A stretch of 64,000 nucleotides of DNA, taken from positions 2,263,001 through 2,327,000 of the forward strand of contig NZ_CP012643.1 in assembly GCF_001310085.1 (NCBI RefSeq). Reading direction: 5' to 3'. Shown here piece by piece: positions 1 to 64,000 of the stretch; the stretch's first letter is position 1; each line of letters begins with the position of its first letter. A program made the position numbers and the translations under genes. The notes under the pieces are model-generated. The model made no database searches, was not told the origin of the DNA, and saw nothing but the letters and a program-made list of their open reading frames with translations. This DNA comes from Rufibacter tibetensis (GTDB taxonomy: Bacteria > Bacteroidota > Bacteroidia > Cytophagales > Hymenobacteraceae).

Positions 1-2340
1 AACGTAAAGCAGGTCATTGACATTTTGGGCTTACAAGGCGATGCCGTGGACAACATTCCGGGAATACCTGGTATTGGGGAAAAGACCGCTAAAACGCTGA
101 TTCAACGCTTCGGCTCCGTAGAGAACCTGATTGCCAACGCCCATGAGCTCAAAGGCAAGCAGAAAGAGAACGTAGTGAACTTCGCCGAGCAGGGCCTCAT
201 GTCCAAAGAACTAGCGACCATTCACCTGGATGTACCCATTGACTTTGACGAGGAAGGCCTGCGCTATGATGGTCCGGACACGGAGAAACTGGCGGCCTTA
301 TTTGATGAACTAGAGTTCCGGCAGCTGGCTACCCGCGTGTTAGGCACTGCCTCGCCGGCGGTTCCGAAGCCCGTAAGCAACAAACCAACTGTGGGCAAAG
401 GCTTCAAATCGGATAAGCCCATGGGGCAAACATCCCTATTTGAGATGCCGGCCGGTGAAACTGTAGCTCCTGAAGAAGGGGCAGATGCTACTGCTGCTGG
501 CGATGACTACGCACCGCGCACCCGCAAAACCATAGACACCACGCTGCACGAATACCACCTGCTCACTACCCCTGAGCAACGGCAGCAACTGCTCAAATAC
601 CTGAAGCAACAGAAAGAGGTTTCCTTTGACACGGAGACCACCAGCATTGATGCCATCACCGCCCGTTTGGTAGGGATTTCGTTCTGCTATATGCCCGGTG
701 AGGCTTACTACATTCCGGTTCCGCCCAAAGATGAAGATGCCGCCCGTGAAATTGTGCAGGAGTTCAAGGAAGTGCTGGAAAGCCCCGCTATCACCAAAAC
801 CGGGCAGAACATCAAGTATGACCTGGTAGTGCTGCAGCGCTACGGCATTGATGTGCAGGGACCGCTGTATGACACCATGCTGGCCCACTACCTCTTGGAG
901 CCGGACATGCGCCACAACATGGATCTGCTAGCCGAGACGTACCTGCACTACACGCCCATTTCCATTGAGACGCTGCTGGGCAAAGGCAAAAACCAGCTTA
1001 CCATGGACAAGCTTCCGGCGCTGCAGATCTACGAGTACGCCTGTGAAGACGCCGACATCACGCTTCAGCTTAAAAACTATTTTGATCCTCTTTTAGAGAA
1101 ACAAGGCCTGAAACGCCTGTTCAATGATGTGGAAAACCCGCTCCTGCGCGTGTTGGGCCATATGGAACGCGAGGGTGTAAGCATTGACGCCGATGCTCTG
1201 GCCGAGTCATCCATTGTGCTGCAAACCAGCATTCAGGAAATGGAGCAGAAGATCTTCAACCTGGCGGGTATGGAATTCAACATCGGGTCTCCCAAACAGT
1301 TGGGTGAGGTGCTGTTTGACCGCATGGGTCTGGGCGGAAGCAAGATCAAGAAAACCAAAACGGGTCAGTACGCGACCGGCGAGGAGATTCTGTCTAAGCT
1401 GGCCTTTGAGCACGAAATTGTGCAGCTCATCCTGGATCATCGGCAGTTGACCAAACTGAAGAGCACGTACGTAGATGCGCTGCCAGCTTTGGTGTGCAAT
1501 GAGGATAATCGTCTGCATACGTCGTACAACCAGGCCGTAGCCGCTACCGGTCGTCTGAGCTCCACCAATCCGAACCTGCAGAACATCCCTATTAGAACAG
1601 AGAAGGGCCGCGAGATACGGAAAGCGTTTGTGCCGAGAGACGAAAACCACGTGTTGCTCTCCGCTGACTACTCGCAGATTGAGCTGAGGATCATGGCGCA
1701 CTTCAGCAATGACGCTACCATGAAAGAAGCTTTCCAAAAGGGGTTGGACATTCACGCTTCAACCGCGGCCAAGGTGTTCCACGTGCCCGTAGACCAGGTT
1801 GATTCTGACATGCGCCGCAAGGCCAAGACCATCAACTTTGGCATTATCTACGGTATCTCCGCCTTCGGTTTGGCAGAGCGTTTAGCTATTCCGCGCCGCG
1901 AGGCCGCCGAGATCATTGAAGCCTATTTCCAGGAGTTCCCGGCCGTGAAAGAGTACATGGACAGCGCCATCAACCAGGCCCGTGACCAGGAGTTTGTGGA
2001 GACCTTATTGGGTCGCCGCCGCTACTTGCGCGACATCAATTCCCGTAACCAGAACATCAGAGGCTACGCCGAGCGAAACGCCATCAACGCGCCTATTCAG
2101 GGAACCGCAGCCGATATCATCAAGATTGCCATGATCAACATTGACCAGTGGCTGCGTGAAGAGAAACTGGCCAGCCGCATGATTCTGCAGGTGCATGATG
2201 AATTGGTGTTTGACGTGCTAAAAGAAGAACTGCCCGTAGTACAGCCCAAGATTGAGGAACTCATGAAGAACGCCTTCCCGCTGAGTGTACCTATGGAAGT
2301 AGGCTTAGGCACGGGTGAAAACTGGTTGCAGGCACACTAA
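1..2340 (+). CDS. polA: DNA polymerase I, 5'-truncated by window edge
   Basis: DNA polymerase I fills gaps and removes RNA primers in replication and repair. The reading frame is open from base 1, so the gene starts upstream; 779 residues are visible and roughly the first 170-180 residues of the 5'-nuclease domain are missing. The helix-hairpin-helix of that nuclease is seen at visible residues 16-38 (DNIPGIPGIGEKTA). The 3'-5' exonuclease domain keeps its acidic residues: FDTETT near 209, NIKYD near 271 and YACEDAD near 346, so proofreading is probably active. Polymerase motif A (DYSQIELR, ~556), motif B (RRKAKTINFGIIYG, ~605) and motif C (VHDELVFD, ~731) are complete. A strong bidirectional terminator follows 45 bases downstream. 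Confidence 0.98.
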   Translation, partial: NVKQVIDILGLQGDAVDNIPGIPGIGEKTAKTLIQRFGSVENLIANAHELKGKQKENVVNFAEQGLMSKELATIHLDVPIDFDEEGLRYDGPDTEKLAALFDELEFRQLATRVLGTASPAVPKPVSNKPTVGKGFKSDKPMGQTSLFEMPAGETVAPEEGADATAAGDDYAPRTRKTIDTTLHEYHLLTTPEQRQQLLKYLKQQKEVSFDTETTSIDAITARLVGISFCYMPGEAYYIPVPPKDEDAAREIVQEFKEVLESPAITKTGQNIKYDLVVLQRYGIDVQGPLYDTMLAHYLLEPDMRHNMDLLAETYLHYTPISIETLLGKGKNQLTMDKLPALQIYEYACEDADITLQLKNYFDPLLEKQGLKRLFNDVENPLLRVLGHMEREGVSIDADALAESSIVLQTSIQEMEQKIFNLAGMEFNIGSPKQLGEVLFDRMGLGGSKIKKTKTGQYATGEEILSKLAFEHEIVQLILDHRQLTKLKSTYVDALPALVCNEDNRLHTSYNQAVAATGRLSSTNPNLQNIPIRTEKGREIRKAFVPRDENHVLLSADYSQIELRIMAHFSNDATMKEAFQKGLDIHASTAAKVFHVPVDQVDSDMRRKAKTINFGIIYGISAFGLAERLAIPRREAAEIIEAYFQEFPAVKEYMDSAINQARDQEFVETLLGRRRYLRDINSRNQNIRGYAERNAINAPIQGTAADIIKIAMINIDQWLREEKLASRMILQVHDELVFDVLKEELPVVQPKIEELMKNAFPLSVPMEVGLGTGENWLQAH

Positions 2341-2349
2341 GCATTTTGC

Positions 2350-2380
2350 GGCTGATTTTCTGTAAATAGGCCTGAAATAA
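2350..2380. repeat. Dispersed A/T-box element, representative copy
   Basis: CTGATTTTCTGTAAATAGG followed by CCTGAAATAA, ten bases after the polA stop. One of about 18-20 related intergenic copies; the others are listed in the findings. Confidence 0.6.
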
Positions 2381-2385
2381 AATTC

Positions 2386-2431
2386 ATATAAATAGAAAAG
2401 GGAGCTTACGGGCTCCCTTTTCTATTTATAT
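2386..2431. terminator. Bidirectional terminator between polA and lipoprotein gene
   Basis: A perfect 20-base inverted repeat (2386-2405 with 2412-2431) encloses the loop TTACGG. The A-rich start and T-rich end of the arms make it usable by the convergent genes on both sides. Confidence 0.9.
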
Positions 2432-2443
2432 GGTCAAGCTAAT

Positions 2444-2914
2444 TTATTCAGCAGAAAATGTGATGGTTTCTGTTACTTTCACCTTGTTGATAGTAGCAGT
2501 GCTCACTATTTTAAAGGTGTTTTTATCAAGCTTATCTATGGTGTAAGTTGATTCTTCTTCGCCTTTTAATTGACCCATAATTGAAAGCGGAAAATCCCAG
2601 GTGATTTTTTCATCTTTAACATCATAAGAGCCGTCAAATTCAGAGGAACCGTTGCTTTCTGTGGTTAGGTAATACTCTCCTTCACCATCAAAGGAGGCAA
2701 AGATGTCTCCGCCGTAATCTTCTTCAATGGCATCGTAGTCTTCCTGGCCGGTAGCTGTCACAATGTGGCCTGTCACTTTCCATTCGTTTTTCTCTAATTG
2801 GCTAACATCAATTCTTGGAGTTACTTCACCGTCTTTGTCCTTGTCTTTGTCGCAGGAAGTGAAAACAAGAACGAAGGCTGCTAAAATGGTCAGTAAATAA
2901 GATTTTTTTAACAT
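2444..2914 (-). CDS. Lipocalin-like lipoprotein
   Basis: A 156-residue predicted lipoprotein. The N-terminus has two lysines, a hydrophobic stretch and a lipobox FTSC with the modified Cys at residue 21, followed by an acidic and lysine-rich DKDKDKDG linker. The remainder is short beta-rich segments (NEWKVTGHIV, KITWDFPLSIMG, STYTIDKLDKNTFKIVS, KVTETITF), the pattern of small Bacteroidota lipocalin-like lipoproteins. It would sit in the outer or inner membrane; ligand unknown. It resembles the next minus-strand gene (3482-3943) in size, signal and the K-N-x-W opening strand, so the two may be diverged paralogues. Start is the ATG giving MLKKSYL. Confidence 0.75.
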   Translation of the reverse strand: MLKKSYLLTILAAFVLVFTSCDKDKDKDGEVTPRIDVSQLEKNEWKVTGHIVTATGQEDYDAIEEDYGGDIFASFDGEGEYYLTTESNGSSEFDGSYDVKDEKITWDFPLSIMGQLKGEEESTYTIDKLDKNTFKIVSTATINKVKVTETITFSAE

Positions 2915-3352
2915 GATTGTAAATGAATAAAATGAAACAAAAGTAGTTTGAGGTTATAATTAGGTTTGATATTCACTCTTAATTATGCTTCGGGAATAAG
3001 CCTTTTATCTGCTTTAATTACTTAGGCAATGCCTTGTATTTTCATTCTTTGGCATTGTGCAGTTAGAAGGTTATTTCCGTTTTCTGTAGTTATGACCGAA
3101 CCATTATAGATTACCCCTAAAGAAGATTCCGGGCAAAAGGCCACATACTACCCGAAGCCGGAATATGGGTGAGTGAAACCGGAACACTCAGGATGGAAAT
3201 GGAATATTTTTTTTTGGCTTAATTTTTAAAAACCAGCACCAAAGAAGAAGAGGTTGAGTGAAAGAAGGCTCTGAGGAAAATGATTTTGTCTTCCAGAGGT
3301 AATAGGCTGGGGCAAGGGCACATAGAACAGGTGGTGCCTAGACCTGTAAACA

Positions 3353-3398
3353 GAAAGGCCTGCCCTACTACTTGGGAGTGTAGTAGGGCAGGCCTTTC
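3353..3398. terminator. Long hairpin, 19-bp arms
   Basis: Perfect inverted repeat 3353-3371 with 3380-3398 (GAAAGGCCTGCCCTACTAC and its complement) around an 8-base loop. Downstream of the minus-strand lipoprotein gene that ends at 3482, beyond a second hairpin. Confidence 0.75.
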
Positions 3399-3402
3399 AT
3401 GA

Positions 3403-3457
3403 AAAGAGGCTTAAAACAGAAGAGAGCGAAACCGTCTCTTCTGTTTTAAGCCTCTTT
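3403..3457. terminator. Long hairpin, 23-bp arms
   Basis: Perfect 23-base inverted repeat, 3403-3425 with 3435-3457, loop GCGAAACCG. It lies 25 bases after the stop of the minus-strand lipoprotein gene and is its likely terminator. The arms contain the CTTAAAACAG string seen in the dispersed A/T-box elements of this window. Confidence 0.8.
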
Positions 3458-3481
3458 CAGGATATGAGACTATGATAGTAC

Positions 3482-3943
3482 TTACATGGTCTCCATGGTT
3501 ACAGTGCCATTGATAGGGAAGCCCTGTACAGATTGTGAAAAATTAGCTGTAAGCGAAGTGCTGGTAAGTTCTGTTACTGTCAGTTCCAAGTCATCCTCTG
3601 GAAGTCCATATGCCTCTCCAATGCCCCGTAAAGTAAGGATATTCCCTTTTAATGTCCAGGAACCATTTCGCCGCTGCGGGTCAGATGAACGGCATTTGGT
3701 GGCGCCTTCATCTATAATGAGCTCTTCATCGTCTTCAAATTCAACAAAATTGTCGCGCTGGCAATCTTCCATATCAGCGTAGAAATCATAGTCGCCAATA
3801 GGAGTAGAGGCGTCCAAAGCAGTAATCTGCCAGCGCTTGTTCTTCAGCATATCTTCCTGAGAAGGATCATCATCGTCGCTGCTACAGCCATTGAAGACAA
3901 GGGCGCAGCAGAATAGGAGAAGTAGAAGAGGATAGTTTTTCAT
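3482..3943 (-). CDS. Lipocalin-like lipoprotein
   Basis: A 153-residue predicted lipoprotein, start taken at the ATG giving MKNYPLLLLL (an in-frame TTG lies three codons upstream). Lipobox FNGC puts the lipidated Cys at residue 20, followed by SSDDDD, the acidic run often seen in surface-sorted Bacteroidota lipoproteins. The opening MLKNKRWQITALDAS, the GSWTLKGNILTL strand and the Thr-rich C-terminal strands fit the lipocalin-like family. Two Cys in the mature part (DCQRDN, TKCRSS) could form a disulfide. Function unknown. Probably a diverged copy of the lipoprotein at 2444-2914. Confidence 0.75.
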   Translation of the reverse strand: MKNYPLLLLLFCCALVFNGCSSDDDDPSQEDMLKNKRWQITALDASTPIGDYDFYADMEDCQRDNFVEFEDDEELIIDEGATKCRSSDPQRRNGSWTLKGNILTLRGIGEAYGLPEDDLELTVTELTSTSLTANFSQSVQGFPINGTVTMETM

Positions 3944-4045
3944 AAGAATCAAGTTCAGATTTTAAGATAGGGTGTATACGAATTTATCTAATGGATGACT
4001 TAAAAGGGAAAAAAATCATCAGGAATTGAAAAGCCAGATGATACA

Positions 4046-4078
4046 CAAAAAGACCAGCCATTACAGCTGGTCTTTTTG
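4046..4078. terminator. Terminator of the porin-hydrolase operon
   Basis: Perfect 13-base inverted repeat 4046-4058 / 4066-4078 (CAAAAAGACCAGC and complement), loop CATTACA, just past the stop of the minus-strand SGNH hydrolase gene. Confidence 0.85.
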
Positions 4079-4098
4079 GCCTGAAAAATGAGGTAAAA

Positions 4099-5538
4099 TT
4101 ACGGGAATAGAACTGCTCTGAACTGAGTCACATCAATGGTTGGAATGGTTGAGCCGTACTTAGCATTGATAGCCCGGATCATTTCGTTTGCAACGATGGC
4201 GTTTCCGCGGGGAGTTAGGTGCACCCCGTCAAGAGAGAACAGGTTGCCTGTTATAAACGCAGGAGAGTGGAAAACACCGTTCACAGTTAAACCAGATTGA
4301 ATGTTGTTGAAAAATTCAAACACATCAAACAAAGCTAAGTCGTTGGCCTGCGCCTGGGCTCTTATGGTAGCATTATAGGCAGTAGTAGCAGCCTGCACAT
4401 CGGCTTGCTCATCTGCATCTAAGATTAAAGCGCTGGGTAACGGGTTCTCTGCGCTTACCCCAAAGGCTTTGGTAGTATCTAGCTGATAATTCTGCAAGTA
4501 TCTTCTGATTTCCTGGTTCATGGCAGCAGCGTCGTTCGGGAACTTCGCTCTTGCCTGATCACGCCAGAATCTGCCGGTAGGCTGACCTATCAGAGTCAGA
4601 TATGGAGTAGAAGTAAGGGTAAATAAAGTATTGCCAGTGGTGCCCACCCTAATGTCATCACGCGGGATCACTTTACGGGCAGCTCCGCTTTTGGTAAGGG
4701 CAACTACTGCGGTAACCGCTGAGGGTAAACCTGCCTTAAATACAGGCCCTACTGTAGTAAAAAACGGTATTGAGCGTACATCTGGAATAGTAGCTACAAT
4801 GCCTTTTGCCGCTTTGTTTCTGGATAAACCAGCCACTAGCTGTGTGTAAATGGCATTAAATTGAGCCGTTGGAGTGATAATGCCAAATGGATTGGCTGGG
4901 TCTACCACGCCTCCGCTGGTAGCATAGGCAAGTACGTCATTGTTCCCTAGCCACACGGAAAAGAAGGTAGGCTGCGTGGCCACTACTTTCTGGATGTAAC
5001 TTACCTGGCCAACTTCATTGTCTGGCAACAAGCGCTCAAAGTAGGGGTTTACACCTCCGTACAGCGGAGTGGCACTCGCTAAGACAGAGATACCAGGTAC
5101 TCCCCAGTTCTGGATAGCTCCAGCATGCTTAGTCAGGCGTGGGCCACCAGGCAAAGGAGCGACATCTGTTCTAACGGCTAAGTTGGTAGTCACTGGAGCA
5201 AGGATGGGAGCACCAGTAGAGGTAAAGCCACCCAGGCGTAAGTAACCAGAGCCATTTGCCTGCGCCTGCGTGAACAGAGGTTGCGGGAAGGCGCCACCAC
5301 CTACGTAGCTGAACTGGTTGGCCAGAATATTAGGGTAAGACAGAATCTGTCCTTCTAAGTACAAGCCATTGTCCTGGTACCCGGCAGTAAGGGAGTTTCC
5401 AACAGCTACATACTTGCTTAAATCCAACGGCCCTTGGCTTACAACAACGTCTTCTTCAAATTCAGGATCACAGCCAGTAAAAAGGAAAGCGCTGGAAAGG
5501 AGAGCCGCAGCACCTAATCTATAGAATATGTTCTTCAT
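4099..5538 (-). CDS. SGNH/GDSL-family hydrolase lipoprotein
   Basis: A 479-residue lipoprotein of the SGNH hydrolase superfamily (esterase/lipase-like). The signal peptide ends in lipobox FTGC (Cys23). Block I is VAVGNSLTAGYQDN with Ser49 as likely nucleophile; block III appears as WLGNNDVL near residue 198; block V is DGVHLTPRGN near 437, giving the catalytic Asp and His. It begins 13 bases after the stop of the FadL-type porin gene, so both are one transcript. Known family reaction: hydrolysis of ester bonds. The inference, from the pairing, is handling of lipid-like substrates taken up through the porin. Substrate not predictable. Confidence 0.9.
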   Translation of the reverse strand: MKNIFYRLGAAALLSSAFLFTGCDPEFEEDVVVSQGPLDLSKYVAVGNSLTAGYQDNGLYLEGQILSYPNILANQFSYVGGGAFPQPLFTQAQANGSGYLRLGGFTSTGAPILAPVTTNLAVRTDVAPLPGGPRLTKHAGAIQNWGVPGISVLASATPLYGGVNPYFERLLPDNEVGQVSYIQKVVATQPTFFSVWLGNNDVLAYATSGGVVDPANPFGIITPTAQFNAIYTQLVAGLSRNKAAKGIVATIPDVRSIPFFTTVGPVFKAGLPSAVTAVVALTKSGAARKVIPRDDIRVGTTGNTLFTLTSTPYLTLIGQPTGRFWRDQARAKFPNDAAAMNQEIRRYLQNYQLDTTKAFGVSAENPLPSALILDADEQADVQAATTAYNATIRAQAQANDLALFDVFEFFNNIQSGLTVNGVFHSPAFITGNLFSLDGVHLTPRGNAIVANEMIRAINAKYGSTIPTIDVTQFRAVLFP

Positions 5539-5551
5539 GATACCTTAGAAA

Positions 5552-6805
5552 TTAAAACTTGTAATTGATGCCAACACCCGGAATGTAGGCTACTGATTTG
5601 AATGTACCAGCTACGCCACCAGACAGGTTAGCTGCGTCTGTGCGTTCTTTTTTGTTGATGTACAGGAAAGAAGCGTCAAGGTCTACCTTTTCGCTCAGGG
5701 CTAGGGTTAAACCGGCAGATACGCCTCTTGAGTCAGCGTCTGGGGTTTCTGGAGTGAGGTAACCGGCCTGTACCGGAGATTTGTCATAATAGGCACCAGC
5801 GCGTAAGGTTAAGATATCAGAAAGCTGGTACTGCGCTCCAACCCGGTAAATGAACACGTCTTCATAGTTGCGGGAACCTTCGGTAAAGTTCTCTCCCCGT
5901 ACGGGAGCATTGTAGTCAAAGCGCAATGATTTGTAAGCGCTCCATTGTACACGCTGCACATCAACGGCAATGGTAAGAGCCTCGGTGGGTTTAAACCCGA
6001 TCCCTAGGGTGATGTTGGCCGGTAACGGAAGTTTGGCGTCAAACTTAGTTGCCTGAAACTGGCTTGTCACCACTGGTGAGTTTGGAAGGCTGAAGGTCAC
6101 ATCACCACCTTCTATTTCCATTTCTACCTTGGAGCGGTAGGTAAGGCCAAAGGAAAGCTTTTCAGAAGGTTTGAAGTACACGCCCAGGTTGTATCCAAAG
6201 CCGCTTGTCGCTCCGTCCAGTTCCACGCCGCTCTCAAAATAGTTTGCATTTTGCAACGGAATACTTCTTTGCAGGTTCACATTGCCTATAGCGTACACGA
6301 AACCGGCTCCAAAACCCAGCTTGTCTGAAATACGGTAGCTGATAGTAGGCTGTATGAAAATGGTCTTCAGCGTCAATTCATTTAACCCAAAACGTCCTTG
6401 CCAGTTTCTTCCCCAGTTCACCGAAGAACCATAGGGCGTGTACACGCCAATACCGTAACGGAGCGGGCTCTCCTCTTTTCCAAAAGAGGCATACACCTGA
6501 AACGGAGTACTGATGGGGTTGTCTGTCATGGCTTCTGAGAAGCCCGGAGAAGGTTCTCTGTAAGCTATTTTCGCACTCAAAGCGCTTACCCCTAACTGGA
6601 TTCCATTTTGCCGAAGATGAGCCAAAGCGCCTGGGTTGAAAAAGATACTGCTGTGGTCCAAGGCCAGACCTGTACCCGTATGCCCCATTCCTATCTGCTT
6701 TTGCCCTTGAAGGTTGGCCTGAAAGCCCCCCGCTTGGGCAACGCCTGCTGTAAGCATAGCACTACCCAGAAAGGCCAAAAATTTACTTTTCATGCGATTA
6801 TTCAT
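5552..6805 (-). CDS. FadL/OmpP1/TodX-type outer-membrane transport protein
   Basis: A 417-residue beta-barrel protein. A signal peptide (MKSKFLAFLGSAMLTAGVAQA) precedes AGGFQANLQGQKQIGMGHTG, the FadL-family N-terminal hatch signature, then NPGALAHL and alternating strands to the C-terminal VGINYKF with terminal Phe. Known role of the family: passive uptake of long-chain fatty acids or other hydrophobic compounds across the outer membrane. First gene of a two-gene operon with the SGNH hydrolase. The second in-frame ATG at 6793 (MKSKF) is an equally good start. Upstream lie a -7-like TATATTTG and an overlapping palindrome. Confidence 0.92.
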   Translation of the reverse strand: MNNRMKSKFLAFLGSAMLTAGVAQAGGFQANLQGQKQIGMGHTGTGLALDHSSIFFNPGALAHLRQNGIQLGVSALSAKIAYREPSPGFSEAMTDNPISTPFQVYASFGKEESPLRYGIGVYTPYGSSVNWGRNWQGRFGLNELTLKTIFIQPTISYRISDKLGFGAGFVYAIGNVNLQRSIPLQNANYFESGVELDGATSGFGYNLGVYFKPSEKLSFGLTYRSKVEMEIEGGDVTFSLPNSPVVTSQFQATKFDAKLPLPANITLGIGFKPTEALTIAVDVQRVQWSAYKSLRFDYNAPVRGENFTEGSRNYEDVFIYRVGAQYQLSDILTLRAGAYYDKSPVQAGYLTPETPDADSRGVSAGLTLALSEKVDLDASFLYINKKERTDAANLSGGVAGTFKSVAYIPGVGINYKF

Positions 6806-6833
6806 TAAAAATGGCTGGATTTATTTCTTATAG

Positions 6834-6851
6834 ATTTGATAATCAAATATA
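6834..6851 (-). promoter_or_regulatory. -7 element and overlapping palindrome upstream of porin gene
   Basis: On the minus strand TATATTTG (6851-6844) matches the Bacteroidota -7 consensus TAnnTTTG. It overlaps ATTTGATAATCAAAT (6834-6848), a perfect 7-base inverted repeat around one base, which is placed where a repressor would block the promoter. No clear -33 TTTG was seen, so this is a moderate call. Confidence 0.5.
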
Positions 6852-6875
6852 AAAGAATTGCTCAGGTTTTCGCAT

Positions 6876-6901
6876 AGTGTTATGCATAAGCACTATATTT
6901 T
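6876..6901 (+). promoter_or_regulatory. Palindrome and -7-like element upstream of TrxR-like gene
   Basis: TTATGCATAA (6880-6889) is a perfect 10-base palindrome flanked by AGTG and CACT. It abuts TATATTTT (6894-6901), one base off the TAnnTTTG consensus, pointing towards the plus-strand gene at 7055. A candidate operator-promoter; the long leader (~150 bases) lowers confidence. Confidence 0.35.
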
Positions 6902-7054
6902 TTAGAAATATTAATCTTCCTTTCCAGGATGAGTCAGCAGGTGAATCACTTGTACAAGAGTGCTGTTAAGGGTATAGAAAGAAAAAAGCAGGGCTGAGCT
7001 CATCTCTTTTCTGCCAAACACGTTAAGCCATGACTGGTTAAGAGATAGAAACCT

Positions 7055-7948
7055 ATGTATGACGTATTAATTGTTGGAGGGGGTCCGGCCGGACTAAGTG
7101 CAGCTATGTTGCTGGGGCGTTGCATGCGTAAGGTAGCCTTGTTTGATTCAGGCGAATACCGGAACCATTACGCCCATAACATGAACGGTTTTATAAGCCG
7201 TGACGGAACTCCACCACAAGAGTTTTTGCGCATGGGGCGCGAGGACCTGGAGAAGTATGAAGTAGAGTTCAAGCATAAACGCATTGTACAGGTCACCAAA
7301 GAAGGAGATATGTTTAAAGCCACCGACGAGGAGGACCAGGTGTACCTGTCCAGAAAGGTGCTATTAGCTACTGGTTTGTGTGACCGGTGGCCTGAAATAC
7401 CTGGGGCAGAACCTTTCTACGGAGGCAGCATTCACCACTGCCCGTACTGTGACGGGTTTGAGTCAAAGAATAAGCCCTTGGCCGCTTACGGCAAAAACCG
7501 TGATGCCGTGGGGCTTTCCTTGTCACTTAAAACCTGGAGCAGTGACGTAATGCTGTTCACAGACGGCACCAACCGCCTCACCCGTGAAGACCGCGAGCTC
7601 CTGGCCCGTAACAAAGTGCAGATCAACACCGCAGGTATTGAACGGGTAGAAGGCGAAGGCAAGCACATGTCACGCATTGTGCTCAAGAACGGGCAGGTAG
7701 AAAACCGGGAGGTGATGTTCTTTTCCACAGGATCAGACCAACGCTCAGACCTGGCCCGCCAACTGCAGTGTGATTTCACCAGCAAAGGCGTGGTGAAAAC
7801 CTATAAACACCAGCAAACCAATGTGCCAGGCTTATATGTGGCCGGTGATGCCGCCCGAGACATGCAGCTAGTAATAGTAGCCGCCGCTGAAGGTACCAAA
7901 GCTGGAGTAGCCATTAACATGGAACTGCAGAAGGAGTTCAGACTGTAA
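7055..7948 (+). CDS. Thioredoxin reductase-like flavoprotein
   Basis: A 297-residue pyridine nucleotide-disulfide oxidoreductase. The FAD-binding Rossmann motif VGGGPAGLSAA is at residues 7-17, the redox pair CPYC at 129-132 (HHCPYCDGFE), and the second FAD motif GLYVAGDAA near 260. Known reaction for the family: NADPH-dependent reduction of a thiol/disulfide partner. The NADPH-binding region reads YGKNRDAVGLS instead of the usual GxGxxA/G, so nucleotide specificity is uncertain. It is monocistronic between two hairpins, with no thioredoxin gene next to it. Some relatives of this size are reductases of unknown partners, so I do not call it trxB. Confidence 0.88.
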   Translation: MYDVLIVGGGPAGLSAAMLLGRCMRKVALFDSGEYRNHYAHNMNGFISRDGTPPQEFLRMGREDLEKYEVEFKHKRIVQVTKEGDMFKATDEEDQVYLSRKVLLATGLCDRWPEIPGAEPFYGGSIHHCPYCDGFESKNKPLAAYGKNRDAVGLSLSLKTWSSDVMLFTDGTNRLTREDRELLARNKVQINTAGIERVEGEGKHMSRIVLKNGQVENREVMFFSTGSDQRSDLARQLQCDFTSKGVVKTYKHQQTNVPGLYVAGDAARDMQLVIVAAAEGTKAGVAINMELQKEFRL

Positions 7949-7976
7949 ACTGCAGCAATCTTTAGTTAAGCCTAAT

Positions 7977-8022
7977 GGTGCGTTTAAAGCCAAACCCTAT
8001 AAATGGAAGCTTTAAGCGCACC
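7977..8022 (+). terminator. Terminator of TrxR-like gene
   Basis: Inverted repeat 7977-7990 / 8009-8022 (GGTGCGTTTAAAGC, one mismatch) followed by a T-rich run, 28 bases after the stop. Confidence 0.75.
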
Positions 8023-8183
8023 TTTTATTTTTATTGTGGAATACCAGAAGCGCAGAAGAAACAGGTGCCAGGCTTTGAATGCGTTTTTAGAAAATCAGCC
8101 TTGAAACAGTTGGCAGTTTGAAGGGAGCAAATCACTTCTTACTTATGGAGAACAATTTGGTCTCTGCTTCCAAAATAGAATAG

Positions 8184-8217
8184 AAAAGCCCAGGGTCTGA
8201 TCAGGCCCTGGGCTTTT
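8184..8217 (-). terminator. Terminator of cyanophycinase-like gene
   Basis: Inverted repeat 8184-8195 / 8206-8217 (AAAAGCCCAGGG and complement), just downstream of the minus-strand gene ending at 8242. Confidence 0.8.
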
Positions 8218-8241
8218 TAGAAAGCAGTTGTCTTTTGTAGC

Positions 8242-9069
8242 TTAAGTGTTGCTGGCGGTTTTGCGCTTCTTTTGAGAAAGCTTCCGGAAAACGCGGTCAG
8301 GAATGCAGTACTCATGGCCTTCTACCAACAGGTGCATGATGAGGTTCTCCACGGCAATAGGTTCACCTTCCTCTACCTCCTCTAAGTTAGAATAACGCAC
8401 GTGCGAACTGTCCATGATGGTGACCACTCCATTCCCGAAAACTTCCACGTGCTGCCCGCCTTTGATAATGATACCCGTTTCTTCTCCCAGCCCAATGCCA
8501 ATAAACTGAGGACGTTTAGAAACGGCGTGCGCCAGGCGCCCAAAGCGGCCCCGTTCCGTAAAATGGGTGTCAATGAACACGTTCTGGATAAAAGATAGCC
8601 CGTCAGTCGTCTTGACCTCGCCTTTCATCAGGGAGTAATACCCGTAGCCCTCGTAAATCATGCGGTTAGACATGGCGGCGGCTCCGGCACTAGTTCCGGC
8701 TATGGTGATTTCCTCTTCGTGGTACCGGGTTTGCATGAGGTGGTGCAGCTGGGTGCCGGCCAAGAATTCTTTTAGCCGCAACTGGTTTCCGCCGGTGAAG
8801 AAGATTACCTCGGCCTGGGCAATGCGCTCCAGGTTCTCGGGTTTGTCGGCTTCGTTGTCTTCGTCAATGTGCATAAAGCGCACGCTGTTGCAGCCCAGTT
8901 CCTCAAATGCCTCCTTGTAGGCCTGCCCAGACTCCATAGGTTCCAGGGTGGCCGTGGTAATTACCTCAATATTTGAATTGATGCTACAGATCTCAGAGCG
9001 GATGAGGCTTATCAGGCCATCATCATCGCCCCCGCCTAGTGCTATCAGAGTTCCTTTAGGTGTTTGCAT
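8242..9069 (-). CDS. Cyanophycinase-like peptidase (S51 family)
   Basis: A 275-residue protein of peptidase family S51, which includes cyanophycinase (hydrolyses cyanophycin to beta-Asp-Arg dipeptides) and aspartyl dipeptidases. GTLIALGGG opens the Rossmann-like fold, FFTGGNQLRL (~90-100) is the family strand-turn, and GTSAGAAAM holds the likely nucleophile Ser127. ATG at 9069 (MQTPKG) is preferred over the upstream TTG because family members begin with the glycine-rich strand. No cyanophycin synthetase (cphA) is adjacent in this window, so either the synthetase is elsewhere or the enzyme scavenges external or other isoaspartyl peptides. No signal peptide is seen. Confidence 0.88.
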   Translation of the reverse strand: MQTPKGTLIALGGGDDDGLISLIRSEICSINSNIEVITTATLEPMESGQAYKEAFEELGCNSVRFMHIDEDNEADKPENLERIAQAEVIFFTGGNQLRLKEFLAGTQLHHLMQTRYHEEEITIAGTSAGAAAMSNRMIYEGYGYYSLMKGEVKTTDGLSFIQNVFIDTHFTERGRFGRLAHAVSKRPQFIGIGLGEETGIIIKGGQHVEVFGNGVVTIMDSSHVRYSNLEEVEEGEPIAVENLIMHLLVEGHEYCIPDRVFRKLSQKKRKTASNT

Positions 9070-9327
9070 ACGCTCACGTTTTAGTTGAATAACCTTATGG
9101 AGATACAGCAAACCTCACTTCACTCCCAACTCAGCTACCAGATGTATCAACGTAGGCCCTATAACAAGGATGTCTAAAATAAGGCAGATTTACCCCATGT
9201 GCAACTTTTCACTAAGACAGCATTCTCCTTCTTGCCTTAACTACGCCTCAACAAAGGCGCTCAAAAGAAGTAACGCCCCTAGGTTTCATTCAACGCTGCC
9301 CCGGCTTAATACGTAACCTTTACTGAT

Positions 9328-10671
9328 ATGAAAATCGAGCAAATAGAAGACAAGGGCCTGTCCCATTTTTCTTACATCATCATGAGTGATGCGGAAATTG
9401 CCGTCATTGATCCTGCGCGTGACCCAAGACCCTACGAGGAGTTTGCCATGGTGCATGACGCCAGGATTATTGCCGTGATAGAAACGCATCCGCACGCCGA
9501 TTTTGTGAGCGGGCACGTGGAACTGTCAGAGGCAAAGCAGGCGCCCATTTACGTGAGCAAACGCGCTGGGGCCAAGTACAAGCACACGCCCTTTGATGAA
9601 GGAGATGAACTGAGAATTGGTGAAATAACCCTGCAGGCGATAAATACGCCCGGGCATTCACCGGATAGTATCTCTATTTTGCTGCGCGATGAAAACGGAA
9701 AGGAACACGCCATCTTCACCGGAGATTCGCTCTTCATAGGCGATGTGGGCCGACCAGACTTGCGGGAGAATGTAGGCAACGAGACCGCGGCCCGCGAAGA
9801 ACTGGCCCGGCAGATGTACCACACCACCCGAGAGAAGTTGATGAACCTGCCCGATGAGGTGCTGGTGTACCCTGCGCATGGCGCCGGGAGCCTCTGCGGA
9901 AAAGCGATCAGCGAAGCCAAATCCAGTACCATTGGGGACGAAAAGCGCACCAACCCCGCCCTCCAGGAGATGACCGAAGAGGCGTTCGTTTCTTTCATTA
10001 ACCAGGATCAGCCGTTTGTACCCAAGTACTTTGAGTATGCTGTCAGGCTAAACCGCCGGGGGGCGCCCAAGTTCCAGTCGGCTATCAAACAAGTGCCCAT
10101 CATTGCCCCCGATCATAGAAGGCACAAAGACGCATTGATCATTGACACTCGGCCTGAAGACCGCTTTAAGCAAGGGCATTTACCCACGGCCATCAACCTG
10201 CAGGACGGGCCAAAGTTTGAAACATGGCTAGGTTCTATTGTGGCACCCGAAGAAAAGTTTTACCTCTTGAGTGAAGACGAGGAAAACCTTAAGGAACTGA
10301 TTGAACGGACTGCCCGCATTGGCTATGAACCTTTCATTCTGGGGGCTTTGCCCGTGCCTCCGGCCGGGTCAGAAAAGTCGCCTGTATTAGACATAGAACA
10401 CTTCAGGAGCAATCCTGAGGCTTATACCATCTTAGATGTCAGGAACTCGAATGAAATAGAGGAGCAGCGGGTTTTCGCTAACGCCGTTGAAATGCCCCTG
10501 CACCAATTGAGGGAGCGGATAAATGAGATTCCCGTGGACAAACCCATTGTAGTACATTGTGCCGGAGGATACCGGTCGGCGGCGGGAGCCAGCATCATTG
10601 GGCAAGCCATCACAGAAGTGCCGGTGTATGACTTAGGCAGTGCCATTACCCAATTTAACTCTCCCCGATAA
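9328..10671 (+). CDS. CstB/ETHE1-like persulfide dioxygenase with two rhodanese domains
   Basis: A 447-residue three-domain protein. Residues 1-240 are a metallo-beta-lactamase fold with THPHADFVSGH (His54, His56, Asp58, His63), the ETHE1-type iron site. Residues ~260-345 form a rhodanese-like domain without an active-site Cys (ends in YLLSEDEEN). Residues ~350-447 form a second rhodanese domain with Cys411 in HCAGGYRSAAG. This order (dioxygenase, dead rhodanese, live rhodanese) matches the CstB architecture known from staphylococci, which oxidises low-molecular-weight persulfides to sulfite and then thiosulfate. Inferred role: sulfide detoxification in the cytoplasm. Monocistronic; strong terminator follows. 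Confidence 0.9.
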   Translation: MKIEQIEDKGLSHFSYIIMSDAEIAVIDPARDPRPYEEFAMVHDARIIAVIETHPHADFVSGHVELSEAKQAPIYVSKRAGAKYKHTPFDEGDELRIGEITLQAINTPGHSPDSISILLRDENGKEHAIFTGDSLFIGDVGRPDLRENVGNETAAREELARQMYHTTREKLMNLPDEVLVYPAHGAGSLCGKAISEAKSSTIGDEKRTNPALQEMTEEAFVSFINQDQPFVPKYFEYAVRLNRRGAPKFQSAIKQVPIIAPDHRRHKDALIIDTRPEDRFKQGHLPTAINLQDGPKFETWLGSIVAPEEKFYLLSEDEENLKELIERTARIGYEPFILGALPVPPAGSEKSPVLDIEHFRSNPEAYTILDVRNSNEIEEQRVFANAVEMPLHQLRERINEIPVDKPIVVHCAGGYRSAAGASIIGQAITEVPVYDLGSAITQFNSPR

Positions 10672-10703
10672 ACCGCAGGCGTCTTCGCGCTGAGATTTAC
10701 TGG

Positions 10704-10755
10704 ACACTCCCGTTTGGAGGCTGATTTCATGAAAACAGCCTCCAAACGGGAGTGT
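10704..10755. terminator. Terminator after CstB-like gene
   Basis: Perfect 20-base inverted repeat 10704-10723 / 10736-10755 (starts ACACTCCCGTTTGGAGG). Its loop ATTTCATGAAAA is a piece of the dispersed A/T-box element. Confidence 0.88.
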
Positions 10756-11030
10756 GGTTTCTAAAAAGATCTCCAGCCTTGATTAAAGTTAAAAGTTGCT
10801 TACCGCCTTCTGAATGTACTTTTCTTTCCTCCCAGATAGCAGAAGGTACTTGCCGATCAACTTGGTTTAAAGCAGGTATAATTGGCATCTACAGCGAAAG
10901 TTTATAATTTCGAATAATAGGTTCGCTCATCTAGGGGCATGTAACGGCATAAGACATACCAGTTTTACAGGCCGATTTTTCAATTTTGATTTGACTATGG
11001 GCTTTTGTTGAGCCAAGTCATTAGTTGCTT
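10756..11030 (+). other. Intergenic region, 275 bases
   Basis: No ORF. It should carry the promoter of the DUF481 gene: TAATTTCG near 10910 is one base off TAnnTTTG, but no good -33 element is visible. Confidence 0.4.
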
Positions 11031-11837
11031 ATGTTTTCTTCTCTTCGTAGTTCTTTTCTTGGTTTCCTTCTGCTGTTTTTAACCTTTTCAGCCTCAGCCC
11101 AAATCCTGAATGTGGAAAAAGCCCGGGTAGAAAAAGATTCCTCCCACTACTTTACCGGCAAGCTGGGCGTAAACCTGAACCTGTTCAACCGGGCTACTGG
11201 CAAGGAAGGTAAAACCGACCATTTTGTAGGAATTACGGGGAACGGTAACCTTGGCTACGTATCTGAGCACAATACTTACCTGTTGCTGGCCTCCTACAAT
11301 TATGTCAGGTTGAAAGGCGAAACTCAGGTGGAAACCGGCTATGTGCACGGGCGTGTCACCTTCAGACGGAAGGCTCGTCTGTCTTATGAAACCTATTCTC
11401 AAGCTCAATATGACTACAACCGAGGCTTGGAACTAAGAATGCTGGTGGGCACCGGCATCAGGTATGCCGTGGTTCAGAAAGAGAACATCCGGTTCAATTT
11501 AGGTACTGGTGTCATGTACGAGCATGAACGCTGGCGAAACATGGAGGAAAACCGATACATTGAAAAAGACATTCCTAAACTTTCTTCTTACGCCAGCATC
11601 CGGTTGCCCCTGAATCCACACCTGGAGTTGAGCACCATCCATTATTACCAGGTAGGCTATGACCAACCAGCCGGCATGAGCAGGCACCGGTTCAGCGGCG
11701 ATATATCTATTATCACCAAGATCAACAACCGCTTTCAGCTCACCACCAACTTCTCCCACACCTACGAGAACCGCCCCATTGTCCCCATCCCCAATTACCT
11801 CTACAGCCTCACCAACGGCATCCAGCTGAGTTTCTAA
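11031..11837 (+). CDS. DUF481-type outer-membrane protein
   Basis: A 268-residue secreted beta-barrel protein. ATG at 11031 (MFSSLRSSFLG) is chosen over an upstream TTG; the signal peptide ends SASA-QILN. The mature part repeats FTGKLGVNLNLFNRATGK, HTYLLLASYNYVRLKGE, RLSYETYSQAQYDYNRGLELRMLVGTGIRY and ends with GIQLSF (terminal Phe), the pattern of DUF481 / salt-induced outer-membrane barrel proteins. Function of the family is unknown. Stands alone; the gap to the convergent arfB gene contains copy A of a GC-rich dispersed repeat. Confidence 0.85.
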   Translation: MFSSLRSSFLGFLLLFLTFSASAQILNVEKARVEKDSSHYFTGKLGVNLNLFNRATGKEGKTDHFVGITGNGNLGYVSEHNTYLLLASYNYVRLKGETQVETGYVHGRVTFRRKARLSYETYSQAQYDYNRGLELRMLVGTGIRYAVVQKENIRFNLGTGVMYEHERWRNMEENRYIEKDIPKLSSYASIRLPLNPHLELSTIHYYQVGYDQPAGMSRHRFSGDISIITKINNRFQLTTNFSHTYENRPIVPIPNYLYSLTNGIQLSF

Positions 11838-11923
11838 AGCTGAAGATTAAGGCTAAAAGTGCGGTTGTGGTTTCAAATCAGTTTTCATAAAACAAGTTTG
11901 AAACATCCCCTCAACTTTCCCCT

Positions 11924-12093
11924 GTTCCAGTCTTTCCCTCGAGCGCCTCGCTTTTGGCCATAGATAGACTTAAACTTAGAGAGGCAGACAGCTCAGGCCG
12001 AAAGGGCAGTGCGAGAGGGGAAGACGGGGCCCCGCGGCCGTGAGCGCTTATCGCAGAAAATGAAACAATCAAGCATAAGGACCTCGCATTAAA
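11924..12093. repeat. GC-rich dispersed repeat, copy A
   Basis: About 165 bases shared in layout with 61786-61945. The left end (TCCAGTCTTTCCCTCGAGCGCCT) differs by few bases from copy B; 84 bases on, a 29-base core at 12025-12053 (contains GGGGCCCCGCGGCC then GTGAGCGCTTATCG) is identical in both copies; then ATGAAACAATNAAGC. The middle is GC-rich but not conserved. It sits between convergent genes, as copy B does. Confidence 0.8.
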
Positions 12094-12120
12094 CAGACAC
12101 CACGCCAGCAAGAACAAGCA

Positions 12121-12525
12121 TCATTCTTCTCCGCCCGCAGCCCGACGGTTTGCTTTTTTCTGCCCATGCTTCTGCTTCGCTAATAAACGCTTTTGCACCG
12201 CAGCTTTAGAAGGCCTGGTCTTTTTTCGAGGTTTGGGGCGGTGCAGAGCCTGCTCCAATACCTCATACAGCTTCTGCACTACCAGTTCCTTGTTGGCTAA
12301 TTGGCTCCGGTCTTCCTGGCTCGCCAAATGTAAAAAGCTTTCCTTGTTCAGGCGAGGCGCAAGTTTCTCCAGCAAAAGGTCTTTCTGTTCCTGCGTCAGG
12401 AGCGCCGAACTCTCAATAGAAAACCAGACTTCTACCCTACTGGCTACTTTATTCACGTTTTGTCCGCCGGGGCCACTGCTGCGCGACGTCTGGAATGTCA
12501 ATTCTGGGGTTAAATCTGGAAGCAT
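12121..12525 (-). CDS. arfB: Peptidyl-tRNA hydrolase ArfB
   Basis: A 134-residue codon-independent release factor that rescues stalled ribosomes. The start at ATG 12525 gives MLPDLTPELTFQTSRSSGPGGQNVNKV, which is the family's normal N-terminus; the longer reading frame upstream lacks similarity. The catalytic GGQ is at residues 20-22. The C-terminus is a basic tail (RPKPRKKTRPSKAAVQKRLLAKQKHGQKK) that threads into the empty mRNA channel in characterised ArfB. Length is normal for the family. Monocistronic, convergent with the DUF481 gene. Confidence 0.95.
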   Translation of the reverse strand: MLPDLTPELTFQTSRSSGPGGQNVNKVASRVEVWFSIESSALLTQEQKDLLLEKLAPRLNKESFLHLASQEDRSQLANKELVVQKLYEVLEQALHRPKPRKKTRPSKAAVQKRLLAKQKHGQKKANRRAAGGEE

Positions 12526-13009
12526 AGGCAGGATACGTAGGAGAGCCACGGAGTGATATGCCTCTAACAAGCGGAGGAAGTTTGAGAAGGAAGGCCTTAC
12601 CAAACAACTCTAGTTACAGAAAGGTAGCTGATTTTAACGGCAGCACGGACCGGAAGACCTTGCTCAGGCTAGTATCGCCCTTCTTATAGCAAAATCACAC
12701 AAGAGCTAACTCAACAGTGTTCGGGGAAACACAAATTGTTCATTTCTGGACATATATAGTTCAGGGGTGTACAGTTATGTTGTGTCTTTTTGATATCAAT
12801 CAATTGAAATCCAGTATTTTAACTATTTGGCACAGGTTTGGAAAAGAAAATTACCAGAGCAGACAACCAAAAGAGCAACGCTTGCATCTTTAAGGTGTAG
12901 CAGAACAGGAAGAACAGCAGAAAAGAGAAGGCTTCGGTTCAAGGCTCAGCAGGGATGCAACTCCAGATAAATTAAGTAGTCTATTCATTAACCTTAAAAA
13001 CTTAAAGCT
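12526..13009. other. Intergenic region, 484 bases
   Basis: Divergent promoters of arfB and the small gene at 13010 should lie here. AT-rich around 12770-12840. I see no ORF and no strong repeat; no complete TAnnTTTG promoter was found. Confidence 0.45.
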
Positions 13010-13213
13010 ATGAAAGTTATTTTCTTATTATTCTTGATGTGCCTTGGTTCTGGTTTGGCCTTGAAAGATGCATTGAGCCGCCTTAACTACAAGCAAGAAG
13101 TAATCTACATTAACCAATCTGGAAAACACATGCCGGCACCAACCGCTGATACTGCTGCTGAGACTACCACCGTAGCCTACGCCCCAGCCGGAAAAGTAAC
13201 CTTCAGCGCGTAA
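13010..13213 (+). CDS. Small hypothetical protein with N-terminal hydrophobic segment
   Basis: A 67-residue protein. MKVIFLLFLMCLGSGLALKDAL is either a signal peptide or a membrane anchor. The middle (NYKQEVIYINQSGKHMPAPT) is followed by a Thr/Ala-rich tail. Codon use is like neighbouring genes and the ATG is preceded by AACTTAAAGCT, so it is probably real. No family recognised. Confidence 0.6.
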   Translation: MKVIFLLFLMCLGSGLALKDALSRLNYKQEVIYINQSGKHMPAPTADTAAETTTVAYAPAGKVTFSA

Positions 13214-13285
13214 TTAACTGCTAGTTCCTTGTTGTTTCGGGTTTGTTTTCCTGAAATGAGCTTTGAACAGAAAGTGCCTTCTGGG

Positions 13286-13831
13286 TTAGAAACCGAAAAT
13301 AGAAGAGCCCTCCTTTTTCTTCTTTTTCTTTTTGTCTGAAGGACTGAAAATACCTTTAATGATTTGACCCGGTGTGGGTGGCTTTTCCTTGATCAGGACG
13401 TACCGGATAGAGAAGGCACCCCCAAAATTAAACCATTCCTCGTGCCGAAGGTGAATGGCGGGTTTTATGTCGGCAGATAGCAGGAACGGGAGTCCGTTCA
13501 TTTTGTATTCCAGGCCCAAGATGCCATCTACGCCATAGATGGTGCCGTAGTCTTTCAAGTGGCCGCCGTGTACCCCACCGCCCAAATAATAATTGAAGCG
13601 TTGTCCTAATACAGGATAGTGCTGCTCAGCCAATATAGTGGCAGTTACCTGCCTGGGACCGGCAGTGACCATGCCTTCCAGGGTGGTTTTTTCCAGAATT
13701 TTTTGCTGAATAGTTCCTCCAAACTCATCGTTGCCAATCCTTAGACCGGCGGCAGTTTTATAGCGTTGGGCCAGGGCTGGCAGGCAACTCAGGAAACAGA
13801 GGCAAAGCCCTAACAAGATTACTTTCTTCAT
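13286..13831 (-). CDS. Secreted beta-barrel-like protein with polylysine tail
   Basis: A 181-residue exported protein; ATG at 13831 (MKKVILLGLCLCFL) gives a clean signal peptide ending ALA-Q, whereas the longer frame adds ten unlikely residues. Mature strands (YKTAAGLRIGNDEFGGTIQQKI, RFNYYLGGGVHGGHL, IYGVDGILGLEYKMNGLPFLLSADIKPAIHL, FNFGGAFSIRYVLI) look like a small outer-membrane barrel. The C-terminus carries seven lysines in a row (SDKKKKKKKEGSSIFGF), and the coding strand is a run of AAG/AAA codons there. Function unknown. Confidence 0.75.
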   Translation of the reverse strand: MKKVILLGLCLCFLSCLPALAQRYKTAAGLRIGNDEFGGTIQQKILEKTTLEGMVTAGPRQVTATILAEQHYPVLGQRFNYYLGGGVHGGHLKDYGTIYGVDGILGLEYKMNGLPFLLSADIKPAIHLRHEEWFNFGGAFSIRYVLIKEKPPTPGQIIKGIFSPSDKKKKKKKEGSSIFGF

Positions 13832-14020
13832 GCGGTAAAGTACGGAAGAGAAATTCAAACAGCTGCTTTAAAAGCAGAGAACATGTACCAGCAGAACGGC
13901 TCGGCCACGGTTTTTCTTTCACTGGCCAAAAGCCATTTTCTTTAGCTAACCCCAATATACTTATTTAGGCCCTTGTAAATCAGATGCTTTAGATAGAAGG
14001 AATGACATTATGAATTTATC

Positions 14021-14091
14021 TACGAAATAATTCGTGGATTTATTTTCTTTTTACGAAAAGCTTCGTATAATTAACTACGAAATGAGTCGTA
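14021..14091 (+). promoter_or_regulatory. Three TACGAA-n4-TTCGTA operators for the BlaI-type repressor
   Basis: Three 16-base palindromes: 14021-14036 (TACGAAATAATTCGTG), 14052-14067 (TACGAAAAGCTTCGTA, perfect) and 14076-14091 (TACGAAATGAGTCGTA). They lie 20-90 bases before the BlaI-type gene. BlaI/MecI repressors bind short inverted repeats of this kind as dimers, so autoregulation is likely. Confidence 0.82.
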
Positions 14092-14110
14092 GAATAGATC
14101 CCGCAAGAAC

Positions 14111-14512
14111 ATGAGTGAGAACGAAGCCCCTTTAAAACCCACCGAGACCGAACTGGAAATCCTGCAGATCTTGTGGCAGCACGGCCCCAGCACCGTTCGG
14201 TTTGTAAACGAAGAGCAGAGCAAAGCCAAAGAAACCGGGTACACCACTACTTTAAAACTGCTGCAGATCATGCACGAGAAGAACCTGGTTTCCCGCGATG
14301 AGGAAAGCCGCTCGCATGTGTACCAGGCCGCCGTAACCGAAGAAGAAACCCAACAGCACCTCCTGGGCCGCTTCCTGGATACTACCTTCCGGGGCTCGGC
14401 CATGAAATTGGTGATGCAAGCCTTAGGCAACCACCGCACCACCCCAGATGAATTAAATCAAATCCGCCACCTATTGAAGAAACTGGAAGATGACTCAAAC
14501 GCTGATTCATGA
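14111..14512 (+). CDS. BlaI/MecI/CopY-family repressor
   Basis: A 133-residue winged-helix repressor. LKPTETELEILQILWQHGPSTVRFVNEEQ is the family helix-turn-helix start, TGYTTTLKLLQIMHEKNLVSRDEESRSHVYQA the recognition helix and wing. Known mechanism: it dimerises on operator palindromes and is inactivated by proteolysis triggered by the partner M56 membrane protease. Here the partner gene overlaps by 23 bases, and three matching palindromes precede the operon. No beta-lactamase gene is adjacent, so the output is probably not classical resistance. Confidence 0.93.
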   Translation: MSENEAPLKPTETELEILQILWQHGPSTVRFVNEEQSKAKETGYTTTLKLLQIMHEKNLVSRDEESRSHVYQAAVTEEETQQHLLGRFLDTTFRGSAMKLVMQALGNHRTTPDELNQIRHLLKKLEDDSNADS

Positions 14513-16562
14513 TGCAATTCCGCAGGCAGTGATGCACGCCTTAGGTTACACGCTCCTGCACTCTCTCTGGCAAGGAGCTTTAATGGCCCTGCTGGTGGGC
14601 GTTTTGCTAAGATTGATGCACCGGCACTCGGCAGCTACCCGTTACTGGGTAACGTGGGGCGGCCTGATGGCCTTGCTGCTTCTTTCAGTGGTCACTTACT
14701 ACAACCTCTATACTCCTGCCGTCTCCTCTAAAGAAGTGGCAGCATTAGCCTCAGCCGGAGGTATTGACTGGAAAACTACCATCCTGCAAACGGCTCCGCC
14801 CTCTTTCTGGGAGAACGCGTTAGCACAGGGGCACGCCTATTTCAACCAGCATCTGCCAGCAGTGGTCATGCTATGGCTTTTGGGCATGTTGCTGATGGGG
14901 TTGCGCGTGCTGGGGGGCTGGGTGTATGTGCAACGCCTTAGGTCTTATCGAACCCGGCTGGTGCCACAGGAGTGGCAGCAAAAAACGCAGGAGTTATCCC
15001 GCCGGTTAGGAATGCGCCAATTAGTGAAGGTGGCAGAGTCTGCCCTGGTGCAGGTGCCCATGGTCATTGGACACTTCAAACCTTTGATCTTACTGCCGGT
15101 GGGGGCATTAACAGGCTTGTCCACTGCCCAAATAGAAGCCATTCTGGCGCATGAACTGGCGCACATTCATCGCCGCGACTACCTCCTGAACCTGTTGCAG
15201 AGCTGGGTAGAAACTTTGTTTTTCTTCCACCCAGCTGTGTGGTGGATTTCTGATTGCGGCCGCACCGAGCGCGAACACGCCTGCGATGACCTGGCCCTTG
15301 CGCTCTGCGGAGACTCCCTTAACTATGCTTACGCTTTAACTCACTTAGAAGAACTGCTCATGAAAACAAACGAAACCTCTCCCCGTCTGGCCATGGCTTT
15401 TTCGGGCCGTCGCCGGTCTTTGCTGAGCCGCATTACCCGGTTAGTACAGAAATCAACCCTTCGTCCATCCTTTTCTGAAGGGTTCCTGGCCAGTTGCGCG
15501 ATTATTGCCGGCGTAATGGTCTTTTCGGCCAGTGCCTGGGCTAATTACACGTTACCCGATCAATCTTTACAGGGGAATACTTTGGAGGAGAAGCCTGCAT
15601 CGGGTAAATCTTCCATCGTTGTAGCGCCTCAGGAGGAAACGCAAGAGCCACACGAAGAAGACCTGACATTGCAGCAACTGGATGATGACCTCATCATTGT
15701 GCAAAACAAAAAAGGCAAGGTGGTAGAGGTCTATGTGAATGGACAGCGTGTGCCTAAAAGTGAGTTAGGCAAGTACCAAAGCCGCATAGAGCAACAGTTA
15801 GCAGCAGCCAAAAAAGGCAAAACCCTCCGGGACGATGACGAAGTGGAAAGAGCTATGGAACGGGCAGAAGCATCCCTGGAAAGAATAGAAGAGGAAGAAT
15901 TCTTCAGAGGCCCAAGACGCATGGCACCCAGACCTCCTATGCCGCCTATGCCACGTGGCGTTGCCCCCAGAAGAGGAGTAGCCCCGGTGCCTCCTGTTCC
16001 ACCAGTTCCTCCGGTGCCCCCTTTATCCGATGACAAGGAAGGTAACAAAGACTACCAAAAAGCCTTGAAGGAATACGAGGCACGCATGAAAGAATATCAG
16101 GCCAGAATGGCCGAGTTTGGCACCAAGCAACTGGAGTTTGAGGCCAGAATGCAAGTCAGGCATGGTGCCCGCATGGAGGAGAATGCCCAACGGCTGGAAG
16201 AGCACAGCCGCCGGATAGAGGAGCATACTTTTCGGTTAAAAGACCATGAGAAACGCCGGGCCGAACACACCGTGCGCATGAAAGAGCACGAGGAGCGCAG
16301 AAAGAAACATGATGCCATGATGAAAGAACTCCAGACTGCATTGGTGGCTGATGGCCTGATCAAATCCACTGACGAGGACTATGAATTTAATCTGGATAAA
16401 AACGGGCTTACCGTGAATGACAAAAAGCAATCAGAGGCCTTGTTCCAGAAGTACAAGAAGATTATTCAAACCAATACTGGGGAAGACGTGGAACTGATGC
16501 TGAAGAAAGACGGAGCCAACTTCAGGGTCAAATCTAATGTAAGCACTGAGAGAACCAAGTAA
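14490..16562 (+). CDS. BlaR1/MecR1-like M56 metallopeptidase with long coiled-coil tail
   Basis: A 690-residue membrane protease. Residues 1-~300 have several membrane segments (ALMALLVGVLLRLM, YWVTWGGLMALLLLSVVTYY, PAVVMLWLLGMLLMGLRVLGG) and the zinc site HELAH at 221-225 with a later EREHACDD that supplies the third ligand. A further segment near 335-352 (ASCAIIAGVMVFSASAWA) ends the M56 module. There is no penicillin-binding sensor domain. Instead come a charged stretch, a proline block (~476-513, PPVPPVPPVPP) and a highly charged helix (~520-615) with repeated E-x-H/R-x-x-R-x-E units. Operon partner of the BlaI-type repressor, overlapping it by 23 bases. Confidence 0.9.
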   Translation: MTQTLIHDAIPQAVMHALGYTLLHSLWQGALMALLVGVLLRLMHRHSAATRYWVTWGGLMALLLLSVVTYYNLYTPAVSSKEVAALASAGGIDWKTTILQTAPPSFWENALAQGHAYFNQHLPAVVMLWLLGMLLMGLRVLGGWVYVQRLRSYRTRLVPQEWQQKTQELSRRLGMRQLVKVAESALVQVPMVIGHFKPLILLPVGALTGLSTAQIEAILAHELAHIHRRDYLLNLLQSWVETLFFFHPAVWWISDCGRTEREHACDDLALALCGDSLNYAYALTHLEELLMKTNETSPRLAMAFSGRRRSLLSRITRLVQKSTLRPSFSEGFLASCAIIAGVMVFSASAWANYTLPDQSLQGNTLEEKPASGKSSIVVAPQEETQEPHEEDLTLQQLDDDLIIVQNKKGKVVEVYVNGQRVPKSELGKYQSRIEQQLAAAKKGKTLRDDDEVERAMERAEASLERIEEEEFFRGPRRMAPRPPMPPMPRGVAPRRGVAPVPPVPPVPPVPPLSDDKEGNKDYQKALKEYEARMKEYQARMAEFGTKQLEFEARMQVRHGARMEENAQRLEEHSRRIEEHTFRLKDHEKRRAEHTVRMKEHEERRKKHDAMMKELQTALVADGLIKSTDEDYEFNLDKNGLTVNDKKQSEALFQKYKKIIQTNTGEDVELMLKKDGANFRVKSNVSTERTK

Positions 16563-16723
16563 CGGGTCTTCTTGAACACTATTTAGCGACAATCCCTTTC
16601 CTGCTGTTTTAAGCATGCTTTTCTAAAAAGGCTGCTGAAACAATTGGAAGGGGATTGGTGTGTTTGGCAGTTTCTATCCGCAATAAAGAACTTCTATAGT
16701 TTCAAAAACCGGGGTTGAACTGC

Positions 16724-17188
16724 TTAGGCGTTTTGTTGGGGAACATACTCCATCCGGTACATGTCAAAGCCTTTGGCCCAGTAGTCTTTTGTCACTTCCA
16801 GTAGTTGGAAGCCTTGCTTTTCATAAAACTTGTAGACTAGTTGAGAAGTCCTGACAGAGATGGTTTGAATGTGCGGCAACTCCTGCAGCTTTTTGATCCG
16901 GTAGTGCAGAAGCAGACTGCCTAAGCCTTTGCCCTGGTGCTCGGGGTGTAGAATATCCCAGCTGATTTTCCCGGTAGCCAGATCTTCTGAAAAGTTAACC
17001 CCTCCGCAGCCTACTACTTGGTGCTGGTACTCCAACACAAAATACTGTTCAATTTCATGGTCTAAGTAGTGGGTTAAGTCAGCTTCTTCTTCGGGAGAAA
17101 AATACATGGGAGTATTCAGCATCAGCAACTCAAGAATTACCGGCTTGTCTTTAAGAGTATACTCCCTAATGACTACTTCTTGGGTCAT
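16724..17188 (-). CDS. GNAT-family N-acetyltransferase
   Basis: A 154-residue acetyltransferase. The acetyl-CoA binding motif is HPEHQGKGLGSLLLHYRI (~83-100), after a beta-strand ATGKISWDI; the C-terminal YKFYEKQGFQLLEVTKDYW is the usual alpha4-beta7 region. Known reaction: transfer of acetyl from acetyl-CoA to an amine. Substrate cannot be read from sequence. Single gene, cytoplasmic. Confidence 0.9.
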   Translation of the reverse strand: MTQEVVIREYTLKDKPVILELLMLNTPMYFSPEEEADLTHYLDHEIEQYFVLEYQHQVVGCGGVNFSEDLATGKISWDILHPEHQGKGLGSLLLHYRIKKLQELPHIQTISVRTSQLVYKFYEKQGFQLLEVTKDYWAKGFDMYRMEYVPQQNA

Positions 17189-17288
17189 ACCTGAAATTTT
17201 TAGATTGTTTAAGTTCAGGGTAAAGGATGGTTGATGAACTGAATTCAGGTCAGATCAATGGAAAGAATGTTTAATATGTTAGTGCCAA

Positions 17289-17322
17289 TGAGTAACTCAT
17301 CTTTTTGAGTAACTCATCTTTT
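17289..17322. repeat. 17-bp tandem duplication at a gene's stop codon
   Basis: TGAGTAACTCATCTTTT occurs twice in direct tandem (17289-17305, 17306-17322). The stop codon of the minus-strand gene ending at 17314 lies in the second unit, so the extra unit falls in the 3' untranslated end. Confidence 0.9.
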
Positions 17323-17808
17323 ATTTAGATACGATCCGAAAGTCTCATTGTAGCGAAGTATATAAGACAACCCTTCGCCTCTGCTAAACTGAAATTCTTT
17401 GTTTGAACCGCCCTTGTGTACCGTAATTTTGAAGCTCCCCTCAATGAACACAGGTCTTGACACTATTTCCGAGACCTCTACTTCCAGTCTCTTCTTTAAG
17501 GTGCTTTTTTCCACAGTTAAAGTTGTGTCCAGAGTTGTCTCAAGTTCAGAGGAGGGGTTAGCGGCATCTTTGCGTTTTTGGGAGTAAAAATCAACCTTCA
17601 CCAACTTTCCTTCCTTTTTGAGATTGGCGGTCCAGTTTATTTGACTTCCTAGGCAGCCGTAATTTATAGTGGTGAGGGTGATAGAATCTGAGCCGCCGTC
17701 TTCTATGGCCTTGATTAGGTGTCGGTAAAATTCAGTGGCCCCAAGTTCCTGCCCTAAAGAAACAAATCCAGAGCACAGTAGAACCAGGATAGAAAACAGT
17801 TTTTTCAT
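17314..17808 (-). CDS. Secreted hypothetical protein
   Basis: A 164-residue protein, start at ATG 17808 (MKKLFSILVLLCSGFVSLGQ), which gives a normal signal peptide; the longer frame adds an unlikely leader. The mature part starts ELGATEFYRHLIKAIEDGGSDSITLTTINYGCLGSQINW and continues in charged beta-strands to SYLNKR. One cysteine. No family recognised. The 3' end touches a 17-bp tandem duplication. Confidence 0.7.
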   Translation of the reverse strand: MKKLFSILVLLCSGFVSLGQELGATEFYRHLIKAIEDGGSDSITLTTINYGCLGSQINWTANLKKEGKLVKVDFYSQKRKDAANPSSELETTLDTTLTVEKSTLKKRLEVEVSEIVSRPVFIEGSFKITVHKGGSNKEFQFSRGEGLSYILRYNETFGSYLNKR

Positions 17809-18071
17809 AAGACAAAGATTTTTCTGAGGCTTTGGTGTAAGATACAGGCTGGCTCTAATCCTGCTGAGCATCATTCAATGTTGTAGAATAAACATACGCT
17901 TTATTGTTGAGATTAACAGAGATGTATCTGGCTAAAGGAAATGAGCTGCTCTTATAGTCTCAAAATTGTCAGACCTCTTTCGGCTTGTTTTTTCAAAACC
18001 AGTTCTGAAACAGAGTGCCTCCTCAACGCTGGTAAATCCGTACATTCGCTTGAGTTTTAAGACACGCGCGT

Positions 18072-18590
18072 ATGAGTGAGAACATCTTTCCGGAAATGCA
18101 GCATCTATTGGGGCTGCCGTTGACCAAAACCACCCGGCTGGGGCATGTGCAGTTCTTCCATTTCGGGAAGGCCCATATCATGAATGCGAGCGGCCTGATT
18201 CTGGATGTAGGTGCCTGGACGTTAGAGGTGGCGTGCCATTGGCAACTCCAGGAGGCAGGGGAAGTAACCATCCGGTTTGAGGAGGTGGAAATCCCGGGAG
18301 ACACCAAAGCGTTGGCAGACCCGGCCTTTGACCCACAGGTACCTGGCAGCAACCTCAGAGACCGCAAATTGCAGGAGTTGGTGCGGGACCACAAGGAGAC
18401 CTTACGTGTCTGGCAGGTAACTGCTTCTCCTGAGGGAGAACTGACGATTTCCCTGGAAGGCAATCGGGTGTTAAGTATTCAGCCTTCTCAAGGCATCCTG
18501 GAAGAATCAGCCTATTTCTGGCGCCTCTTCAGCAACTCCCAAACCGAGGGGGCTGTAGGTTTTGGGGCTAATGGAGTATTGCGGGTGTAG
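18072..18590 (+). CDS. Hypothetical cytoplasmic protein
   Basis: A 172-residue soluble protein without signal or membrane segment. Beta-rich: TTRLGHVQFFHFGKAH, LILDVGAWTLEVACHWQLQEAGEVTIRFEEVEIPG, ETLRVWQVTASPEGELTISLEGNRVLSIQPSQ, AYFWRLFSNSQTEGAVGFGANGVLRV. It resembles small uncharacterised single-domain proteins common in Cytophagales; no function assigned. Codon use matches neighbours and it stands alone between two A/T-box elements (17981-18013 and 18601-18632). Confidence 0.75.
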   Translation: MSENIFPEMQHLLGLPLTKTTRLGHVQFFHFGKAHIMNASGLILDVGAWTLEVACHWQLQEAGEVTIRFEEVEIPGDTKALADPAFDPQVPGSNLRDRKLQELVRDHKETLRVWQVTASPEGELTISLEGNRVLSIQPSQGILEESAYFWRLFSNSQTEGAVGFGANGVLRV

Positions 18591-18798
18591 CTTGTTTTGT
18601 GGCTGCTTTTAAGATAAAAGGCTTAAAACAGAGCTGCGGAGATTTTTCATAACTGCCGGAGCTCAGCCTTCTGCTATCTTTTCCCGGAAAGTACAGAACG
18701 AAGTTTTTTCTGTGCCGGCTTGTCTTGAGAGAAGGCATTGATACTTGCCTTAGATTACAGTATATTGCTTCTTATATATAGCCAGTATTTGAAGCTTT

Positions 18799-19821
18799 AT
18801 GGGCAAGCACCTCCGGAAATATCCTGTCTGCACTAATTGCGATTACGCGTTCACCTCTGAGCAGCCAGACAACTTTTGCCCCCGCTGCGGCCAGGAGAAT
18901 CATGACCTGAACGTTCCCTTCAACCACGTGGCACTGGAACTGCTGGAAGGAACCATTCACTATGACAGCAAGTTCTGGACGACGGTCAAATACCTGCTTT
19001 TTTATCCGGGTAAGCTCACCAATGAGTTTCACCGGGGGAGGCGCATGGGCTATGTGCCACCCATCAGATTGTACGTCTTCATCAGCTTTGTTTTCTTCTT
19101 TCTGCTCTCTTTGCGGGTAGGCCATACCAAAGGCGGTGACAAGCCTTTGCAGGCAGACATTAAGGTGCTCACCCAACCAGAAAACCTGACCGATGTGGGT
19201 GGCGCTTATGCCACAGATTCCCTTAAGAAGGAGTTGAAGGAGGTGCAGGAACTCAGTGATAGCCTTTTAGTGCTTTCTTCTAAACAGGAAGAAGAAAAGT
19301 TCAGAACCCTGGAGAACCTGCCACCTAATGCCTCTACCGCCCAATTAGATGCCACCCTCACGGCTTTAGGCATTGAGAGCAAGAACAGGCTTACCCGTGG
19401 TGGGTTGCAGAAAGTGGCAGATTTGCAGCGACTCACTAAAAATGAATTGACATTGAAAGCGGTGAAGTATTTCTCTGTGATGATGTTTGTGCTGATGCCG
19501 GTCTTTGCCCTCTTGTTAAAAGTAGTTTTCAGGAGGGCACGACGGTTTTACATGGAGCATTTGATCTTCAGCATACACCTGCACTGTTTCATTTTTGTGA
19601 TGTACAGCATCTGCCTGCTTTCACTGTACCTGTTTACCTCCTTAGATCCCTTTCGCTGGGCAAATCTGCTGGGGCTGCTCTACTTGTATTTAGGCTTAAA
19701 ACGCGTGTTTAAGCGCAGCAAGTTGCGCACATTCTTTAACATGGTGGGAGTTCTTTTCCTGTACCTCTTTGCGGGGGTAATTACATTGATGTTGGGTTTG
19801 GTGGTTAGTGCCGTGATGTAA
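18799..19821 (+). CDS. DUF3667 membrane protein with zinc ribbon
   Basis: A 340-residue protein. A C4 zinc ribbon (Cys11, Cys14, Cys27, Cys30 in CTNCDYAFTSEQPDNFCPRC) precedes the DUF3667 core HDLNVPFNHVALELLEGTIHYDSKFWTTVKYLLFYPGKLTNEFHRGRRMGYVPPIRLYVFISFVFFFLL. After a ~100-residue charged, helical loop come three to four more membrane segments (VMMFVLMPVFALLLKVVF, LHCFIFVMYSICLLSLYLF, LLGLLYLYLGLKRVF, FLYLFAGVITLMLGLVV). Inner-membrane protein of unknown function, common in Bacteroidota. Confidence 0.9.
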   Translation: MGKHLRKYPVCTNCDYAFTSEQPDNFCPRCGQENHDLNVPFNHVALELLEGTIHYDSKFWTTVKYLLFYPGKLTNEFHRGRRMGYVPPIRLYVFISFVFFFLLSLRVGHTKGGDKPLQADIKVLTQPENLTDVGGAYATDSLKKELKEVQELSDSLLVLSSKQEEEKFRTLENLPPNASTAQLDATLTALGIESKNRLTRGGLQKVADLQRLTKNELTLKAVKYFSVMMFVLMPVFALLLKVVFRRARRFYMEHLIFSIHLHCFIFVMYSICLLSLYLFTSLDPFRWANLLGLLYLYLGLKRVFKRSKLRTFFNMVGVLFLYLFAGVITLMLGLVVSAVM

Positions 19822-19903
19822 TCTCCAGTGTTTGTAAAGGCAGGAAGCAACCTTTCTCAGATCTCTGCATCTATGAAAGAAACAATCCTAAACTTCCTGC
19901 ACC

Positions 19904-20608
19904 ATGAAAAAGATATTCTCTTGCCTCCTGCTAGTAGTAGCAATCCTTAGCTTAGCGCCCCAGGTACAAGCCCAGTCTGTAGAAGGGAACGGCAACTTCA
20001 AAACGGAAAGTCGCAAAGTGTCTACCTTTACAGGGCTTCGGGTAAGCGGTGGGTTTGAAGTGGTGCTTACCCAAGGTACTGCTGAAAGCCTCAAACTGGA
20101 AGCCGAAGAGAACATTCTTCCATTTATTGAATCTACGGTGCAGGATGGCATTCTGCATATCAAAACCAAGCCGGGGATTAAGAATGCGAAGCGCCTGAAA
20201 GCGTACGTAACAGTAAAAGACCTGAAAAGCCTTAACCTGAGCGGGGGCATCAAGCTTACTTCTGCCAACACTATCAACGGGACTAGCCTGAAGTTTGACT
20301 TCAGCGGAGGAATCAACGTGGAAATGGCTCTGCAGGTAAAAGAACTCATTGCTAACATAGCAGGCGGTACTGACATCACCCTGCGCGGTCGCGCTGAAAC
20401 CGTGAAACTAGATTTGGCCGGTGCTGCCAGCCTTAAAGCAGTAGACCTTAAAACCGATTATTTCACCATTGACGCCGCTGGTGCCAGCAATGCCCAGGTA
20501 AATGTTTCCAAAGAGTTACATGTAGAAGCCGCAGGCATTGTAAGTGTAGGGTACAAAGGTTCTCCTAAAATAAACCACTCCGGAATGGGCAAAGTACGAC
20601 CTATCTAA
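19904..20608 (+). CDS. Head-GIN domain (DUF2807) secreted protein
   Basis: A 234-residue exported protein: signal peptide to QVQA-Q, then FTGLRVSGGFEVVLTQG, the opening strand of the DUF2807 'putative auto-transporter adhesin, head GIN' domain, and a regular right-handed beta-helix-like series (LKSLNLSGGIKLT, LKFDFSGGINVEM, ELIANIAGGTDITLRG, VKLDLAGAASLKA, FTIDAAGASNAQVNV). Terminates with the usual GSPKINHSGMGKVRPI. Surface or periplasmic; binding partner unknown. Starts 82 bases after the DUF3667 gene and may be co-transcribed with it. Confidence 0.9.
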   Translation: MKKIFSCLLLVVAILSLAPQVQAQSVEGNGNFKTESRKVSTFTGLRVSGGFEVVLTQGTAESLKLEAEENILPFIESTVQDGILHIKTKPGIKNAKRLKAYVTVKDLKSLNLSGGIKLTSANTINGTSLKFDFSGGINVEMALQVKELIANIAGGTDITLRGRAETVKLDLAGAASLKAVDLKTDYFTIDAAGASNAQVNVSKELHVEAAGIVSVGYKGSPKINHSGMGKVRPI

Positions 20609-21246
20609 GTCACATTCTGCTTCATTTTAAAAGCCAGGCCCCGGTTGATCCTTCAACCGAGGCCTGGCTTCTTTTATTGGTAAGCTTAATAAGGTTCCTC
20701 TTCTCCCTTCATGGTTGGACGCAGGCCTAGGATTCAAGTTAGTGAGGGAAGTGCCGAACAATGGCTGAAGCATGTAACTTCTGCTTTGGATTGGTTCTGC
20801 CTGCCACGCTTCTTAGATATGCTGCTTAGCATCTTTGTTCCAAAGTAACTTGGCTCCTAGGCTTAGAAAATAGCAGAGTAGAGCAACAAACGAGTTTTTG
20901 CAACGAAAGTATGTTTGGAAGGTTATTGTATTTTTCTACCTTTTTTACAGAAATGTAGATAGAAACGAAAATAAAGTTGCATCAGAAAACACGAAGTTAA
21001 CAAAGCTATAATGAAGCTTTTTCGCTCATAAACGGCACCTTTTCTTGTGTGTTCCTGCTATGTTTCAAATTTACATTGATATGAGAATATGTGAGGTTAA
21101 ACGAACGCTTGTTTTTGGTGGAAAAATGCAGTTATATTATTCAAATATAGGAAAACCCACTTGACATAATTCCCCGTAGGTACCATTCAAAATCCCTTTA
21201 CAACCTACAAACAAACATTATTCTAAAACCTTTACCCCCTTACTGT
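20609..21246 (+). other. Intergenic region, 638 bases
   Basis: Contains a strong terminator (20631-20670) and then ~570 bases without an ORF, AT-rich from 20880 to 21240. TTTTTGG near 21111 followed by TATATTATTC near 21133 is a weak promoter candidate for the subtilase gene. No repeat recognised. Confidence 0.5.
20631..20670 (+). terminator. Terminator after head-GIN gene
   Basis: Inverted repeat 20631-20648 / 20653-20670 (AAGCCAGGCCCCGGTTGA, one mismatch), loop TCCT, followed by a short T-run. Confidence 0.88.
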
Positions 21247-23985
21247 ATGAGAAGAATTTTAGCCGTTGTGGCTTTCTGCCTTATGGCAGCAAGCCAAGTC
21301 TTCGCACAGGCCTTTGTAGATCCAAAGCTACAGGCAGCTCTCACCAACAATTTATTACCTGTGGAGGTCGTAGTAACCTTCAAAGGACAATCCGCCCCCA
21401 CCCTATTAGATGTTGCTTCCCTTACCCGTGTGGGCATAGCCCAGGGGCTTACCTTACGTGCCCTTCCTATTGCTGGTGTAATTGCTACTGCCGCCCAGGT
21501 AGACGCCCTGGCCAAAGACGAGCGAGTTTTGTCATTGTACCTGAACGAATCTCTCAGCCATGAAAATGATGGTGCTACTGCCCTTACCGGGGTAGACAAG
21601 CTGCGCAATGAGGCTGGCTTTACCTCTAAGAATGGTGGTTTCCCGGTTTCTGGCAGAGGAATTGGCGTTTTAGTAAATGACAGTGGCGTAGATGGTACCC
21701 ACCCAGATTTACAGTTCGGTAAAAACCTGAAGCAAAACGTAACGGCTGCCACCAACCTGAGATCAGTGAATGGCATTCTTCCTTACACTCCTGTTGAAAA
21801 CGTTCCTAACACAGATGCTACCGGCGGACATGGTACCCACGTAGCAGGTATTGTGGGCGGTACTGGTCAGGCCTCTAGCGGCAAGTACACCGGTGTGGCA
21901 CCTGGCGCTGATCTGGTAGGCTATGGTTCTGGTGCAGCGCTCCTGCTATTGGATGTGTTGTCTGGCTTTGACTACGCTATCATCAATCAGGCTCAATACA
22001 ACATCAGAGTAATCACCAACTCCTTCGGAACTACCAGTGACACTGGTACAGACGTAAACCCTGCTGATCCTATTACCATGGCTACTAAGCGCTGCGTTGA
22101 CAGAAACATAGTAGTGGTTTTCTCGGCTGGTAACTCTGGTCCTGGTTCAGGAACCATTACTGGTAAATACAAAAAAGCGCCTTGGGTAATTGCCGTAGCC
22201 GCCGGAGATAAATCTGGCCGTTTGGCAAGCTTCTCTTCCAGAGGTATCCAGAACAAAGGTGGATCTTTCACCTTAGACGGTGTGAACTATTCATGGCAAG
22301 ACCGCCCTACGGTTACTTCTCCTGGGGTAGATATTATCTCTGCTAAAGTAACTGAGCCGCTTACGGCTTTGTCTGCCCAGCAAGATGCCGCCGCTATGGA
22401 GCCAGCGCACGTTCCTTTCTACACGCATAAAAGCGGTACGTCTATGGCTGCTCCGCACGTAGCAGGTATTGTGGCCTTGATTCTGGATGCTAACCCATCT
22501 TTGTCAGTTGCTCAGGTGAAAGAGATCCTTCAGCAGACTGCTACTAACATCCCTAACAGAGCCTCCTGGGAAGTAGGTGCCGGGTACGTGAACGCGTATG
22601 CAGCGGTAGACAGAGCCTTCAGAGCGGCTGCTCCTTACGGTTCTACGCTTAACCTCACCAGATCTTTCAACAGCAATGTGAACACCAACAGTGTAACTGA
22701 TAGATTCACCATCAACTATAATCCTGCTACAACTGCTACCAACAGAACTACATTCAATGTAGCTTCAGGTACTACCAGCCTTGAGGCTAAGATCAAAGCT
22801 ACTGGTATTGAAGGTGAAACTGGTAATCCTGTAAGATTAACCGTTATTTCGCCAAGTGGCGTGAGAACCAGTGCTGGTATTCCGGTAACTTTTGCGTTGA
22901 GCTATGACAGAGGGGTAGCCGTGGCTTCACCTGAGGCTGGTACCTGGACCGTTGAAATCTCTGGCTTAAACGGAGTCGCTTTCCCTGAAACGATCAACGG
23001 TGTTGTAAACAAAATGACAGCGGCTGGTACTACTGGCCTGACTGACATTGCCGGCCACCCGGCAGAAGCTTCTATCAAAATGGCCGTAAGCGCCCGTTTA
23101 GCTGATGGTTTAGCCGGCGGAACTTTCAGCCCAGATGAGCTTCTGAAGCGTATTGACTTAGCTGATTACCTGATGATGGGCGAAGGCATTCGTCAGTTCC
23201 TGCCTATTGATGGTTCCTTTACATTGACTGATGTAAAAGAAAGAAACCTGTTAGCCGAGTCTATTGTGGCCAAAGGTGGTGCCTTGAGAGACAGAGCACA
23301 TGCTTTCAACGGCATCATGTTACCAGTATCTGCCGGTAAGTTCGCTCCAAACGGGAAAGTAAACAGAGCCGAGTTGTCTTACTCACTGGTACAGGCCCTG
23401 GGCTTGCAGAAGTTTGCCTTAGAGCGTAACGGAAAAACGCCTTCCGTAACGGTTGATGGCGTGACGTACCCAATTGAAGATGCATCCCAGATTCCGGCTG
23501 GCCTGGAAGGCTATGTAAGTGTGGCTTTAGAATTGAACCTGATCAACGCTTATTATGCGGTGACTCAAGGACCTTATGACCTGAAGCCTACGCTGCACGC
23601 TACCTTCAAGCCTTTGCAGGATGTGACTCGTGCAGATTTTGCGGTGATCATCACCCGCACGCACGCTCAGTGGAACGCTGCTACCCAGCCAATTGCTGCA
23701 ACAAGCACGTCAACTGCCGTAGTAGCCAATGACCGTATGTACGCATATCCTAACCCATTCACAGGCAGAACCACCATTAGCTACACTGTAGCGCAAGATG
23801 GACCGGTGCAAATCAACGTGTATGATGTAATGGGTAACAAAGTGCAGTCCTTAGTTTCTGAAAGCAAGAAATCAGGAAAGCACGCCGTGACCTTTGATGG
23901 CGCTAACCTGCCTGCCGGAACGTACATTTACAAAGTAGAAACCGGAAACAAAGTACAAACCAGCCGTGTGGTACTTACCAAATAA
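21247..23985 (+). CDS. Subtilisin-like S8 protease with SLH-like repeats and T9SS tail
   Basis: A 912-residue secreted serine protease. Signal peptide 1-20 (ends VFA-Q); an inhibitor-like propeptide runs to ~105. Catalytic triad: Asp145 (VLVNDSGVDGTHPDL), His195 (GGHGTHVAG), Ser399 (SGTSMAAPHVAG). A beta-sandwich follows (~470-600). Three SLH-like units follow near 610-650 (DGLAGGTFSPDELLKRIDLADYLM), 695-720 and 782-805. The last ~80 residues (YAYPNPFTGRTTISYTV ... GTYIYKVETGNKVQTSRVVLTK) are a type IX secretion C-terminal domain, so the enzyme is exported across the outer membrane. SLH units usually anchor to cell-wall polymers of other phyla, so the pairing is unusual. Confidence 0.95.
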   Translation: MRRILAVVAFCLMAASQVFAQAFVDPKLQAALTNNLLPVEVVVTFKGQSAPTLLDVASLTRVGIAQGLTLRALPIAGVIATAAQVDALAKDERVLSLYLNESLSHENDGATALTGVDKLRNEAGFTSKNGGFPVSGRGIGVLVNDSGVDGTHPDLQFGKNLKQNVTAATNLRSVNGILPYTPVENVPNTDATGGHGTHVAGIVGGTGQASSGKYTGVAPGADLVGYGSGAALLLLDVLSGFDYAIINQAQYNIRVITNSFGTTSDTGTDVNPADPITMATKRCVDRNIVVVFSAGNSGPGSGTITGKYKKAPWVIAVAAGDKSGRLASFSSRGIQNKGGSFTLDGVNYSWQDRPTVTSPGVDIISAKVTEPLTALSAQQDAAAMEPAHVPFYTHKSGTSMAAPHVAGIVALILDANPSLSVAQVKEILQQTATNIPNRASWEVGAGYVNAYAAVDRAFRAAAPYGSTLNLTRSFNSNVNTNSVTDRFTINYNPATTATNRTTFNVASGTTSLEAKIKATGIEGETGNPVRLTVISPSGVRTSAGIPVTFALSYDRGVAVASPEAGTWTVEISGLNGVAFPETINGVVNKMTAAGTTGLTDIAGHPAEASIKMAVSARLADGLAGGTFSPDELLKRIDLADYLMMGEGIRQFLPIDGSFTLTDVKERNLLAESIVAKGGALRDRAHAFNGIMLPVSAGKFAPNGKVNRAELSYSLVQALGLQKFALERNGKTPSVTVDGVTYPIEDASQIPAGLEGYVSVALELNLINAYYAVTQGPYDLKPTLHATFKPLQDVTRADFAVIITRTHAQWNAATQPIAATSTSTAVVANDRMYAYPNPFTGRTTISYTVAQDGPVQINVYDVMGNKVQSLVSESKKSGKHAVTFDGANLPAGTYIYKVETGNKVQTSRVVLTK

Positions 23986-24017
23986 GCGAAGAACTTAAGT
24001 TGTTTCTTTCAACCATT

Positions 24018-24050
24018 AAAAGCAGCCATCTGGAAAGGATGGCTGCTTTT
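24018..24050 (+). terminator. Terminator after subtilase gene
   Basis: Perfect 13-base inverted repeat 24018-24030 / 24038-24050 (AAAAGCAGCCATC) with loop TGGAAAG and T-run, 32 bases after the stop. Confidence 0.9.
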
Positions 24051-24282
24051 TTGTTTTAGCAAGAATAGCTCAGTTCTGGGTTTGAGAACAGAACCTCCTT
24101 CAACTAACCCTTCACCTGAGATAGCTCCTGCTTTTGTAAATTATCCTACGGATTAGCGGCAATTATCCTGTTTTAAGGCTGTTTTCTGGATTTTGGCTTG
24201 TTTTCCTGCCTAACAAGCGTTAAACTTAAGAGTGCAAATCTTTTGCATTGGAAAACCTGTCGATTACCTAACAAACAAACTC

Positions 24283-25926
24283 TTGAAAAGACGTGATTTT
24301 ATAGGACTAACCGCCATGGGTGTAGGAGGGCTGCTGCTGTCTAACGTCCCAACGTTTGGTCATGAAATTGATCCGGCCCGCGCCCTTGAAACCGTGGATG
24401 TGGTCCTGAAAAGACGCCTCGCCGATGTGGCCCTCAACGCCGCCAAAAGCAAAGGCGCTACCTACACCGACGTTCGTATTGGCCGTTACCTGGCCCAGAA
24501 TATGTTTACCCGTGAAAAGCAAGTACAAGGCATCAGCACCACCGAGAGCTACGGCGTAGGGGTGCGCGTCATCGCCAACGGCACCTGGGGCTTCGCGGCC
24601 ACGTCAGATGTGAGCGACAAAGGCATAGCCAAAGCCGCTGAGCAAGCGGTGGCAATTGCCAAGGCGAACTCCAAACTGCAGAAAGAACCTGTGGTGTTAG
24701 CTCCGCAGCAGGGTTATGGCGAGGTTTCCTGGAAAACACCCATAAAACAGAACGCCTTCGCAGTACCCGTTTCTGAGAAAGCCGATTTGTTGTTAAGTGC
24801 CAACGCCGCCGCTTTGGCTGCCGGTGCCAACTTCGTGAACTCGGCCCTGTTCCAGATCAACGAGCAGAAGTACTTTGCTTCTACAGACGGTTCTTACATT
24901 GACCAGGACATCCACCGTATCTGGCCCAACTTCACGGTAACTGCCGTTGACAAAACCTCTGGCAAGTTCAAAACCCGCGATGCATTAAGCGCGCCTATGG
25001 GCATGGGCTTTGAATACCTCACAGTAAAAGCACCTACCATGAAGGGCCCGGAAGGCACTGGCCTGACCGGCTATGACAAGTACTTTGACATTGTCGCAGA
25101 TGCTGGCCTGGCTGCCAAACAAGCCCGCGAGAAATTGACCGCTAAATCAGTGATGGCCGGTAAATACGACCTTGTATTGGATCCGAACCACCTCGGCTTA
25201 ACTATCCACGAAAGCGTAGGTCACCCGTTGGAACTGGACCGCGTGCTAGGCTACGAGGCCAACTACGCCGGTACTTCCTTCGCAACGCTGGACAAATGGA
25301 AAACCAAAACGTTCCCGTACGGCAGCAAACTCGTGAACATCTTCGCCGACAAAGTGCAGGAAGGTTCTCTGGGTGCCGTAGGCTATGACGATGAAGGCGT
25401 GAAAACCAAGCGCTGGGACCTGATCAAAGATGGCGTGTTGGTGAACTACCAGGCTACCCGTGATCAGGCGCACATCATCGGCGAAAAAGAATCGCACGGC
25501 TGCTCTTACGCCGACAACTGGAGCTCGGTACAATTCCAGCGTATGCCAAACGTGTCTCTGGCGCCGGGCAAGCAGAAATTGAGCGTAGATGACATGATCA
25601 AAGGCGTAGACCGTGGCGTGTACATTGCCGGACGCGGTTCTTATTCTATTGACCAACAGCGCTACAACTTCCAGTTTGGCGGTCAGTTGTTTTACGAGAT
25701 CAAAGGCGGCAAAATCGTAGGTCCGCTGGAAGATGTGGCGTACCAAAGCAATACCCAGGAATTCTGGAACTCCTGCGCCGCCATCTGCGACGAGAGCGAC
25801 TACCGCATGTTCGGGTCGTTCTTTGACGGCAAAGGCCAGCCTAGCCAGGTAAGTGCTGTTTCGCACGGCTCGTCCCATACCCGTTTCAACGGCGTGAACG
25901 TGATCAATACTGGTCGTAAGATTTAA
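24283..25926 (+). CDS. tldD: TldD-like metallopeptidase with Tat signal (TTG start)
   Basis: TldD-family zinc peptidase; with TldE it forms a barrel-like heterodimer that degrades unfolded peptides and matures some peptide products. HESVGH (309-314) is the metal-binding motif, followed by LELDRVLGYEANYAG. I start it at TTG 24283 because this gives MKRRDFIGLTAMGVGGLLLS, a proper twin-arginine signal with the RRDF motif at the very N-terminus; the GTG at 24232 would place 17 unlikely residues before it. A Tat-exported TldD is typical of Bacteroidota paralogues but not of the cytoplasmic E. coli protein. Length 547. Operon with the TldE-like gene 75 bases downstream. Confidence 0.9.
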   Translation: MKRRDFIGLTAMGVGGLLLSNVPTFGHEIDPARALETVDVVLKRRLADVALNAAKSKGATYTDVRIGRYLAQNMFTREKQVQGISTTESYGVGVRVIANGTWGFAATSDVSDKGIAKAAEQAVAIAKANSKLQKEPVVLAPQQGYGEVSWKTPIKQNAFAVPVSEKADLLLSANAAALAAGANFVNSALFQINEQKYFASTDGSYIDQDIHRIWPNFTVTAVDKTSGKFKTRDALSAPMGMGFEYLTVKAPTMKGPEGTGLTGYDKYFDIVADAGLAAKQAREKLTAKSVMAGKYDLVLDPNHLGLTIHESVGHPLELDRVLGYEANYAGTSFATLDKWKTKTFPYGSKLVNIFADKVQEGSLGAVGYDDEGVKTKRWDLIKDGVLVNYQATRDQAHIIGEKESHGCSYADNWSSVQFQRMPNVSLAPGKQKLSVDDMIKGVDRGVYIAGRGSYSIDQQRYNFQFGGQLFYEIKGGKIVGPLEDVAYQSNTQEFWNSCAAICDESDYRMFGSFFDGKGQPSQVSAVSHGSSHTRFNGVNVINTGRKI

Positions 25927-25940
25927 TAAAACACGAGGAA

Positions 25941-25974
25941 AGACCCTGCTTTGCAACTGCAGAGTTGTGGGTCT
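25941..25974. repeat. Hairpin between tldD- and tldE-like genes
   Basis: AGACCC...GGGTCT (25941-25946 / 25969-25974) encloses a second stem CAACT-GCAG-AGTTG (25954-25967). Shares GTTG/CTGCAG and TTGTGGGTC strings with the repeat-rich gap near 61674-61718. Confidence 0.55.
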
Positions 25975-26001
25975 TACAACTCGATACGTGATACTAACCA
26001 A

Positions 26002-27318
26002 ATGGCAATATTAAGTAAAGATCAAGCGCAGGCGCTCCTCAAAAAGGCGCTGGGCTATTCCAAAGCCGATGAGTGCGAGGTAAACCTCACCGGTTATAAA
26101 GGCGGAAACATCCGTTATGCCCGTAGCACCGTGTCTACCAGCGGTGAAGAAGAAAACATGTCTCTGGCCGTAGAATCCCGCTTCGGGAAACGTTCTGGCG
26201 TGGCCACCATCAATGAGTTTGATGATGCCTCCCTGGAAAAGGTAGTGCGCCGGGCCGAAGAGGTAGCCCGCATAGCCCCGGAAAGCCCGGAGTACGTGCC
26301 CATGCTGGGACCACAGAACTACCTGCCCAGCAACGCCTGGTTCAAGTCTACCCATGACATCAACCCTGAGTACCGGGCTGAGGCCGCCGGAAAAAGCATG
26401 CAGCTCGCCGACAGCAAAAAACTGACGGCTGCCGGGTTCTGGGAAGACCGCAGTGGGTTCAGCGCCAAGATGAATTCCAAAGGCCTGTTCGCCTATAACC
26501 AAAGCTCAAACGTAGATTTTTCCGTGACCATGCGTACCGCTGACGGTACCGGTTCTGGCTATGTGACCCGTGACGTAAGCGATGTCAGCAAACTGGACAC
26601 CGCTGCTGCTTCTAACATAGCGGCACAAAAAGCTTTAACCTCTGTAAATGCCAAAGCCATTGAGCCGGGCAAATACACGGTGATTCTGGAGCCTACTGCC
26701 GCAGTTGATTTGCTGCAGAACATGTTCCGCAGCATGGATGCCCGCTCCGCTGAAGAAGGCCGTTCTTTCCTGAGCAAACCCGGCGGGAAGATCAAGCTGG
26801 GCGAGAAAATGTTTGATGAGCGCGTGACCATCACGTCCGACCCCACCAACCCTGAGGTGCCTTCCTCTACCTGGTCTAATGATGGCCGTCCGCACGAGAA
26901 AGTGACCTGGATTGATAAAGGTGTGGTGAAAAACATCCCGTATTCACAATTCTGGGCGCAGAAAAAAGGCGTGAAAGGCTTGCCTGCCCCGGGAGGTTTC
27001 ATCATGGCTGGCGGAAACCAGAGCCTGGAAGACCTGATCAAAGGCACCCAGAAAGGCATTTTGGTCACCCGTTTGTGGTACATCAGGGCAGTAGACCCAC
27101 AAACCCTGCTTTACACCGGCCTTACCCGTGACGGAACCTTCTACATTGAGAACGGCAAGATCAAGCACCCAGTGAAGAACTTCCGTTTCAACGAAAGCCC
27201 GGTGATCATGCTAAACAACCTGGAGGCCATGGGCAAACCGCAGCGCATTGGCGGGAACCTGGTGCCTCCAATGAAAATCAGAGACTTCACCTTCACCAGC
27301 TTGTCTGACGCTGTATAA
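26002..27318 (+). CDS. tldE: TldE/PmbA-like partner peptidase subunit
   Basis: A 438-residue TldD/PmbA-family protein without the HExxxH motif, as expected for the non-catalytic TldE/PmbA subunit. The start at ATG 26002 (MAILSKDQAQALLKKAL) is preferred over a longer frame that runs into the intergenic hairpin. N-terminal half YSKADECEVNLTGYKGGNIRYARSTVSTSGEEENMSLAVESRFGKRSG matches the family's first domain; the C-terminal half includes GGNQSLEDLIKGTQKGILVTRLWYIRAVDPQTLLYTGLTRDGTFYIENG. No signal peptide, unlike the TldD-like partner. Same operon and therefore presumed heterodimer partner. Confidence 0.9.
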   Translation: MAILSKDQAQALLKKALGYSKADECEVNLTGYKGGNIRYARSTVSTSGEEENMSLAVESRFGKRSGVATINEFDDASLEKVVRRAEEVARIAPESPEYVPMLGPQNYLPSNAWFKSTHDINPEYRAEAAGKSMQLADSKKLTAAGFWEDRSGFSAKMNSKGLFAYNQSSNVDFSVTMRTADGTGSGYVTRDVSDVSKLDTAAASNIAAQKALTSVNAKAIEPGKYTVILEPTAAVDLLQNMFRSMDARSAEEGRSFLSKPGGKIKLGEKMFDERVTITSDPTNPEVPSSTWSNDGRPHEKVTWIDKGVVKNIPYSQFWAQKKGVKGLPAPGGFIMAGGNQSLEDLIKGTQKGILVTRLWYIRAVDPQTLLYTGLTRDGTFYIENGKIKHPVKNFRFNESPVIMLNNLEAMGKPQRIGGNLVPPMKIRDFTFTSLSDAV

Positions 27319-27336
27319 TTCACAGATATAACCTGT

Positions 27337-27365
27337 AAAGCCGTTCTACCTGGTGGAACGGCTTT
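27337..27365 (+). terminator. Terminator after tldE-like gene
   Basis: Inverted repeat 27337-27346 / 27356-27365 (AAAGCCGTTC and complement) followed by TTCTTTTCTTT. It lies only 12 bases before the next ATG, so it may attenuate rather than end transcription. Confidence 0.7.
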
Positions 27366-27376
27366 CTTTTCTTTAC

Positions 27377-27997
27377 ATGCCCGCTCTTTTCACCTTCGTA
27401 CGCCTGCAATACCGCTCCGGCAACTGGGACACCGACCAGCGTATGCCTTCTAACCTGCTGCACTCAATGGTGGAGTACACTACCGTGCCCATTGTGGAAC
27501 AGGAGAAGGTGGTCAGTCTGGAAAGCACCGAGCTGTTCCGTTACCCATTCTGCTACCTGAGCGGGCACAAACTGGTGCAGTTCAACGCGAAGGAAAAGGC
27601 CAACTTTGAGCGCTACGTGCAGAACGGCGGCTTCGTGTTTGTAGATGACTGCAACCATGACATAGACGGTTTGTTTGCCCGTTCATTTGAAGAGCAGATG
27701 CGCGTATGCTTCGGCCCGAAGGCTTTGAAGAAAATTCCTAACAACCACCCGCTGTACCGTTCTTTTTTCAAGTTTGAAGAAGGTCCGCCCACCACGTCTT
27801 TTGAGCTCAATGGCTGGGGTGATGACCTGGTGCATGACTACCTCAAAGCTTATGAAGTGAATGGCCGCATTGCCGTGCTCTACAGCAACAAAGACTACGG
27901 CTGCGAGTGGGACTATGACTTCCGGAACAAGCGCTGGCTGGCCGAGGACAACACCAAGTTTGGGGTGAACATTGTGATGTACGCGCTCATGAGTTAA
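27377..27997 (+). CDS. DUF4159 protein
   Basis: A 206-residue soluble protein, start at ATG 27377 (MPALFTFVRLQYRSGNWDTDQRMPSNLLHSM), giving the DUF4159 opening. Core FRYPFCYLSGHKLVQFNAKEKANFERYVQNGGFVFVDDCNHDIDGLFARSFEEQM and NNHPLYRSFF, GRIAVLYSNKDYGCEWDYDF are family signatures. DUF4159 folds like a class I glutamine amidotransferase-type domain and typically sits beside TldD/TldE, MoxR and DUF58 genes in Bacteroidota, as here. Biochemical role unknown; probably part of a MoxR-VWA envelope maintenance system. Confidence 0.9.
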   Translation: MPALFTFVRLQYRSGNWDTDQRMPSNLLHSMVEYTTVPIVEQEKVVSLESTELFRYPFCYLSGHKLVQFNAKEKANFERYVQNGGFVFVDDCNHDIDGLFARSFEEQMRVCFGPKALKKIPNNHPLYRSFFKFEEGPPTTSFELNGWGDDLVHDYLKAYEVNGRIAVLYSNKDYGCEWDYDFRNKRWLAEDNTKFGVNIVMYALMS

Positions 27998-28061
27998 GCC
28001 GTAGTTTAGGCTTGTTTTATACAATCGCGTTAGAAGCGAAAAATTGGTAGTACCATATACC

Positions 28062-28173
28062 GCTGGCGCGAGCCTCCGGCTCGTGTCCGGACGCAAAGCA
28101 AAATTAGTTTGAGTAATCAACTTGAAAAGGAATCAGCAATACGTGCGGACACGAGCCGGAGGCTCGCGCCAGC
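28062..28173. repeat. REP-like inverted-repeat element
   Basis: Perfect 28-base arms, 28062-28089 (GCTGGCGCGAGCCTCCGGCT then CGTGTCCG) and 28146-28173, separated by 56 AT-rich bases. Each arm contains its own small palindrome CGAGCC-TCC-GGCTCG, the layout of paired REP sequences. It is inserted between the DUF4159 and MoxR genes. Confidence 0.85.
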
Positions 28174-28309
28174 TTAACAAGTATCATCGCTACTAGCAAA
28201 GCTGTTTTTCCAAGCATTTTCTGAAAAACACTCCCTAAACACTATGGCGATTACCTCAACAATCGCTTACTTACTAATCAAAGTAATTGACGTCTAGTTT
28301 ACGCCCCAC

Positions 28310-29305
28310 GTGACCGCACAAGAAGTAACTCAACTCTTAAATAAACTACCTGCGCTTAGGCAGGAAATAAGTAAAATCATTGTAGGCCAGCAGGAAGTAC
28401 TGGATGAAGTGCTTATCACGCTTCTGGCTGGTGGGCACGGATTGTTAGAGGGCGTACCAGGTTTGGCCAAAACCTTACTGGTGCGTACCCTAGCGAATGC
28501 TGTCGATTTGCCTTTCCGCCGAATCCAATTCACGCCAGACTTGATGCCCACGGACATCTTGGGCACCGAAGTGCTGGAAGAAGACCACACTACCGGCAAA
28601 CGGTTCTTCCAATTCAACGAAGGCCCCATCTTCGCCAGCATTGTCTTAGCAGATGAGATCAACCGGACGCCTCCTAAAACCCAGGCGGCGCTGCTGGAAG
28701 CCATGCAGGAATTCGAGGTAACCTACGCCGGAAAGACGTACCCATTGCCGCGCCCCTTCTTCCTGCTCGCTACCCAGAACCCCATTGAACAAAGCGGTAC
28801 GTATCCCTTGCCCGAGGCTCAACTAGACCGCTTTCTGCTCTACATTAAGATTAAGTATCCCACAGAACTGGAGGAGATTTCTGTCTTGAAAAGCACCACA
28901 GGTGGACAGCGGGAGAAAGTGCAACCTGTTTTATCAGGTCCCGAAATTCTGGCCCTGCAAGGCTTAGTACGCGAGGTCTCCATTTCAGATGAACTGGTAG
29001 CCTACGTAGCGCGCCTGGTGCGTGCCACTCGTCCTGAGGACAGTTCAGTACCGTTTGTGCAGGAGTTCGTGCGTTGGGGTGCCGGTCCGCGCGCTGGTCA
29101 GGCGCTTATTCTTACCGCCAAAGCCCGTGCTCTGCTACAAGGCCGTTTCGCAGTGACCATGCCAGACTTGCAGACTATGGCGTATCCGGTGCTTCGGCAT
29201 AGGGTGCTCGTGAACTTCTCCGCGGAGGCGGATAACATCTCTACAGACAGAGTTGTGGAGGAATTGTTGAAAGGAGTGGAACAGCCACGGGAAGTGCTGC
29301 GGTAA
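28310..29305 (+). CDS. MoxR-family AAA+ ATPase
   Basis: A 331-residue AAA+ ATPase. Walker A GVPGLAKT at 48-55, Walker B VLADEINR near 112, sensor 1 ATQNP near 153, and PLPEAQLDRFLL as the arginine-finger region; the C-terminal lid contains GAGPRAGQALILTAKARALLQGR. Starts at GTG 28310 (no in-frame ATG fits the family N-terminus). MoxR proteins act with VWA/DUF58 proteins as chaperones that assemble or activate other complexes. The DUF58 partner is the next gene. The 312-base gap upstream and 174-base gap downstream both hold inverted-repeat elements. Confidence 0.94.
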   Translation: MTAQEVTQLLNKLPALRQEISKIIVGQQEVLDEVLITLLAGGHGLLEGVPGLAKTLLVRTLANAVDLPFRRIQFTPDLMPTDILGTEVLEEDHTTGKRFFQFNEGPIFASIVLADEINRTPPKTQAALLEAMQEFEVTYAGKTYPLPRPFFLLATQNPIEQSGTYPLPEAQLDRFLLYIKIKYPTELEEISVLKSTTGGQREKVQPVLSGPEILALQGLVREVSISDELVAYVARLVRATRPEDSSVPFVQEFVRWGAGPRAGQALILTAKARALLQGRFAVTMPDLQTMAYPVLRHRVLVNFSAEADNISTDRVVEELLKGVEQPREVLR

Positions 29306-29340
29306 ATCAAGCTAATCTATGATAGAGGAGTACTCTCTTG

Positions 29341-29429
29341 TGTCATCCTGAAAGGATCTTGTGGGCAAGCGGTAGTAGCGCTGATTTAATGCCTTTCTAG
29401 TTCGCTCACAAGATCTTTCCAAGATGACA
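29341..29429. repeat. Second inverted-repeat element, between moxR and DUF58 genes
   Basis: Imperfect arms TGTCATCCTGAAAGGATCTT (29341-29360, continuing GTGGGC) and its complement ending at 29429 (TGTCATCTTGGAAAGATCTT on the minus strand). About 20 of the first 23 bases match. Spacer ~30 bases. Looks like a MITE or REP-type element of a family different from the one at 28062. Confidence 0.8.
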
Positions 29430-29479
29430 GAAAAAAGAATAGATTTCTTTGTGCTAAAGTCAGTTAAAGAATTTTAACA

Positions 29480-30364
29480 ATGCCCCACCGTCTCCTCAAC
29501 CCTCAAACCTTCGCCGCCATCAAAGACCTGCGCCTGATTGCCAGGGCGGTAGTGGATGGTTTTATGTTGGGGCAAAACCAGAGCGTAAGGCGGGGAGCGG
29601 GCATTGAGTTTGCGCAGTACCGGAGCTACCAGCCCGGCGATGATCTGCGGCAGCTGGATTGGAAAATGTTTGCGCGGTCAGATAGGTATTACATCCGGGA
29701 ATCTGAGGTAGATAGCAGTGTAGCGGTGCGGTTCGTGGTGGATGCTAGCGGCTCCATGGCCCATAAGGATGGGGATTTGACGAAGCTGGACTACGCCCGG
29801 TATCTGGTAGCGGCGCTGGCATATCTGGCCATTCAGCAAGGCGATGCCATCGGGTTGTTTGTGGTGCAGGAGGAGCAGTTGGTGCAGTTGGCGCCGCAGC
29901 AATCCAGTCAGCATTTGCAGCGGTTCTTCCATCAGTTGGAGCACGTGAAACCAAATGGGCTTTTCCCGGCCGCTGACCGTTTAGCACCCGTTTTTGCGAA
30001 AAAGCGCCAAAGAGAGATCACGGTGTTTGTGTCCGATATGTACGAGCAAGCATCAGAGATAACCGAGACGCTGCGCAAGATAGGGGCCCGGGAGAAAGAC
30101 ACGCTTCTGTTCCACCTCATGGGCAAAAATGAACTGGAGTTCACCTATCAAGGGCAGATTTCCTTTCAGGATTTAGAGACCGGGCAGACCATTCAGGTGA
30201 GTTCTGACGCGCAACGGGCCGAGTATCTTTCCCGCCTGCAAGAATGGCTCAAAGGTCTGGAAACCGACACCCGCAAAAAGCTAATCCATTACGAGAGGTT
30301 CCACCTGCATGAGCCTTTGGACAAAGCGCTTCGGGCTTTCCTGATGAGCCGGGCCAGGCAGTAA
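29480..30364 (+). CDS. DUF58 / VWA-like protein
   Basis: A 294-residue DUF58 protein. The signature GAGIEFAQYRSYQPGDDLRQLDWKMFARSDRYYIRESE (~40-76) is followed by VVDASGSMAHKDG, a von Willebrand A-type metal site (DxSxS). C-terminal part IGAREKDTLLFHLMGKNELEFTYQGQISFQDLETG is also typical. Usual partner of MoxR ATPases. In many Bacteroidota the next genes are BatA-type membrane proteins; none is present here because the following operon is on the other strand. Confidence 0.92.
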   Translation: MPHRLLNPQTFAAIKDLRLIARAVVDGFMLGQNQSVRRGAGIEFAQYRSYQPGDDLRQLDWKMFARSDRYYIRESEVDSSVAVRFVVDASGSMAHKDGDLTKLDYARYLVAALAYLAIQQGDAIGLFVVQEEQLVQLAPQQSSQHLQRFFHQLEHVKPNGLFPAADRLAPVFAKKRQREITVFVSDMYEQASEITETLRKIGAREKDTLLFHLMGKNELEFTYQGQISFQDLETGQTIQVSSDAQRAEYLSRLQEWLKGLETDTRKKLIHYERFHLHEPLDKALRAFLMSRARQ

Positions 30365-30439
30365 AGTAGTTCTGAGCCTTCTTTTCTAAAATCAGCCTGA
30401 AAACAAATCTTATCTTTCCCTTCGGCAGAAAGCATAAAA

Positions 30440-30494
30440 AAGCGGTCCCTTTTACCGGCTCTTTTCAGAAAAAGGCTGGTAAACGGGACCGCTT
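30440..30494. terminator. Bidirectional terminator between convergent operons
   Basis: Near-perfect 21-base inverted repeat, 30440-30460 with 30474-30494 (starts AAGCGGTCCC; two mismatches), preceded by A-run and between convergent genes DUF58 and M16. Confidence 0.88.
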
Positions 30495-30511
30495 ACTGTA
30501 GGCAGAAGAAC

Positions 30512-32581
30512 CTATTTTAGTTTGAAGACATCGTCTTTCAGGTTCTTGTTGATTTCTACGCTGTTCACGGTAGAGGTAATCACCTGGCTGCCAATGTGCA
30601 GGTCAATCTGGTGCGGGAACTTGATGCCGTTCACCTCGCGGTAATCTTTCAGGTCGGTAGTTTGGTTGGCGGTACCAACTGAAGTTTGCTCAGTAGCTAC
30701 CTCGCGGATTTTCAAACCGGTTTCCTTGTCAAAGTAGTGGTAAGACTTTTTGCCGCTAGGCAGGGTCAGTTCCAGTTTATAAGCATCGCGGCCTTCTACT
30801 TTCTCTACCTGGTTCAGGGCCAGTTTCACCCCTAATTGGTCATAGTTCAGGAAGTTCGTCCAGATGTCCAGTTTTTGGTCCTGCAGTTCTGCCGGGGACA
30901 TTTCTTTTACCTGACCTTGTGTGATGATTGCGCCTTTGGTGCCGTTGATGGCCACCCGGTTAATCTCATTCTCGTTGAATCTGATAGTCATCAACGACTT
31001 GTCGGCACCCTTTTGCTGCACCGTTACTGCCAGTTGCGCGCCAGGTACCTTCATGGTTCGTTTAATGGTCAGGTCCTTTACTTTCTCCACGTTCGCTTTA
31101 CCACCAATGGCGTTGATGTAGGCAGCCAGTACGGTTTGCACGTTCACGCCTGCCGGGAGCGACATCAAAGGAGCGTCAACTTTTTCACCAAATGCATTCA
31201 GGTAAGCAATGGGCTGGTTAGCGTTGAAGCGCTTCAGCTTGTCAGAGATTTCACGGGCGTTGCCCACGGCTACTAAATAGGCTTTCTCCGGCTGAAGGTA
31301 TTTCTGGGCCACGCGCTGGATGTCAGCAGGTGTTACCGCAGCTACGTTCTTCAGGTAGTTGGCATAGTAATCTTGTGGTAGGTTGTAGCGCGCGGTGTTG
31401 ATGGCGAACATGGCTACCGTAAGCGGGTTCTCCAAAGAACGGGCGAAGGAACCAATGATCATGTTCTTTACCTTCTGCAACTCCTCAGCAGAGACAGGCT
31501 CTTTGCGCAGGCGATCCATTTCAAACATGATCTGGGTGAAGGCGCTATCAGTGACGGTATTCCGCACGCTGGCGAACGCACTAAAACGGCCAGAAATACG
31601 GTCGTTAGACAGAGAAGAGTTGGAGCCGTAGGTGTAGGCGTGCTTCTCACGCAGGTTCGCATCCAGGCGGGCAAAAGAGCCACCCAGGATGTTGTTCATC
31701 AAACTGGCGGCAATGGCATCTGGGCTGCCGGGCTTCAAATCAACGGCATAGGTTACGGAGATGTTTGACTGTACCGAGTTGGGACGGTCTATGACTGCTA
31801 CCTGGTTGCCAGCCAAGGCGGCTGGAACCGGATAGGTGTTCTGTTTCACATCGGCGTTTTTCCATTTGCCAAAGTACTCCTTCACCAGCTTCTTCGCGTC
31901 TTTGGGGGTAATGTCGCCCACAATGGCTAAGTAGCCAATGTTCGGTCTGAAGTACGAGGTGTAGTAATTCTGCACATCGGTTAACGAGATGTTGCCTACG
32001 GTTTTTTCCGTGATCACCTCGCCATACGGATGAGTTTTGCCATAAAGCAGAGCCTGTTGAGCGTTTCTTTCAATAGTAGCCGGGTCATCTTTTGACGACG
32101 CCAGGTTAGAGGCCATCTGCTTCTTGAACTTGTCCAACTCTTCCTGCTTGAACTGCGGACGCAACACTACATCGGCGGTTAATTCCAGCAATTTAGGAAA
32201 GTGTTTCTTCAGGCCTGAGGCCGAGAAGCCGGTAGCGGAGGTGTTCAGGGATGCCCCGATGAAGTCAATCTGCTCGTCTAGCTGGTCTTTGGTGCGGGTG
32301 GTGGTACCGGTGCGCATCAAATAGCCAGCGGCTCCGGTGAGGCCTGCTTTCTCGCCTTCCAAAAGAGGGGCGCGGTCCAGTACCAAACTCATGGCCACGG
32401 TAGGCAGGTTGTGGTTTTCCACCACGTACACTCTTAGGCCATTAGAAAGTGTGAAAGACTCGTATTTACCTATTTCAATGGTAGGAGCCGGACCCGCAGG
32501 CGGTGGCGTTTGCTTTGTCTGGGCCGAGCTGCCAAAAGAGACTACCAGCGCCAAAAAGAAAATCGAAATATATTTTTTCAT
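30512..32581 (-). CDS. M16-family peptidase subunit lacking zinc site, with extra C-terminal domain
   Basis: A 689-residue exported M16 (insulinase/pitrilysin) protein. Signal peptide MKKYISIFFLALVVSFGSSA-Q. M16 halves cover ~40-470 (SNGLRVYVVENHNLPTVAMSLVLD; YFRPNIGYLAIVGDITPKDAKKLVKEYFGKWKN). At the place of HxxEH it reads EKAGLTGAAGYLMRTG, so the zinc site is missing. Residues ~490-689 add a domain (VEKVKDLTIKRTMKVPGAQLAVTVQQKG ... GVKLALNQVEKVEGRDAYKLELTLPSGKKSYHYFDKETGLKIRE) like LolA/outer-membrane lipoprotein-type folds. Second gene of an operon, 32 bases after the catalytic M16 gene, so it is the non-catalytic partner. Confidence 0.92.
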   Translation of the reverse strand: MKKYISIFFLALVVSFGSSAQTKQTPPPAGPAPTIEIGKYESFTLSNGLRVYVVENHNLPTVAMSLVLDRAPLLEGEKAGLTGAAGYLMRTGTTTRTKDQLDEQIDFIGASLNTSATGFSASGLKKHFPKLLELTADVVLRPQFKQEELDKFKKQMASNLASSKDDPATIERNAQQALLYGKTHPYGEVITEKTVGNISLTDVQNYYTSYFRPNIGYLAIVGDITPKDAKKLVKEYFGKWKNADVKQNTYPVPAALAGNQVAVIDRPNSVQSNISVTYAVDLKPGSPDAIAASLMNNILGGSFARLDANLREKHAYTYGSNSSLSNDRISGRFSAFASVRNTVTDSAFTQIMFEMDRLRKEPVSAEELQKVKNMIIGSFARSLENPLTVAMFAINTARYNLPQDYYANYLKNVAAVTPADIQRVAQKYLQPEKAYLVAVGNAREISDKLKRFNANQPIAYLNAFGEKVDAPLMSLPAGVNVQTVLAAYINAIGGKANVEKVKDLTIKRTMKVPGAQLAVTVQQKGADKSLMTIRFNENEINRVAINGTKGAIITQGQVKEMSPAELQDQKLDIWTNFLNYDQLGVKLALNQVEKVEGRDAYKLELTLPSGKKSYHYFDKETGLKIREVATEQTSVGTANQTTDLKDYREVNGIKFPHQIDLHIGSQVITSTVNSVEINKNLKDDVFKLK

Positions 32582-32613
32582 GGAATTCTGTGAATAAGAA
32601 AAAGAGAAGCTGC

Positions 32614-33939
32614 TTACCTGGCTTGGGCTGCCTTTGGCAGGTAATGCACTACGGCGCGGTTCTCTTTGGTGAAGTATTTCTTGGCTACCCGCGTTAAATC
32701 ATCTTTGGTCACGGCCAGCATCTTGTCCAGCTCTGTGTTGATGAGGTTGGTGTTGCCGTACAGCGCGTGGTAAGACGCCAGTTTTTCGGTGCGGCCTTCC
32801 AGAGTAGAGATACTGTTGATATAGTCGGTCTCTATTTGGTTGCGCAGTTTTTGGAACTCCTGGTCAGAGACGGTTTCGTTTTTCACGCGCTCAATCTCAG
32901 CGTCCATGGCGCGCTCCAAATCATGCACATCCACGCCCTGGTTTGCAATGCCCAGGTTGATGAACAGCCCCGGATCTTCCAAGGATACCGGAATAGAAGC
33001 CACCGTTACGGCTTTTTGCTGCTTGTCTACCAAGGCTTTGTTCAGGCGTGAACTAGGTCCTCCTGAAAGCAAGGTAGTCAGCATGTTGATGGCGTAAGAA
33101 TCTTCAGAGCCTTGCGCCGGAATGTGGTAGGCCTGGATTACCGCTGGTAGCTGGATGTTGTCAAAAACCACTTTGCGGCCTTCCTCAATCTGAGTTGGCT
33201 CTACTACCGTGGGGCGCGGAATAGTACCGGTTCCTTTCGGGATTTTAGCAAAGTACTGCTCCACCCAAGCTTTGGTCTGGTTGATATCCAGGTCACCGGC
33301 AATGGTTAAGGTGGCATTGTTCGGTACATAGAACGTCTTGTAGAACTGCTCAAACTCGCGAGCCGAGGCTCTGTCTATGTATTGCGCAGACCCAATGGGC
33401 ACCCACCGGTACGGATGCACCGAGTACGCCGTCGCGAAGGTGTTCTCCAGCAGCGTGCCGTACGGACGGTTGTCAATGGTTTGCTTTTTCTCTTCTTTCA
33501 CCACCTGGCGCTGCGTCTCTATGCCTTGCTGGTCAATTTTAGCGGCGCGCAAACGATCGGCTTCCATCCAAAGGCCCAAGGCCAGTTGGTTAGAAGGCAG
33601 GATCTGGTAGTAGTACGTGCGGTCAAAAGAGGTATTGGCATTCACGGCCCCGCCCGCACTCTGAATCATGTTGATGTACTTGCCGCGTTCCACGTTCTCA
33701 GAGCCTTCAAACATCAAGTGTTCAAAGAAATGTGCGAAACCGGTACGATCAGCGTTCTCGTTCTTGGAGCCCACGTGGTACATCATGGTCACGGCCACAG
33801 TGGGAGTGGTTTTGTCCTGGTGCAGGATCACGTGCAGACCATTGGGCAGGTCGTATTCCGTGAACTGAATTTTGTTGCTCTGTGCGGCCGCCGTTAAGCT
33901 AGCACCCAACAACAGGATACTCAAAATCTTACGTTTCAT
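32614..33939 (-). CDS. M16-family zinc protease, catalytic subunit
   Basis: A 441-residue periplasmic zinc protease. Signal peptide MKRKILSILLLGASLTAAA-Q. The inverted zinc motif HFFEH is at 70-74 (TGFAHFFEHLMFEG), and the distal Glu follows about 75 residues later in the KEEKKQTIDNRPYG region. The C-terminal half (YKTFYVPNNATLTIAGDLDINQTKAWVEQYFAKIPKG) is the non-catalytic M16 fold. Known behaviour: two-subunit M16 enzymes enclose and cut peptides. The downstream gene encodes the inactive partner with a C-terminal extension. Confidence 0.94.
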   Translation of the reverse strand: MKRKILSILLLGASLTAAAQSNKIQFTEYDLPNGLHVILHQDKTTPTVAVTMMYHVGSKNENADRTGFAHFFEHLMFEGSENVERGKYINMIQSAGGAVNANTSFDRTYYYQILPSNQLALGLWMEADRLRAAKIDQQGIETQRQVVKEEKKQTIDNRPYGTLLENTFATAYSVHPYRWVPIGSAQYIDRASAREFEQFYKTFYVPNNATLTIAGDLDINQTKAWVEQYFAKIPKGTGTIPRPTVVEPTQIEEGRKVVFDNIQLPAVIQAYHIPAQGSEDSYAINMLTTLLSGGPSSRLNKALVDKQQKAVTVASIPVSLEDPGLFINLGIANQGVDVHDLERAMDAEIERVKNETVSDQEFQKLRNQIETDYINSISTLEGRTEKLASYHALYGNTNLINTELDKMLAVTKDDLTRVAKKYFTKENRAVVHYLPKAAQAR

Positions 33940-34152
33940 TCAAAAAGCATTAAAAATAAAAAGGGTCGTTTGTAAGGATGGCGCGTTTTTGGCTTTGTTT
34001 CCAGAAAGCATCCTTAAAATTAAGGCATTTTTCCCAAAAACTGTTCCATTTGCCTGATTGCCTAACAGATAGTTCTCCTTTTTTCATCTGTTGATTAAAC
34101 CAAAGGCCAGCAATTCTTTCTAATCTGTAAACCCACTAACCAAAACAATAGT

Positions 34153-34590
34153 ATGAAAACCCTGCAAAAATTAACCACGCTCGCTTTCCTGTTTGTGGCA
34201 CTGTTAGCCGGTACGTCTGCCTTCGCGCAGCAAACCCAAACGCCTCAGGGTCAAGGTCGTGCCAGACTCTCTGCGGAAGAGCGGGCAGCCATGCAGTTAG
34301 ACCGTTACCAGAAACAACTGGAGCTCACTCCAGACCAAAGCACTAAGATCAAAGCCATTTTAATGGCCTCAGCACAGGAGATGGAGAAGATGCGCGCCGC
34401 CGGAGGTCGTCCTGACCGTACCGCCATGCAAGCAGAAGCCCAGAAACGTGCTACTGAAATCAACGCCATCTTAACTCCTGCGCAGCAAGAGAAATTCGCC
34501 AGGATTTTAGCTGAGCAATTAGAGAGACAGAACGGCGGAGGACAAGGCCAGGGCGGACAGCGCCGCATGAACAGCCAAGGCAATCAATAG
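34153..34590 (+). CDS. Spy/CpxP-like periplasmic protein
   Basis: A 145-residue exported helical protein. Signal peptide ends AFA-QQ. Two LTxxQ-type motifs, LTPDQSTKIKAIL (~60) and LTPAQQEKFARIL (~108), are typical of Spy/CpxP chaperone-like proteins that respond to envelope stress. The C-terminus is a Gly/Gln-rich tail (NGGGQGQGGQRRMNSQGNQ). Single gene with its own terminator. Confidence 0.85.
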   Translation: MKTLQKLTTLAFLFVALLAGTSAFAQQTQTPQGQGRARLSAEERAAMQLDRYQKQLELTPDQSTKIKAILMASAQEMEKMRAAGGRPDRTAMQAEAQKRATEINAILTPAQQEKFARILAEQLERQNGGGQGQGGQRRMNSQGNQ

Positions 34591-34607
34591 GCATTTCCTT
34601 TCAGGTA

Positions 34608-34649
34608 GAAACAAAAAAGCCGGAGTTAATCCTCCGGCTTTTTTGTTTC
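34608..34649 (+). terminator. Terminator after Spy-like gene
   Basis: Perfect 18-base inverted repeat 34608-34625 / 34632-34649 (GAAACAAAAAAGCCGGAG) with loop TTAATC. Confidence 0.92.
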
Positions 34650-34790
34650 TGTTCCTGTTCTGGATGTAGGGCAATCCCTTGTGGTTGCTCTAAACGGTGA
34701 TTGCCCACGTTCTGCAACCCCAATGCCTACTTTGCTTGCCATTCCTTAGAGAAGAAACTATCTTACACAGAAGATTCCACTGTTGCCTCT

Positions 34791-37199
34791 ATGAAATGGA
34801 TCAAAGCCATTGTTGCCGTTCTCATGACTGTTCTCATTGTGTATGCGCTCAACCGCACATACGGCGTGGTTCCGGCACTTGGGCCGTTTCTGAGTCCGTA
34901 TGAAGGGTTCTGGCGCAGCGGAGATGATGACAATTTCACCTCAGAAGAGTTAGCACTAAAAGGGTTGCAGGCGCCGGTGCAAGTGAGGTTTGACTCGTTG
35001 CGGGTGCCGCACATCTTCGCGCAGGACGACCATGACCTGTACTTTGCCCAAGGCTACCTAACGGCCAAAGACCGGCTCTGGCAAATGGAGTTCATGACGC
35101 ACGCCGCCGCTGGAAGATTATCGGAGATCATTGGCGACCGCACCCTGGAGATGGACCGTTTCCAGCGCCGGATGGGCATGGTGACCGCCGCCCAAAAATC
35201 TATGGAAAAGATGATTGCCGATCCACAGACCCGGACCATCATGGAAGCGTATTCCGCCGGGGTGAATGCGTACATAGATCAACTCGCCCCGCACGAATAC
35301 CCGTTTGAGTACAAGTTGCTGCATTATGCCCCGGAAAAGTGGAGTCCGTTGAAGATTGCGCTGTTACTCAAGATGCTGGCTTATGACATGACCGGGCACT
35401 CAGATGACCTGCGCATGACAAACAACCTCCGCAAGTACGGCGCTGCCGTGGTGAAAGACCTGTTCCCAGATTACCCCTTCCGCGAAGAACCAATTGTGCC
35501 CGTAGGCACTCCCTCAAACTTTACTCCGCTTCCTGTGCCACCCACGCCAACCGAGTTTGTGGCAGGCATGGCCTTTCATACGTTAGAGCGCCAGAGACCT
35601 GAGAACTTGGGCAGTAACAACTGGGCCATCACCGGAAACCGGACGGCTAACGGATACCCCTTATTAGCCTCCGACCCGCACCTGAACTTGAGTCTGCCCT
35701 CCATTTGGCACGCGGTTCAGTTGCATGCGCCGGGCATTAATACGTATGGCGTCACTATTCCGGGCGCACCCGGCGTGGGCATCGGGTTTAATGAACACAT
35801 TGCCTGGGGCATGACCAACGTGGGCGCTGATGTCCTGGATTGGTTTGAAATCAAATTCAAAGACCAAAGCCGAAAGGAGTATTGGCACAACAATGAGTGG
35901 AAGCCCGTGCGCAGGGTAGTGGAGAAGATTAGCGTAAAAGGTGAGCATGATATTGTAGATACGGTGTTGTACACGCACCACGGGCCGGTAGCCTACTTGC
36001 CAAATGAGACGGCATTCAGAAGTGGTAGTACGCCCATAGGGCATGCGTTGCGGTGGATAGCCCATGAGCCGCAGAATGAATTGAAAACTTTGATTCAAAT
36101 AAACAGGGCTAAAAGTTATCCTGAGTTCCGGCAGGCCTTGACCACCTGGGCGGCACCCGCCTTCAATTTCGTATACGCTGATACGCAGAACATTGCCATT
36201 GTCTCTAACGGGCAGTTTCCGTTGAAATGGCAGGGACAGGGAAAATACCTGCTGGACGGCACCAACCCCGCGCATGACTGGCAAGGCTGGATACCTATGG
36301 ACCAGGTGCCGCAGGTGCTCAATCCCCAGCGCGGTTTCGTGAGCTCTGCGAACCAGACGCCGGTGAGTCCAAAGGATTACCCGTATTACCTCGGCTCCAG
36401 TTTTGCCGGCTATGAACGCAGCGCCCGCATCAATCAGCGCCTCTCTACCATGACCCAGGCCACGCCAGATTCCTTCCAGCTGATGCAGATGGACAACTAC
36501 AGCTTCGTGCCTAGAAACGTGTTGCCCACTATGCTGAAATTGGTAGACCAAACTGCCCTTTCCGCGGCCGAGAAAAAGCATTATCAGGTTCTAGCCTCCT
36601 GGGACTACCGCTATGACACAGATAAACTAGCACCCTCCCTTTTTGAGGAATGGTGGCAAACGCTGGCCCGTTCTATCTGGGCAGATGACTTCCCCCCGGG
36701 GAAGTTTAAAGCCCCTGCCCGCGACCGTCTGGTGCGGATGCTTTTGGTGGAACCTAATGCCCGCTGGTATGATGACGTCACTACGCCGCAAACCGAAACC
36801 CTGGCCAGCTTGGTAAACACCACCTTCAAAGAAGTTACTGACAGTTTGGGCGATGGAGGCAAAAAATGGCTTTGGGGGAATGCACGAGACTCGCATATCC
36901 GGCACATGGCGCAGTTGCCGGGTTTCGGGCAGCAACTGTATGCCGGAGGTAGCGCCAACTCCATCAACGCCCTCTACAACAGCCACGGCCCGTCGTGGCG
37001 CATGGTGGTGCAGATGGGGCCGCAGGTGCAGGCCTGGGGTGTGTACCCCGGCGGACAAAGTGGAAACCCAGGTAGCCGTTTCTATGACAATATGCTCAAT
37101 GACTGGCAAACCGGGAAACTTCACCCGCTGCTGTTCTTGCGCTCGGCGCAGGATAGACCTTCTGCTACCTCCGTCAACTGGATTTTAACCAAAAACTAA
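34791..37199 (+). CDS. Penicillin acylase-family Ntn hydrolase
   Basis: An 802-residue amidohydrolase of the penicillin G acylase / acyl-homoserine lactone acylase family. Start at ATG 34791 (MKWIKAIVAVLMTVLIVYAL) gives an N-terminal membrane anchor; the longer frame has no support. The alpha chain includes VRFDSLRVPHIFAQDDHDLYFAQGYLTAKDRLWQME. Autocleavage is expected before Ser275 (LGS-NNWAITGNRT), which becomes the N-terminal nucleophile of the beta chain. Later family blocks: ASDPHLNLSLPSIWHAVQLHAPG, GVTIPGAPGVGIGFNEHIAWGMTN. Known reactions: amide bond hydrolysis of acylated substrates, sometimes quorum signals. The next gene starts one base after its stop. Confidence 0.93.
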   Translation: MKWIKAIVAVLMTVLIVYALNRTYGVVPALGPFLSPYEGFWRSGDDDNFTSEELALKGLQAPVQVRFDSLRVPHIFAQDDHDLYFAQGYLTAKDRLWQMEFMTHAAAGRLSEIIGDRTLEMDRFQRRMGMVTAAQKSMEKMIADPQTRTIMEAYSAGVNAYIDQLAPHEYPFEYKLLHYAPEKWSPLKIALLLKMLAYDMTGHSDDLRMTNNLRKYGAAVVKDLFPDYPFREEPIVPVGTPSNFTPLPVPPTPTEFVAGMAFHTLERQRPENLGSNNWAITGNRTANGYPLLASDPHLNLSLPSIWHAVQLHAPGINTYGVTIPGAPGVGIGFNEHIAWGMTNVGADVLDWFEIKFKDQSRKEYWHNNEWKPVRRVVEKISVKGEHDIVDTVLYTHHGPVAYLPNETAFRSGSTPIGHALRWIAHEPQNELKTLIQINRAKSYPEFRQALTTWAAPAFNFVYADTQNIAIVSNGQFPLKWQGQGKYLLDGTNPAHDWQGWIPMDQVPQVLNPQRGFVSSANQTPVSPKDYPYYLGSSFAGYERSARINQRLSTMTQATPDSFQLMQMDNYSFVPRNVLPTMLKLVDQTALSAAEKKHYQVLASWDYRYDTDKLAPSLFEEWWQTLARSIWADDFPPGKFKAPARDRLVRMLLVEPNARWYDDVTTPQTETLASLVNTTFKEVTDSLGDGGKKWLWGNARDSHIRHMAQLPGFGQQLYAGGSANSINALYNSHGPSWRMVVQMGPQVQAWGVYPGGQSGNPGSRFYDNMLNDWQTGKLHPLLFLRSAQDRPSATSVNWILTKN

Positions 37200-37200
37200 T

Positions 37201-37533
37201 ATGCTCTTCGTCCTTATTTTGCTCGTCAGTTTGTTGGTTCAGTTCTTCCTGCCGTGGTGGAGCATTGCCCTGATCTGTTTTGCCTTGGCCTTTTGGAAAG
37301 CGCGCTACGGCGGACATGCCTTTCTCTCAGGCTTCTTGGCCATTGGCGCGACATGGTTAGGCGCAGCCCTGTTCTGGCACCTGGTCACCGATGGTGTTTT
37401 AAGCAACCGGGTAGCCGCCATGCTCACTGTCAACTCTCCTTGGATTCTACTAGCCGTGACCGTGCTCATCGGCGGAATTGTGGGCGGCGTAAGTGCCTTA
37501 TCTGGTTATCTGGTTCGGCGGCTGTGGGTGTAA
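37201..37533 (+). CDS. Small four-helix membrane protein
   Basis: A 110-residue inner-membrane protein with about four membrane segments (MLFVLILLVSLLVQFFL, WWSIALICFALAFW, AFLSGFLAIGATWLGAALFW, PWILLAVTVLIGGIVGGVSALSGYL). It starts one base after the penicillin acylase stop, so the two are translationally linked. No function known; similar small proteins follow acylase-like genes in Bacteroidota genomes, to my recollection. Confidence 0.8.
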   Translation: MLFVLILLVSLLVQFFLPWWSIALICFALAFWKARYGGHAFLSGFLAIGATWLGAALFWHLVTDGVLSNRVAAMLTVNSPWILLAVTVLIGGIVGGVSALSGYLVRRLWV

Positions 37534-37583
37534 TCTTTTAAGGTTGTTTTTAGAAAAAGCAGCTGAAAACAGGCTAAGGAATT

Positions 37584-38060
37584 ATGGAAATAGCTATTTT
37601 AATAATGTTATTGGTAGTGCCGGTTTGCTTCATGCTTACCATAGTATTTCTATTAAGTTATCTTGTCAAAAGAAATAAGTCAAGGTTAAAGAATGCCGCT
37701 ATTTCCTTTGCTATTGGAGTAGTTGGGCCAATTTTATTGATAGTTATTGAAGAGGTGTTTTTCTCTTACAATATTTCAGACAAGGAAGAGGTATTAGTTG
37801 CCTCCAGAGAAGCATCAATTGGAGGTATACTACTCAAGCTTTATGCAGATAGCACATTTGAAACAGGAGGTTTTAGGCAAGTTACATCAGCGGGGAAATT
37901 CTCTTTAAGTAAGGACACCTTGTTCATTGTCTCAGCCAATAAAACCGAGGCGGGCGAAGAGTTTACCAAGAGGTCTTTCTTAATCAAAGATGGCCATTTG
38001 GAGGAAACAACTGATACTGGAGTGGGATACTTAGAAATACACGAGAACACTCTCAAGTAA
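37584..38060 (+). CDS. Hypothetical membrane protein
   Basis: A 158-residue protein: two N-terminal membrane segments (IAILIMLLVVPVCFMLTIVFLLSYLV and AAISFAIGVVGPILLIVIEEVFF) and a ~95-residue extracytoplasmic domain rich in beta-strands (GGILLKLYADSTFETGGFRQVTSAGKFSLSKDTLFIVSANK). Base use is more AT-rich than the flanking acylase and transporter genes, which may mark separate ancestry. An A/T-box element ends 11 bases before the ATG. No family recognised. Confidence 0.7.
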   Translation: MEIAILIMLLVVPVCFMLTIVFLLSYLVKRNKSRLKNAAISFAIGVVGPILLIVIEEVFFSYNISDKEEVLVASREASIGGILLKLYADSTFETGGFRQVTSAGKFSLSKDTLFIVSANKTEAGEEFTKRSFLIKDGHLEETTDTGVGYLEIHENTLK

Positions 38061-38227
38061 GAAAGACTTTCCGCAGTAAGGCACATTCCTTATGCTTTGG
38101 CTGCGCCTCTCTCTTTATCTCACAAAGACTAATCTGCCTCGTTCATAGAAAAAGTACTGCGTTTTAAGCCCTTTTTCTCTACTTTGCCCAGAAACCAACT
38201 GGCGTCCTGTCGCTTTTTCCCGCTGCT

Positions 38228-39094
38228 TTGATTTACCTTGCCGTTCTTCTTAGAATCCTTTCCAATCCTTTCGCGAATGTTTTCCAGAAGCAGCTCACAA
38301 CTATAGGCAGCTTGCCGTTGCTGGTAAACTTCATTACTTATTTCCTGCTGAGTATATTTTGCCTTATTCCTGCAGTAGGTGTCGATTGGTTCGCGTTGCC
38401 GATGGGCTTCTGGGGCTATTCGCTGTTAGTAGGTTTATTTGGGGCATTAGGAAACGGCTTTCTAGTACGAGCGCTGCAAACCGGAGACTTATCAGTATTA
38501 GGGCCGGTGAACGCGTATAAATCAGTGGTGGGGTTGCTGGCGGGCATGCTGCTACTGGGAGAGTTCCCGAATGTCTGGGGTGTGGCCGGCATCGTGCTCA
38601 TCATTTGCGGCAGTTATTTTGTGCTGGATACCACCGAAGAGAAATTCTCCTGGAAATTGCTGAAGCAGCCTAGCATCCAGTTTCGGCTGTGGGCCATGAT
38701 TTTTGCAGCCATAGAGGCAGTGTTCATCAAGAAAACCATTCTGTATTCTTCGCCCATGGTTTCCTTTATCAGTTGGTGTTGGTTTGGAGCTTTGTTCTCG
38801 GCCATAATCACGTTTTCAGGAGCGGCGCACCGGCAGCAGTTTGTGCAGGAGTTCACGTCAACTAAGCTGAAGCGGTACTCGTTGCTGGTCTTCTGTATTG
38901 GGCTGATGCAGCTCACCACCAACTACACATTTGAGCAAATGCCGGTGGGCTACGCCCTCTCACTATTCCAACTTTCCACTCTAGTAAGCATTGGGTTAGG
39001 CTATCGTTTTTTCCAGGAAACTAACATCCTCAAGAAAACCTTCGGAGCTATCATCATGGTGGTTGGCTCGGTCATGATCATCCTGCTGAAGTAG
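38228..39094 (+). CDS. EamA/DMT-family transporter
   Basis: A 288-residue integral membrane protein with ten hydrophobic segments in two five-helix EamA repeats (e.g. LLVGLFGALGNGFLVRALQTGDLSVLGPVNAYKSVVGLLAGMLLLGE in repeat 1 and GYALSLFQLSTLVSIGLGYRFFQETNILKKTFGAIIMVVGSVMIILL in repeat 2). Drug/metabolite exporters or importers; substrate unknown. Start is TTG 38228 because the first helix begins there and no ATG precedes residue 59. Single gene. Confidence 0.88.
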   Translation: MIYLAVLLRILSNPFANVFQKQLTTIGSLPLLVNFITYFLLSIFCLIPAVGVDWFALPMGFWGYSLLVGLFGALGNGFLVRALQTGDLSVLGPVNAYKSVVGLLAGMLLLGEFPNVWGVAGIVLIICGSYFVLDTTEEKFSWKLLKQPSIQFRLWAMIFAAIEAVFIKKTILYSSPMVSFISWCWFGALFSAIITFSGAAHRQQFVQEFTSTKLKRYSLLVFCIGLMQLTTNYTFEQMPVGYALSLFQLSTLVSIGLGYRFFQETNILKKTFGAIIMVVGSVMIILLK

Positions 39095-39307
39095 TCCTGA
39101 ATGCTGAATCTTGCGTTATGAGTCTTTTTCTTTAGATTAATTTACCCTCAATTCCTCCACCTGTTTTCTGGGGTGTTTCATGAAAACAGGCTTTAAACCA
39201 TCTTTTTACCTGAATCAGCACTCAAGTCTCAGAACTTTTCAGACTTTTTTCAAAAATTTTCTGAAACTGCTGTAATGACTTCTCACCTCAGTCGTCTCTG
39301 TTAATGA

Positions 39308-39817
39308 ATGGACTTACAAGAGTTTAAAACCAAGGTACTCCCGGCCAAGCAGAAGCTGTACAGAATGGCGCTGTTCCTGTTGCAGAACAAGGAAGAGGCC
39401 GAGGATATCTTGCAGGATGTTTTCCTGAAACTCTGGTCCAACAAACACAAGCTCCACGCTTACGCCAGCATTGAGGCGTTTGCCATGAGCATCACCAAGA
39501 ACCTGTGCCTGGACAAAATCAAAAGCCGAAAGCACAAGCACATGGTAGATGTGGTGGGCATGGAACTTGACTCAGCGGAGGCGAACCCGTACCAGCGCTA
39601 CGAACTCACCGACCAGGTGAACAAGGTGCACGAGCTCGTGAAACTATTACCTGAACAACAGCGCCTGATTCTGCACCTGCGAGATGTGGAAGGGTACGCC
39701 TACGAGGAAATAGAGCAGGTCACGGGAGTGAACGTCAATGCTATCAGGGTGGCGCTGAGCAGAGCCCGGAAAAGTGTGCGAGACGGACTTTTAAAGATGG
39801 AAAACTATGCAGTTTGA
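39308..39817 (+). CDS. ECF-type RNA polymerase sigma factor
   Basis: A 169-residue extracytoplasmic-function sigma factor. Region 2: LYRMALFLLQNKEEAEDILQDVFLKLWSNKHKLHAYASIEAFAMSITKNLCLDKIKSRKHK. Region 4: LLPEQQRLILHLRDVEGYAYEEIEQVTGVNVNAIRVALSRARKSVRDGL. It overlaps the anti-sigma gene by 11 bases, so they are co-translated. By analogy with Bacteroidota ECF factors it is held inactive by that membrane anti-sigma factor and switches on envelope genes, probably including the two DUF4097-type genes downstream. Confidence 0.95.
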   Translation: MDLQEFKTKVLPAKQKLYRMALFLLQNKEEAEDILQDVFLKLWSNKHKLHAYASIEAFAMSITKNLCLDKIKSRKHKHMVDVVGMELDSAEANPYQRYELTDQVNKVHELVKLLPEQQRLILHLRDVEGYAYEEIEQVTGVNVNAIRVALSRARKSVRDGLLKMENYAV

Positions 39818-40736
39818 GCAGATAGAAACCTTACTGGAGAAATACTACAACGGCGAGACGTCCTTAGAAGAAGAAGATCAGCTAAAGAACTTCTTCCGGC
39901 AGACCAAGATGTTGCCAGACAGCCTAAAGCCACACGCCGTGCAGTTCCAGTTCTACGGGAAAGAGCAGGAGGTGCAACTAGATAAGTTCTTAGCAGATGA
40001 CTGGCTGTTCGAGAAAATTGAGAACCCAGCGTTATCTGCCGTTGGGAGTGCCCCTAAAGCGGAAAGCAGCAGCTTCTTCAGAACGTACGCCTGGCAAATA
40101 GCCGCAAGCATTACGTTGCTCATCGTCGCGTTCTGGGCCGGAAATTACTTCAGACAGGCCAATACAATACCAGCGAGCACAGGGGAAATAGTAGCCCAGC
40201 AGCAGGAAACCAGAGAACCTAGCCAGACGGTAGAAGCCTACCCGCAGGTAGAGAACCCGGTGAGTACCGCTCCTGAAACGATTAATTCAGAACCTGAAGA
40301 CAGAACCTTGACGCCTTCTGGAAAACAACCAATAAAATCTGTGTTGACCTCCAATGCTGCCGTAAGCAGTGCCTCGGCGAGTGACCGGTTGCAGTTGGTG
40401 AGCCAGAACCTCAGAACCGAAGGGCTTACGCCGCAGGAAAGCAAGAAAGTCATCAAACTGTTGGTGAAAACCATGAACCAAGACGGCAACCTGAATGTGC
40501 GTCTGGCCGCCTGCGAAGCACTTTATGAGTTCAGAGACCACAAAGAAGTCCGGAAAGCGTTCATCCAGGCCCTGGGCACCCAGACCGAGCCGCTCATGCA
40601 GCTTACCCTCATTGAGATGGTAGTGAAGCTGAAAGAGGCCGCCGCCGTGTCACAGCTGGAAATGCTGATGCACAAAAAAGACTTATTACCTATTGTTAAA
40701 TACAAAGCACAAGAGGGTCTTGGCACCCTTATCTAA
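39807..40736 (+). CDS. Membrane anti-sigma factor with C-terminal HEAT-like repeats
   Basis: A 309-residue protein. N-terminal MQFEQIETLLEKYYNGETSLEEEDQLKNFF is the cytoplasmic anti-sigma-like helix pair seen behind many Bacteroidota sigma genes. One membrane segment is at ~95-115 (YAWQIAASITLLIVAFWAGNYF). A Pro/Glu/Thr-rich linker leads to ~190-309, where QDGNLNVRLAACEALYEFRDHKEVRKAFIQAL and TEPLMQLTLIEMVVKLKEAAAVSQLEMLMHKK form HEAT-like helical repeats on the periplasmic side. The first gene pair overlaps by 11 bases. The HEAT part may sense a protein partner (inference). Confidence 0.88.
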   Translation: MQFEQIETLLEKYYNGETSLEEEDQLKNFFRQTKMLPDSLKPHAVQFQFYGKEQEVQLDKFLADDWLFEKIENPALSAVGSAPKAESSSFFRTYAWQIAASITLLIVAFWAGNYFRQANTIPASTGEIVAQQQETREPSQTVEAYPQVENPVSTAPETINSEPEDRTLTPSGKQPIKSVLTSNAAVSSASASDRLQLVSQNLRTEGLTPQESKKVIKLLVKTMNQDGNLNVRLAACEALYEFRDHKEVRKAFIQALGTQTEPLMQLTLIEMVVKLKEAAAVSQLEMLMHKKDLLPIVKYKAQEGLGTLI

Positions 40737-40758
40737 CCACGCATATACTTCTACTTTT

Positions 40759-41634
40759 ATGAAAAAAACATTTGTACTGGCATGGGCTGTTCTCATGCTC
40801 ACCGGGAACTTCCTTGTCTTAGAAAATGCAGCTGCTGCTGGTCACCTATCTACTCCGTTAACTTCTAAAGTGAGGCGGCTACAAGATGGCCCGCAAGAGA
40901 ATGGACTTCGCACCTACAAAGTAAAATTGGGCAACGGAAAAGACAAGCAAGTGCAACTCTCCATGTTCAAAAGCAACGTTAAAATTGTAGGCCACACCGG
41001 TGACGAGGTGATCATTGAAACAAGGGACTACATGGCTCCTCCTAAACGAGCCGAAGGACTCAAGCCTCTTTACAACCAAGTAGAAGACAATACCAGCTTG
41101 GGTTTGTCTGTGACCAAAAACAACAATACAATCTCTATTGCCAAAGCTTCGCGTGCTGATATTGATTATGTTATCAGAATTCCAAAAAACGCTGCTGTGG
41201 TGTACAAAGAAATCAATTGGGAAGGAAGCGATCTATCTATTTCAGATCTGGATGGAGAAATTGAATTAAAGCTGAATAACTCTGACGCAACCTTAACCAA
41301 TGTATCAGGACCAGTGGTTGCCAACAACACCAGCGGCTCTTTCAAGGTTATTTTCTCTTCGCTAAACCAAAGCAAGCCCAGTGCAATCTCTACGGTGAGT
41401 GGTGACATAGACATTACGTTGCCAGCCAATAACAAAGCTAATTTCAAACTTAACTCCCTGCAAGGAGAGATCTACACCGACTTTGACATTGAAGTGCAAC
41501 GGAAAAAAGGTGATGACGAAGGATTAGCCATGATTGGCGGCGGCGGGGGCATCGCTGGCAAAGTCAACGGCGGCGGGGTGCAAATGAGCATCCAGACTAT
41601 CTCCAGCGACATCTTCATCCGGAAGAAAAAGTAA
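40759..41634 (+). CDS. DUF4097-type secreted beta-helix protein
   Basis: A 291-residue exported protein; start at ATG 40759 (MKKTFVLAWAVLMLTGNFLVL). Repetitive short strands typical of DUF4097/DUF4098 proteins: VQLSMFKSNVKIVGHTGDEVIIET, NTISIAKASRADIDYVIRIPKNAAVVYKEINWEGSDLSISDLDGEIELKLNNSDATLTNVSGPVVANNTSGSFKVIF, SAISTVSGDIDITLPANNKANFKLNSLQGEIYTDFD. Ends IQTISSDIFIRKKK. Third gene of the sigma operon, with a paralogue next to it. Likely a regulated envelope protein; function unknown. Confidence 0.87.
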   Translation: MKKTFVLAWAVLMLTGNFLVLENAAAAGHLSTPLTSKVRRLQDGPQENGLRTYKVKLGNGKDKQVQLSMFKSNVKIVGHTGDEVIIETRDYMAPPKRAEGLKPLYNQVEDNTSLGLSVTKNNNTISIAKASRADIDYVIRIPKNAAVVYKEINWEGSDLSISDLDGEIELKLNNSDATLTNVSGPVVANNTSGSFKVIFSSLNQSKPSAISTVSGDIDITLPANNKANFKLNSLQGEIYTDFDIEVQRKKGDDEGLAMIGGGGGIAGKVNGGGVQMSIQTISSDIFIRKKK

Positions 41635-41664
41635 GCCTATCCTCACCTAAACACCTTCTCTTTT

Positions 41665-42378
41665 ATGAAAAATCTAGTATTGTTGGCCCTGCTACTGCTG
41701 GGCATAGGGAACCTCCATGCCCAGAAAAAAACGGTGGAGAAAACCTTGGACGTACCTGCCTCCAATAAAGTGAACCTGAAACTGAAGTTCGGGAATGAGG
41801 TGAAGGTAACCGCCTGGGACAAAAAGGAAGCCTATGTAAAGGTTACTTATGAGATAAACGGCGGCAAACTGAACGAGGCTTTTCTGCTCACCTTTAAAGA
41901 GGGCCTGGGCCAGCTAAACGTCACCGCTGACCTGAATGAAGAACTTATGAAAACCAGCACTCTGCCAGAAGGAGGCTGTCCAGACGGAGCCACTACCAGC
42001 TTCGGAAATTATACTAACGGGAAGATGAAGAACGGAGCCTGCGTCCAAATTGATTATGAGGTCTTCCTTCCTCGTGACGCCAACCTCACCCTGGAAACTA
42101 TCAACGGCGACATTGAGCTGCGCGGCCTCACCGGCACCGTGAACGCCAAATCCATCAGCGGGTTTGTAGACATGGACTGGTCTAACCAAAAGGGCGCCAC
42201 CGTGGCTCTGAAAACCATTACCGGCGAAGTGTTCTCAGACGTAGCCATCAACCTCACCGAAAAGCAGAAAGAGGCGCCCATGGTAGGTTACGAGCTTAAA
42301 GGGAGCGTGAACAATGGCGGGCCTAAGGTCACTCTGGAAAGCATCAGCAACAACATCTACTTCCGCAAAAAGAAGTAA
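41665..42378 (+). CDS. DUF4097-type secreted beta-helix protein, paralogue
   Basis: A 237-residue exported protein, signal peptide ending LHA-QKK. NKVNLKLKFGNEVKVTAWDKKEAYVKVTYEI, LTLETINGDIELRGLTGTVNAKSISGFVDMDWSNQKGATVALKTITGEVFSDVAINL and the end LESISNNIYFRKKK parallel the preceding gene (ISSDIFIRKKK), so the two are tandem paralogues. Two Cys (GGCPDG, NGACVQ) may pair. 30 bases after the previous stop, same operon; terminator follows. Confidence 0.87.
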   Translation: MKNLVLLALLLLGIGNLHAQKKTVEKTLDVPASNKVNLKLKFGNEVKVTAWDKKEAYVKVTYEINGGKLNEAFLLTFKEGLGQLNVTADLNEELMKTSTLPEGGCPDGATTSFGNYTNGKMKNGACVQIDYEVFLPRDANLTLETINGDIELRGLTGTVNAKSISGFVDMDWSNQKGATVALKTITGEVFSDVAINLTEKQKEAPMVGYELKGSVNNGGPKVTLESISNNIYFRKKK

Positions 42379-42411
42379 GCCCATTTAGAACCTGTTTTGA
42401 GATAATAAGCT

Positions 42412-42451
42412 GAAAAGAGCAAAGGGACTTATAATCCTCTTTGCTCTTTTC
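42412..42451 (+). terminator. Terminator of the ECF sigma operon
   Basis: Perfect 13-base inverted repeat 42412-42424 / 42439-42451 (GAAAAGAGCAAAG) with a 14-base loop. Its left arm is shared with an A/T-box element starting at 42391. Confidence 0.8.
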
Positions 42452-42621
42452 GGTTTAGACTGATTTGTAAACCTGGCTTGTAGCTGCTTCTACCACCCGG
42501 GTTGCTTCTGAGAAAAAGTGGTTGTGGCGTCTTTTCTTAGAAGTAAGGACAAAACAGAAGAGACATTCTTCTTTTCTGGGCTCTTTTCCGCAAATTAGCC
42601 TCTAAACGAAAATATTCTCCC

Positions 42622-43773
42622 ATGCGCCTCGCTCTTACCAACGGCAACATTTATTCTGACTATACCACTGCTCAAGGCTACGCAGTTCTATTTGAAGACA
42701 ATACCGTTCTGGACATCATCCAGGCCGATGAAGTCCCAAGTGATGCCAAGATCATAGATGTAAAAGGCGGCATCATCTGCCCTGGCTTTGTAGACTTGCA
42801 GGTAAACGGTGGTGGTGGCGTGTATTTCACCCAGTACCCCACACTGGAGAGCCTGAATGCCATTAGAGATGCGCACCTGCAATTTGGCACCACCAGTTTC
42901 CTGCCTACCGTGATCTCCGCGTTCCAGGATCGAATTTTGGAAACCATTACGGCAGTACGGCAAGCCATGCAACAGCAGCCCAGCACCTTTCTGGGCATGC
43001 ACCTGGAGGGACCGTACTTTAACCCAGGTAAAGCGGGCGCCCATGATACCGCCTGCATCCGGACGGCCACCCACGAGGAACTGGATGTGTTGTTGGAAGC
43101 CGGGAAAGACGTGATCACGTATTTGACGCTAGCCCCGGAATGCATAGAGGAAAGCGTTATGCAACGGCTGGTGGAAAGCGGCATTAAGCTCTCGGCGGGG
43201 CACAGCCTGGCTACCTATGACCAAGCCATGCACTTTTTTCAAAATGGCGTCACCGCCGTTACCCATCTCTACAATGCCATGAGCGGCATAGACACCAAGC
43301 AACCTGGTCTGGCTGCTGCCGCCCTGGATTATGGACAGGCCTGGACCGGCATTATTGTAGACGGCGAGCACTGCCACCCGTACGCCGTGCGCCTGGCCAA
43401 AAAGATGCTGGGCGAAAAACTGCTGCTCATCTCAGACTGTGCTGCCTGCGTGGGGTCAGACATTCCGTTCACTGACTTCGGTAATTTTAAGGCCTATTAC
43501 CGCAATAACCGCTGCGAAACCGAGGATGGTCGGTTGGCCGGATCTGCTTTAACCATGCTGCAGGCGGTGCAGAACACCGTGAACATGGTAGGCCTGGAGG
43601 TAGACGAAGCCATTAGGATGGCGACCTTGTATCCGGCACAGGTTCTGAAACTGGAACACAAAGTAGGGCAACTGGTGCCCGGAGCTGCTGCGAACATAGT
43701 AGTGATGGACCAGGAACTACAGCTGCAGCAAGTGTGGGTAGAGGGTGTGGAAGTAGTGCTGCAGCAAAAATAA
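42622..43773 (+). CDS. nagA: N-acetylglucosamine-6-phosphate deacetylase
   Basis: A 383-residue amidohydrolase. PGFVDLQVNGGGGVYF (normally DxHxHG in the family; here DLQVNG as in NagA), GMHLEGPYFNPGKAGAH with the metal-binding Glu, KLSAGHSLATYDQA, VTHLYNAMSGID and VDGEHCHP are NagA signatures; ISDCAACVG carries the catalytic Asp. Reaction: GlcNAc-6-P to GlcN-6-P plus acetate, used for recycling cell-wall or chitin sugars. Cytoplasmic. A PfkB-type kinase gene follows 126 bases downstream, linking it to sugar-phosphate metabolism. Confidence 0.94.
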   Translation: MRLALTNGNIYSDYTTAQGYAVLFEDNTVLDIIQADEVPSDAKIIDVKGGIICPGFVDLQVNGGGGVYFTQYPTLESLNAIRDAHLQFGTTSFLPTVISAFQDRILETITAVRQAMQQQPSTFLGMHLEGPYFNPGKAGAHDTACIRTATHEELDVLLEAGKDVITYLTLAPECIEESVMQRLVESGIKLSAGHSLATYDQAMHFFQNGVTAVTHLYNAMSGIDTKQPGLAAAALDYGQAWTGIIVDGEHCHPYAVRLAKKMLGEKLLLISDCAACVGSDIPFTDFGNFKAYYRNNRCETEDGRLAGSALTMLQAVQNTVNMVGLEVDEAIRMATLYPAQVLKLEHKVGQLVPGAAANIVVMDQELQLQQVWVEGVEVVLQQK

Positions 43774-43899
43774 ATCAGGAATGTTTCAGGGGTAGTTTCT
43801 AGAAAATTGCAAGAAACAGCCTTTGTATTTATCTGATTCATATCTTTTCCGTATTTGAACTGCAATACTGTATGTTCACGCGAAACCAACACCTACTCT

Positions 43900-44859
43900 A
43901 TGAAAATCATCACCATCACCATAAATCCAGCATTAGATAAAAGTACCCGGGTACAGAAACTGGCCCCAGAAAAGAAATTACGCTGCGAAGCCCCTACGTA
44001 TGAACCAGGCGGCGGCGGCATTAATGTTTCAAGGGCAATCAAAAAGCTGGGAGGTGAGTCCTGCGCCTGGTACCTGTCTGGTGGCGCGGCGGGTAGGCGC
44101 ATTGGGCAGCTTCTGGAGGAGGAAGGCGTGGACTTCAAAGAGTTTAGGTGCGAGAACTGGACGCGAGAGAACCTGATGGTGTTTGAAACCGCCAGTGGTG
44201 AGCAATTCCGCTTCGGGATGCCCGGGCCGCAGGTTTCTGAGCCTGAGTGGCGGCAGATTTTGCAGGCGCTGGAAGAAATCAAGGATGTACCGGAATTTGT
44301 AGTGGCCAGCGGCAGTATCTCTCCCGGCATTCCAGACGATTTCTACGCTCAAATTGCGGAGATTGCAGTAAAAAAAGGTTTCAAGCTGATCGTAGATACC
44401 TCTGCCGAAGCTTTAACGAAAGCGGCCGGCGAAGGCATTTACCTGCTAAAGCCCAACCTGAATGAATTGGCCGCGCTGGCCGGCAAAGAAAAGATTTCCG
44501 CCAAAGAGCAGGAAGCGCTGGCGCAACAGGTGATACAGGAAGGAAAAAGCCAGGTGCTGGTGGTCTCTTTAGGGCCACGGGGTGCCATGCTCGCCACCAA
44601 AGACGGCTTTGACTATATAACTCCGCCCACCGTAAAACAGGACAGTGCCGTAGGCGCCGGTGACAGCATGGTAGGCGGAATGGTCTTAAAATTAACCGAA
44701 GGCTGGTCTTGGCCCGATGTAGTTAGGTACGGCGTAGCCACCGGCACGGCTACTACCATGACCCCTGGTTCAGAGCTTTGCCGCCTGTCAGATGTGGAAG
44801 AAATCTACGAATGGATTCAGAAGCATAGCGCACCCGTGGCACTTTTGAATAAAGAGTAG
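43900..44859 (+). CDS. PfkB-family phosphofructokinase-like kinase
   Basis: A 319-residue ribokinase/PfkB-family kinase, start at ATG 43900 (MKIITITINPALDKSTRV). NPALD and YEPGGGGINVSRAIKKLGG bind the sugar phosphate; the C-terminal GAGDS signature is at 252-256 with Asp255 as base (DSAVGAGDSMVGGMVLKL). Most similar in layout to 6-phosphofructokinase II (E. coli PfkB) and 1-phosphofructokinase; tagatose-6-phosphate kinase is a further possibility. Reaction: ATP-dependent phosphorylation of a hexose phosphate. Separate promoter possible in the 126-base gap. Confidence 0.9.
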   Translation: MKIITITINPALDKSTRVQKLAPEKKLRCEAPTYEPGGGGINVSRAIKKLGGESCAWYLSGGAAGRRIGQLLEEEGVDFKEFRCENWTRENLMVFETASGEQFRFGMPGPQVSEPEWRQILQALEEIKDVPEFVVASGSISPGIPDDFYAQIAEIAVKKGFKLIVDTSAEALTKAAGEGIYLLKPNLNELAALAGKEKISAKEQEALAQQVIQEGKSQVLVVSLGPRGAMLATKDGFDYITPPTVKQDSAVGAGDSMVGGMVLKLTEGWSWPDVVRYGVATGTATTMTPGSELCRLSDVEEIYEWIQKHSAPVALLNKE

Positions 44860-44878
44860 CCCTGCTGTGTTAGAGGCA

Positions 44879-45289
44879 TTACTTTGATGTCTTAATTACC
44901 TTCATTTGCACGGGCACAACCCCGCTTTTTTCCATATCTAGCTTGCGGGCAGCAGACTTGGAAAGGTCTATGATGCGTCCGGGCGCAAATGGTCCCCTGT
45001 CGGTGATCATAACTTTGACCGATCTTCCGTTTCTGGGGTTGGTCACCTTGACTTTAGTACCGAAGGGAAGTTTCTTATGGGCAGCGGTGCGTTTGCCAGG
45101 CTTGTACCGCTTGCCATTGGCCATTTTGTTTCCCTTCAGTTTATCTGAATAATAGGAGGCTTTGCCAGTTTCTACATACCCCCCCCGTTCCCCAAAAGCA
45201 GGGGCGCTGGAGGTGCAGTTGGTGGTAAGCAAAGAAAGCACAAGCAGGCAAAGCAGGTTCCAGCGGAAAGAAGGAGTAAGGCTACGCAT
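44879..45289 (-). CDS. RlpA-like double-psi beta-barrel lipoprotein
   Basis: A 136-residue lipoprotein (lipobox TTNC, Cys25) with a C-terminal double-psi beta-barrel: ETGKASYYSDKLKGNKMANGKRYKPGKRTAAHKKLPFGTKVKVTNPRNGRSVKVMITDRGPFAPGRIIDLSKSAARKL. The DRGPF and DLS motifs are those of RlpA, a septal lytic transglycosylase in some bacteria. No SPOR domain, so the short form. Its start overlaps the stop of the upstream alpha/beta hydrolase gene by 8 bases, indicating a two-gene operon. Confidence 0.92.
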   Translation of the reverse strand: MRSLTPSFRWNLLCLLVLSLLTTNCTSSAPAFGERGGYVETGKASYYSDKLKGNKMANGKRYKPGKRTAAHKKLPFGTKVKVTNPRNGRSVKVMITDRGPFAPGRIIDLSKSAARKLDMEKSGVVPVQMKVIKTSK

Positions 45290-45998
45290 AAGAGAAAAAG
45301 TGCTGCAGAGCAGAAGCCAACAGCGGCCAATCTAACTGCTCCAGCGAGTGTTTAGTGTTAGGTAAAACATGGAATTGCCCGTAAGCCAACTGACGGGAGG
45401 CTGCCAATGATTCTTCTACAGAAGCCATTTGGTCTCTGTCTCCCACGGCAATACACACCGGAACAGAAATCTGGGCCAGTTCAGCAGCCGTCAGTACTGG
45501 CTTCTGGCCTAGTTGCTCCATCATAGAGGCGGTACGGTGCAGGACTTCCTGCCAGTCTTGCGGAGCGTGCCGGGTTTTCAGGGCTTCCGCAAAAGCAGGG
45601 ACTTTCTCCTGCAGAACCTTCGGGTTAAGCTTGGTTACTTCTTTTTGGGCTGCTTCCGGCGTCCAGTTGAATTTGGTGGCCAAGGTGAAGATACTTGAGA
45701 AACGATCAGGGTGCAGGCGAGCAGCTTTCAGGGCTACATAGCCGCCCATGCTGTAGCCAAACACCTGCACCCGGGCAAGGTTCTGGGCATCTAGCCAACT
45801 GAGCAAATGTTGGGCAAAGGCTTCTATCCGGAAGGGCCCATCAGGGAAAGGCTCACCTCCGTGGCCTGGTAAGTTGAAAGAGTACACCGGTACAGCGGCA
45901 GGCAGCAGAGACAGCAAAGGAGCAAACTGGTCTTTCGCACCCAAGGCCCCGTGTAGCAACAGCAGTGGTTCCATCCTGAAAGATAAGTGTTCTTCCAT
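45282..45998 (-). CDS. Alpha/beta-fold hydrolase
   Basis: A 238-residue alpha/beta hydrolase. Oxyanion region LLLLHGALGAKDQF, NLPGHG, nucleophile elbow GYSMGG with Ser83, acid in VGDRDQMAS and His in NTKHSLEQ. Similar proteins include MenH-like and other esterases; substrate unknown. Could start at the second Met (45974, MEPLLLLHG). Cytoplasmic. First gene of an operon with rlpA-like gene. An A/T-box element lies 14 bases upstream. Confidence 0.9.
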   Translation of the reverse strand: MEEHLSFRMEPLLLLHGALGAKDQFAPLLSLLPAAVPVYSFNLPGHGGEPFPDGPFRIEAFAQHLLSWLDAQNLARVQVFGYSMGGYVALKAARLHPDRFSSIFTLATKFNWTPEAAQKEVTKLNPKVLQEKVPAFAEALKTRHAPQDWQEVLHRTASMMEQLGQKPVLTAAELAQISVPVCIAVGDRDQMASVEESLAASRQLAYGQFHVLPNTKHSLEQLDWPLLASALQHFFSYA

Positions 45999-46230
45999 AC
46001 TCTGCCTTAACGTTCCTGTTTTAATTCTTATTTTCTGAAAAGCACTATGAAACTACTTAGTAGTGAAGAGGGCCACCATTGCTTTAAGGCTATTTTCTGT
46101 AAAACACCTTAAGAAAGAACACCTTCATGGCGAAGGGCAAGCAGCTTGGTGCGGGTAATTTGTTGGCTTCTGTTTAGATAAAGGTTAGTTACCTGTGTTG
46201 TTGGCTCCTGCATTTGCCTTTGCAGAAAGT

Positions 46231-46665
46231 CTATTTCAACCTTTTCAGAAAATGGAAGCCTTTAATGACGAACCCTTCGCGGAAGTAGAATTTATGGGCT
46301 GCGTTATTGCCCACGTACGCGTCTAGCATCATGGTTTCACAATGGTTTTGGGAAGCTTCTTGCGTAAGCCAGTCCAGCAGTAGTTTTCCAATCCCTTTAG
46401 AGCGGTAGCGCTCGTCTACCACAAAATTATCTACCTCCAGGTACTTGCCACTGTAAAGCTTGGTGCCCAACCAAAAGCCGGACAACCCCACGCAGATTGA
46501 CTTATCAAAGACACCCACCATGCGGTAGCGAAGGGGCAGCATTTGGTGTAACAGCAGTTCATACCGCGCTAGGTCCATGTTGGGGTTCAAGACCTGAATT
46601 AACGGGAACTGTTGCAGCATCTCAGGCAATGCGGTGATCTCCCTTACTTGAAAAGGTGTGGACAT
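46231..46665 (-). CDS. GNAT-family N-acetyltransferase
   Basis: A 144-residue acetyltransferase. LEVDNFVVDERYRSKGIGKLLLDWLTQEA contains the acetyl-CoA pyrophosphate loop (RSKGIGK); NNAAHKFYFREGFVIKGFHFLKRL is the C-terminal GNAT end. Not closely similar to the other GNAT at 16724. Substrate unknown. Single gene. Confidence 0.9.
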   Translation of the reverse strand: MSTPFQVREITALPEMLQQFPLIQVLNPNMDLARYELLLHQMLPLRYRMVGVFDKSICVGLSGFWLGTKLYSGKYLEVDNFVVDERYRSKGIGKLLLDWLTQEASQNHCETMMLDAYVGNNAAHKFYFREGFVIKGFHFLKRLK

Positions 46666-46814
46666 GTCGCAAAAAGTAAGAAGTAAAAGTAGAAAGCAGG
46701 CCGTTGGGGTAAAAGAACTGCTAACAAAATGTTAAGGAAGGGCGACAATTCCTGTGTAACGTTAAATATAAGTTAATTAACGTTTTGGTGCTAGTATTAC
46801 GAAAAAAGGCCCTA

Positions 46815-46822
46815 TATATTTG
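46815..46822 (+). promoter_or_regulatory. Candidate -7 element TATATTTG
   Basis: Exact match to TAnnTTTG. A TTTG is present at 46785-46788 but the 26-base spacing is too long, so only the -7 element is supported. Points towards the small ORF at 46913. Confidence 0.35.
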
Positions 46823-46912
46823 GTCCATTGAAAGGCAGAATAGCCGGTTTAATTGAAAGAATTTATCTGCCAATTATACGGCGGCTGAATTAAGAGTACC
46901 AACATGAATTAG

Positions 46913-47092
46913 ATGGCCTCTGCCTGTGTGCTTGAAATGTGCATTGATTTTGTGAAAAGCAAAACAATGGAAGCGAAGAATACAAGTAGATCTTTTTTCT
47001 TTATTGGTGCGGAGGAAAAGATGATGAAAGTGTTCGGTTTTAAAAGAATTGTGTACGGCAACGGACAATTGTATTTTACTAAAACCTTATAA
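46913..47092 (+). CDS. Possible small protein, 59 residues
   Basis: An uninterrupted frame from ATG 46913 to TAA 47092; internal ATGs at 46937 and 46967 could also start it. The C-terminal part reads SFFFIGAEEKMMKVFGFKRIVYGNGQLYFTKTL, a plausible folded beta-hairpin sequence. A -7-like box lies ~90 bases upstream. No family recognised, and no ribosome site is clear, so this is a tentative call in an otherwise empty gap. Confidence 0.35.
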   Translation: MASACVLEMCIDFVKSKTMEAKNTSRSFFFIGAEEKMMKVFGFKRIVYGNGQLYFTKTL

Positions 47093-47436
47093 CATGCTTT
47101 AAAACAATGATTTAAGTAAATGGCACGCAACTTGTATTTCTGTTAAACGAGCAATGGAATTCAAGAGTAGTAGCAGATATGGAAAGATTTTGAACAGTTT
47201 TTTAAAAACTAAATAAAAAATTAAAATAAATCTGCAACTGCAAGCAACCTTCTTTTAGATTCTGCATCTATTAGAATATAACACAAACATAAAGAAATCT
47301 TACATGAAAATAATAGGTGCAAAAATCGCCCTGGATCTTTACGTCCTTTTGCAAGATAAAAGGTGTTTTACTGAAGTAATAATTTAAAAATATCAAGATT
47401 GTTTTCTTATCAATTAACTCATTTAATTTAAAAGCC

Positions 47437-47751
47437 ATGAAACGTTTATTTATTATCACCGCCTTAGTTTGCATGCAAGTAATTTCAGTTTTCGCCCAAG
47501 GCCCAACCAGCCGCGTTAATACTGAAAAAGTTAGAATGTATCGTCAGCCTGCCATTGGCGGAGAAGTGATGCGCCTGTTAGGTTCTGAAGACGAGATCAT
47601 TGTGATGCGCAAACAAAACAGTGAGTGGAGTTTGGTGCAGATTGATGGAGAAGCCGGCTACGTGCTGAATTCTTACCTGAAAGCCAAAAAAGCTAAAAAG
47701 GCCACTGCCGCTAAAACTCCTGTCTCTGTTGACAAAAGCGCGAAATTATAA
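47437..47751 (+). CDS. Secreted bacterial SH3-domain protein
   Basis: A 104-residue protein: signal peptide MKRLFIITALVCMQVISVFA-Q, then one SH3-type domain (SRVNTEKVRMYRQPAIGGEVMRLLGSEDEIIVMRKQNSEWSLVQIDGEAGYVLNSYL), followed by a Lys/Ala-rich tail (KAKKAKKATAAKT). Such domains bind cell-wall peptides or proteins. Single gene behind a long AT-rich leader. Confidence 0.85.
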   Translation: MKRLFIITALVCMQVISVFAQGPTSRVNTEKVRMYRQPAIGGEVMRLLGSEDEIIVMRKQNSEWSLVQIDGEAGYVLNSYLKAKKAKKATAAKTPVSVDKSAKL

Positions 47752-47802
47752 AGGGTACAACACAAGAACTGCTTCCCCCCTGCAGTCTCTTGTGTTAGAC
47801 CA

Positions 47803-47846
47803 AAAAGCAGAAGGCCCACTCTGGAGAGAGTGGGCCTTCTGCTTTT
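47803..47846. terminator. Bidirectional terminator
   Basis: Perfect 20-base inverted repeat 47803-47822 / 47827-47846 (AAAAGCAGAAGGCCCACTCT), loop GGAG, between convergent genes. Confidence 0.93.
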
Positions 47847-47861
47847 CATAAACCAAGGAGC

Positions 47862-48617
47862 CTATTCCTTTGGAGTGTAGTTGTAAAGGTCTATGGCCTC
47901 TGCAAGTTTGTCTTTCTTAACTAACCTGAGCAGCTGAGGAATCAGGGAGATGCCCGCGCCCACCAGAAGCAGCGGAGAAACGCTTGACCCGTTGTAGCCA
48001 CTTCTAAACTGTTGCGTAATGCCGGCTACCATTAAGCCTGCGCCCGCCACATAGATACCCGTTTGGATGTTTTGTCCTCTTTTGTAATCCTGCAAACTTT
48101 CTACGCTGCCAGGGTTATCAGACAAGGCTGCCCGCAGGTTCTTGTAGGTGAGCGGCTGCAAAGGGCCTTTTTCTTTCTCAAAGTAGTACACCCGGCGCTG
48201 CGTAGGGTAGCCATACCCTCCCATGCCGTAACCACCCATTCCGTACCCTCCCATGCCTACGCCAATACCTGGGGAATAGGAGTTGTAGTCTGTGCGATAG
48301 ACAAAGTAAGTAGAAATGCGCCCGGCTTGTTCACGTTGGGCAAAGTTGCTAAAGCGACGGCCAGCGTCTACGCGGGCAAAGTACCCTTCCTGGCTCTGAA
48401 AGTATTTTACCTTTTCAGGGGTAAACTTGAGGGTATCATCCAGCAGGAAAAAGTTTTGCTTAAAAACCGGGCTTTTGAATTGTAGCCTGCTTGCGTACAC
48501 ACGTTCACCGTTGTGCAGTTCTATAAAGTAAGGTTGTCCTGAAGTAACGTTTTGGCTCCAGGCGCATTCTACTGCCATCCAGCAGAAGAAAACCAGAAAG
48601 TATAATTTTTTCATCAT
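47862..48617 (-). CDS. Secreted hypothetical protein with MGGYG repeats
   Basis: A 251-residue protein with signal peptide (MKKLYFLVFFCWMAVECAWS-Q). N-terminal domain FIELHNGERVYASRLQFKSPVFKQNFFLLDDTLKFTPEKVKYFQSQEGYFARVD resembles small beta-rich surface domains. A Gly/Met/Tyr stretch (~122-138) has three MGGYG units. Two hydrophobic segments near the C-terminus (TGIYVAGAGLMVAG and SPLLLVGAGISLIPQLLRLV) suggest membrane insertion. Function unknown. Either of the two adjacent Met codons can start it. Confidence 0.75.
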   Translation of the reverse strand: MMKKLYFLVFFCWMAVECAWSQNVTSGQPYFIELHNGERVYASRLQFKSPVFKQNFFLLDDTLKFTPEKVKYFQSQEGYFARVDAGRRFSNFAQREQAGRISTYFVYRTDYNSYSPGIGVGMGGYGMGGYGMGGYGYPTQRRVYYFEKEKGPLQPLTYKNLRAALSDNPGSVESLQDYKRGQNIQTGIYVAGAGLMVAGITQQFRSGYNGSSVSPLLLVGAGISLIPQLLRLVKKDKLAEAIDLYNYTPKE

Positions 48618-48775
48618 AACACATTGAAAACGAAAAAGTAGGTTTTCTATGATAAAGCTAAAGAAAAAAAGGGAAAGGTGGACTTTAGAATAGAATATAC
48701 CCCAGACTGGCGCAACAGCAGAGTGAAAAAGGAGTAAAAGAAAAGAGCTGATTGTTTCACTTAAACTGAATTGTT

Positions 48776-49012
48776 ATGTTTATAGCATTGTGTATTTTAT
48801 TGATTATAGCTTTGTTTATTACCGTGTATTACGTGAGAGCAAACAAAGCCGGCGGTTCACCGCAGCACGGAACCACTACCCGTATCTCTGGCGGTGGGCC
48901 TAATGATCCTGCTACTCCAGGCCAGACCACCAAAAGTTCTTATAACCCGGGCAGCATTCCAGACTCTGCCGGTAACGGCAACGCTGCCATGAGTTCTGGT
49001 AAGCAGGGCTAA
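48776..49012 (+). CDS. Small single-pass membrane protein
   Basis: A 78-residue protein: one N-terminal membrane helix (MFIALCILLIIALFITVYYV), then a low-complexity Gly/Pro/Ser/Thr/Asn tail (SGGGPNDPATPGQTTKSSYNPGSIPDSAGNGNAAMSS). No family. Its own long palindromic terminator follows. Confidence 0.65.
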   Translation: MFIALCILLIIALFITVYYVRANKAGGSPQHGTTTRISGGGPNDPATPGQTTKSSYNPGSIPDSAGNGNAAMSSGKQG

Positions 49013-49056
49013 CGTTGTCATGAGTTAGTACCTATAGACCTGTTTTACGGCTGGGT

Positions 49057-49100
49057 ATAAAACAGAAAGGCACCACACGTGTGGTGCCTTTCTGTTTTAT
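49057..49100. terminator. 44-bp perfect palindromic terminator
   Basis: ATAAAACAGAAAGGCACCAC + AC (49057-49078) is exactly complementary to 49079-49100 with no intervening bases; in RNA the CACGTG centre would form the loop. Serves the convergent genes on both sides. Confidence 0.9.
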
Positions 49101-49114
49101 ATGTTTCTGGCAGC

Positions 49115-49681
49115 TTAGTTCAGGTTGTTGTTGCCTTCATGGGCCAGGTTAGCCTGTTTCTTTCTGGAAGAAGAGGCGTTGCCTTTGGCTTCCTGCTCAG
49201 TGCCATTGCTGTTGTTTTCTAACCGGATGGGTTGGGAGTTGCCTTCGCGTACCTCAATCTGGTGACGGGCAGTTTTCTGTTCGTCCTTCGGGATTCTCAC
49301 GTGCAGAATTCCGTTTTCAAACACTGCCTCAATGCTGTCAGCTTTTACCGTGTCTGGGAACTGGAAAGAACGGCTGAAGGAACCGTACTGGCTTTCAATG
49401 ACATGGTAACGCTTGTCTTTCTGCTCATTCTTGAAGTGACGCTCTCCTGAAATGGTAAGACGTCCTTGCTGGAAATCAAGGTGAATGTCTTCTTTTTTCA
49501 TGCCAGGAAGGGCCACCTCCAACTCAAATCCCTTCTCGGTTTCACAGGTGTCTACCTGAGGACTAAACCTATTCAGCCGCTCGCGGCTGTTCACAGAGTC
49601 ATTAAAGAAACGATCCAGCATGCTGCTGAAGGTTTGCGGCATCATGTCTTCAAAGCCGCTCCCGAAACGTTGAATAGCCAT
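49115..49681 (-). CDS. Hsp20/alpha-crystallin small heat-shock protein
   Basis: A 188-residue small chaperone, start at ATG 49681 (MAIQRFGSGFEDMMPQTFSSMLDRFF). The alpha-crystallin domain covers ~45-145: FSPQVDTCETEKGFELEVALPGMKKEDIHLDFQQGRLTISGERH, SFSRSFQFPDTVKADSIEAVFENGILHVRIPK. The C-terminal QPIRLE supplies the I/V-x-I/L-type motif used for oligomer assembly, followed by a charged tail. Holds unfolding proteins. The next minus-strand gene upstream encodes a diverged relative, so the two may work together. Confidence 0.94.
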   Translation of the reverse strand: MAIQRFGSGFEDMMPQTFSSMLDRFFNDSVNSRERLNRFSPQVDTCETEKGFELEVALPGMKKEDIHLDFQQGRLTISGERHFKNEQKDKRYHVIESQYGSFSRSFQFPDTVKADSIEAVFENGILHVRIPKDEQKTARHQIEVREGNSQPIRLENNSNGTEQEAKGNASSSRKKQANLAHEGNNNLN

Positions 49682-49760
49682 AATTTTACCTACTTTAATT
49701 GTGTGAAACATAGGGCAGGCATAGTCACTGCCTCAAAAATACGTGTTTGCCAATGCACTA

Positions 49761-49800
49761 GGGCCGTTTTAAGCCGTTTGTCAGAAACAGGGCCGGAAAC
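49761..49800. repeat. Dispersed A/T-box element, representative copy
   Basis: GTTTTAAGCCGTTTGTCAG, then AAACAGGGCCGGAAAC, between the two Hsp20-like genes. Shows the consensus order T-run, CTG/CAG, A-run, AGGCC, A-run. Confidence 0.6.
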
Positions 49801-49840
49801 GCTGGTAAGCAAGCCGTTCCCGGTTTACCTGTAGGTTATA

Positions 49841-50221
49841 TTAACGTTGCTCAATCTCTAAAAACCGGGGGCCTTGCGGCAGGTACGGAAGGTGTACCCG
49901 CAACTCGTGGCCTTCATGCACCACTCTCAGGTGACTGAAGTCTATGTAGGGCGGCAGCACGAAGTTCTGGTGAAACAACGGAATCTGCATGGCCGGATGC
50001 TGTTCGCTCTGGTGCAAAGCCATTACAGTAAGTTGGTTTTTATCCAGAATCACCTGGCACTGCTCAGGAGACACGCCAGGTAAAGCTACCTGCAGTACGG
50101 TCTCTTTTTTGCGTTTCACCATGTTCACCTGTGGCTGGACAACCCCGCCACCAACCGTGTTGGTTAAGTCTATATATTGGGCAATGTTCTGTAAGAACTT
50201 TTTATCTTTAATCAGTTTCAT
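49841..50221 (-). CDS. Diverged short Hsp20-like protein
   Basis: A 126-residue protein. VVQPQVNMVKRKKETVLQVALPGVSPEQCQVILDKNQLTVMALHQ matches the first half of an alpha-crystallin domain (ALPG motif), and NFVLPPYIDFSHLRVVHEGHELRVHLPYL the second half (usual NGIL-x-V-x-x-P replaced by HELRVHLPY). N- and C-terminal extensions are very short. SD-like GAGGTG precedes the ATG. Probably a partner or diverged paralogue of the Hsp20 at 49115. Confidence 0.8.
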   Translation of the reverse strand: MKLIKDKKFLQNIAQYIDLTNTVGGGVVQPQVNMVKRKKETVLQVALPGVSPEQCQVILDKNQLTVMALHQSEQHPAMQIPLFHQNFVLPPYIDFSHLRVVHEGHELRVHLPYLPQGPRFLEIEQR

Positions 50222-50809
50222 GACGCTTCACCTCTTCCTTTCTTATTTTCATGTGGGGTAATGCAAAGGGCATACCAATAGTGCCAGGCCCCTTTTTTGC
50301 CTACTATCAAGACAGAATGTCAAAGCTAAAATAAGTGTATAATGCTATTTTGGCAGACCTTTGTCAGGGTGTTTCCTGCGTCCAAATTCCCGCTGGAGTA
50401 GCTTTATAGAAATAATTCAAGTAAAAATATAAGCATTTTTTAGGGTATTGCCTCACTTTTATGTCTTTCTTGCGTAGAACGTGAAATAATTCTTCTTTTA
50501 AGAAGAAAAAACATTAATTTAATCTGAAAACCTGCTTACATTGAGCTGGTAGTAAAACAAAAGGAAACTTAGAACAGAGCTATTTTGCTGAATCCCCCAA
50601 AAGCAAACTCTGATTCTTGTATAATTTCAGGTGCTCAGGTTGTATTTAAGCTGTACTCGCGCGGTTTGTAAGCTGCAAACTGGTGCTGAAGACAGGTGGA
50701 AGAAGGACATACAGCACACTTACATGACTATATGAAGCTATTTTAAAGAGAAGGATACCTCGGCGGAACTTCTTCTGCTGGAAGAGATGGCTTTGCTTTT
50801 TTGCTTTCT
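50222..50809. other. Intergenic region, 588 bases
   Basis: Divergent spacer between the Hsp20-like gene and the first SpoIIAA-like paralogue. AT-rich in 50320-50560. I see no ORF, no strong repeat and no complete promoter, though both flanking genes must be driven from here. Confidence 0.45.
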
Positions 50810-51253
50810 ATGAGAAAAACATATTATGCATCTGCCGGGCTAACGCTTGACTATGATCAGGGACAGAAAACGGCTTACGCGGTTTGGAATGGTTTCCTGA
50901 ATAGCCAGGAATTCAAGGAAGCTACCTTGAAATGCCTGCAGTTGATGGAAGAAGAAGGGGTAGTGCGCTGGCTTGCCGATAACCGGAAGATGAAAGCCAT
51001 AAGGCAGGCAGACCAGCATTGGTTTGTAGAGAACATTATGCCCCGCATGCTGCAGAGCACGCTCAGGCGCATGGCTACTCTGGTTTCTGAAGATATGTTC
51101 AATAAAATGGCAGTAGACCAGATCATGCAGCGCATTGAGCAGCCAGACCACCTGGTCCTGCGCGATTTTAATGATGAAGCACAGGCCTTAGCCTGGTTGA
51201 TGATGCCATTAACCGAACAGGGGCAGCGCAACAGTAAAGAAAGCAATGGATAG
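50810..51253 (+). CDS. SpoIIAA-like small protein, tandem paralogue 1
   Basis: A 147-residue cytoplasmic protein, start at ATG 50810 (MRKTYYASAGLTLDYDQGQKTAYAVWNGFLNSQEFKEATLKCLQLM). The central VVRWLADNRKMKAI, then HWFVENIMPRMLQSTLRRMATLVSED, and the end DFNDEAQALAWLM recur in the next two genes. The shape (beta strand, W-x-G/W-x-S turn, RWLADNRK strand, WxxxNxxPRxxxSxxRRxA helix) resembles STAS/SpoIIAA-like proteins. Function unknown. Codon use is native. Confidence 0.75.
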   Translation: MRKTYYASAGLTLDYDQGQKTAYAVWNGFLNSQEFKEATLKCLQLMEEEGVVRWLADNRKMKAIRQADQHWFVENIMPRMLQSTLRRMATLVSEDMFNKMAVDQIMQRIEQPDHLVLRDFNDEAQALAWLMMPLTEQGQRNSKESNG

Positions 51254-51460
51254 GGCGTCTAGTGAATTTGCAGAGTAGTAAAACCAAAAGAATATAGAGA
51301 AAGCATATACTCATTAAATAAACGGGGTAGGCAAAAAATAGTCTGCTTGTTATAAAGCATTAAGTATTGAATACAGAGGCGCCCCCGCGCATAACTAAAT
51401 CTGGCAGAAGTGTTTTGGCCCTGGGCACTTCTGTACATATATATATATTATTGGCTACGC

Positions 51461-51895
51461 ATGATTATAGAAAATAGTGAAGTCTATTACAAAAGTACAG
51501 GCGTCACCATCCGCTACCATAAAGGAAATGAGATGGGTATCAGTATTTGGAAAAGCCCCGTCAGCAGCCATGAAGTGCGCGAGGCTATTCTTTTAGTGAA
51601 CCATTCCATTGAGTTGTTTGGGTTGACCCGGTGGCTCTCTGATGTTAGAAATATAAAGTCATTCCAGAGCAAAGACATGCAATGGGTCATAGAAAACATA
51701 CTCCCCTCCATGCTTTCCAGCACCCTGCGTAAATTTGCCGTTCTCATGGATATAAAGCAGAAGGACGGACCGGAAGTAAACCATCTTTTTCACCAGATAC
51801 CAGATGTAGAACACAACGTGCAAATACATACCTTCTATGATCTGGAGGAGGCATTAACCTGGTTACTGGAAGAACCGACGCAAGCACAGGCATAG
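51461..51895 (+). CDS. SpoIIAA-like small protein, tandem paralogue 2
   Basis: A 144-residue paralogue, start at ATG 51461 (MIIENSEVYYKSTGVTIRYHKGNEMGISIWKSPVSSHEVREAILLVNHSI). Conserved positions: LTRWLSDVRNIKSF (RWLAD becomes RWLSD, RKMK becomes RNIK), QWVIENILPSMLSSTLRKFAVLMD, FYDLEEALTWLL. The most diverged of the three at the RKMK site. 207 bases after the first copy, with a TATATATATATATT tract just before it. Confidence 0.75.
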   Translation: MIIENSEVYYKSTGVTIRYHKGNEMGISIWKSPVSSHEVREAILLVNHSIELFGLTRWLSDVRNIKSFQSKDMQWVIENILPSMLSSTLRKFAVLMDIKQKDGPEVNHLFHQIPDVEHNVQIHTFYDLEEALTWLLEEPTQAQA

Positions 51896-52081
51896 CACGT
51901 AACCATTTAGGGACTGTTTTAGAAAAATTAGCCAGAAAGCACCGTTTGCCCTGGTTGCTTTTGCCTGTGACCCCTGACAAAATAAAAAGGCCTTTCAGTA
52001 GAATCTAAGGCCAGTAAGAACTTTGTTGAAAGCCATTGTTGCCCTATAAGCGACTTTACCATTTGAATCATACACTACTTT

Positions 52082-52495
52082 ATGCCTATACAGCTGCCTT
52101 TTGTCTATTACCAAAGCCACGCCTTCACCATTCAATATGATGAAGCACGTTCTTTAGGCATGGCTATCTGGAGGGGGAAATTTTCCAAATCAGATCTACA
52201 GGAGGCTTTTCTGATTCTTATTCACGTCATTGACAAATACCGCCTCACCAGGTGGCTAGCCGATGACCGTAAAATGAAATCCATGTCTGAGGAGGAAAGA
52301 AACTGGGTCTTTGAGAACGTGGTTCCCGCACTCCTGTCAGGTCCGTTGCGTCGAATGGCAATCCTTCCTTCAGAAGATGCAAAACAAGTAGAAGACATTG
52401 ACCATCTTGTAGAGCGCGCCGGCGACTTAGGAGATTTCGCGCTCAGGAACTTCGGTAGTGAAGAGGAAGCGCTGGAGTGGCTTATGCAAGAATAA
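52082..52495 (+). CDS. SpoIIAA-like small protein, tandem paralogue 3
   Basis: A 137-residue paralogue (MPIQLPFVYYQSHAFTIQYDEARSLGMAIWRGKFSKSDLQEAFLILIHVI). Conserved core: LTRWLADDRKMKSM, NWVFENVVPALLSGPLRRMAILPSED, FGSEEEALEWLM. 186 bases after copy 2. The spacers between copies contain an A/T-box element (51911-51942), and each gene may have its own promoter. Role unknown. Confidence 0.75.
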   Translation: MPIQLPFVYYQSHAFTIQYDEARSLGMAIWRGKFSKSDLQEAFLILIHVIDKYRLTRWLADDRKMKSMSEEERNWVFENVVPALLSGPLRRMAILPSEDAKQVEDIDHLVERAGDLGDFALRNFGSEEEALEWLMQE

Positions 52496-52745
52496 GAACC
52501 AATAGCTAAAAGGGTGGGCGAATAGCTTTGTTTCTAACCCGGAAAACAACAAGCGGTATTATGTTGGCTCTTTCAAGAAGAACTGGGCGACCCTGACCAA
52601 GCTTCCGCGCCGTTTTCCAAAATACACTACCTAACTGCAAGCTGCGCTGCTGATAGGGCAAGGGTATGCAAAGTATTAAAAATAAGAACTTGTTTGCCAG
52701 GCAGCTGAAGAGAAACCCTCTTCTGCTGGTTCCGTTTGTCAAATA

Positions 52746-53246
52746 ATGGAAATTCTTGAAACAGCATTGGGCATTGGGTTGAAGGATCTGAACTGGTGGC
52801 AAATGTCTGCCCGGGCAATCATAGTCTTTTTTGTTTCTTTGATGTATGTGCGGTTGGCCAATAAACGCATCTTTGGCCGGCACAGCGCCTTTGATATTGT
52901 GCTGGGGGTCATGTACGGCTCTGTCATGAGCAGGGCCATTACGGGTAATTCACCTTTCGTGCCTACGTTGATAGCGGGGCTGGTGCTTATCTTGCTGCAC
53001 CGCTTCCTGGCAACGCTTGCGTTCAGAACCGGAGACGAAGTCAGTACCATGATCAAGGGAAAGACAGTGACCCTGATAAAAGACGGAGAGTTTCTGAAAG
53101 ATGTCATGCGAGCGCATAACGTGACAGAGAATGATATTTTTGAGTCTATGCGTGCTCAAGGAAGCCCCGAAGACATCTCCAAAGTATCAACAGCGTGTTT
53201 AGAGCGCAGCGGAAGTATTAGCGTAGTCATGAAGGATGACAAGTAA
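52746..53246 (+). CDS. DUF421 (YetF-like) membrane protein
   Basis: A 166-residue protein of the DUF421 family. Membrane segments near 20-36 (SARAIIVFFVSLMYVRLA) and 68-90 (PFVPTLIAGLVLILLHRFLATLAF); between them LANKRIFGRHSAFDIVLGVMYGSVMSRAI, the family signature. The cytoplasmic C-terminal domain contains MIKGKTVTLIKDGEFLKDVMRAHNVTENDIFESMRAQG. Related B. subtilis proteins (YetF, YkjA) are linked to spore and envelope physiology; the role here is unknown. Single gene. Confidence 0.9.
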   Translation: MEILETALGIGLKDLNWWQMSARAIIVFFVSLMYVRLANKRIFGRHSAFDIVLGVMYGSVMSRAITGNSPFVPTLIAGLVLILLHRFLATLAFRTGDEVSTMIKGKTVTLIKDGEFLKDVMRAHNVTENDIFESMRAQGSPEDISKVSTACLERSGSISVVMKDDK

Positions 53247-53654
53247 GCTCCCAAAGGAGTTTGTCTCTGCTTTTTATGCCATTGCTGCCCATTAATTTCC
53301 CTGCTTTTACACGTGAATTTTAAAGCCTATAAATGGATGTCTTTTGATTTGCTGTTCCCTTTTGGGTATCAGCATTTACAGATAGGAAGGAGAAGCCATA
53401 ACAAGCTTCTTTTTTTGTCTTCAGGCTTAAAGGAGTAGAAGAAGTAAAAGAGACCAGAACTGTCTTTTACGCCTGCTTTTGTGATTTCAGGCCAAAAGAA
53501 CAGGATGCTTCTTCACCTTTCACTAGTACTTATGCTTTTAGATAAGAAGCAGAGATAACCTAAGAGTATGCTCAACTTTTTACCTCATGCAACCATTTTG
53601 AAGGCAAAGAACTCTTCCTAATAGTAACCATTATGAAGTGTAATGCCCTCAAAA
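53247..53654 (+). other. Intergenic region, 408 bases
   Basis: No ORF. Contains an A/T-box-like stretch near 53468-53496 (GCCTGCTTTTGTGATTTCAG then GCC). Otherwise nothing recognised; should hold the promoter of the lipoprotein at 53655. Confidence 0.4.
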
Positions 53655-54452
53655 ATGAAAGCTTGTTGTATAACCTTAACTGTCTTCTTCGCTGCTCTGT
53701 TTCTTGCCGGTTGTGATTTGGAAGATCCAGAGCCAAACATCCACCAGCCCCGCGTTCTTCTGAAAAAGATTGCCACCACCCAGGGCGATAGCCGGGAGTT
53801 TCAGTACGCGGCCTCGGGATGGTTAGCCCGCGTGGTAGGTAAAGGCCAGTTGGCTCTGAACGAGAATGAGCAGACTACCAGCGAGATCATCTATGATAAC
53901 ATGGGCCGCGTTGCCTACGTGCTCACCGATGGGCCTACCCTGGACACCGAAAATGCCTATTATTATACCGCAGACAACAAGCTCTACAAACTAGATGAAC
54001 TTATTAACGGGAAAGTAGAGAGTTACCACACCTTTGAATATGACACCCAAAAGCGGCTTACTGCCCGGTACAGCCATTACAAAGATGTGACCATTAACAC
54101 ACCCAGAGAAGCTAACAAGGTAACCTACACCTATGACGCCAAAGGCAACGTGGGGGAGGTAAAAATGTACCACAAACCGACAGCTACCTCAGACTGGCAA
54201 CTGGTGCAGACCAGCACATACGAGAACTATGACACCAAGAAAAGCGTGCAGCACCTCTCCGATTTCCTGTTCACCCCCAGAATCATCTTGCACGGCAACA
54301 ACCCCGGCAAAGTCACCACAACCCTAGCCAGCGGCGAGCAGCGCGTAACCACCTTTACCTATGAGTACAACGAGCAAAACCTACCGGTGAAGAAGACCAC
54401 CACGCCTAGTAACGGCACTGCCTTCCAGACGGAGTATACTTACTTGATGTAA
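53655..54452 (+). CDS. Lipoprotein with YD-repeat-like strands
   Basis: A 265-residue lipoprotein, start at ATG 53655 (MKACCITLTVFFAALFLAGCDLEDPEP; lipobox LAGC, Cys20). The mature part contains repeated strands of the YD/RHS type: SREFQYAASGWLARVVG, SEIIYDNMGRVAYVLTD, NAYYYTADNKLYKLDEL, HTFEYDTQKRLTARYSHY, VTYTYDAKGNVGEVKMYH, FTYEYNEQNLPVKKTT. These are too few for an RHS toxin cage; similar single lipoproteins are common in Bacteroidota. Surface role unknown. Confidence 0.82.
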   Translation: MKACCITLTVFFAALFLAGCDLEDPEPNIHQPRVLLKKIATTQGDSREFQYAASGWLARVVGKGQLALNENEQTTSEIIYDNMGRVAYVLTDGPTLDTENAYYYTADNKLYKLDELINGKVESYHTFEYDTQKRLTARYSHYKDVTINTPREANKVTYTYDAKGNVGEVKMYHKPTATSDWQLVQTSTYENYDTKKSVQHLSDFLFTPRIILHGNNPGKVTTTLASGEQRVTTFTYEYNEQNLPVKKTTTPSNGTAFQTEYTYLM

Positions 54453-54472
54453 GCTCTTTTAGGAATAGAAAT

Positions 54473-54526
54473 GCAACTCTCACTTTAGGCCCAATTTTAC
54501 AAAATTAGGTCCAAAGCGAGAGTTGC
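54473..54526. terminator. Long imperfect hairpin between convergent genes
   Basis: 26-base arms 54473-54498 / 54501-54526 with four mismatches. The mismatches read as G-U wobbles when transcribed from the minus strand and as A-C on the plus strand, so it is more stable as the terminator of the minus-strand gene at 54569. Confidence 0.75.
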
Positions 54527-54568
54527 TTTTTAGAGGAGAGTGCATTACATATAATAGTGCTGTCGCTA

Positions 54569-54802
54569 CTAAGCTTCATACCGCTTAAGGGTATTTTCAA
54601 GTTCTTGGTTTAGTTGGTCAATGTCTATGAACTCTGCCTCACCTTTCTCTAATTGAGTCAAATCTTGCTTCAACTCCTTTTGAGTAGCAGAAAAGGCGTC
54701 ATTCTCCTCAATATTCTCCAACTCATCTTTTGTGAACTTGCACATAAACCATATCAAGTTCTTGTATACCTTCTCATTCACCCGTAGCCGTATGATTTGC
54801 AT
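54569..54802 (-). CDS. Orphan antitoxin-like small protein
   Basis: A 77-residue acidic protein: MQIIRLRVNEKVYKNLIWFMCKFTKDELENIEENDAFSATQKELKQDLTQLEKGEAEFIDIDQLNQELENTLKRYEA. The start strand I-I-R-L-R-V-N-x-x-V-Y and the end GEAEFIDIDQLNQELENTL resemble antitoxins that precede RelE/ParE-type toxins in Bacteroidota. No toxin gene follows on the minus strand; a hairpin terminator comes instead. It may be a leftover antitoxin or a stand-alone regulator. Confidence 0.6.
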   Translation of the reverse strand: MQIIRLRVNEKVYKNLIWFMCKFTKDELENIEENDAFSATQKELKQDLTQLEKGEAEFIDIDQLNQELENTLKRYEA

Positions 54803-54910
54803 TGCACTTCTATTTGAAGGTTCGCTAATTGTTAAAATACACGATTCTGTTCTGGTTTAGACGCATTTTAGTTTAAACATGGCTGAAACGGATGGCTCAT
54901 ACATGCGCCC

Positions 54911-54980
54911 TTGTTGATGATATCACCAACAAACAGATTTCGCTTGCGAGGAGCGGCTTGTAGGAATGTTGGTGAGTACA
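54911..54980. repeat. Paired GTTGGTG hairpin repeat, copy 1
   Basis: Hairpin TTGTTGATG-ATAT-CACCAACAA (54911-54932) and, 54 bases on, AATGTTGGTGAGTACA (54965-54980). The same pieces with the same spacing recur at 56090-56160. Copy 1 is just upstream of the gene at 55036. Confidence 0.75.
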
Positions 54981-55035
54981 ATCAAATTGTTATAATATAT
55001 ATATAATAGACGCAATATTTTCTTACTTTAATTGT

Positions 55036-55698
55036 ATGAAAAAAGCCATTTCTTTTCTTCGCAAATTATTTTTATTGTCCTTTTTGGCCGTGCAGTTACT
55101 TCCATCTGGTTGTTCACAACAAAAGGTGTTTGATTTTTCTGCGCCTGTTGCCCAAGCAAAATCTGCTTCAAAGATATTATCAGAAGATAGTAGCCAAACT
55201 ATTGCTATATCGCCAGATGCAACTACGCCTATCATTTCTCAGAAGGTTTACAAGTTAGATGCTTCTAATAAGCAACCTTTTCCTGTTAGGTTCTTTCCTA
55301 AGTATACGGCTACTTCGCCTGTTCCTACTCAGGCTATGGCCATTGTAAAAAATGATAAATGGGCTAAGCGTACAGGAAAAGCAACAGCTAAAGATCTTAA
55401 CCCCTCATCATTGCCATTACCAACTGAGTCTAAGGTTGCTTTGGTATTTGCGGTTATTTCATTGATCGCGTTGGGATTTGTGGTACTACCAGGATTTACA
55501 CTTGGCACTTATTTAATTGGTATGCTTATAGGTCTTATCGCCTTCTCTTTTTCCTTTATATTAGGGCTTCTAGGTAAAAGCAAAGGCACAAAACAGCCAG
55601 AGAAGTACAATGAAAAAGGAGCTAAACGTGTAGGTGTCTTTAGTTGGGTTTTAGCTGCTCTCTTGGCAACAATACTACTCGCTCTTCTTATTATATAA
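55036..55698 (+). CDS. AT-rich lipoprotein-like membrane protein
   Basis: A 220-residue protein: signal/lipobox LLPSGC (Cys26), a low-complexity Ser/Ala/Thr-rich linker (~30-135), and three C-terminal membrane segments (VALVFAVISLIALGFVVLPG, LGTYLIGMLIGLIAFSFSFILGLLG, GVFSWVLAALLATILLALLII). The pattern resembles Bacteroidota DUF4190-like or 'small integral' lipoproteins. Coding DNA is clearly more AT-rich than neighbours. It lies between two copies of a hairpin repeat (54911 and 56090), which suggests a small acquired cassette. Function unknown. Confidence 0.7.
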   Translation: MKKAISFLRKLFLLSFLAVQLLPSGCSQQKVFDFSAPVAQAKSASKILSEDSSQTIAISPDATTPIISQKVYKLDASNKQPFPVRFFPKYTATSPVPTQAMAIVKNDKWAKRTGKATAKDLNPSSLPLPTESKVALVFAVISLIALGFVVLPGFTLGTYLIGMLIGLIAFSFSFILGLLGKSKGTKQPEKYNEKGAKRVGVFSWVLAALLATILLALLII

Positions 55699-55869
55699 AA
55701 TATATGTTGCAGTTGGCGGTTAAGCTGAGAATCACTTCTTAGCCTATTGAAAGTACTAACTATATCCGCAATTCTTTTCTCATGTTTTTCCTTGGTAATG
55801 ACGCCACGGAAATAATCTATAATCTCATCTGTTTGCTCTCTTTTTCATTGTATCAGATAAGTTGTTCTA

Positions 55870-55920
55870 GTTTGCCTGATGAAGGGTAACGAAACTCTTC
55901 ATCAGGCAAACAGTTTACCC
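55870..55920. repeat. Hairpin with possible H-type pseudoknot
   Basis: Arms GTTTGCCTGATGAAG and CTTCATCAGGCAAAC (55870-55884 / 55897-55911). GGGTAA (55884-55889) in the loop can pair with TTACCC (55915-55920) beyond the stem, giving an A-B-A'-B' order. Confidence 0.5.
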
Positions 55921-56086
55921 TTACATCAAGTAGCCGATCGCTCTCCAATGTTGGTTTTTGAAAGAGTCAGAGTAGCTGGAGCGAAGAAGAAAAGTTTATA
56001 ATTTGAGTAAAAGCAGCAAGTTAGATTGTCACTGAAGATGAAAGTAAGAAGAGGTTGATTTCTGCCTGAGCTTACAAAAGCGTCTG

Positions 56087-56168
56087 TCCTTGTTGGTGTT
56101 CTCACCAACAAGGAAGAATGGATTACGATGGAACGGCTATTTGAAATGTTGGTGAGTACACCAACATT
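56087..56168. repeat. Paired GTTGGTG hairpin repeat, copy 2
   Basis: Two perfect hairpins: TCCTTGTTGGTG-TTCT-CACCAACAAGGA (56087-56114) and AATGTTGGTG-AGTA-CACCAACATT (56145-56168). Same order and near-equal spacing (55 vs 54 bases) as copy 1 at 54911. Confidence 0.85.
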
Positions 56169-56203
56169 AGGAAAGGTTATCAGATAGCCAAATGGTAGCA
56201 AAC

Positions 56204-56235
56204 AAAAAAGGAGGCCGTTTCGGGTCTCCTTTTTT
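56204..56235 (-). terminator. Terminator of nrdA
   Basis: Inverted repeat AAAAAAGGAG (56204-56213) / CTCCTTTTTT (56226-56235), 22 bases past the nrdA stop. Confidence 0.88.
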
Positions 56236-56257
56236 TATTCTTAAACAAAAGTAGTTC

Positions 56258-58639
56258 TTAGCTACCGCAAGCCTCGCAAGCATCTGGATTATCCAGAGAG
56301 CAGGCCATGTCGCTTTGGTTCTGCTCTACGTTGCTGTACATCGGGGCCAGGGTTTCAGCGGCTTGTTTCTCCACTGTGAACTTGATGGCATCGGCGGCGG
56401 CTTTCGTACGCAGGTAGTACATCCCGGTTTTTAAGCCTTTCTTCCAGCTATGGAAGTGCATAGACGTCAACTTCCCGAAGTTCACGTTAGACACGTGCAG
56501 GTTCAGGCTTTGGCTCTGGCAGATGTAGGCTCCACGGTCGGCAGACATGTCAATGATGGTTCGCTGACTGATTTCCCATACTGTTTTGTACAGGTCTTTG
56601 ATGTGCTGCGGAATGTTGGTGATGCCCTGCACCGATCCGTTGGCGGCGATGATGGCATTCTTCATTTGGTCATTCCACAAACCTAACCCAATCAGGTCGT
56701 TCAGCAAGTGCTTGTTCACCACCATGAACTCCCCGCTCAACACGCGGCGTACGTAGATGTTAGAGGTGTAAGGCTCAAACCCTTCATTGTTCCCCAGGAT
56801 CTGCGAGGTAGAAGCAGTTGGCATAGGCGCTACCAACAAAGAGTTGCGTACGCCGTGCTCTACTACTTCCTGACGAAGTGCTTCCCAGTCCCAACGACCG
56901 CTGTCTGGCGTTACACCCCACATGTCAAACTGGAAGATACCACGGCTGATAGGGGAACCTTCAAACGTTTCGTAAGGGCCTAATTTCTTTGCCAGATCCT
57001 TAGAAGCCGTCATGGCCGCAAAGTAAATAGTCTCGAAAATCTCTTTGTTCAGGCGGGCTGCGTCTTCGCTTTCAAACGGCATGCGCAGTTGCAGGAACGC
57101 ATCGGCTAAGCCCTGTACCCCCAACCCTATAGGGCGGTGACGCATGTTGGACTTCTTCGCTTCCGGTACCGGGTAATAGTTGATGTCAATTACCTTGTTC
57201 AGGTTCTTGGTTACCGTATAGGTGACATCATACAAACGCTGGTGGTCAAAGGTCTTAACGCCTTTCTCTTCTTTAATATAGCGTGGCAACGCCAGAGACG
57301 CCAGGTTACACACGGCAATCTCGTCGGCATCGGTGTACTCAATGATCTCGGTGCACAAGTTAGAGCTCTTGATGGTACCCAGGTTCTGCTGGTTAGACTT
57401 GCCGTTGGCGTGGTCCTTGAACAGCATATACGGTGTACCGGTCTCAGTCTGCGCTTCTAAGATCGCGAACCACAATTCCTGTGCTTTGATAGTTTTGCGG
57501 GCTTTGCCTTCGCGCTCGTATTTCTCATACAAACGCTCAAAGTCTTTGCCCCAGGTGTCAGAAAGGCCTGGGCATTCGTTCGGGCACATCAGGCTCCAGT
57601 CACCGTTGGCTTCTACGCGCTTCATGAACAAGTCTGGGGTCCAGAGAGCCAGGAACAAGTCGCGGGTCCGCATTTCTTCTTTCCCGTGGTTCTTGCGCAG
57701 ATCCAGGAATTCGAAAATATCGGCGTGCCAAGGCTCCAGGTAAATAGCGAAGGCGCCTTTACGCTTTCCACCACCTTGGTCCACGTACCGAGCCGTGTCG
57801 TTAAACACTTTCAACATCGGCACTAAGCCGTTGGACGTACCGTTGGTGCCTTTGATGTAAGAACCAGTAGCTCTGATGTTGTGCGCCGCCAGGCCAATAC
57901 CACCCGCGCTCTGCGAGATCAACGCACAGTTCTTCAAAGTATCATAGATACCCGGAATGCTATCCTCTTTCATGGTGAGCAGGAAGCAGGAAGACAGCTG
58001 CGGTTTAGGAGTGCCCGCGTTAAAAAGAGTTGGCGTAGCGTGCGTGAACCACTTCTCAGACATGAGGTTGTAGGTCTCAATGGCAGAGTCTATGTCTTCT
58101 TTGTGAATACCCACGGCCACCCGCATGAGCATGTGCTGCGGACGCTCCACTACTTTGCCATGCAGGCGCAGCAGATAAGAACGCTCAAGGGTTTTGTACC
58201 CGAAGTAGTCATAGTTGTAGTCACGGTCATAAATAATGCTGGAGTCCAGCACGGCCGCGTGTTTCTTAATGATTTCAAAGACATCCTTCGCAATCAAAGA
58301 AGCATTTTCACCTGTTTTGGGGTCTTCATAGGTGTACAACTGCTTCATGGTGTTGAAGAACGACTTCTGCGTCACCTTGTGCAAGCTGGAGATAGCTATA
58401 CGCGCCGCCAGAATGGCGTAGTCGGGGTGCTTTGTCGTTAAGGAAGCCGAGGTTTCTGCCGCCAGGTTATCCAGCTCTACGGTGGTCACGCCATCGTAAA
58501 TACCGTCAATTACCTTCTTGGCCACCTCAATAGGGCTAACAAACGACATGTTCAGGCCATAGCACAGTTTCTCTATGCGGGCCGTGATTTTATCAAACTT
58601 GACCGATTCCCTGCGGCCGTCTCTTTTTACAACTAACAT
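56258..58639 (-). CDS. nrdA: Ribonucleoside-diphosphate reductase alpha subunit, class Ia
   Basis: A 793-residue catalytic subunit that reduces ribonucleoside diphosphates to deoxy forms. An ATP-cone allosteric domain occupies ~1-90 ([26 protein letters not shown]). Active-site parts: LSSCFLL (redox Cys), the SNLCTEI triad N-x-C-x-E with the thiyl-radical Cys, and AVCNLASL (second redox Cys). The C-terminus has the re-reduction pair in ACEACGS (CxxC). Length is normal for the eukaryote-like NrdA found in Bacteroidota. Transcribed after nrdB in the same direction with a 188-base gap that contains an A/T-box element. Confidence 0.96.
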
Positions 58640-58827
58640 ACGCTTACACTAATATGTGACGGATGACGTACCATCCAGATATTTCTCTCCCATGCGCTTT
58701 TGCGCTGGAGCATGCTTTTGGCTTGATTTTACTTGAGGGCCCTGCTCCAACCGACTGTTGGGTGCTTTGGGCCTGTTTTTAGAGAAACAACCCCAAAGCG
58801 CTTTAGGGCTGTCCAGGGGGTAATAGA

Positions 58828-59787
58828 TTAAAAGTCCTCGTCCAGAGAGAACACGTTGGAATCACGGTCGCTCATCACGCCCGATTTCTGGTACTCAGCC
58901 ACACGTTTCTCAAAGAAGTTGGTTTTGCCTTGCAGGGAGATCAGCTCCATGAAGTCAAATGGATTGGTTGAATTGTAGATTTTGCCACAACCTAAAGATA
59001 CCAGTAGGCGGTCGGCCACAAACTCGATGTATTGGTTCATCAGTTTTGCATTCATCCCTATGAGGTCAACGGGCAGCGCATCGGTCACAAATTCCTGCTC
59101 AATGCTCACCGCGTCACGGATGATCATTTGTACGCGCTCCTCAGGTAACTTGTTCTGCAGCATAGAGTACAGCAAGCAGGCGAAGTCACAGTGCAGTCCC
59201 TCATCACGGGAGATCAACTCATTAGAGAAGGTCAAGCCTGGCATCAAACCGCGTTTCTTCATCCAGAAGATAGAGCAGAATGAACCAGAGAAGAAAATAC
59301 CCTCTACCGCGGCAAACGCAATCAAACGCTCCGTGAAATTTTCAGAGTTGATCCATTTCAACGCCCACTCTCCTTTTTTCTTAACGCAGTCAACGGTCTC
59401 CAGGGCGTTGAACAAGCGATCTTTTTCCTGCGGATCTTTAATATAGGTATCAATCAAAAGAGAATAGGTCTCAGAGTGGATGTTCTCCATCATGATCTGG
59501 AACCCATAGAAACAACGTGCCTCAGGTAGCTGCACCTCTTGCATGAAGTTAATGGCCAGGTTCTCGTTTACAATCCCGTCTGAAGCCGCGAAGAACGCCA
59601 GTACGTGGGAGATGAAGTGACGCTCGCCGTCGTTTAGCTTCTCCCAATCTTTCAGGTCTGGGGTCAGGTCAATCTCTTCGGCCGTCCAAAAGCTAGCCTC
59701 TGCTTTCTTATACATCTGCCAAACGGCATCGTTTTGGATGGGGAACAGGACAAAGCGGTTCGGGTTTTCTTGCAATAAAGGCTCCAT
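58828..59787 (-). CDS. nrdB: Ribonucleoside-diphosphate reductase beta subunit
   Basis: A 319-residue diiron-tyrosyl radical subunit. Metal ligands and radical: [14 protein letters not shown] has Glu, His (+3) and the radical Tyr (+7); [13 protein letters not shown] supplies another Glu; [10 protein letters not shown] supplies Glu and His. [15 protein letters not shown] supplies the first acidic ligand. The last residues VFSLDEDF are the NrdA-docking tail. The gene faces away from rplU across a 978-base region with DnaA boxes, which suggests DnaA-linked control as known for the nrdAB promoter of E. coli. Confidence 0.96.
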
Positions 59788-59906
59788 AGACTAAACGGTT
59801 TCTTGCTCTAACTTTATTAAAAGGGTGCGCCTTCAGGCGCTGTCTCTCGCCTTATAACAGTGGCTTAACGATTAAGTTAAGAAGCAGTTGTTGTGGGTTG
59901 AGAATT

Positions 59907-59914
59907 CAAATATA
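59907..59914 (-). promoter_or_regulatory. Candidate -7 element of nrdB
   Basis: Minus-strand TATATTTG matches TAnnTTTG exactly, about 120 bases before the nrdB ATG. No -33 TTTG at the right distance. Confidence 0.45.
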
Positions 59915-59975
59915 GGGACAAATACGTTGGTTGCCCCTTTGGAGCAGCCTAATTTACCAACTTCTTATACAGCAG

Positions 59976-59984
59976 TTATCCACA
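59976..59984 (+). promoter_or_regulatory. DnaA box (perfect)
   Basis: TTATCCACA, identical to the consensus 9-mer, 190 bases upstream of nrdB. Confidence 0.6.
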
Positions 59985-60562
59985 ATATAATCAACTGGTA
60001 ACATATTGTAAATCAGGTGTTTAAAATGTTATAAAAATTAGAAACCTCAAATATATACTTTGCTCTATGGCTTGAATGATGGTATCTTAAAGGATAGTAG
60101 ATAATTTTAAAGAGGTAAATCAGGCGATTTAAAACACGCCTTTTGCAAGCTCTGAGTAGCGTCTGCTTTAGCTTCCTGAACTTCAGAGATGAGGGTGCAC
60201 GCTGCCTTAGGAGACAAGCGAAAACAAGTGTGTTTTGGAGCTGGGTTTCTGATTTTGCGCTGAAAACGAGATAGCCAGAAAGCATCAAATTCTGAAAGGC
60301 AGACAGTGGTTCTGTCATCTTTTGTCATTTTTAGACACCAGTTAGCTGGTGTCTTGCCGCTTGAGATTTCAGGCAGATAAGGAAATGCTTGTTGTCTAGC
60401 CTTAGTTGGTGGGTGAGAAAACAAATTTGCTGCTGCTCTTGACTTTACCTAAATCAATAGCTACTTTCATTTACATTTCAGCTGGAAAGTTGACTCTCTT
60501 TGATCAGTTGTAAATGCCCTGTTCTGACCGCTTTTCCAGAGTGGTTCTCTCTTCTTGTGTCT

Positions 60563-60625
60563 TTATCCACTTGTAAGTAATTGATAATCAGTATAGGTTT
60601 GGTTTATCCACCAAAGTTATCCACA
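60563..60625 (+). promoter_or_regulatory. Cluster of three DnaA boxes
   Basis: TTATCCACT (60563-60571), TTATCCACC (60604-60612) and perfect TTATCCACA (60617-60625), all in the same orientation within 63 bases. A degenerate GGGGGATAA at 60630-60638 faces the other way. Confidence 0.65.
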
Positions 60626-60701
60626 TGCTGGGGGATAACTCATAACCTATTAAAAATCAGTTTACTACCTTTAAAAACAGAGGTAAATTAGTAGACGTGT
60701 A

Positions 60702-60733
60702 TTTGGATATTAGCTTGAGCGTCCGTACTTTTG
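60702..60733 (+). promoter_or_regulatory. Bacteroidota promoter of rplU-rpmA
   Basis: TTTG at 60702-60705 and TACTTTTG at 60726-60733 with a 20-base spacer match the -33 TTTG / -7 TAnnTTTG consensus. Transcription would begin near 60740, leaving a ~25-base leader before the rplU ATG. Confidence 0.8.
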
Positions 60734-60765
60734 CGGTTCAATTTTTTAAAAAATATCGTAAGCTG

Positions 60766-61074
60766 ATGTACGCAATTGTAGAAATCGCTGGTATCCAGAC
60801 GAAAGTAGAGAGCGGTAAGTTCTTCTACACTAACAAGCTTTCCGGCAATGAGGGTGACGCCGTAGAGTTCGCCAATGTTCTTTTAACTGATGACAACGGA
60901 AATTTAACCGTAGGTGCTCCTTTTGTAGACGGAGTAAAAGTAACTGGAACCATCCAGGGACACGCCAAAGGTGACAAAGTGATCGTTTTCAAGAAGAAGA
61001 GAAGAAAAGGCTACAAGAAGAAAAACGGTCACCGCCAACAGTACACCAAAGTGTTGATCAACACCATTGGTTAA
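60766..61074 (+). CDS. rplU: 50S ribosomal protein L21
   Basis: A 102-residue L21; binds 23S rRNA domain near L20. Start at ATG 60766 (MYAIVEIAGIQTKVESGKFFYTNKL) because this is the conserved N-terminus and the promoter lies within the longer frame. Ends with the basic KKKRRKGYKKKNGHRQQYTKVLI motif typical of L21. First gene of the rplU-rpmA operon; strong promoter immediately upstream. Confidence 0.98.
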   Translation: MYAIVEIAGIQTKVESGKFFYTNKLSGNEGDAVEFANVLLTDDNGNLTVGAPFVDGVKVTGTIQGHAKGDKVIVFKKKRRKGYKKKNGHRQQYTKVLINTIG

Positions 61075-61143
61075 TTTTTGAGGTAAAGGAAAATTATTGT
61101 AGAACCTATCTCTGGCTTTTGCCAGGATTAAAATAGAATAGAA

Positions 61144-61449
61144 ATGGCTCACAAAAAAGGTGTCGGTAGTTCTAACAACGGCCGCGAATCACATTCCAAG
61201 CGCTTAGGCGTGAAAATTTTTGGTGGTCAAACCATCATCGCTGGTAACATCATTGTACGTCAGCGCGGTACTGCGCACCACCCAGGTGCAAACGTAGGTA
61301 TCGGTAAAGACCACACCCTGTTTGCTTTGACAGACGGTATCGTACAGTTTAAAAAAGGCGTGAAAAACCGTTCTTTCGTATCTGTTCTTCCTTTAGATGT
61401 AGACGCCGCTCAGGTTACTACTACTCCTTCTGAAGAAGTTACTGCCTAA
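61144..61449 (+). CDS. rpmA: 50S ribosomal protein L27
   Basis: A 101-residue L27: [29 protein letters not shown] carries the N-terminal arm that reaches the peptidyl-transferase centre (no cleavable extension as in Firmicutes). Core [25 protein letters not shown] is conserved. 69 bases after rplU, same operon; terminator follows. C-terminal [15 protein letters not shown] extension is a little longer than in E. coli. Confidence 0.98.
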
Positions 61450-61480
61450 GCATCCCCTCGGCTTCCGCCGATCAAGATTT

Positions 61481-61514
61481 CAAAGAAGGCTGCCTTTTAG
61501 GGCAGCCTTCTTTG
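61481..61514 (+). terminator. Terminator of rplU-rpmA
   Basis: Perfect 14-base inverted repeat CAAAGAAGGCTGCC (61481-61494) / 61501-61514, loop TTTTAG, T-run after it. Confidence 0.93.
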
Positions 61515-62009
61515 TTTTTGAGTGTTTTTGGGAAAAGAGGCCGGATTCTGGAAAGGGATAAAATGCGTGAATATGCAGGTGTAAACATCCCCTTCGCCTC
61601 CTTCAAAAGGAGAGCATCGACTTTAATGGTTCTTCCTTGAAGTATCAGCTAATGTTTTGAGGCTATTGCCTCACTGCAGTTGCAAACTGCAGCCATTGTG
61701 GGTCCAAGTCGCAGACTTGAACCATGTTCTCTTGCATGTAAACTTGAACCATGGTTCCTTAAAGCAAGCAAAGGCCACCCATTTTCCTTTTCCAGCCTTT
61801 CGTCTGAGCGCCTAGGACTCGACCCGGTGCCGCGTTAGGGGCAGCCCTGGGGGGCAGGCGAGAGGCCACAGCGCGAGGGCGGAAGGCGGGGCCCCGCGGC
61901 CGTGAGCGCTTATCGGCAAAGATGAAACAATAAAGCCCATGAACCCACGCAAAAGGCACTTACTCTAAGGGAAAAGCAAAGGGCTTCAGCAGAATAAAAG
62001 AGGAAGAGT
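61515..62009. other. Repeat-rich convergent intergenic region
   Basis: 495 bases between rpmA and the cyclase gene. Holds CTGCAGTT-GCA-AACTGCAG (61674-61692), AAGTC-GCA-GACTT (61706-61718), a direct repeat ACTTGAACCATG (61715-61726, 61742-61753), and copy B of the GC-rich repeat (61786-61945). No ORF credible. Confidence 0.7.
61786..61945. repeat. GC-rich dispersed repeat, copy B
   Basis: Second copy of the element at 11924-12093, same orientation. The 29-base core (61887-61915) is identical to copy A; the left end TCCAGCCTTTCGTCTGAGCG lies 82 bases upstream of the core (84 in copy A). Confidence 0.8.
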
Positions 62010-62816
62010 TCAATGCGGTGCCTCCACAAAAGAAATCTCAGGAGCCAAACCATCAGGTTGCAACGCATACAAAACCGGTTTGCTAGGACTAGCATCCAAG
62101 ACCAAACTGGTCACCTGCAAATTCAACAGATACCATCCATCCGCCACCGCATCCGGCACAAAGATCAATTCTGTAATAGTAGCCTGAGTCCGGGTTTGAA
62201 AAGGATACTGCCAAAACGCATGGTGCGCTAACAAAGCCCCGCCATCTTCCTCCCTATCAACCGAAGGTAAATCCAATAAAAGATGCTCTACTCCATATTG
62301 AGCCAGGTATTCCGCTAAAGCAGGCTCAATGTAAGTAGGATTAGTGCCGGAGTACTGGGTAGTGCGTTTGCTTTCAGAATTAGGAAGCGTGCGCAACACC
62401 AACGCTTCGGGAAGGTCGGCTTCATCCAACTGGGTTAAAACATCTTTCGCTAGCACCACTAGATCACCGTTATCCTGTCGCTGAGGAGTAACAGAAACCA
62501 GTTGCGCCACAAACAGGAATCGGCTTAGGCAGTGGTCTAACGTGGCGGTCGGATCAGGCGAGATATGACCGTAGCATTCGGTGTGGGTGCCGTTGCCGTG
62601 GGGCGTAAGATGGACGCGCTGGTAATTGGTGGAACCACCTTGCGCCACGCTGCCTACAAAATCGCCTACGGTGATAGTCTCTACCTGCACCGGCTCGGCC
62701 CAAAAGCAATTTACGTTCTCAGAACCCGACCTGAGAGGAAGGGAGATATCCAATGGCTGTAGCGGATTGAACTGATAGGTACGATTCCGTAAAGTAATAG
62801 AAGCAGAGGAAAGCAT
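62010..62816 (-). CDS. Putative cyclase / kynurenine formamidase-like protein
   Basis: A 268-residue metal-dependent hydrolase of the cyclase family (PF04199 type; includes bacterial kynurenine formamidase KynB). LDISLPLRSG opens the fold; HLTPHGNGTHTECYGHI is the metal site (HxxxHTxxD/E variant: H-G-N-G-T-H-T-E). LLLDLPSVDREEDGGALLAHHAFW carries the later conserved Asp/His. Reaction is probably hydrolysis of an N-formyl or cyclic amide, but no tryptophan-pathway genes are near. A/T-box element 12 bases upstream. Confidence 0.85.
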   Translation of the reverse strand: MLSSASITLRNRTYQFNPLQPLDISLPLRSGSENVNCFWAEPVQVETITVGDFVGSVAQGGSTNYQRVHLTPHGNGTHTECYGHISPDPTATLDHCLSRFLFVAQLVSVTPQRQDNGDLVVLAKDVLTQLDEADLPEALVLRTLPNSESKRTTQYSGTNPTYIEPALAEYLAQYGVEHLLLDLPSVDREEDGGALLAHHAFWQYPFQTRTQATITELIFVPDAVADGWYLLNLQVTSLVLDASPSKPVLYALQPDGLAPEISFVEAPH

Positions 62817-62827
62817 AGGACGTGCAT

Positions 62828-62862
62828 GTTTTAGACCTGTTTTACAAAAGTAGCCAAAATCA
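62828..62862. repeat. Dispersed A/T-box element, representative copy
   Basis: On the minus strand GGCTACTTTTGTAAAACAG followed by GTCTAAAACA, ending about 10 bases before the cyclase ATG. A minus-orientation copy placed at a 5' end. Confidence 0.6.
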
Positions 62863-62879
62863 GAGATTGACCAGAGATT

Positions 62880-63563
62880 TTAGGTCAGCGGGAAAGTGGC
62901 CAACAACCGGGTGTTTTCCTGACGCTGGTACCAGTCATTGCTTACTAACTCTACTTGGTCTATGACAGCCGTCCCAAAGTCATGCGCCCGGTACTCTCGT
63001 AGCTTTTGCAGAAATTTATCTGGCCTCTGCAGGGGTTCCCTGAACCGGATGACGGTGCTGTGGGCCGTAGAGATGGCATACCGCTGGTCAATGGATTGCT
63101 GCAGTCTGCAATCCCGGAAGGCTGTCCGCAAGTTTCCCCGTAGCTGGTGAAGGTCATCACTATACGGAAATCCTTGTAGGAGCACGCAGGAAGGCGAGGC
63201 TGTAATACCCTTGAACATCACCCTGAACGGCTGAATGGAGGCTAAAGCCTCTTTCACCAATTCAATATAAGGCTGAAGCTGGATGTCAGCCTCGGAAAAC
63301 CCCGGATAACACGAGATGATGCTCAATATGGTGAGGTGCACATCTGAGGTGGGGTAGTAGTATTGTTCGGGTTCTAGTGTAACCATTTCCTGCAAAAAGC
63401 ACTGAATGTTCTCCAGTACTTCTCCTCGCGGACGGGCCAGTAGCGTTATGCCTCTTCTGGTATCTGTGGGAGAATCAAGCAGGGCGTCAAACTCGTAGTT
63501 TCCTTTCAGAAATTGCGCCTCGGCGTTTTGCCAGAACTGGGTATAATGGGCTCTTAAATCCAT
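62880..63563 (-). CDS. 2H phosphoesterase-superfamily protein
   Basis: A 227-residue protein with the two H-x-T/S-phi motifs of 2H phosphoesterases (2'-5' RNA ligase/cyclic phosphodiesterase superfamily): VHLTILSII near residue 99 and AHSTVIRFREP near 167. GITLLARPRGEVLENIQCFLQEM and the short-chain ASPSCVLLQGFP strand fit. Likely acts on a cyclic or 2',3'-phosphate RNA end or nucleotide; often mislabelled 'mutarotase' in Bacteroidota. Cytoplasmic; same direction as the cyclase gene but 63 bases apart. Confidence 0.8.
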   Translation of the reverse strand: MDLRAHYTQFWQNAEAQFLKGNYEFDALLDSPTDTRRGITLLARPRGEVLENIQCFLQEMVTLEPEQYYYPTSDVHLTILSIISCYPGFSEADIQLQPYIELVKEALASIQPFRVMFKGITASPSCVLLQGFPYSDDLHQLRGNLRTAFRDCRLQQSIDQRYAISTAHSTVIRFREPLQRPDKFLQKLREYRAHDFGTAVIDQVELVSNDWYQRQENTRLLATFPLT

Positions 63564-63681
63564 GGGGAAGGTGATTTCCAGGTATTCGTTTTAGAGCAGA
63601 TTATGCTAAAATAAGCCTAATACAGAAAAGGTGCTGCGTTCTTCAACAAATGCTTTTCCCCGTGGAACAAGCTTTCTCTTT

Positions 63682-64000
63682 CTACTTCACCTCAATGTCA
63701 TACTTGGCCAGCAAGCCTAATGCACCCTGCACCGAGAACTTCGCTTTTTTGATACGGTTGAGCTCCGGGTCCAACGTGTAGTTGTAGGCTGTTCTGAAGT
63801 CGGCCTTCTCCAGGTTGCTCCGCTGAAACACGGTTCTGGCTAAGTCGCATTCCAGGAAAGAAGCTTGGGTTAGGTCTGAATCAGTGAAGTTGGCCTCCTT
63901 GATGCTGCAACTCTCGAAAACGGTCTTTTTAAGGTTCTTTTTGCCAAAGTAGGTGTAATCCAGGGAGCAGCCTTTGAACCGCACCGCAAACAGGAAATCA
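63682..64000 (-). CDS. Pentapeptide-repeat protein, truncated by window edge
   Basis: C-terminal ~105 residues of a pentapeptide-repeat protein; the frame is open through base 64000 (reads DFLFAVRFKGCSLDYTYFGKKNLKKTVFESCSIKEANFTDSDLTQASFLECDLARTVFQRSNLEKADFRTAYNYTLDPELNRIKKAKF). Units follow the A(D/N)LxX pattern and would form a quadrilateral beta-helix. The end SVQGALGLLAKYDIEVK is a capping helix. QnrB/McbG-like proteins share this layout and protect DNA gyrase, but general pentapeptide proteins are common, so function is open. Confidence 0.88.
   Translation of the reverse strand, partial: DFLFAVRFKGCSLDYTYFGKKNLKKTVFESCSIKEANFTDSDLTQASFLECDLARTVFQRSNLEKADFRTAYNYTLDPELNRIKKAKFSVQGALGLLAKYDIEVK

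Follow-up and report, generated by a model that had tools for sequence, protein, structure and literature searches.

matS, KOPS and Noc boxes are sites of chromosome-organising proteins, and many specific sites are present per chromosome. The DNA uptake sequence dialects of Neisseriaceae are described as having a high copy number, species dialects and a conserved core (PMC3630211). For A. ebreus, the literature reports a motif, GCTTAT(N)5AAGCG, that is located near gene ends and has an unknown role; its 114 copies include 44 convergent, 4 divergent and 59 co-oriented ones (PMC5217627). Here, we analyse a repeated element in a 64,000-nucleotide stretch of the Rufibacter tibetensis chromosome (the window), together with further DNA of the same genome and of its relatives.

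The element is a rigid palindrome with the architecture TTT-N8-TTTT-NNN-AAAA-N8-AAA and a length of 33-44 bp. The T/A-tracts are spaced by approximately one helical turn within each half. Between the tracts, G/C letters show conservation as well, and they vary with the species dialect. The exact pattern has 274 matches in the whole genome, and the reversed pattern has 1. In an 11 x 11 grid of spacings, the excess lies at adjacent registers of a single geometry (for example, 123 versus 6 and 118 versus 5 in the control orientation).

Sites were scored with a symmetric 45-column matrix trained on eight 100-kb blocks elsewhere on the same chromosome, from which the window was held out. The original prediction, which described an A/T-box repeat in intergenic gaps across the window, had listed copies that are present in the sequence: the matrix finds 21 of 21 listed places at a score of at least 10, and all 18 of the 18 main copies at 16.7 or higher. 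The three copies listed as weak score 12.4, 17.5 and 15.4. The listed places thus stand, but their boundaries were often one-sided, as the palindrome mostly starts a few bases upstream of the listed start. A further 17 intergenic sites in the window score at least 14, including those at 3211, 13235, 30451 and 42574. The sites are listed below by window coordinates, without assignment to a strand.

2345..2377: element, score 26.1; convergent gap directly after polA; position retained in all 5 Rufibacter/Sabulibacter polA loci, counting the own one
3211..3243: element, score 28.2; tandem gap; not previously listed
3384..3416: weak element, score 15.8; one side strong only
3444..3476: weak element, score 16.0; one side strong only; inverted relative to 3384
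8074..8106: element, score 23.3; convergent gap
10714..10746: hairpin-subset element, score 25.1; pairing at 7 of the 8 variable positions of the arms; not previously listed
11871..11903: element, score 27.7; convergent gap
13235..13267: element, score 29.4; convergent gap; not previously listed
16608..16640: element, score 22.7; convergent gap
17977..18009: element, score 24.5; divergent gap
18596..18628: element, score 26.4; tandem gap; stop codon 5 bp before
20933..20965: element, score 20.0; tandem gap
24171..24203: degenerate element, score 12.4, under the score-14 cut; previously listed as weak
28207..28239: element, score 22.2; about 100 bp upstream of next gene; an element lies 94-104 bp upstream of that gene in all 6 orthologous gaps compared
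30370..30402: element, score 26.1; convergent gap
30451..30483: element, score 27.6; shares convergent gap with 30370; perfect or near-perfect hairpin with different arms in six relatives, own copy less perfect
33987..34019: element, score 23.6; divergent gap; 11 of 15 orthologous gaps have a site at score >=13
37537..37569: element, score 28.6; 3 bp past stop codon; present at a distance of 0-6 bp in all 6 orthologous gaps compared
38162..38194: element, score 17.1; tandem gap
39165..39197: element, score 31.0; tandem gap; present in 6 of 6 orthologous gaps
42384..42416: element, score 25.6; 5 bp past stop codon
42522..42554: element, score 19.0; upstream of nagA
42574..42606: element, score 27.5; upstream of nagA
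43784..43816: element, score 17.2; 10 bp past nagA stop codon
46020..46052: element, score 24.0; tandem gap
46083..46115: element, score 23.2; shares tandem gap with 46020
46784..46816: weak element, score 17.5; divergent gap
47187..47219: weak element, score 16.4
49767..49799: element, score 18.3; tandem gap
51906..51938: element, score 26.6; tandem gap
53465..53497: element, score 17.5; previously listed as weak
54484..54516: element, score 23.6; convergent gap
54856..54888: element, score 21.9
58765..58797: element, score 24.5; between ribonucleotide reductase genes
60234..60266: weak element, score 15.4; divergent gap; previously listed as weak
61515..61547: element, score 21.9
62829..62861: element, score 16.7; tandem gap
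63590..63622: element, score 21.7; tandem gap
1080..1112: element-like site inside polA, score 24.7; same codons score 18-30 in four Rufibacter/Sabulibacter relatives

The site inside polA may be a consequence of protein coding. Behind polA, the element is followed by a separate T-tailed hairpin, as seen by eye.

The intergenic DNA of the window (16.5 kb including 20-bp flanks) contains 42, 37, 28 and 22 sites at thresholds of 10, 14, 18 and 22, compared with 2.4, 0.2, 0.0 and 0.0 in dinucleotide shuffles. In the other 800 kb, which is the matrix training DNA, the counts are 344, 301, 255 and 191 versus 31.6, 5.6, 0.9 and 0.0. At threshold 18, the motif is approximately 18-fold rarer in genes (58 sites in 700 kb, 0.08 per kb) than in intergenic DNA with flanks (283 sites in 189 kb, 1.5 per kb). 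Shuffled DNA of the window therefore does not match the real count, nor is the motif equally common inside genes, the two outcomes that would have spoken against the repeat. About 442 sites score at least 14 in 864 kb, 338 of them intergenic with flanks and 104 coding, and we estimate a chromosome total of approximately 2,500 copies, mostly between genes. Nine chromosome blocks hold 32-52 sites per 100 kb at a score of at least 18, spaced irregularly (interval coefficient of variation 0.91). The separate contig C2, which carries conjugation genes, has three such sites in 200 kb, including 49 kb of non-coding DNA, and one defence island has almost no elements.

Exact-pattern matches number 19-902 versus 0-3 in the control in all 14 genus genomes searched, and 0-11 versus 0-4 in 46 other genomes of the same family. 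An unrelated palindrome of this type seems to be present in at least one sister genus. Gaps with the element in relative G048 have a counterpart in G006, G012 or G017 in 38 of 39 comparisons, compared with 3 of 45 for element-free gaps. When the window was compared with 15 genomes, the element was present in 59 of 70 comparisons for gaps with an own element and in 17 of 52 for gaps without. This retention of orthologous positions within the genus, and the abundance far above chance, support the view that the repeat has a function throughout the genome. The consensus is particular to each species, forming a dialect, and carries up to 43 bits. The dialects change in place: among 43 orthologous pairs at most 20 bp apart, with a mean identity of 61%, the own-species matrix scores best for 42 of the G048 copies and for 43 of the counterparts. 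The G048 consensus of about 43 bits is above the need of a binding protein, which suggests an additional homogenising force.

Convergent gaps carry the element in 63 of 96 cases in the own genome and 61 of 78 in the others; for divergent gaps, the fractions are 41 of 99 and 29 of 83. Among gaps of 35-90 bp, convergent ones carry the element most often (22 of 36), followed by tandem (25 of 159) and divergent ones (0 of 12). Elements of the own genome prefer the first 2-8 bp past stop codons, a preference for which DNA binding by itself does not account. The divergent-gap elements are not predicted by a pure 3'-boundary role.

The halves of the element resemble those of a dimeric protein site, with dyad symmetry, fixed spacing and independent variation. 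In 339 sites, the arms pair with a frequency of 0.24-0.41 across the unconserved offsets 6-13, compared with 0.28-0.38 expected from the columns (z from -2.9 to +1.9); flank offsets 21-24 display weak additional pairing (z up to 2.7). The half-site matrix of the own genome, at 10.9 bits, is too weak to show an absence of solo halves (109 solo versus 88 in the reversed control at score 13). Solo halves are rare in four data sets from relatives: half-sites scoring at least 18 lie within palindromes in 200 of 234 cases in G048 (1 solo in 279 kb), 121 of 140 in G012 and G017 combined (1 solo), 74 of 108 in G006 (0 solo) and 79 of 108 in G054 (0 solo).

The original prediction offered an RNA stability or 3'-end signal, a nucleoid-protein site and a very small mobile repeat as functions. 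An RNA-level role, in which a transcript hairpin ends or stabilises mRNA, agrees with the enrichment past stop codons and between convergent genes. The element is also more frequent in tandem gaps that contain a terminator-like hairpin (46 of 70 versus 136 of 280 in the own genome, and 29 of 42 versus 132 of 302 in others). A minority of copies forms hairpins: 30 of 339 intergenic own-genome copies (about 9%) are perfect or near-perfect, versus 3.3 expected, and 13 of 462 copies are fully paired, versus 0.3 expected. None of the 50 divergent-gap sites of the own genome has 7-8 of 8 pairs, and, at site 30451, six relatives form perfect or near-perfect hairpins whose arms have changed. This minority may act at the RNA level. 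As the general function, however, an RNA signal is quite improbable and we do not retain it, since the arms of the large majority of copies do not covary, pairing beyond column expectation being confined to the minority, and divergent gaps also carry the element. Tandem-gap sites have no sense bias (Wilcoxon p = 0.50), T is not enriched in the six bases past the outer AAA in sense orientation, and the T-tailed hairpin behind polA is distinct from the element. Rfam models gave no gathering-level matches in the window.

An uptake or recombination self-recognition sequence of the DUS/USS kind would spread by molecular drive through preferential uptake, with dialects tracking receptor changes. It would fit the copy number, the dialects, the very high G048 information, the near-absence from the conjugative contig and the defence island, and an excess of coding sites over synonymous-codon shuffles (58 versus 5.1 expected). 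We nevertheless regard it as unlikely: the unit is palindromic instead of short, directional and occurring singly, only 15 of 117 G048 sites are coding although most of the sequence is, and short gaps have a strong class bias. A small mobile repeat similar to REP/RAYT elements and copied by a Y1 transposase would likewise be palindromic, mostly intergenic, abundant and species-specific in consensus, and Y1_Tnp matches, most of them weak, occur in 13 of the 14 genus genomes searched. However, G012 lacks a Y1_Tnp match although it carries the element (107 exact matches versus 3), and a GTAG/CGTC tag at one end is not conserved in four species consensus sequences. The positions are ancestral and common to species, and the conjugative contig and the defence island are nearly free of copies; the mobile repeat is thus very unlikely. 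Phased A/T-tracts selected solely because they make gene borders curved or flexible, with no dedicated reader, could explain the helical spacing, but we consider this highly improbable: the control orientation AAA..AAAA..TTTT..TTT has similar phasing and is not enriched, and the inter-tract G/C letters are conserved and dialect-dependent.

A nucleoid-protein site fits best among the three functions originally offered, given that the spacing is rigid, the arms have dyad symmetry and vary independently, and neither strand is preferred. We give roughly even chances to the element being the docking site of a putative symmetric DNA-binding protein, specific to the genus, that would mark the borders of transcription units and evolve together with its sites. 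We infer the existence and nature of this protein, its occupancy in cells and its insulating role from the features of the sites. The protein would be abundant and sequence-specific, and would bind as a symmetric dimer or tetramer, each half possibly contacting a pair of T-tracts that are spaced about 11 bp on the same helix face. It would occupy convergent boundaries most often, then tandem, and divergent ones least, and could insulate neighbouring units through stopping or pausing of RNA polymerase and nucleoid organisation. As its specificity drifts, the whole site set would follow in place and produce species dialects, and a minority of sites, grown into perfect hairpins, would probably double as terminators. 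HU-HIG, the one DNA-binding family searched, yielded no candidate for it: one weak-to-moderate match is present in 6 of 6 genomes of the genus, and the family does not set the genus apart.

More tentatively, we speculate that the roughly 2,500 palindromes are chromosome-wide boundary marks at fixed places, read by a fast-evolving putative protein of the genus, with letters that change in concert in each species dialect and set the chromosome as "self" apart from plasmids and islands. To our knowledge, concerted change of thousands of fixed-position sites is known for uptake-sequence dialects, whereas proteins that organise chromosomes or mark boundaries have no described case. Should the sites be read by a single protein, Rufibacter would provide a natural collection of protein/site pairs with altered specificity that cover most convergent gene borders, and insulator-like chromatin marks in bacteria would become a directly testable question. 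The element may also provide a sequence criterion that separates vertically inherited from acquired DNA in the genus.

At least one tested feature sets the element apart from each of three known kinds, namely mobile REPs, intrinsic terminators and uptake sequences. Like matS, KOPS and Noc boxes, the element is proposed to be many specific protein sites on a chromosome, but it has far more copies, is tied to gene boundaries and changes dialect within one genus. Like Rho-independent terminators, a minority of copies are perfect hairpins, and none of these lies in a divergent gap of the own genome; in most copies, however, the arms pair no further than the consensus and no T-tract follows. The resemblance to Neisseriaceae uptake sequences (PMC3630211) lies in copy number and species dialects with a conserved core; the element differs as a mostly intergenic 33-44 bp palindrome with rigid spacing and rare solo half-sites. 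It is intergenic and abundant like the REP/RAYT-associated palindromes (PMC3733652 and PMC12306157). Unlike them, it has no conserved tag, its arms are mostly not complementary beyond the consensus, its positions are vertically conserved, and one host genome has no Y1 transposase match. The A. ebreus motif (PMC5217627) is likewise palindromic, spaced, intergenic and often in convergent gaps, but has 114 copies in one genome, whereas the element has an estimated 2,500 and is genus-wide, with dialects and conserved positions.

The element of the window is a palindrome of 33-44 bp with the core TTT-N8-TTTT-NNN-AAAA-N8-AAA, in which the letters between the tracts are G/C-rich. A symmetric 45-column matrix was learned by EM from a palindromic seed on 800 kb of training DNA, taken from eight other chromosomal blocks of the 5.41-Mb, three-contig Rufibacter tibetensis genome, with the window held out. 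Unsupervised mixture EM on the intergenic DNA of the window drifted to bare A/T richness; the seeded EM on the other blocks worked and yielded 496 sites at threshold 11, compared with 45 in a Markov-2 shuffle. The copies listed in the original prediction are present in the window, and the motif built elsewhere refinds all 21 listed places, including the 18 main copies at scores of at least 16.7. At scores of at least 14, the intergenic DNA of the window contains 37 sites, 17 of them additional to the listed copies, against 0.2 in dinucleotide shuffles (301 against 5.6 in the intergenic DNA of the training blocks). The total of about 442 sites at this score in 864 kb extrapolates to approximately 2,600 copies per 5.17-Mb chromosome, or roughly 2,500 once the shuffle expectation is subtracted. 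Two sites were dropped, one at a block edge of the own genome and one in the relative G054.

The element is concentrated between genes. At scores of at least 10, the own genome contains 3.5 sites per kb in convergent gaps, 2.5 in tandem gaps, 1.4 in divergent gaps and 0.27 in coding DNA, so the motif is not equally common inside genes; genes were called from codon scores without annotation, which misses small genes and makes some 'divergent' or 'coding' assignments wrong. The same order of densities is found in the relatives G048, G006, G054, G012 and G017. Among gaps of at least 35 bp, the element occupies 63 of 96 convergent, 182 of 350 tandem and 41 of 99 divergent gaps in the own genome, and 61/78, 161/344 and 29/83, respectively, in other genomes. 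Gap length alone is not the cause of this bias, since it persists in gaps of 35-90 bp (22/36 convergent, 25/159 tandem and 0/12 divergent, own and other genomes together). The element is more frequent in tandem gaps that contain a terminator-like hairpin than in the other tandem gaps (46/70 versus 136/280 in the own genome, 29/42 versus 132/302 in others), partly due to the greater length of hairpin-bearing gaps. No such link is seen in convergent gaps. Sites in the own genome show a mild excess of starts 2-8 bp past stop codons: these 7 positions hold 49 sites, and positions 9 to 59 hold about 3 each. Relatives show a wider range of distances, many of them 5-20 bp. Spacing along the chromosome is irregular, with an interval CV of 0.91.

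Coding DNA contains 104 sites at scores of at least 14 and 58 at scores of at least 18, versus 15.6 and 5.1 in synonymous shuffles. The coding sites are scattered along genes and occur in all three frames (30/19/15 for 64 sites at 18 or more, under slightly different counting). Relatives retain a score of 18-30 at the site inside polA, for which protein coding may account, as the peptide is conserved within the genus. The polA product of the window shares 96, 93 and 90% identity with its counterparts in Rufibacter hautae, R. immobilis and R. roseus, 93% with that of Sabulibacter ruber, and 68-72% with those of Pontibacter species, which places the host in Rufibacter or a near relative of it. 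Three places in the window are as follows:
2345-2440, element behind polA and the separate T-tailed hairpin that follows it, the hairpin judged by eye
14111-16562, BlaR1-like membrane sensor gene (match below the family cut-off), immediately preceded by a small gene that overlaps it, the two possibly forming a BlaI-type pair
30451-30483, copy of the element in a convergent gap
On the 3' side of polA, the element is located between the stop codon and the T-tailed hairpin in 5/5 loci, the own and four from Rufibacter/Sabulibacter. The nine polA loci of other genera that were scanned whole contain no element, except for one in locus L070.

The distribution of the element was determined by counting the exact gapped pattern against the same pattern read backwards. 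The own genome has 274 matches versus 1 in this control, and all 14 sampled genus genomes have 19-902 versus 0-3. In the 46 other genomes of the family the counts are 0-11 versus 0-4; eight genomes of genus g4 show a mild summed excess (48 versus 22), and the remaining 38 have no excess to speak of. Across 247 genomes sampled from the phylum, no count apart from that of the own genome exceeds 22 (control 9). Small excesses occur in some of these genomes (11 versus 2, 8 versus 0), and in AT-rich ones the pattern and its reverse are about equally frequent. The relative G048, the genus genome with just 19 exact matches, is nevertheless rich in the element: it mostly spells TTTC in place of TTTT, and 117 sites lie in 279 kb.

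The positions of the element are preserved while its letters change. Element-bearing gaps of the window have a counterpart element in 59 of 70 orthologous-gap comparisons with 15 genus genomes, versus 17 of 52 for element-free gaps, and element gaps of G048 have one in the G006, G012 or G017 orthologue in 38 of 39 cases, versus 3 of 45; these counts are not independent, as the same gap is recounted across genomes (a G048 gap up to once per genome), and the G048 comparison is uncorrected for gap length, longer gaps being likelier to hold an element. For the relative G051 alone, the window comparison gives 20/22 versus 3/17; for G054, G304 and G017 it gives 0/1, 0/1 and 0/2. Compared with G051 and the own genome, 4/5 element gaps and 2/4 element-free gaps of G048 have one. 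Of 65 G048 sites in orthologous element gaps, 63 have a counterpart, 43 of them within 20 bp of the same gene-end distance. In these 43 pairs, which include some counterparts matched twice, 42 G048 copies score higher with the G048 matrix (trained on another G048 region), and all 43 counterparts score higher with the matrix of their own species, the G006 matrix having been trained on the same region; mean identity is 61% over 37 bp. Mean scores of own-genome sites are 22.4 bits under the own-genome matrix and 0.5 under that of G048; for G048 sites they are 44.6 bits under the G048 matrix and 28.2 under that of the own genome. The simplest reading of these sequences is that old sites would have been rewritten in place and in step within each lineage.

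Long perfect hairpins first suggested a general RNA-hairpin reading. A strict palindrome search gave 32 strand-wise matches versus 0 for the reversed pattern, with many such hairpins among 25 inspected copies; this apparent richness is partly a bias of the palindromic query. The reading was rejected, since the arms found by the matrix do not co-vary and hairpins are a minority. At offsets 6-13, which are not conserved, left/right pairing across 339 intergenic sites is no higher than column frequencies predict; in the flanks, offsets 21-24 pair slightly more often than predicted (z up to 2.7). The spacing is rigid, the excess being limited to neighboring registers of one geometry. Half-sites scoring at least 18 seldom lack a partner in four relatives: counts of solo half-sites versus those in palindromes are 1 versus 200 in G048, 1 versus 121 in G012 and G017, 0 versus 74 in G006 and 0 versus 79 in G054. 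At lower thresholds, solo matches in relatives are near the reversed control, and the own-genome half-matrix is too weak, at just 10.9 bits, to separate the two (109 solo matches at score 13 versus 88 in the control). A dimeric protein requires symmetry whose halves vary independently; an RNA stem does not.

Some copies, a minority, are true hairpins: 30 of 462 in the own genome have at least 7 of their 8 variable positions paired, versus 3.3 when halves are exchanged among sites; 0 of 50 divergent-gap sites and 30 of 289 others are of this kind. Fully paired copies exceed expectation in G048 (22 versus 10.9), G054 (4 versus 0.4), G006 (8 versus 1.0), G032 (10 versus 0.5), G051 (3 versus 0.1) and G012 with G017 (5 versus 1.8), and copies with seven paired positions fall below it in G048 (13 versus 20.4), G006 (2 versus 3.2) and G012 with G017 (7 versus 10.6). 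In the orthologues of the gap that holds the copy at 30451-30483, six relatives form perfect or near-perfect hairpins with differing arm letters, and this copy is therefore under RNA-like or symmetry constraint. The RNA-level signal put forward in the original prediction is supported by this minority of hairpins; against it are the absence of co-variation in most arms, the lack of sense asymmetry at tandem-gap sites of the own genome (p = 0.50) and the lack of any surplus of T over the six bases that follow. An Rfam search of the window gave no support for a known RNA family.

The element is rare on the 235-kb contig C2, of which 200 kb were read: 3 sites score at least 18, compared with a density of 32-52 per 100 kb across the nine chromosomal blocks. 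By codon-score calls, C2 contains 49 kb of non-coding DNA, and its gaps of at least 35 bp include 15 convergent and 70 tandem ones. Nine of its proteins were scanned, with matches to TraG, TraM and coupling-protein families and a tyrosine integrase, and we take C2 as a putative, not proven, conjugative plasmid. The sole element-free 20-kb stretch of the chromosome, 1500001-1520000, encodes a type I restriction subunit, DUF3987, DUF3871, a transposase, a Cap4-like nuclease match and a weak STAND-like NTPase match, and looks like a defence/mobile island. The 7.5-kb contig C3 has 3 sites; its sole scanned protein matches BatA, and C3 may therefore be chromosomal.

Positions that stay fixed and letters that change in a coordinated way point to a reader that acts in trans and would drift in specificity. 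Symmetry, rigid spacing and independent arms suggest that it would be a putative dimeric or tetrameric DNA-binding protein, and the gap-class bias suggests a boundary or insulator role at transcription-unit borders; we give this explanation about an even chance. The HU-HIG family may discriminate self DNA. The literature search of open PMC papers found none on HU-HIG proteins in this capacity, and our search for them as readers gave no support. It is also possible that the element serves DNA uptake, as DUS do, and the DUS dialects of PMC3630211 show behavior close to that of the dialects seen here; uptake, however, predicts common solo sites and coding sites, and neither is common for the element. 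A small mobile repeat, likewise proposed in the original prediction, may be the distant origin of the element. Its present mobility is unsupported, as positions are kept in orthologous gaps and a test for RAYT-driven movement gave no support. No description of such an element in Rufibacter, Cytophagales, Bacteroidetes or Hymenobacteraceae was found among the open PMC papers listed, and the main text of PMC12306157 mentions neither Rufibacter, Hymenobacter nor Pontibacter.

Genus g2 has a different dispersed palindrome, TTTTT-N7-AAAACGNTANCGTTTT-N7-AAAAA-like (for example at loci L169-L172), the exact core AAAACGNTANCGTTTT of which occurs in just two genomes of the family sample, 98 times in G001 and 6 in G007, the 58 others having none. 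Rufibacter may therefore not be the only genus with a palindrome 'language' of its own. Core palindromes were counted in 80 kb of one genome from each of five sister genera. In G002 (genus g3, 54% GC; L177-L180), CATATATG is present 18 times versus 0.9 expected, and TATATATA 29 times versus 3.6. G059 (genus g6, 63% GC; L173-L176) carries CCCTAGGG 52 times versus 1.6 expected, a palindrome reminiscent of highly iterated palindromes.
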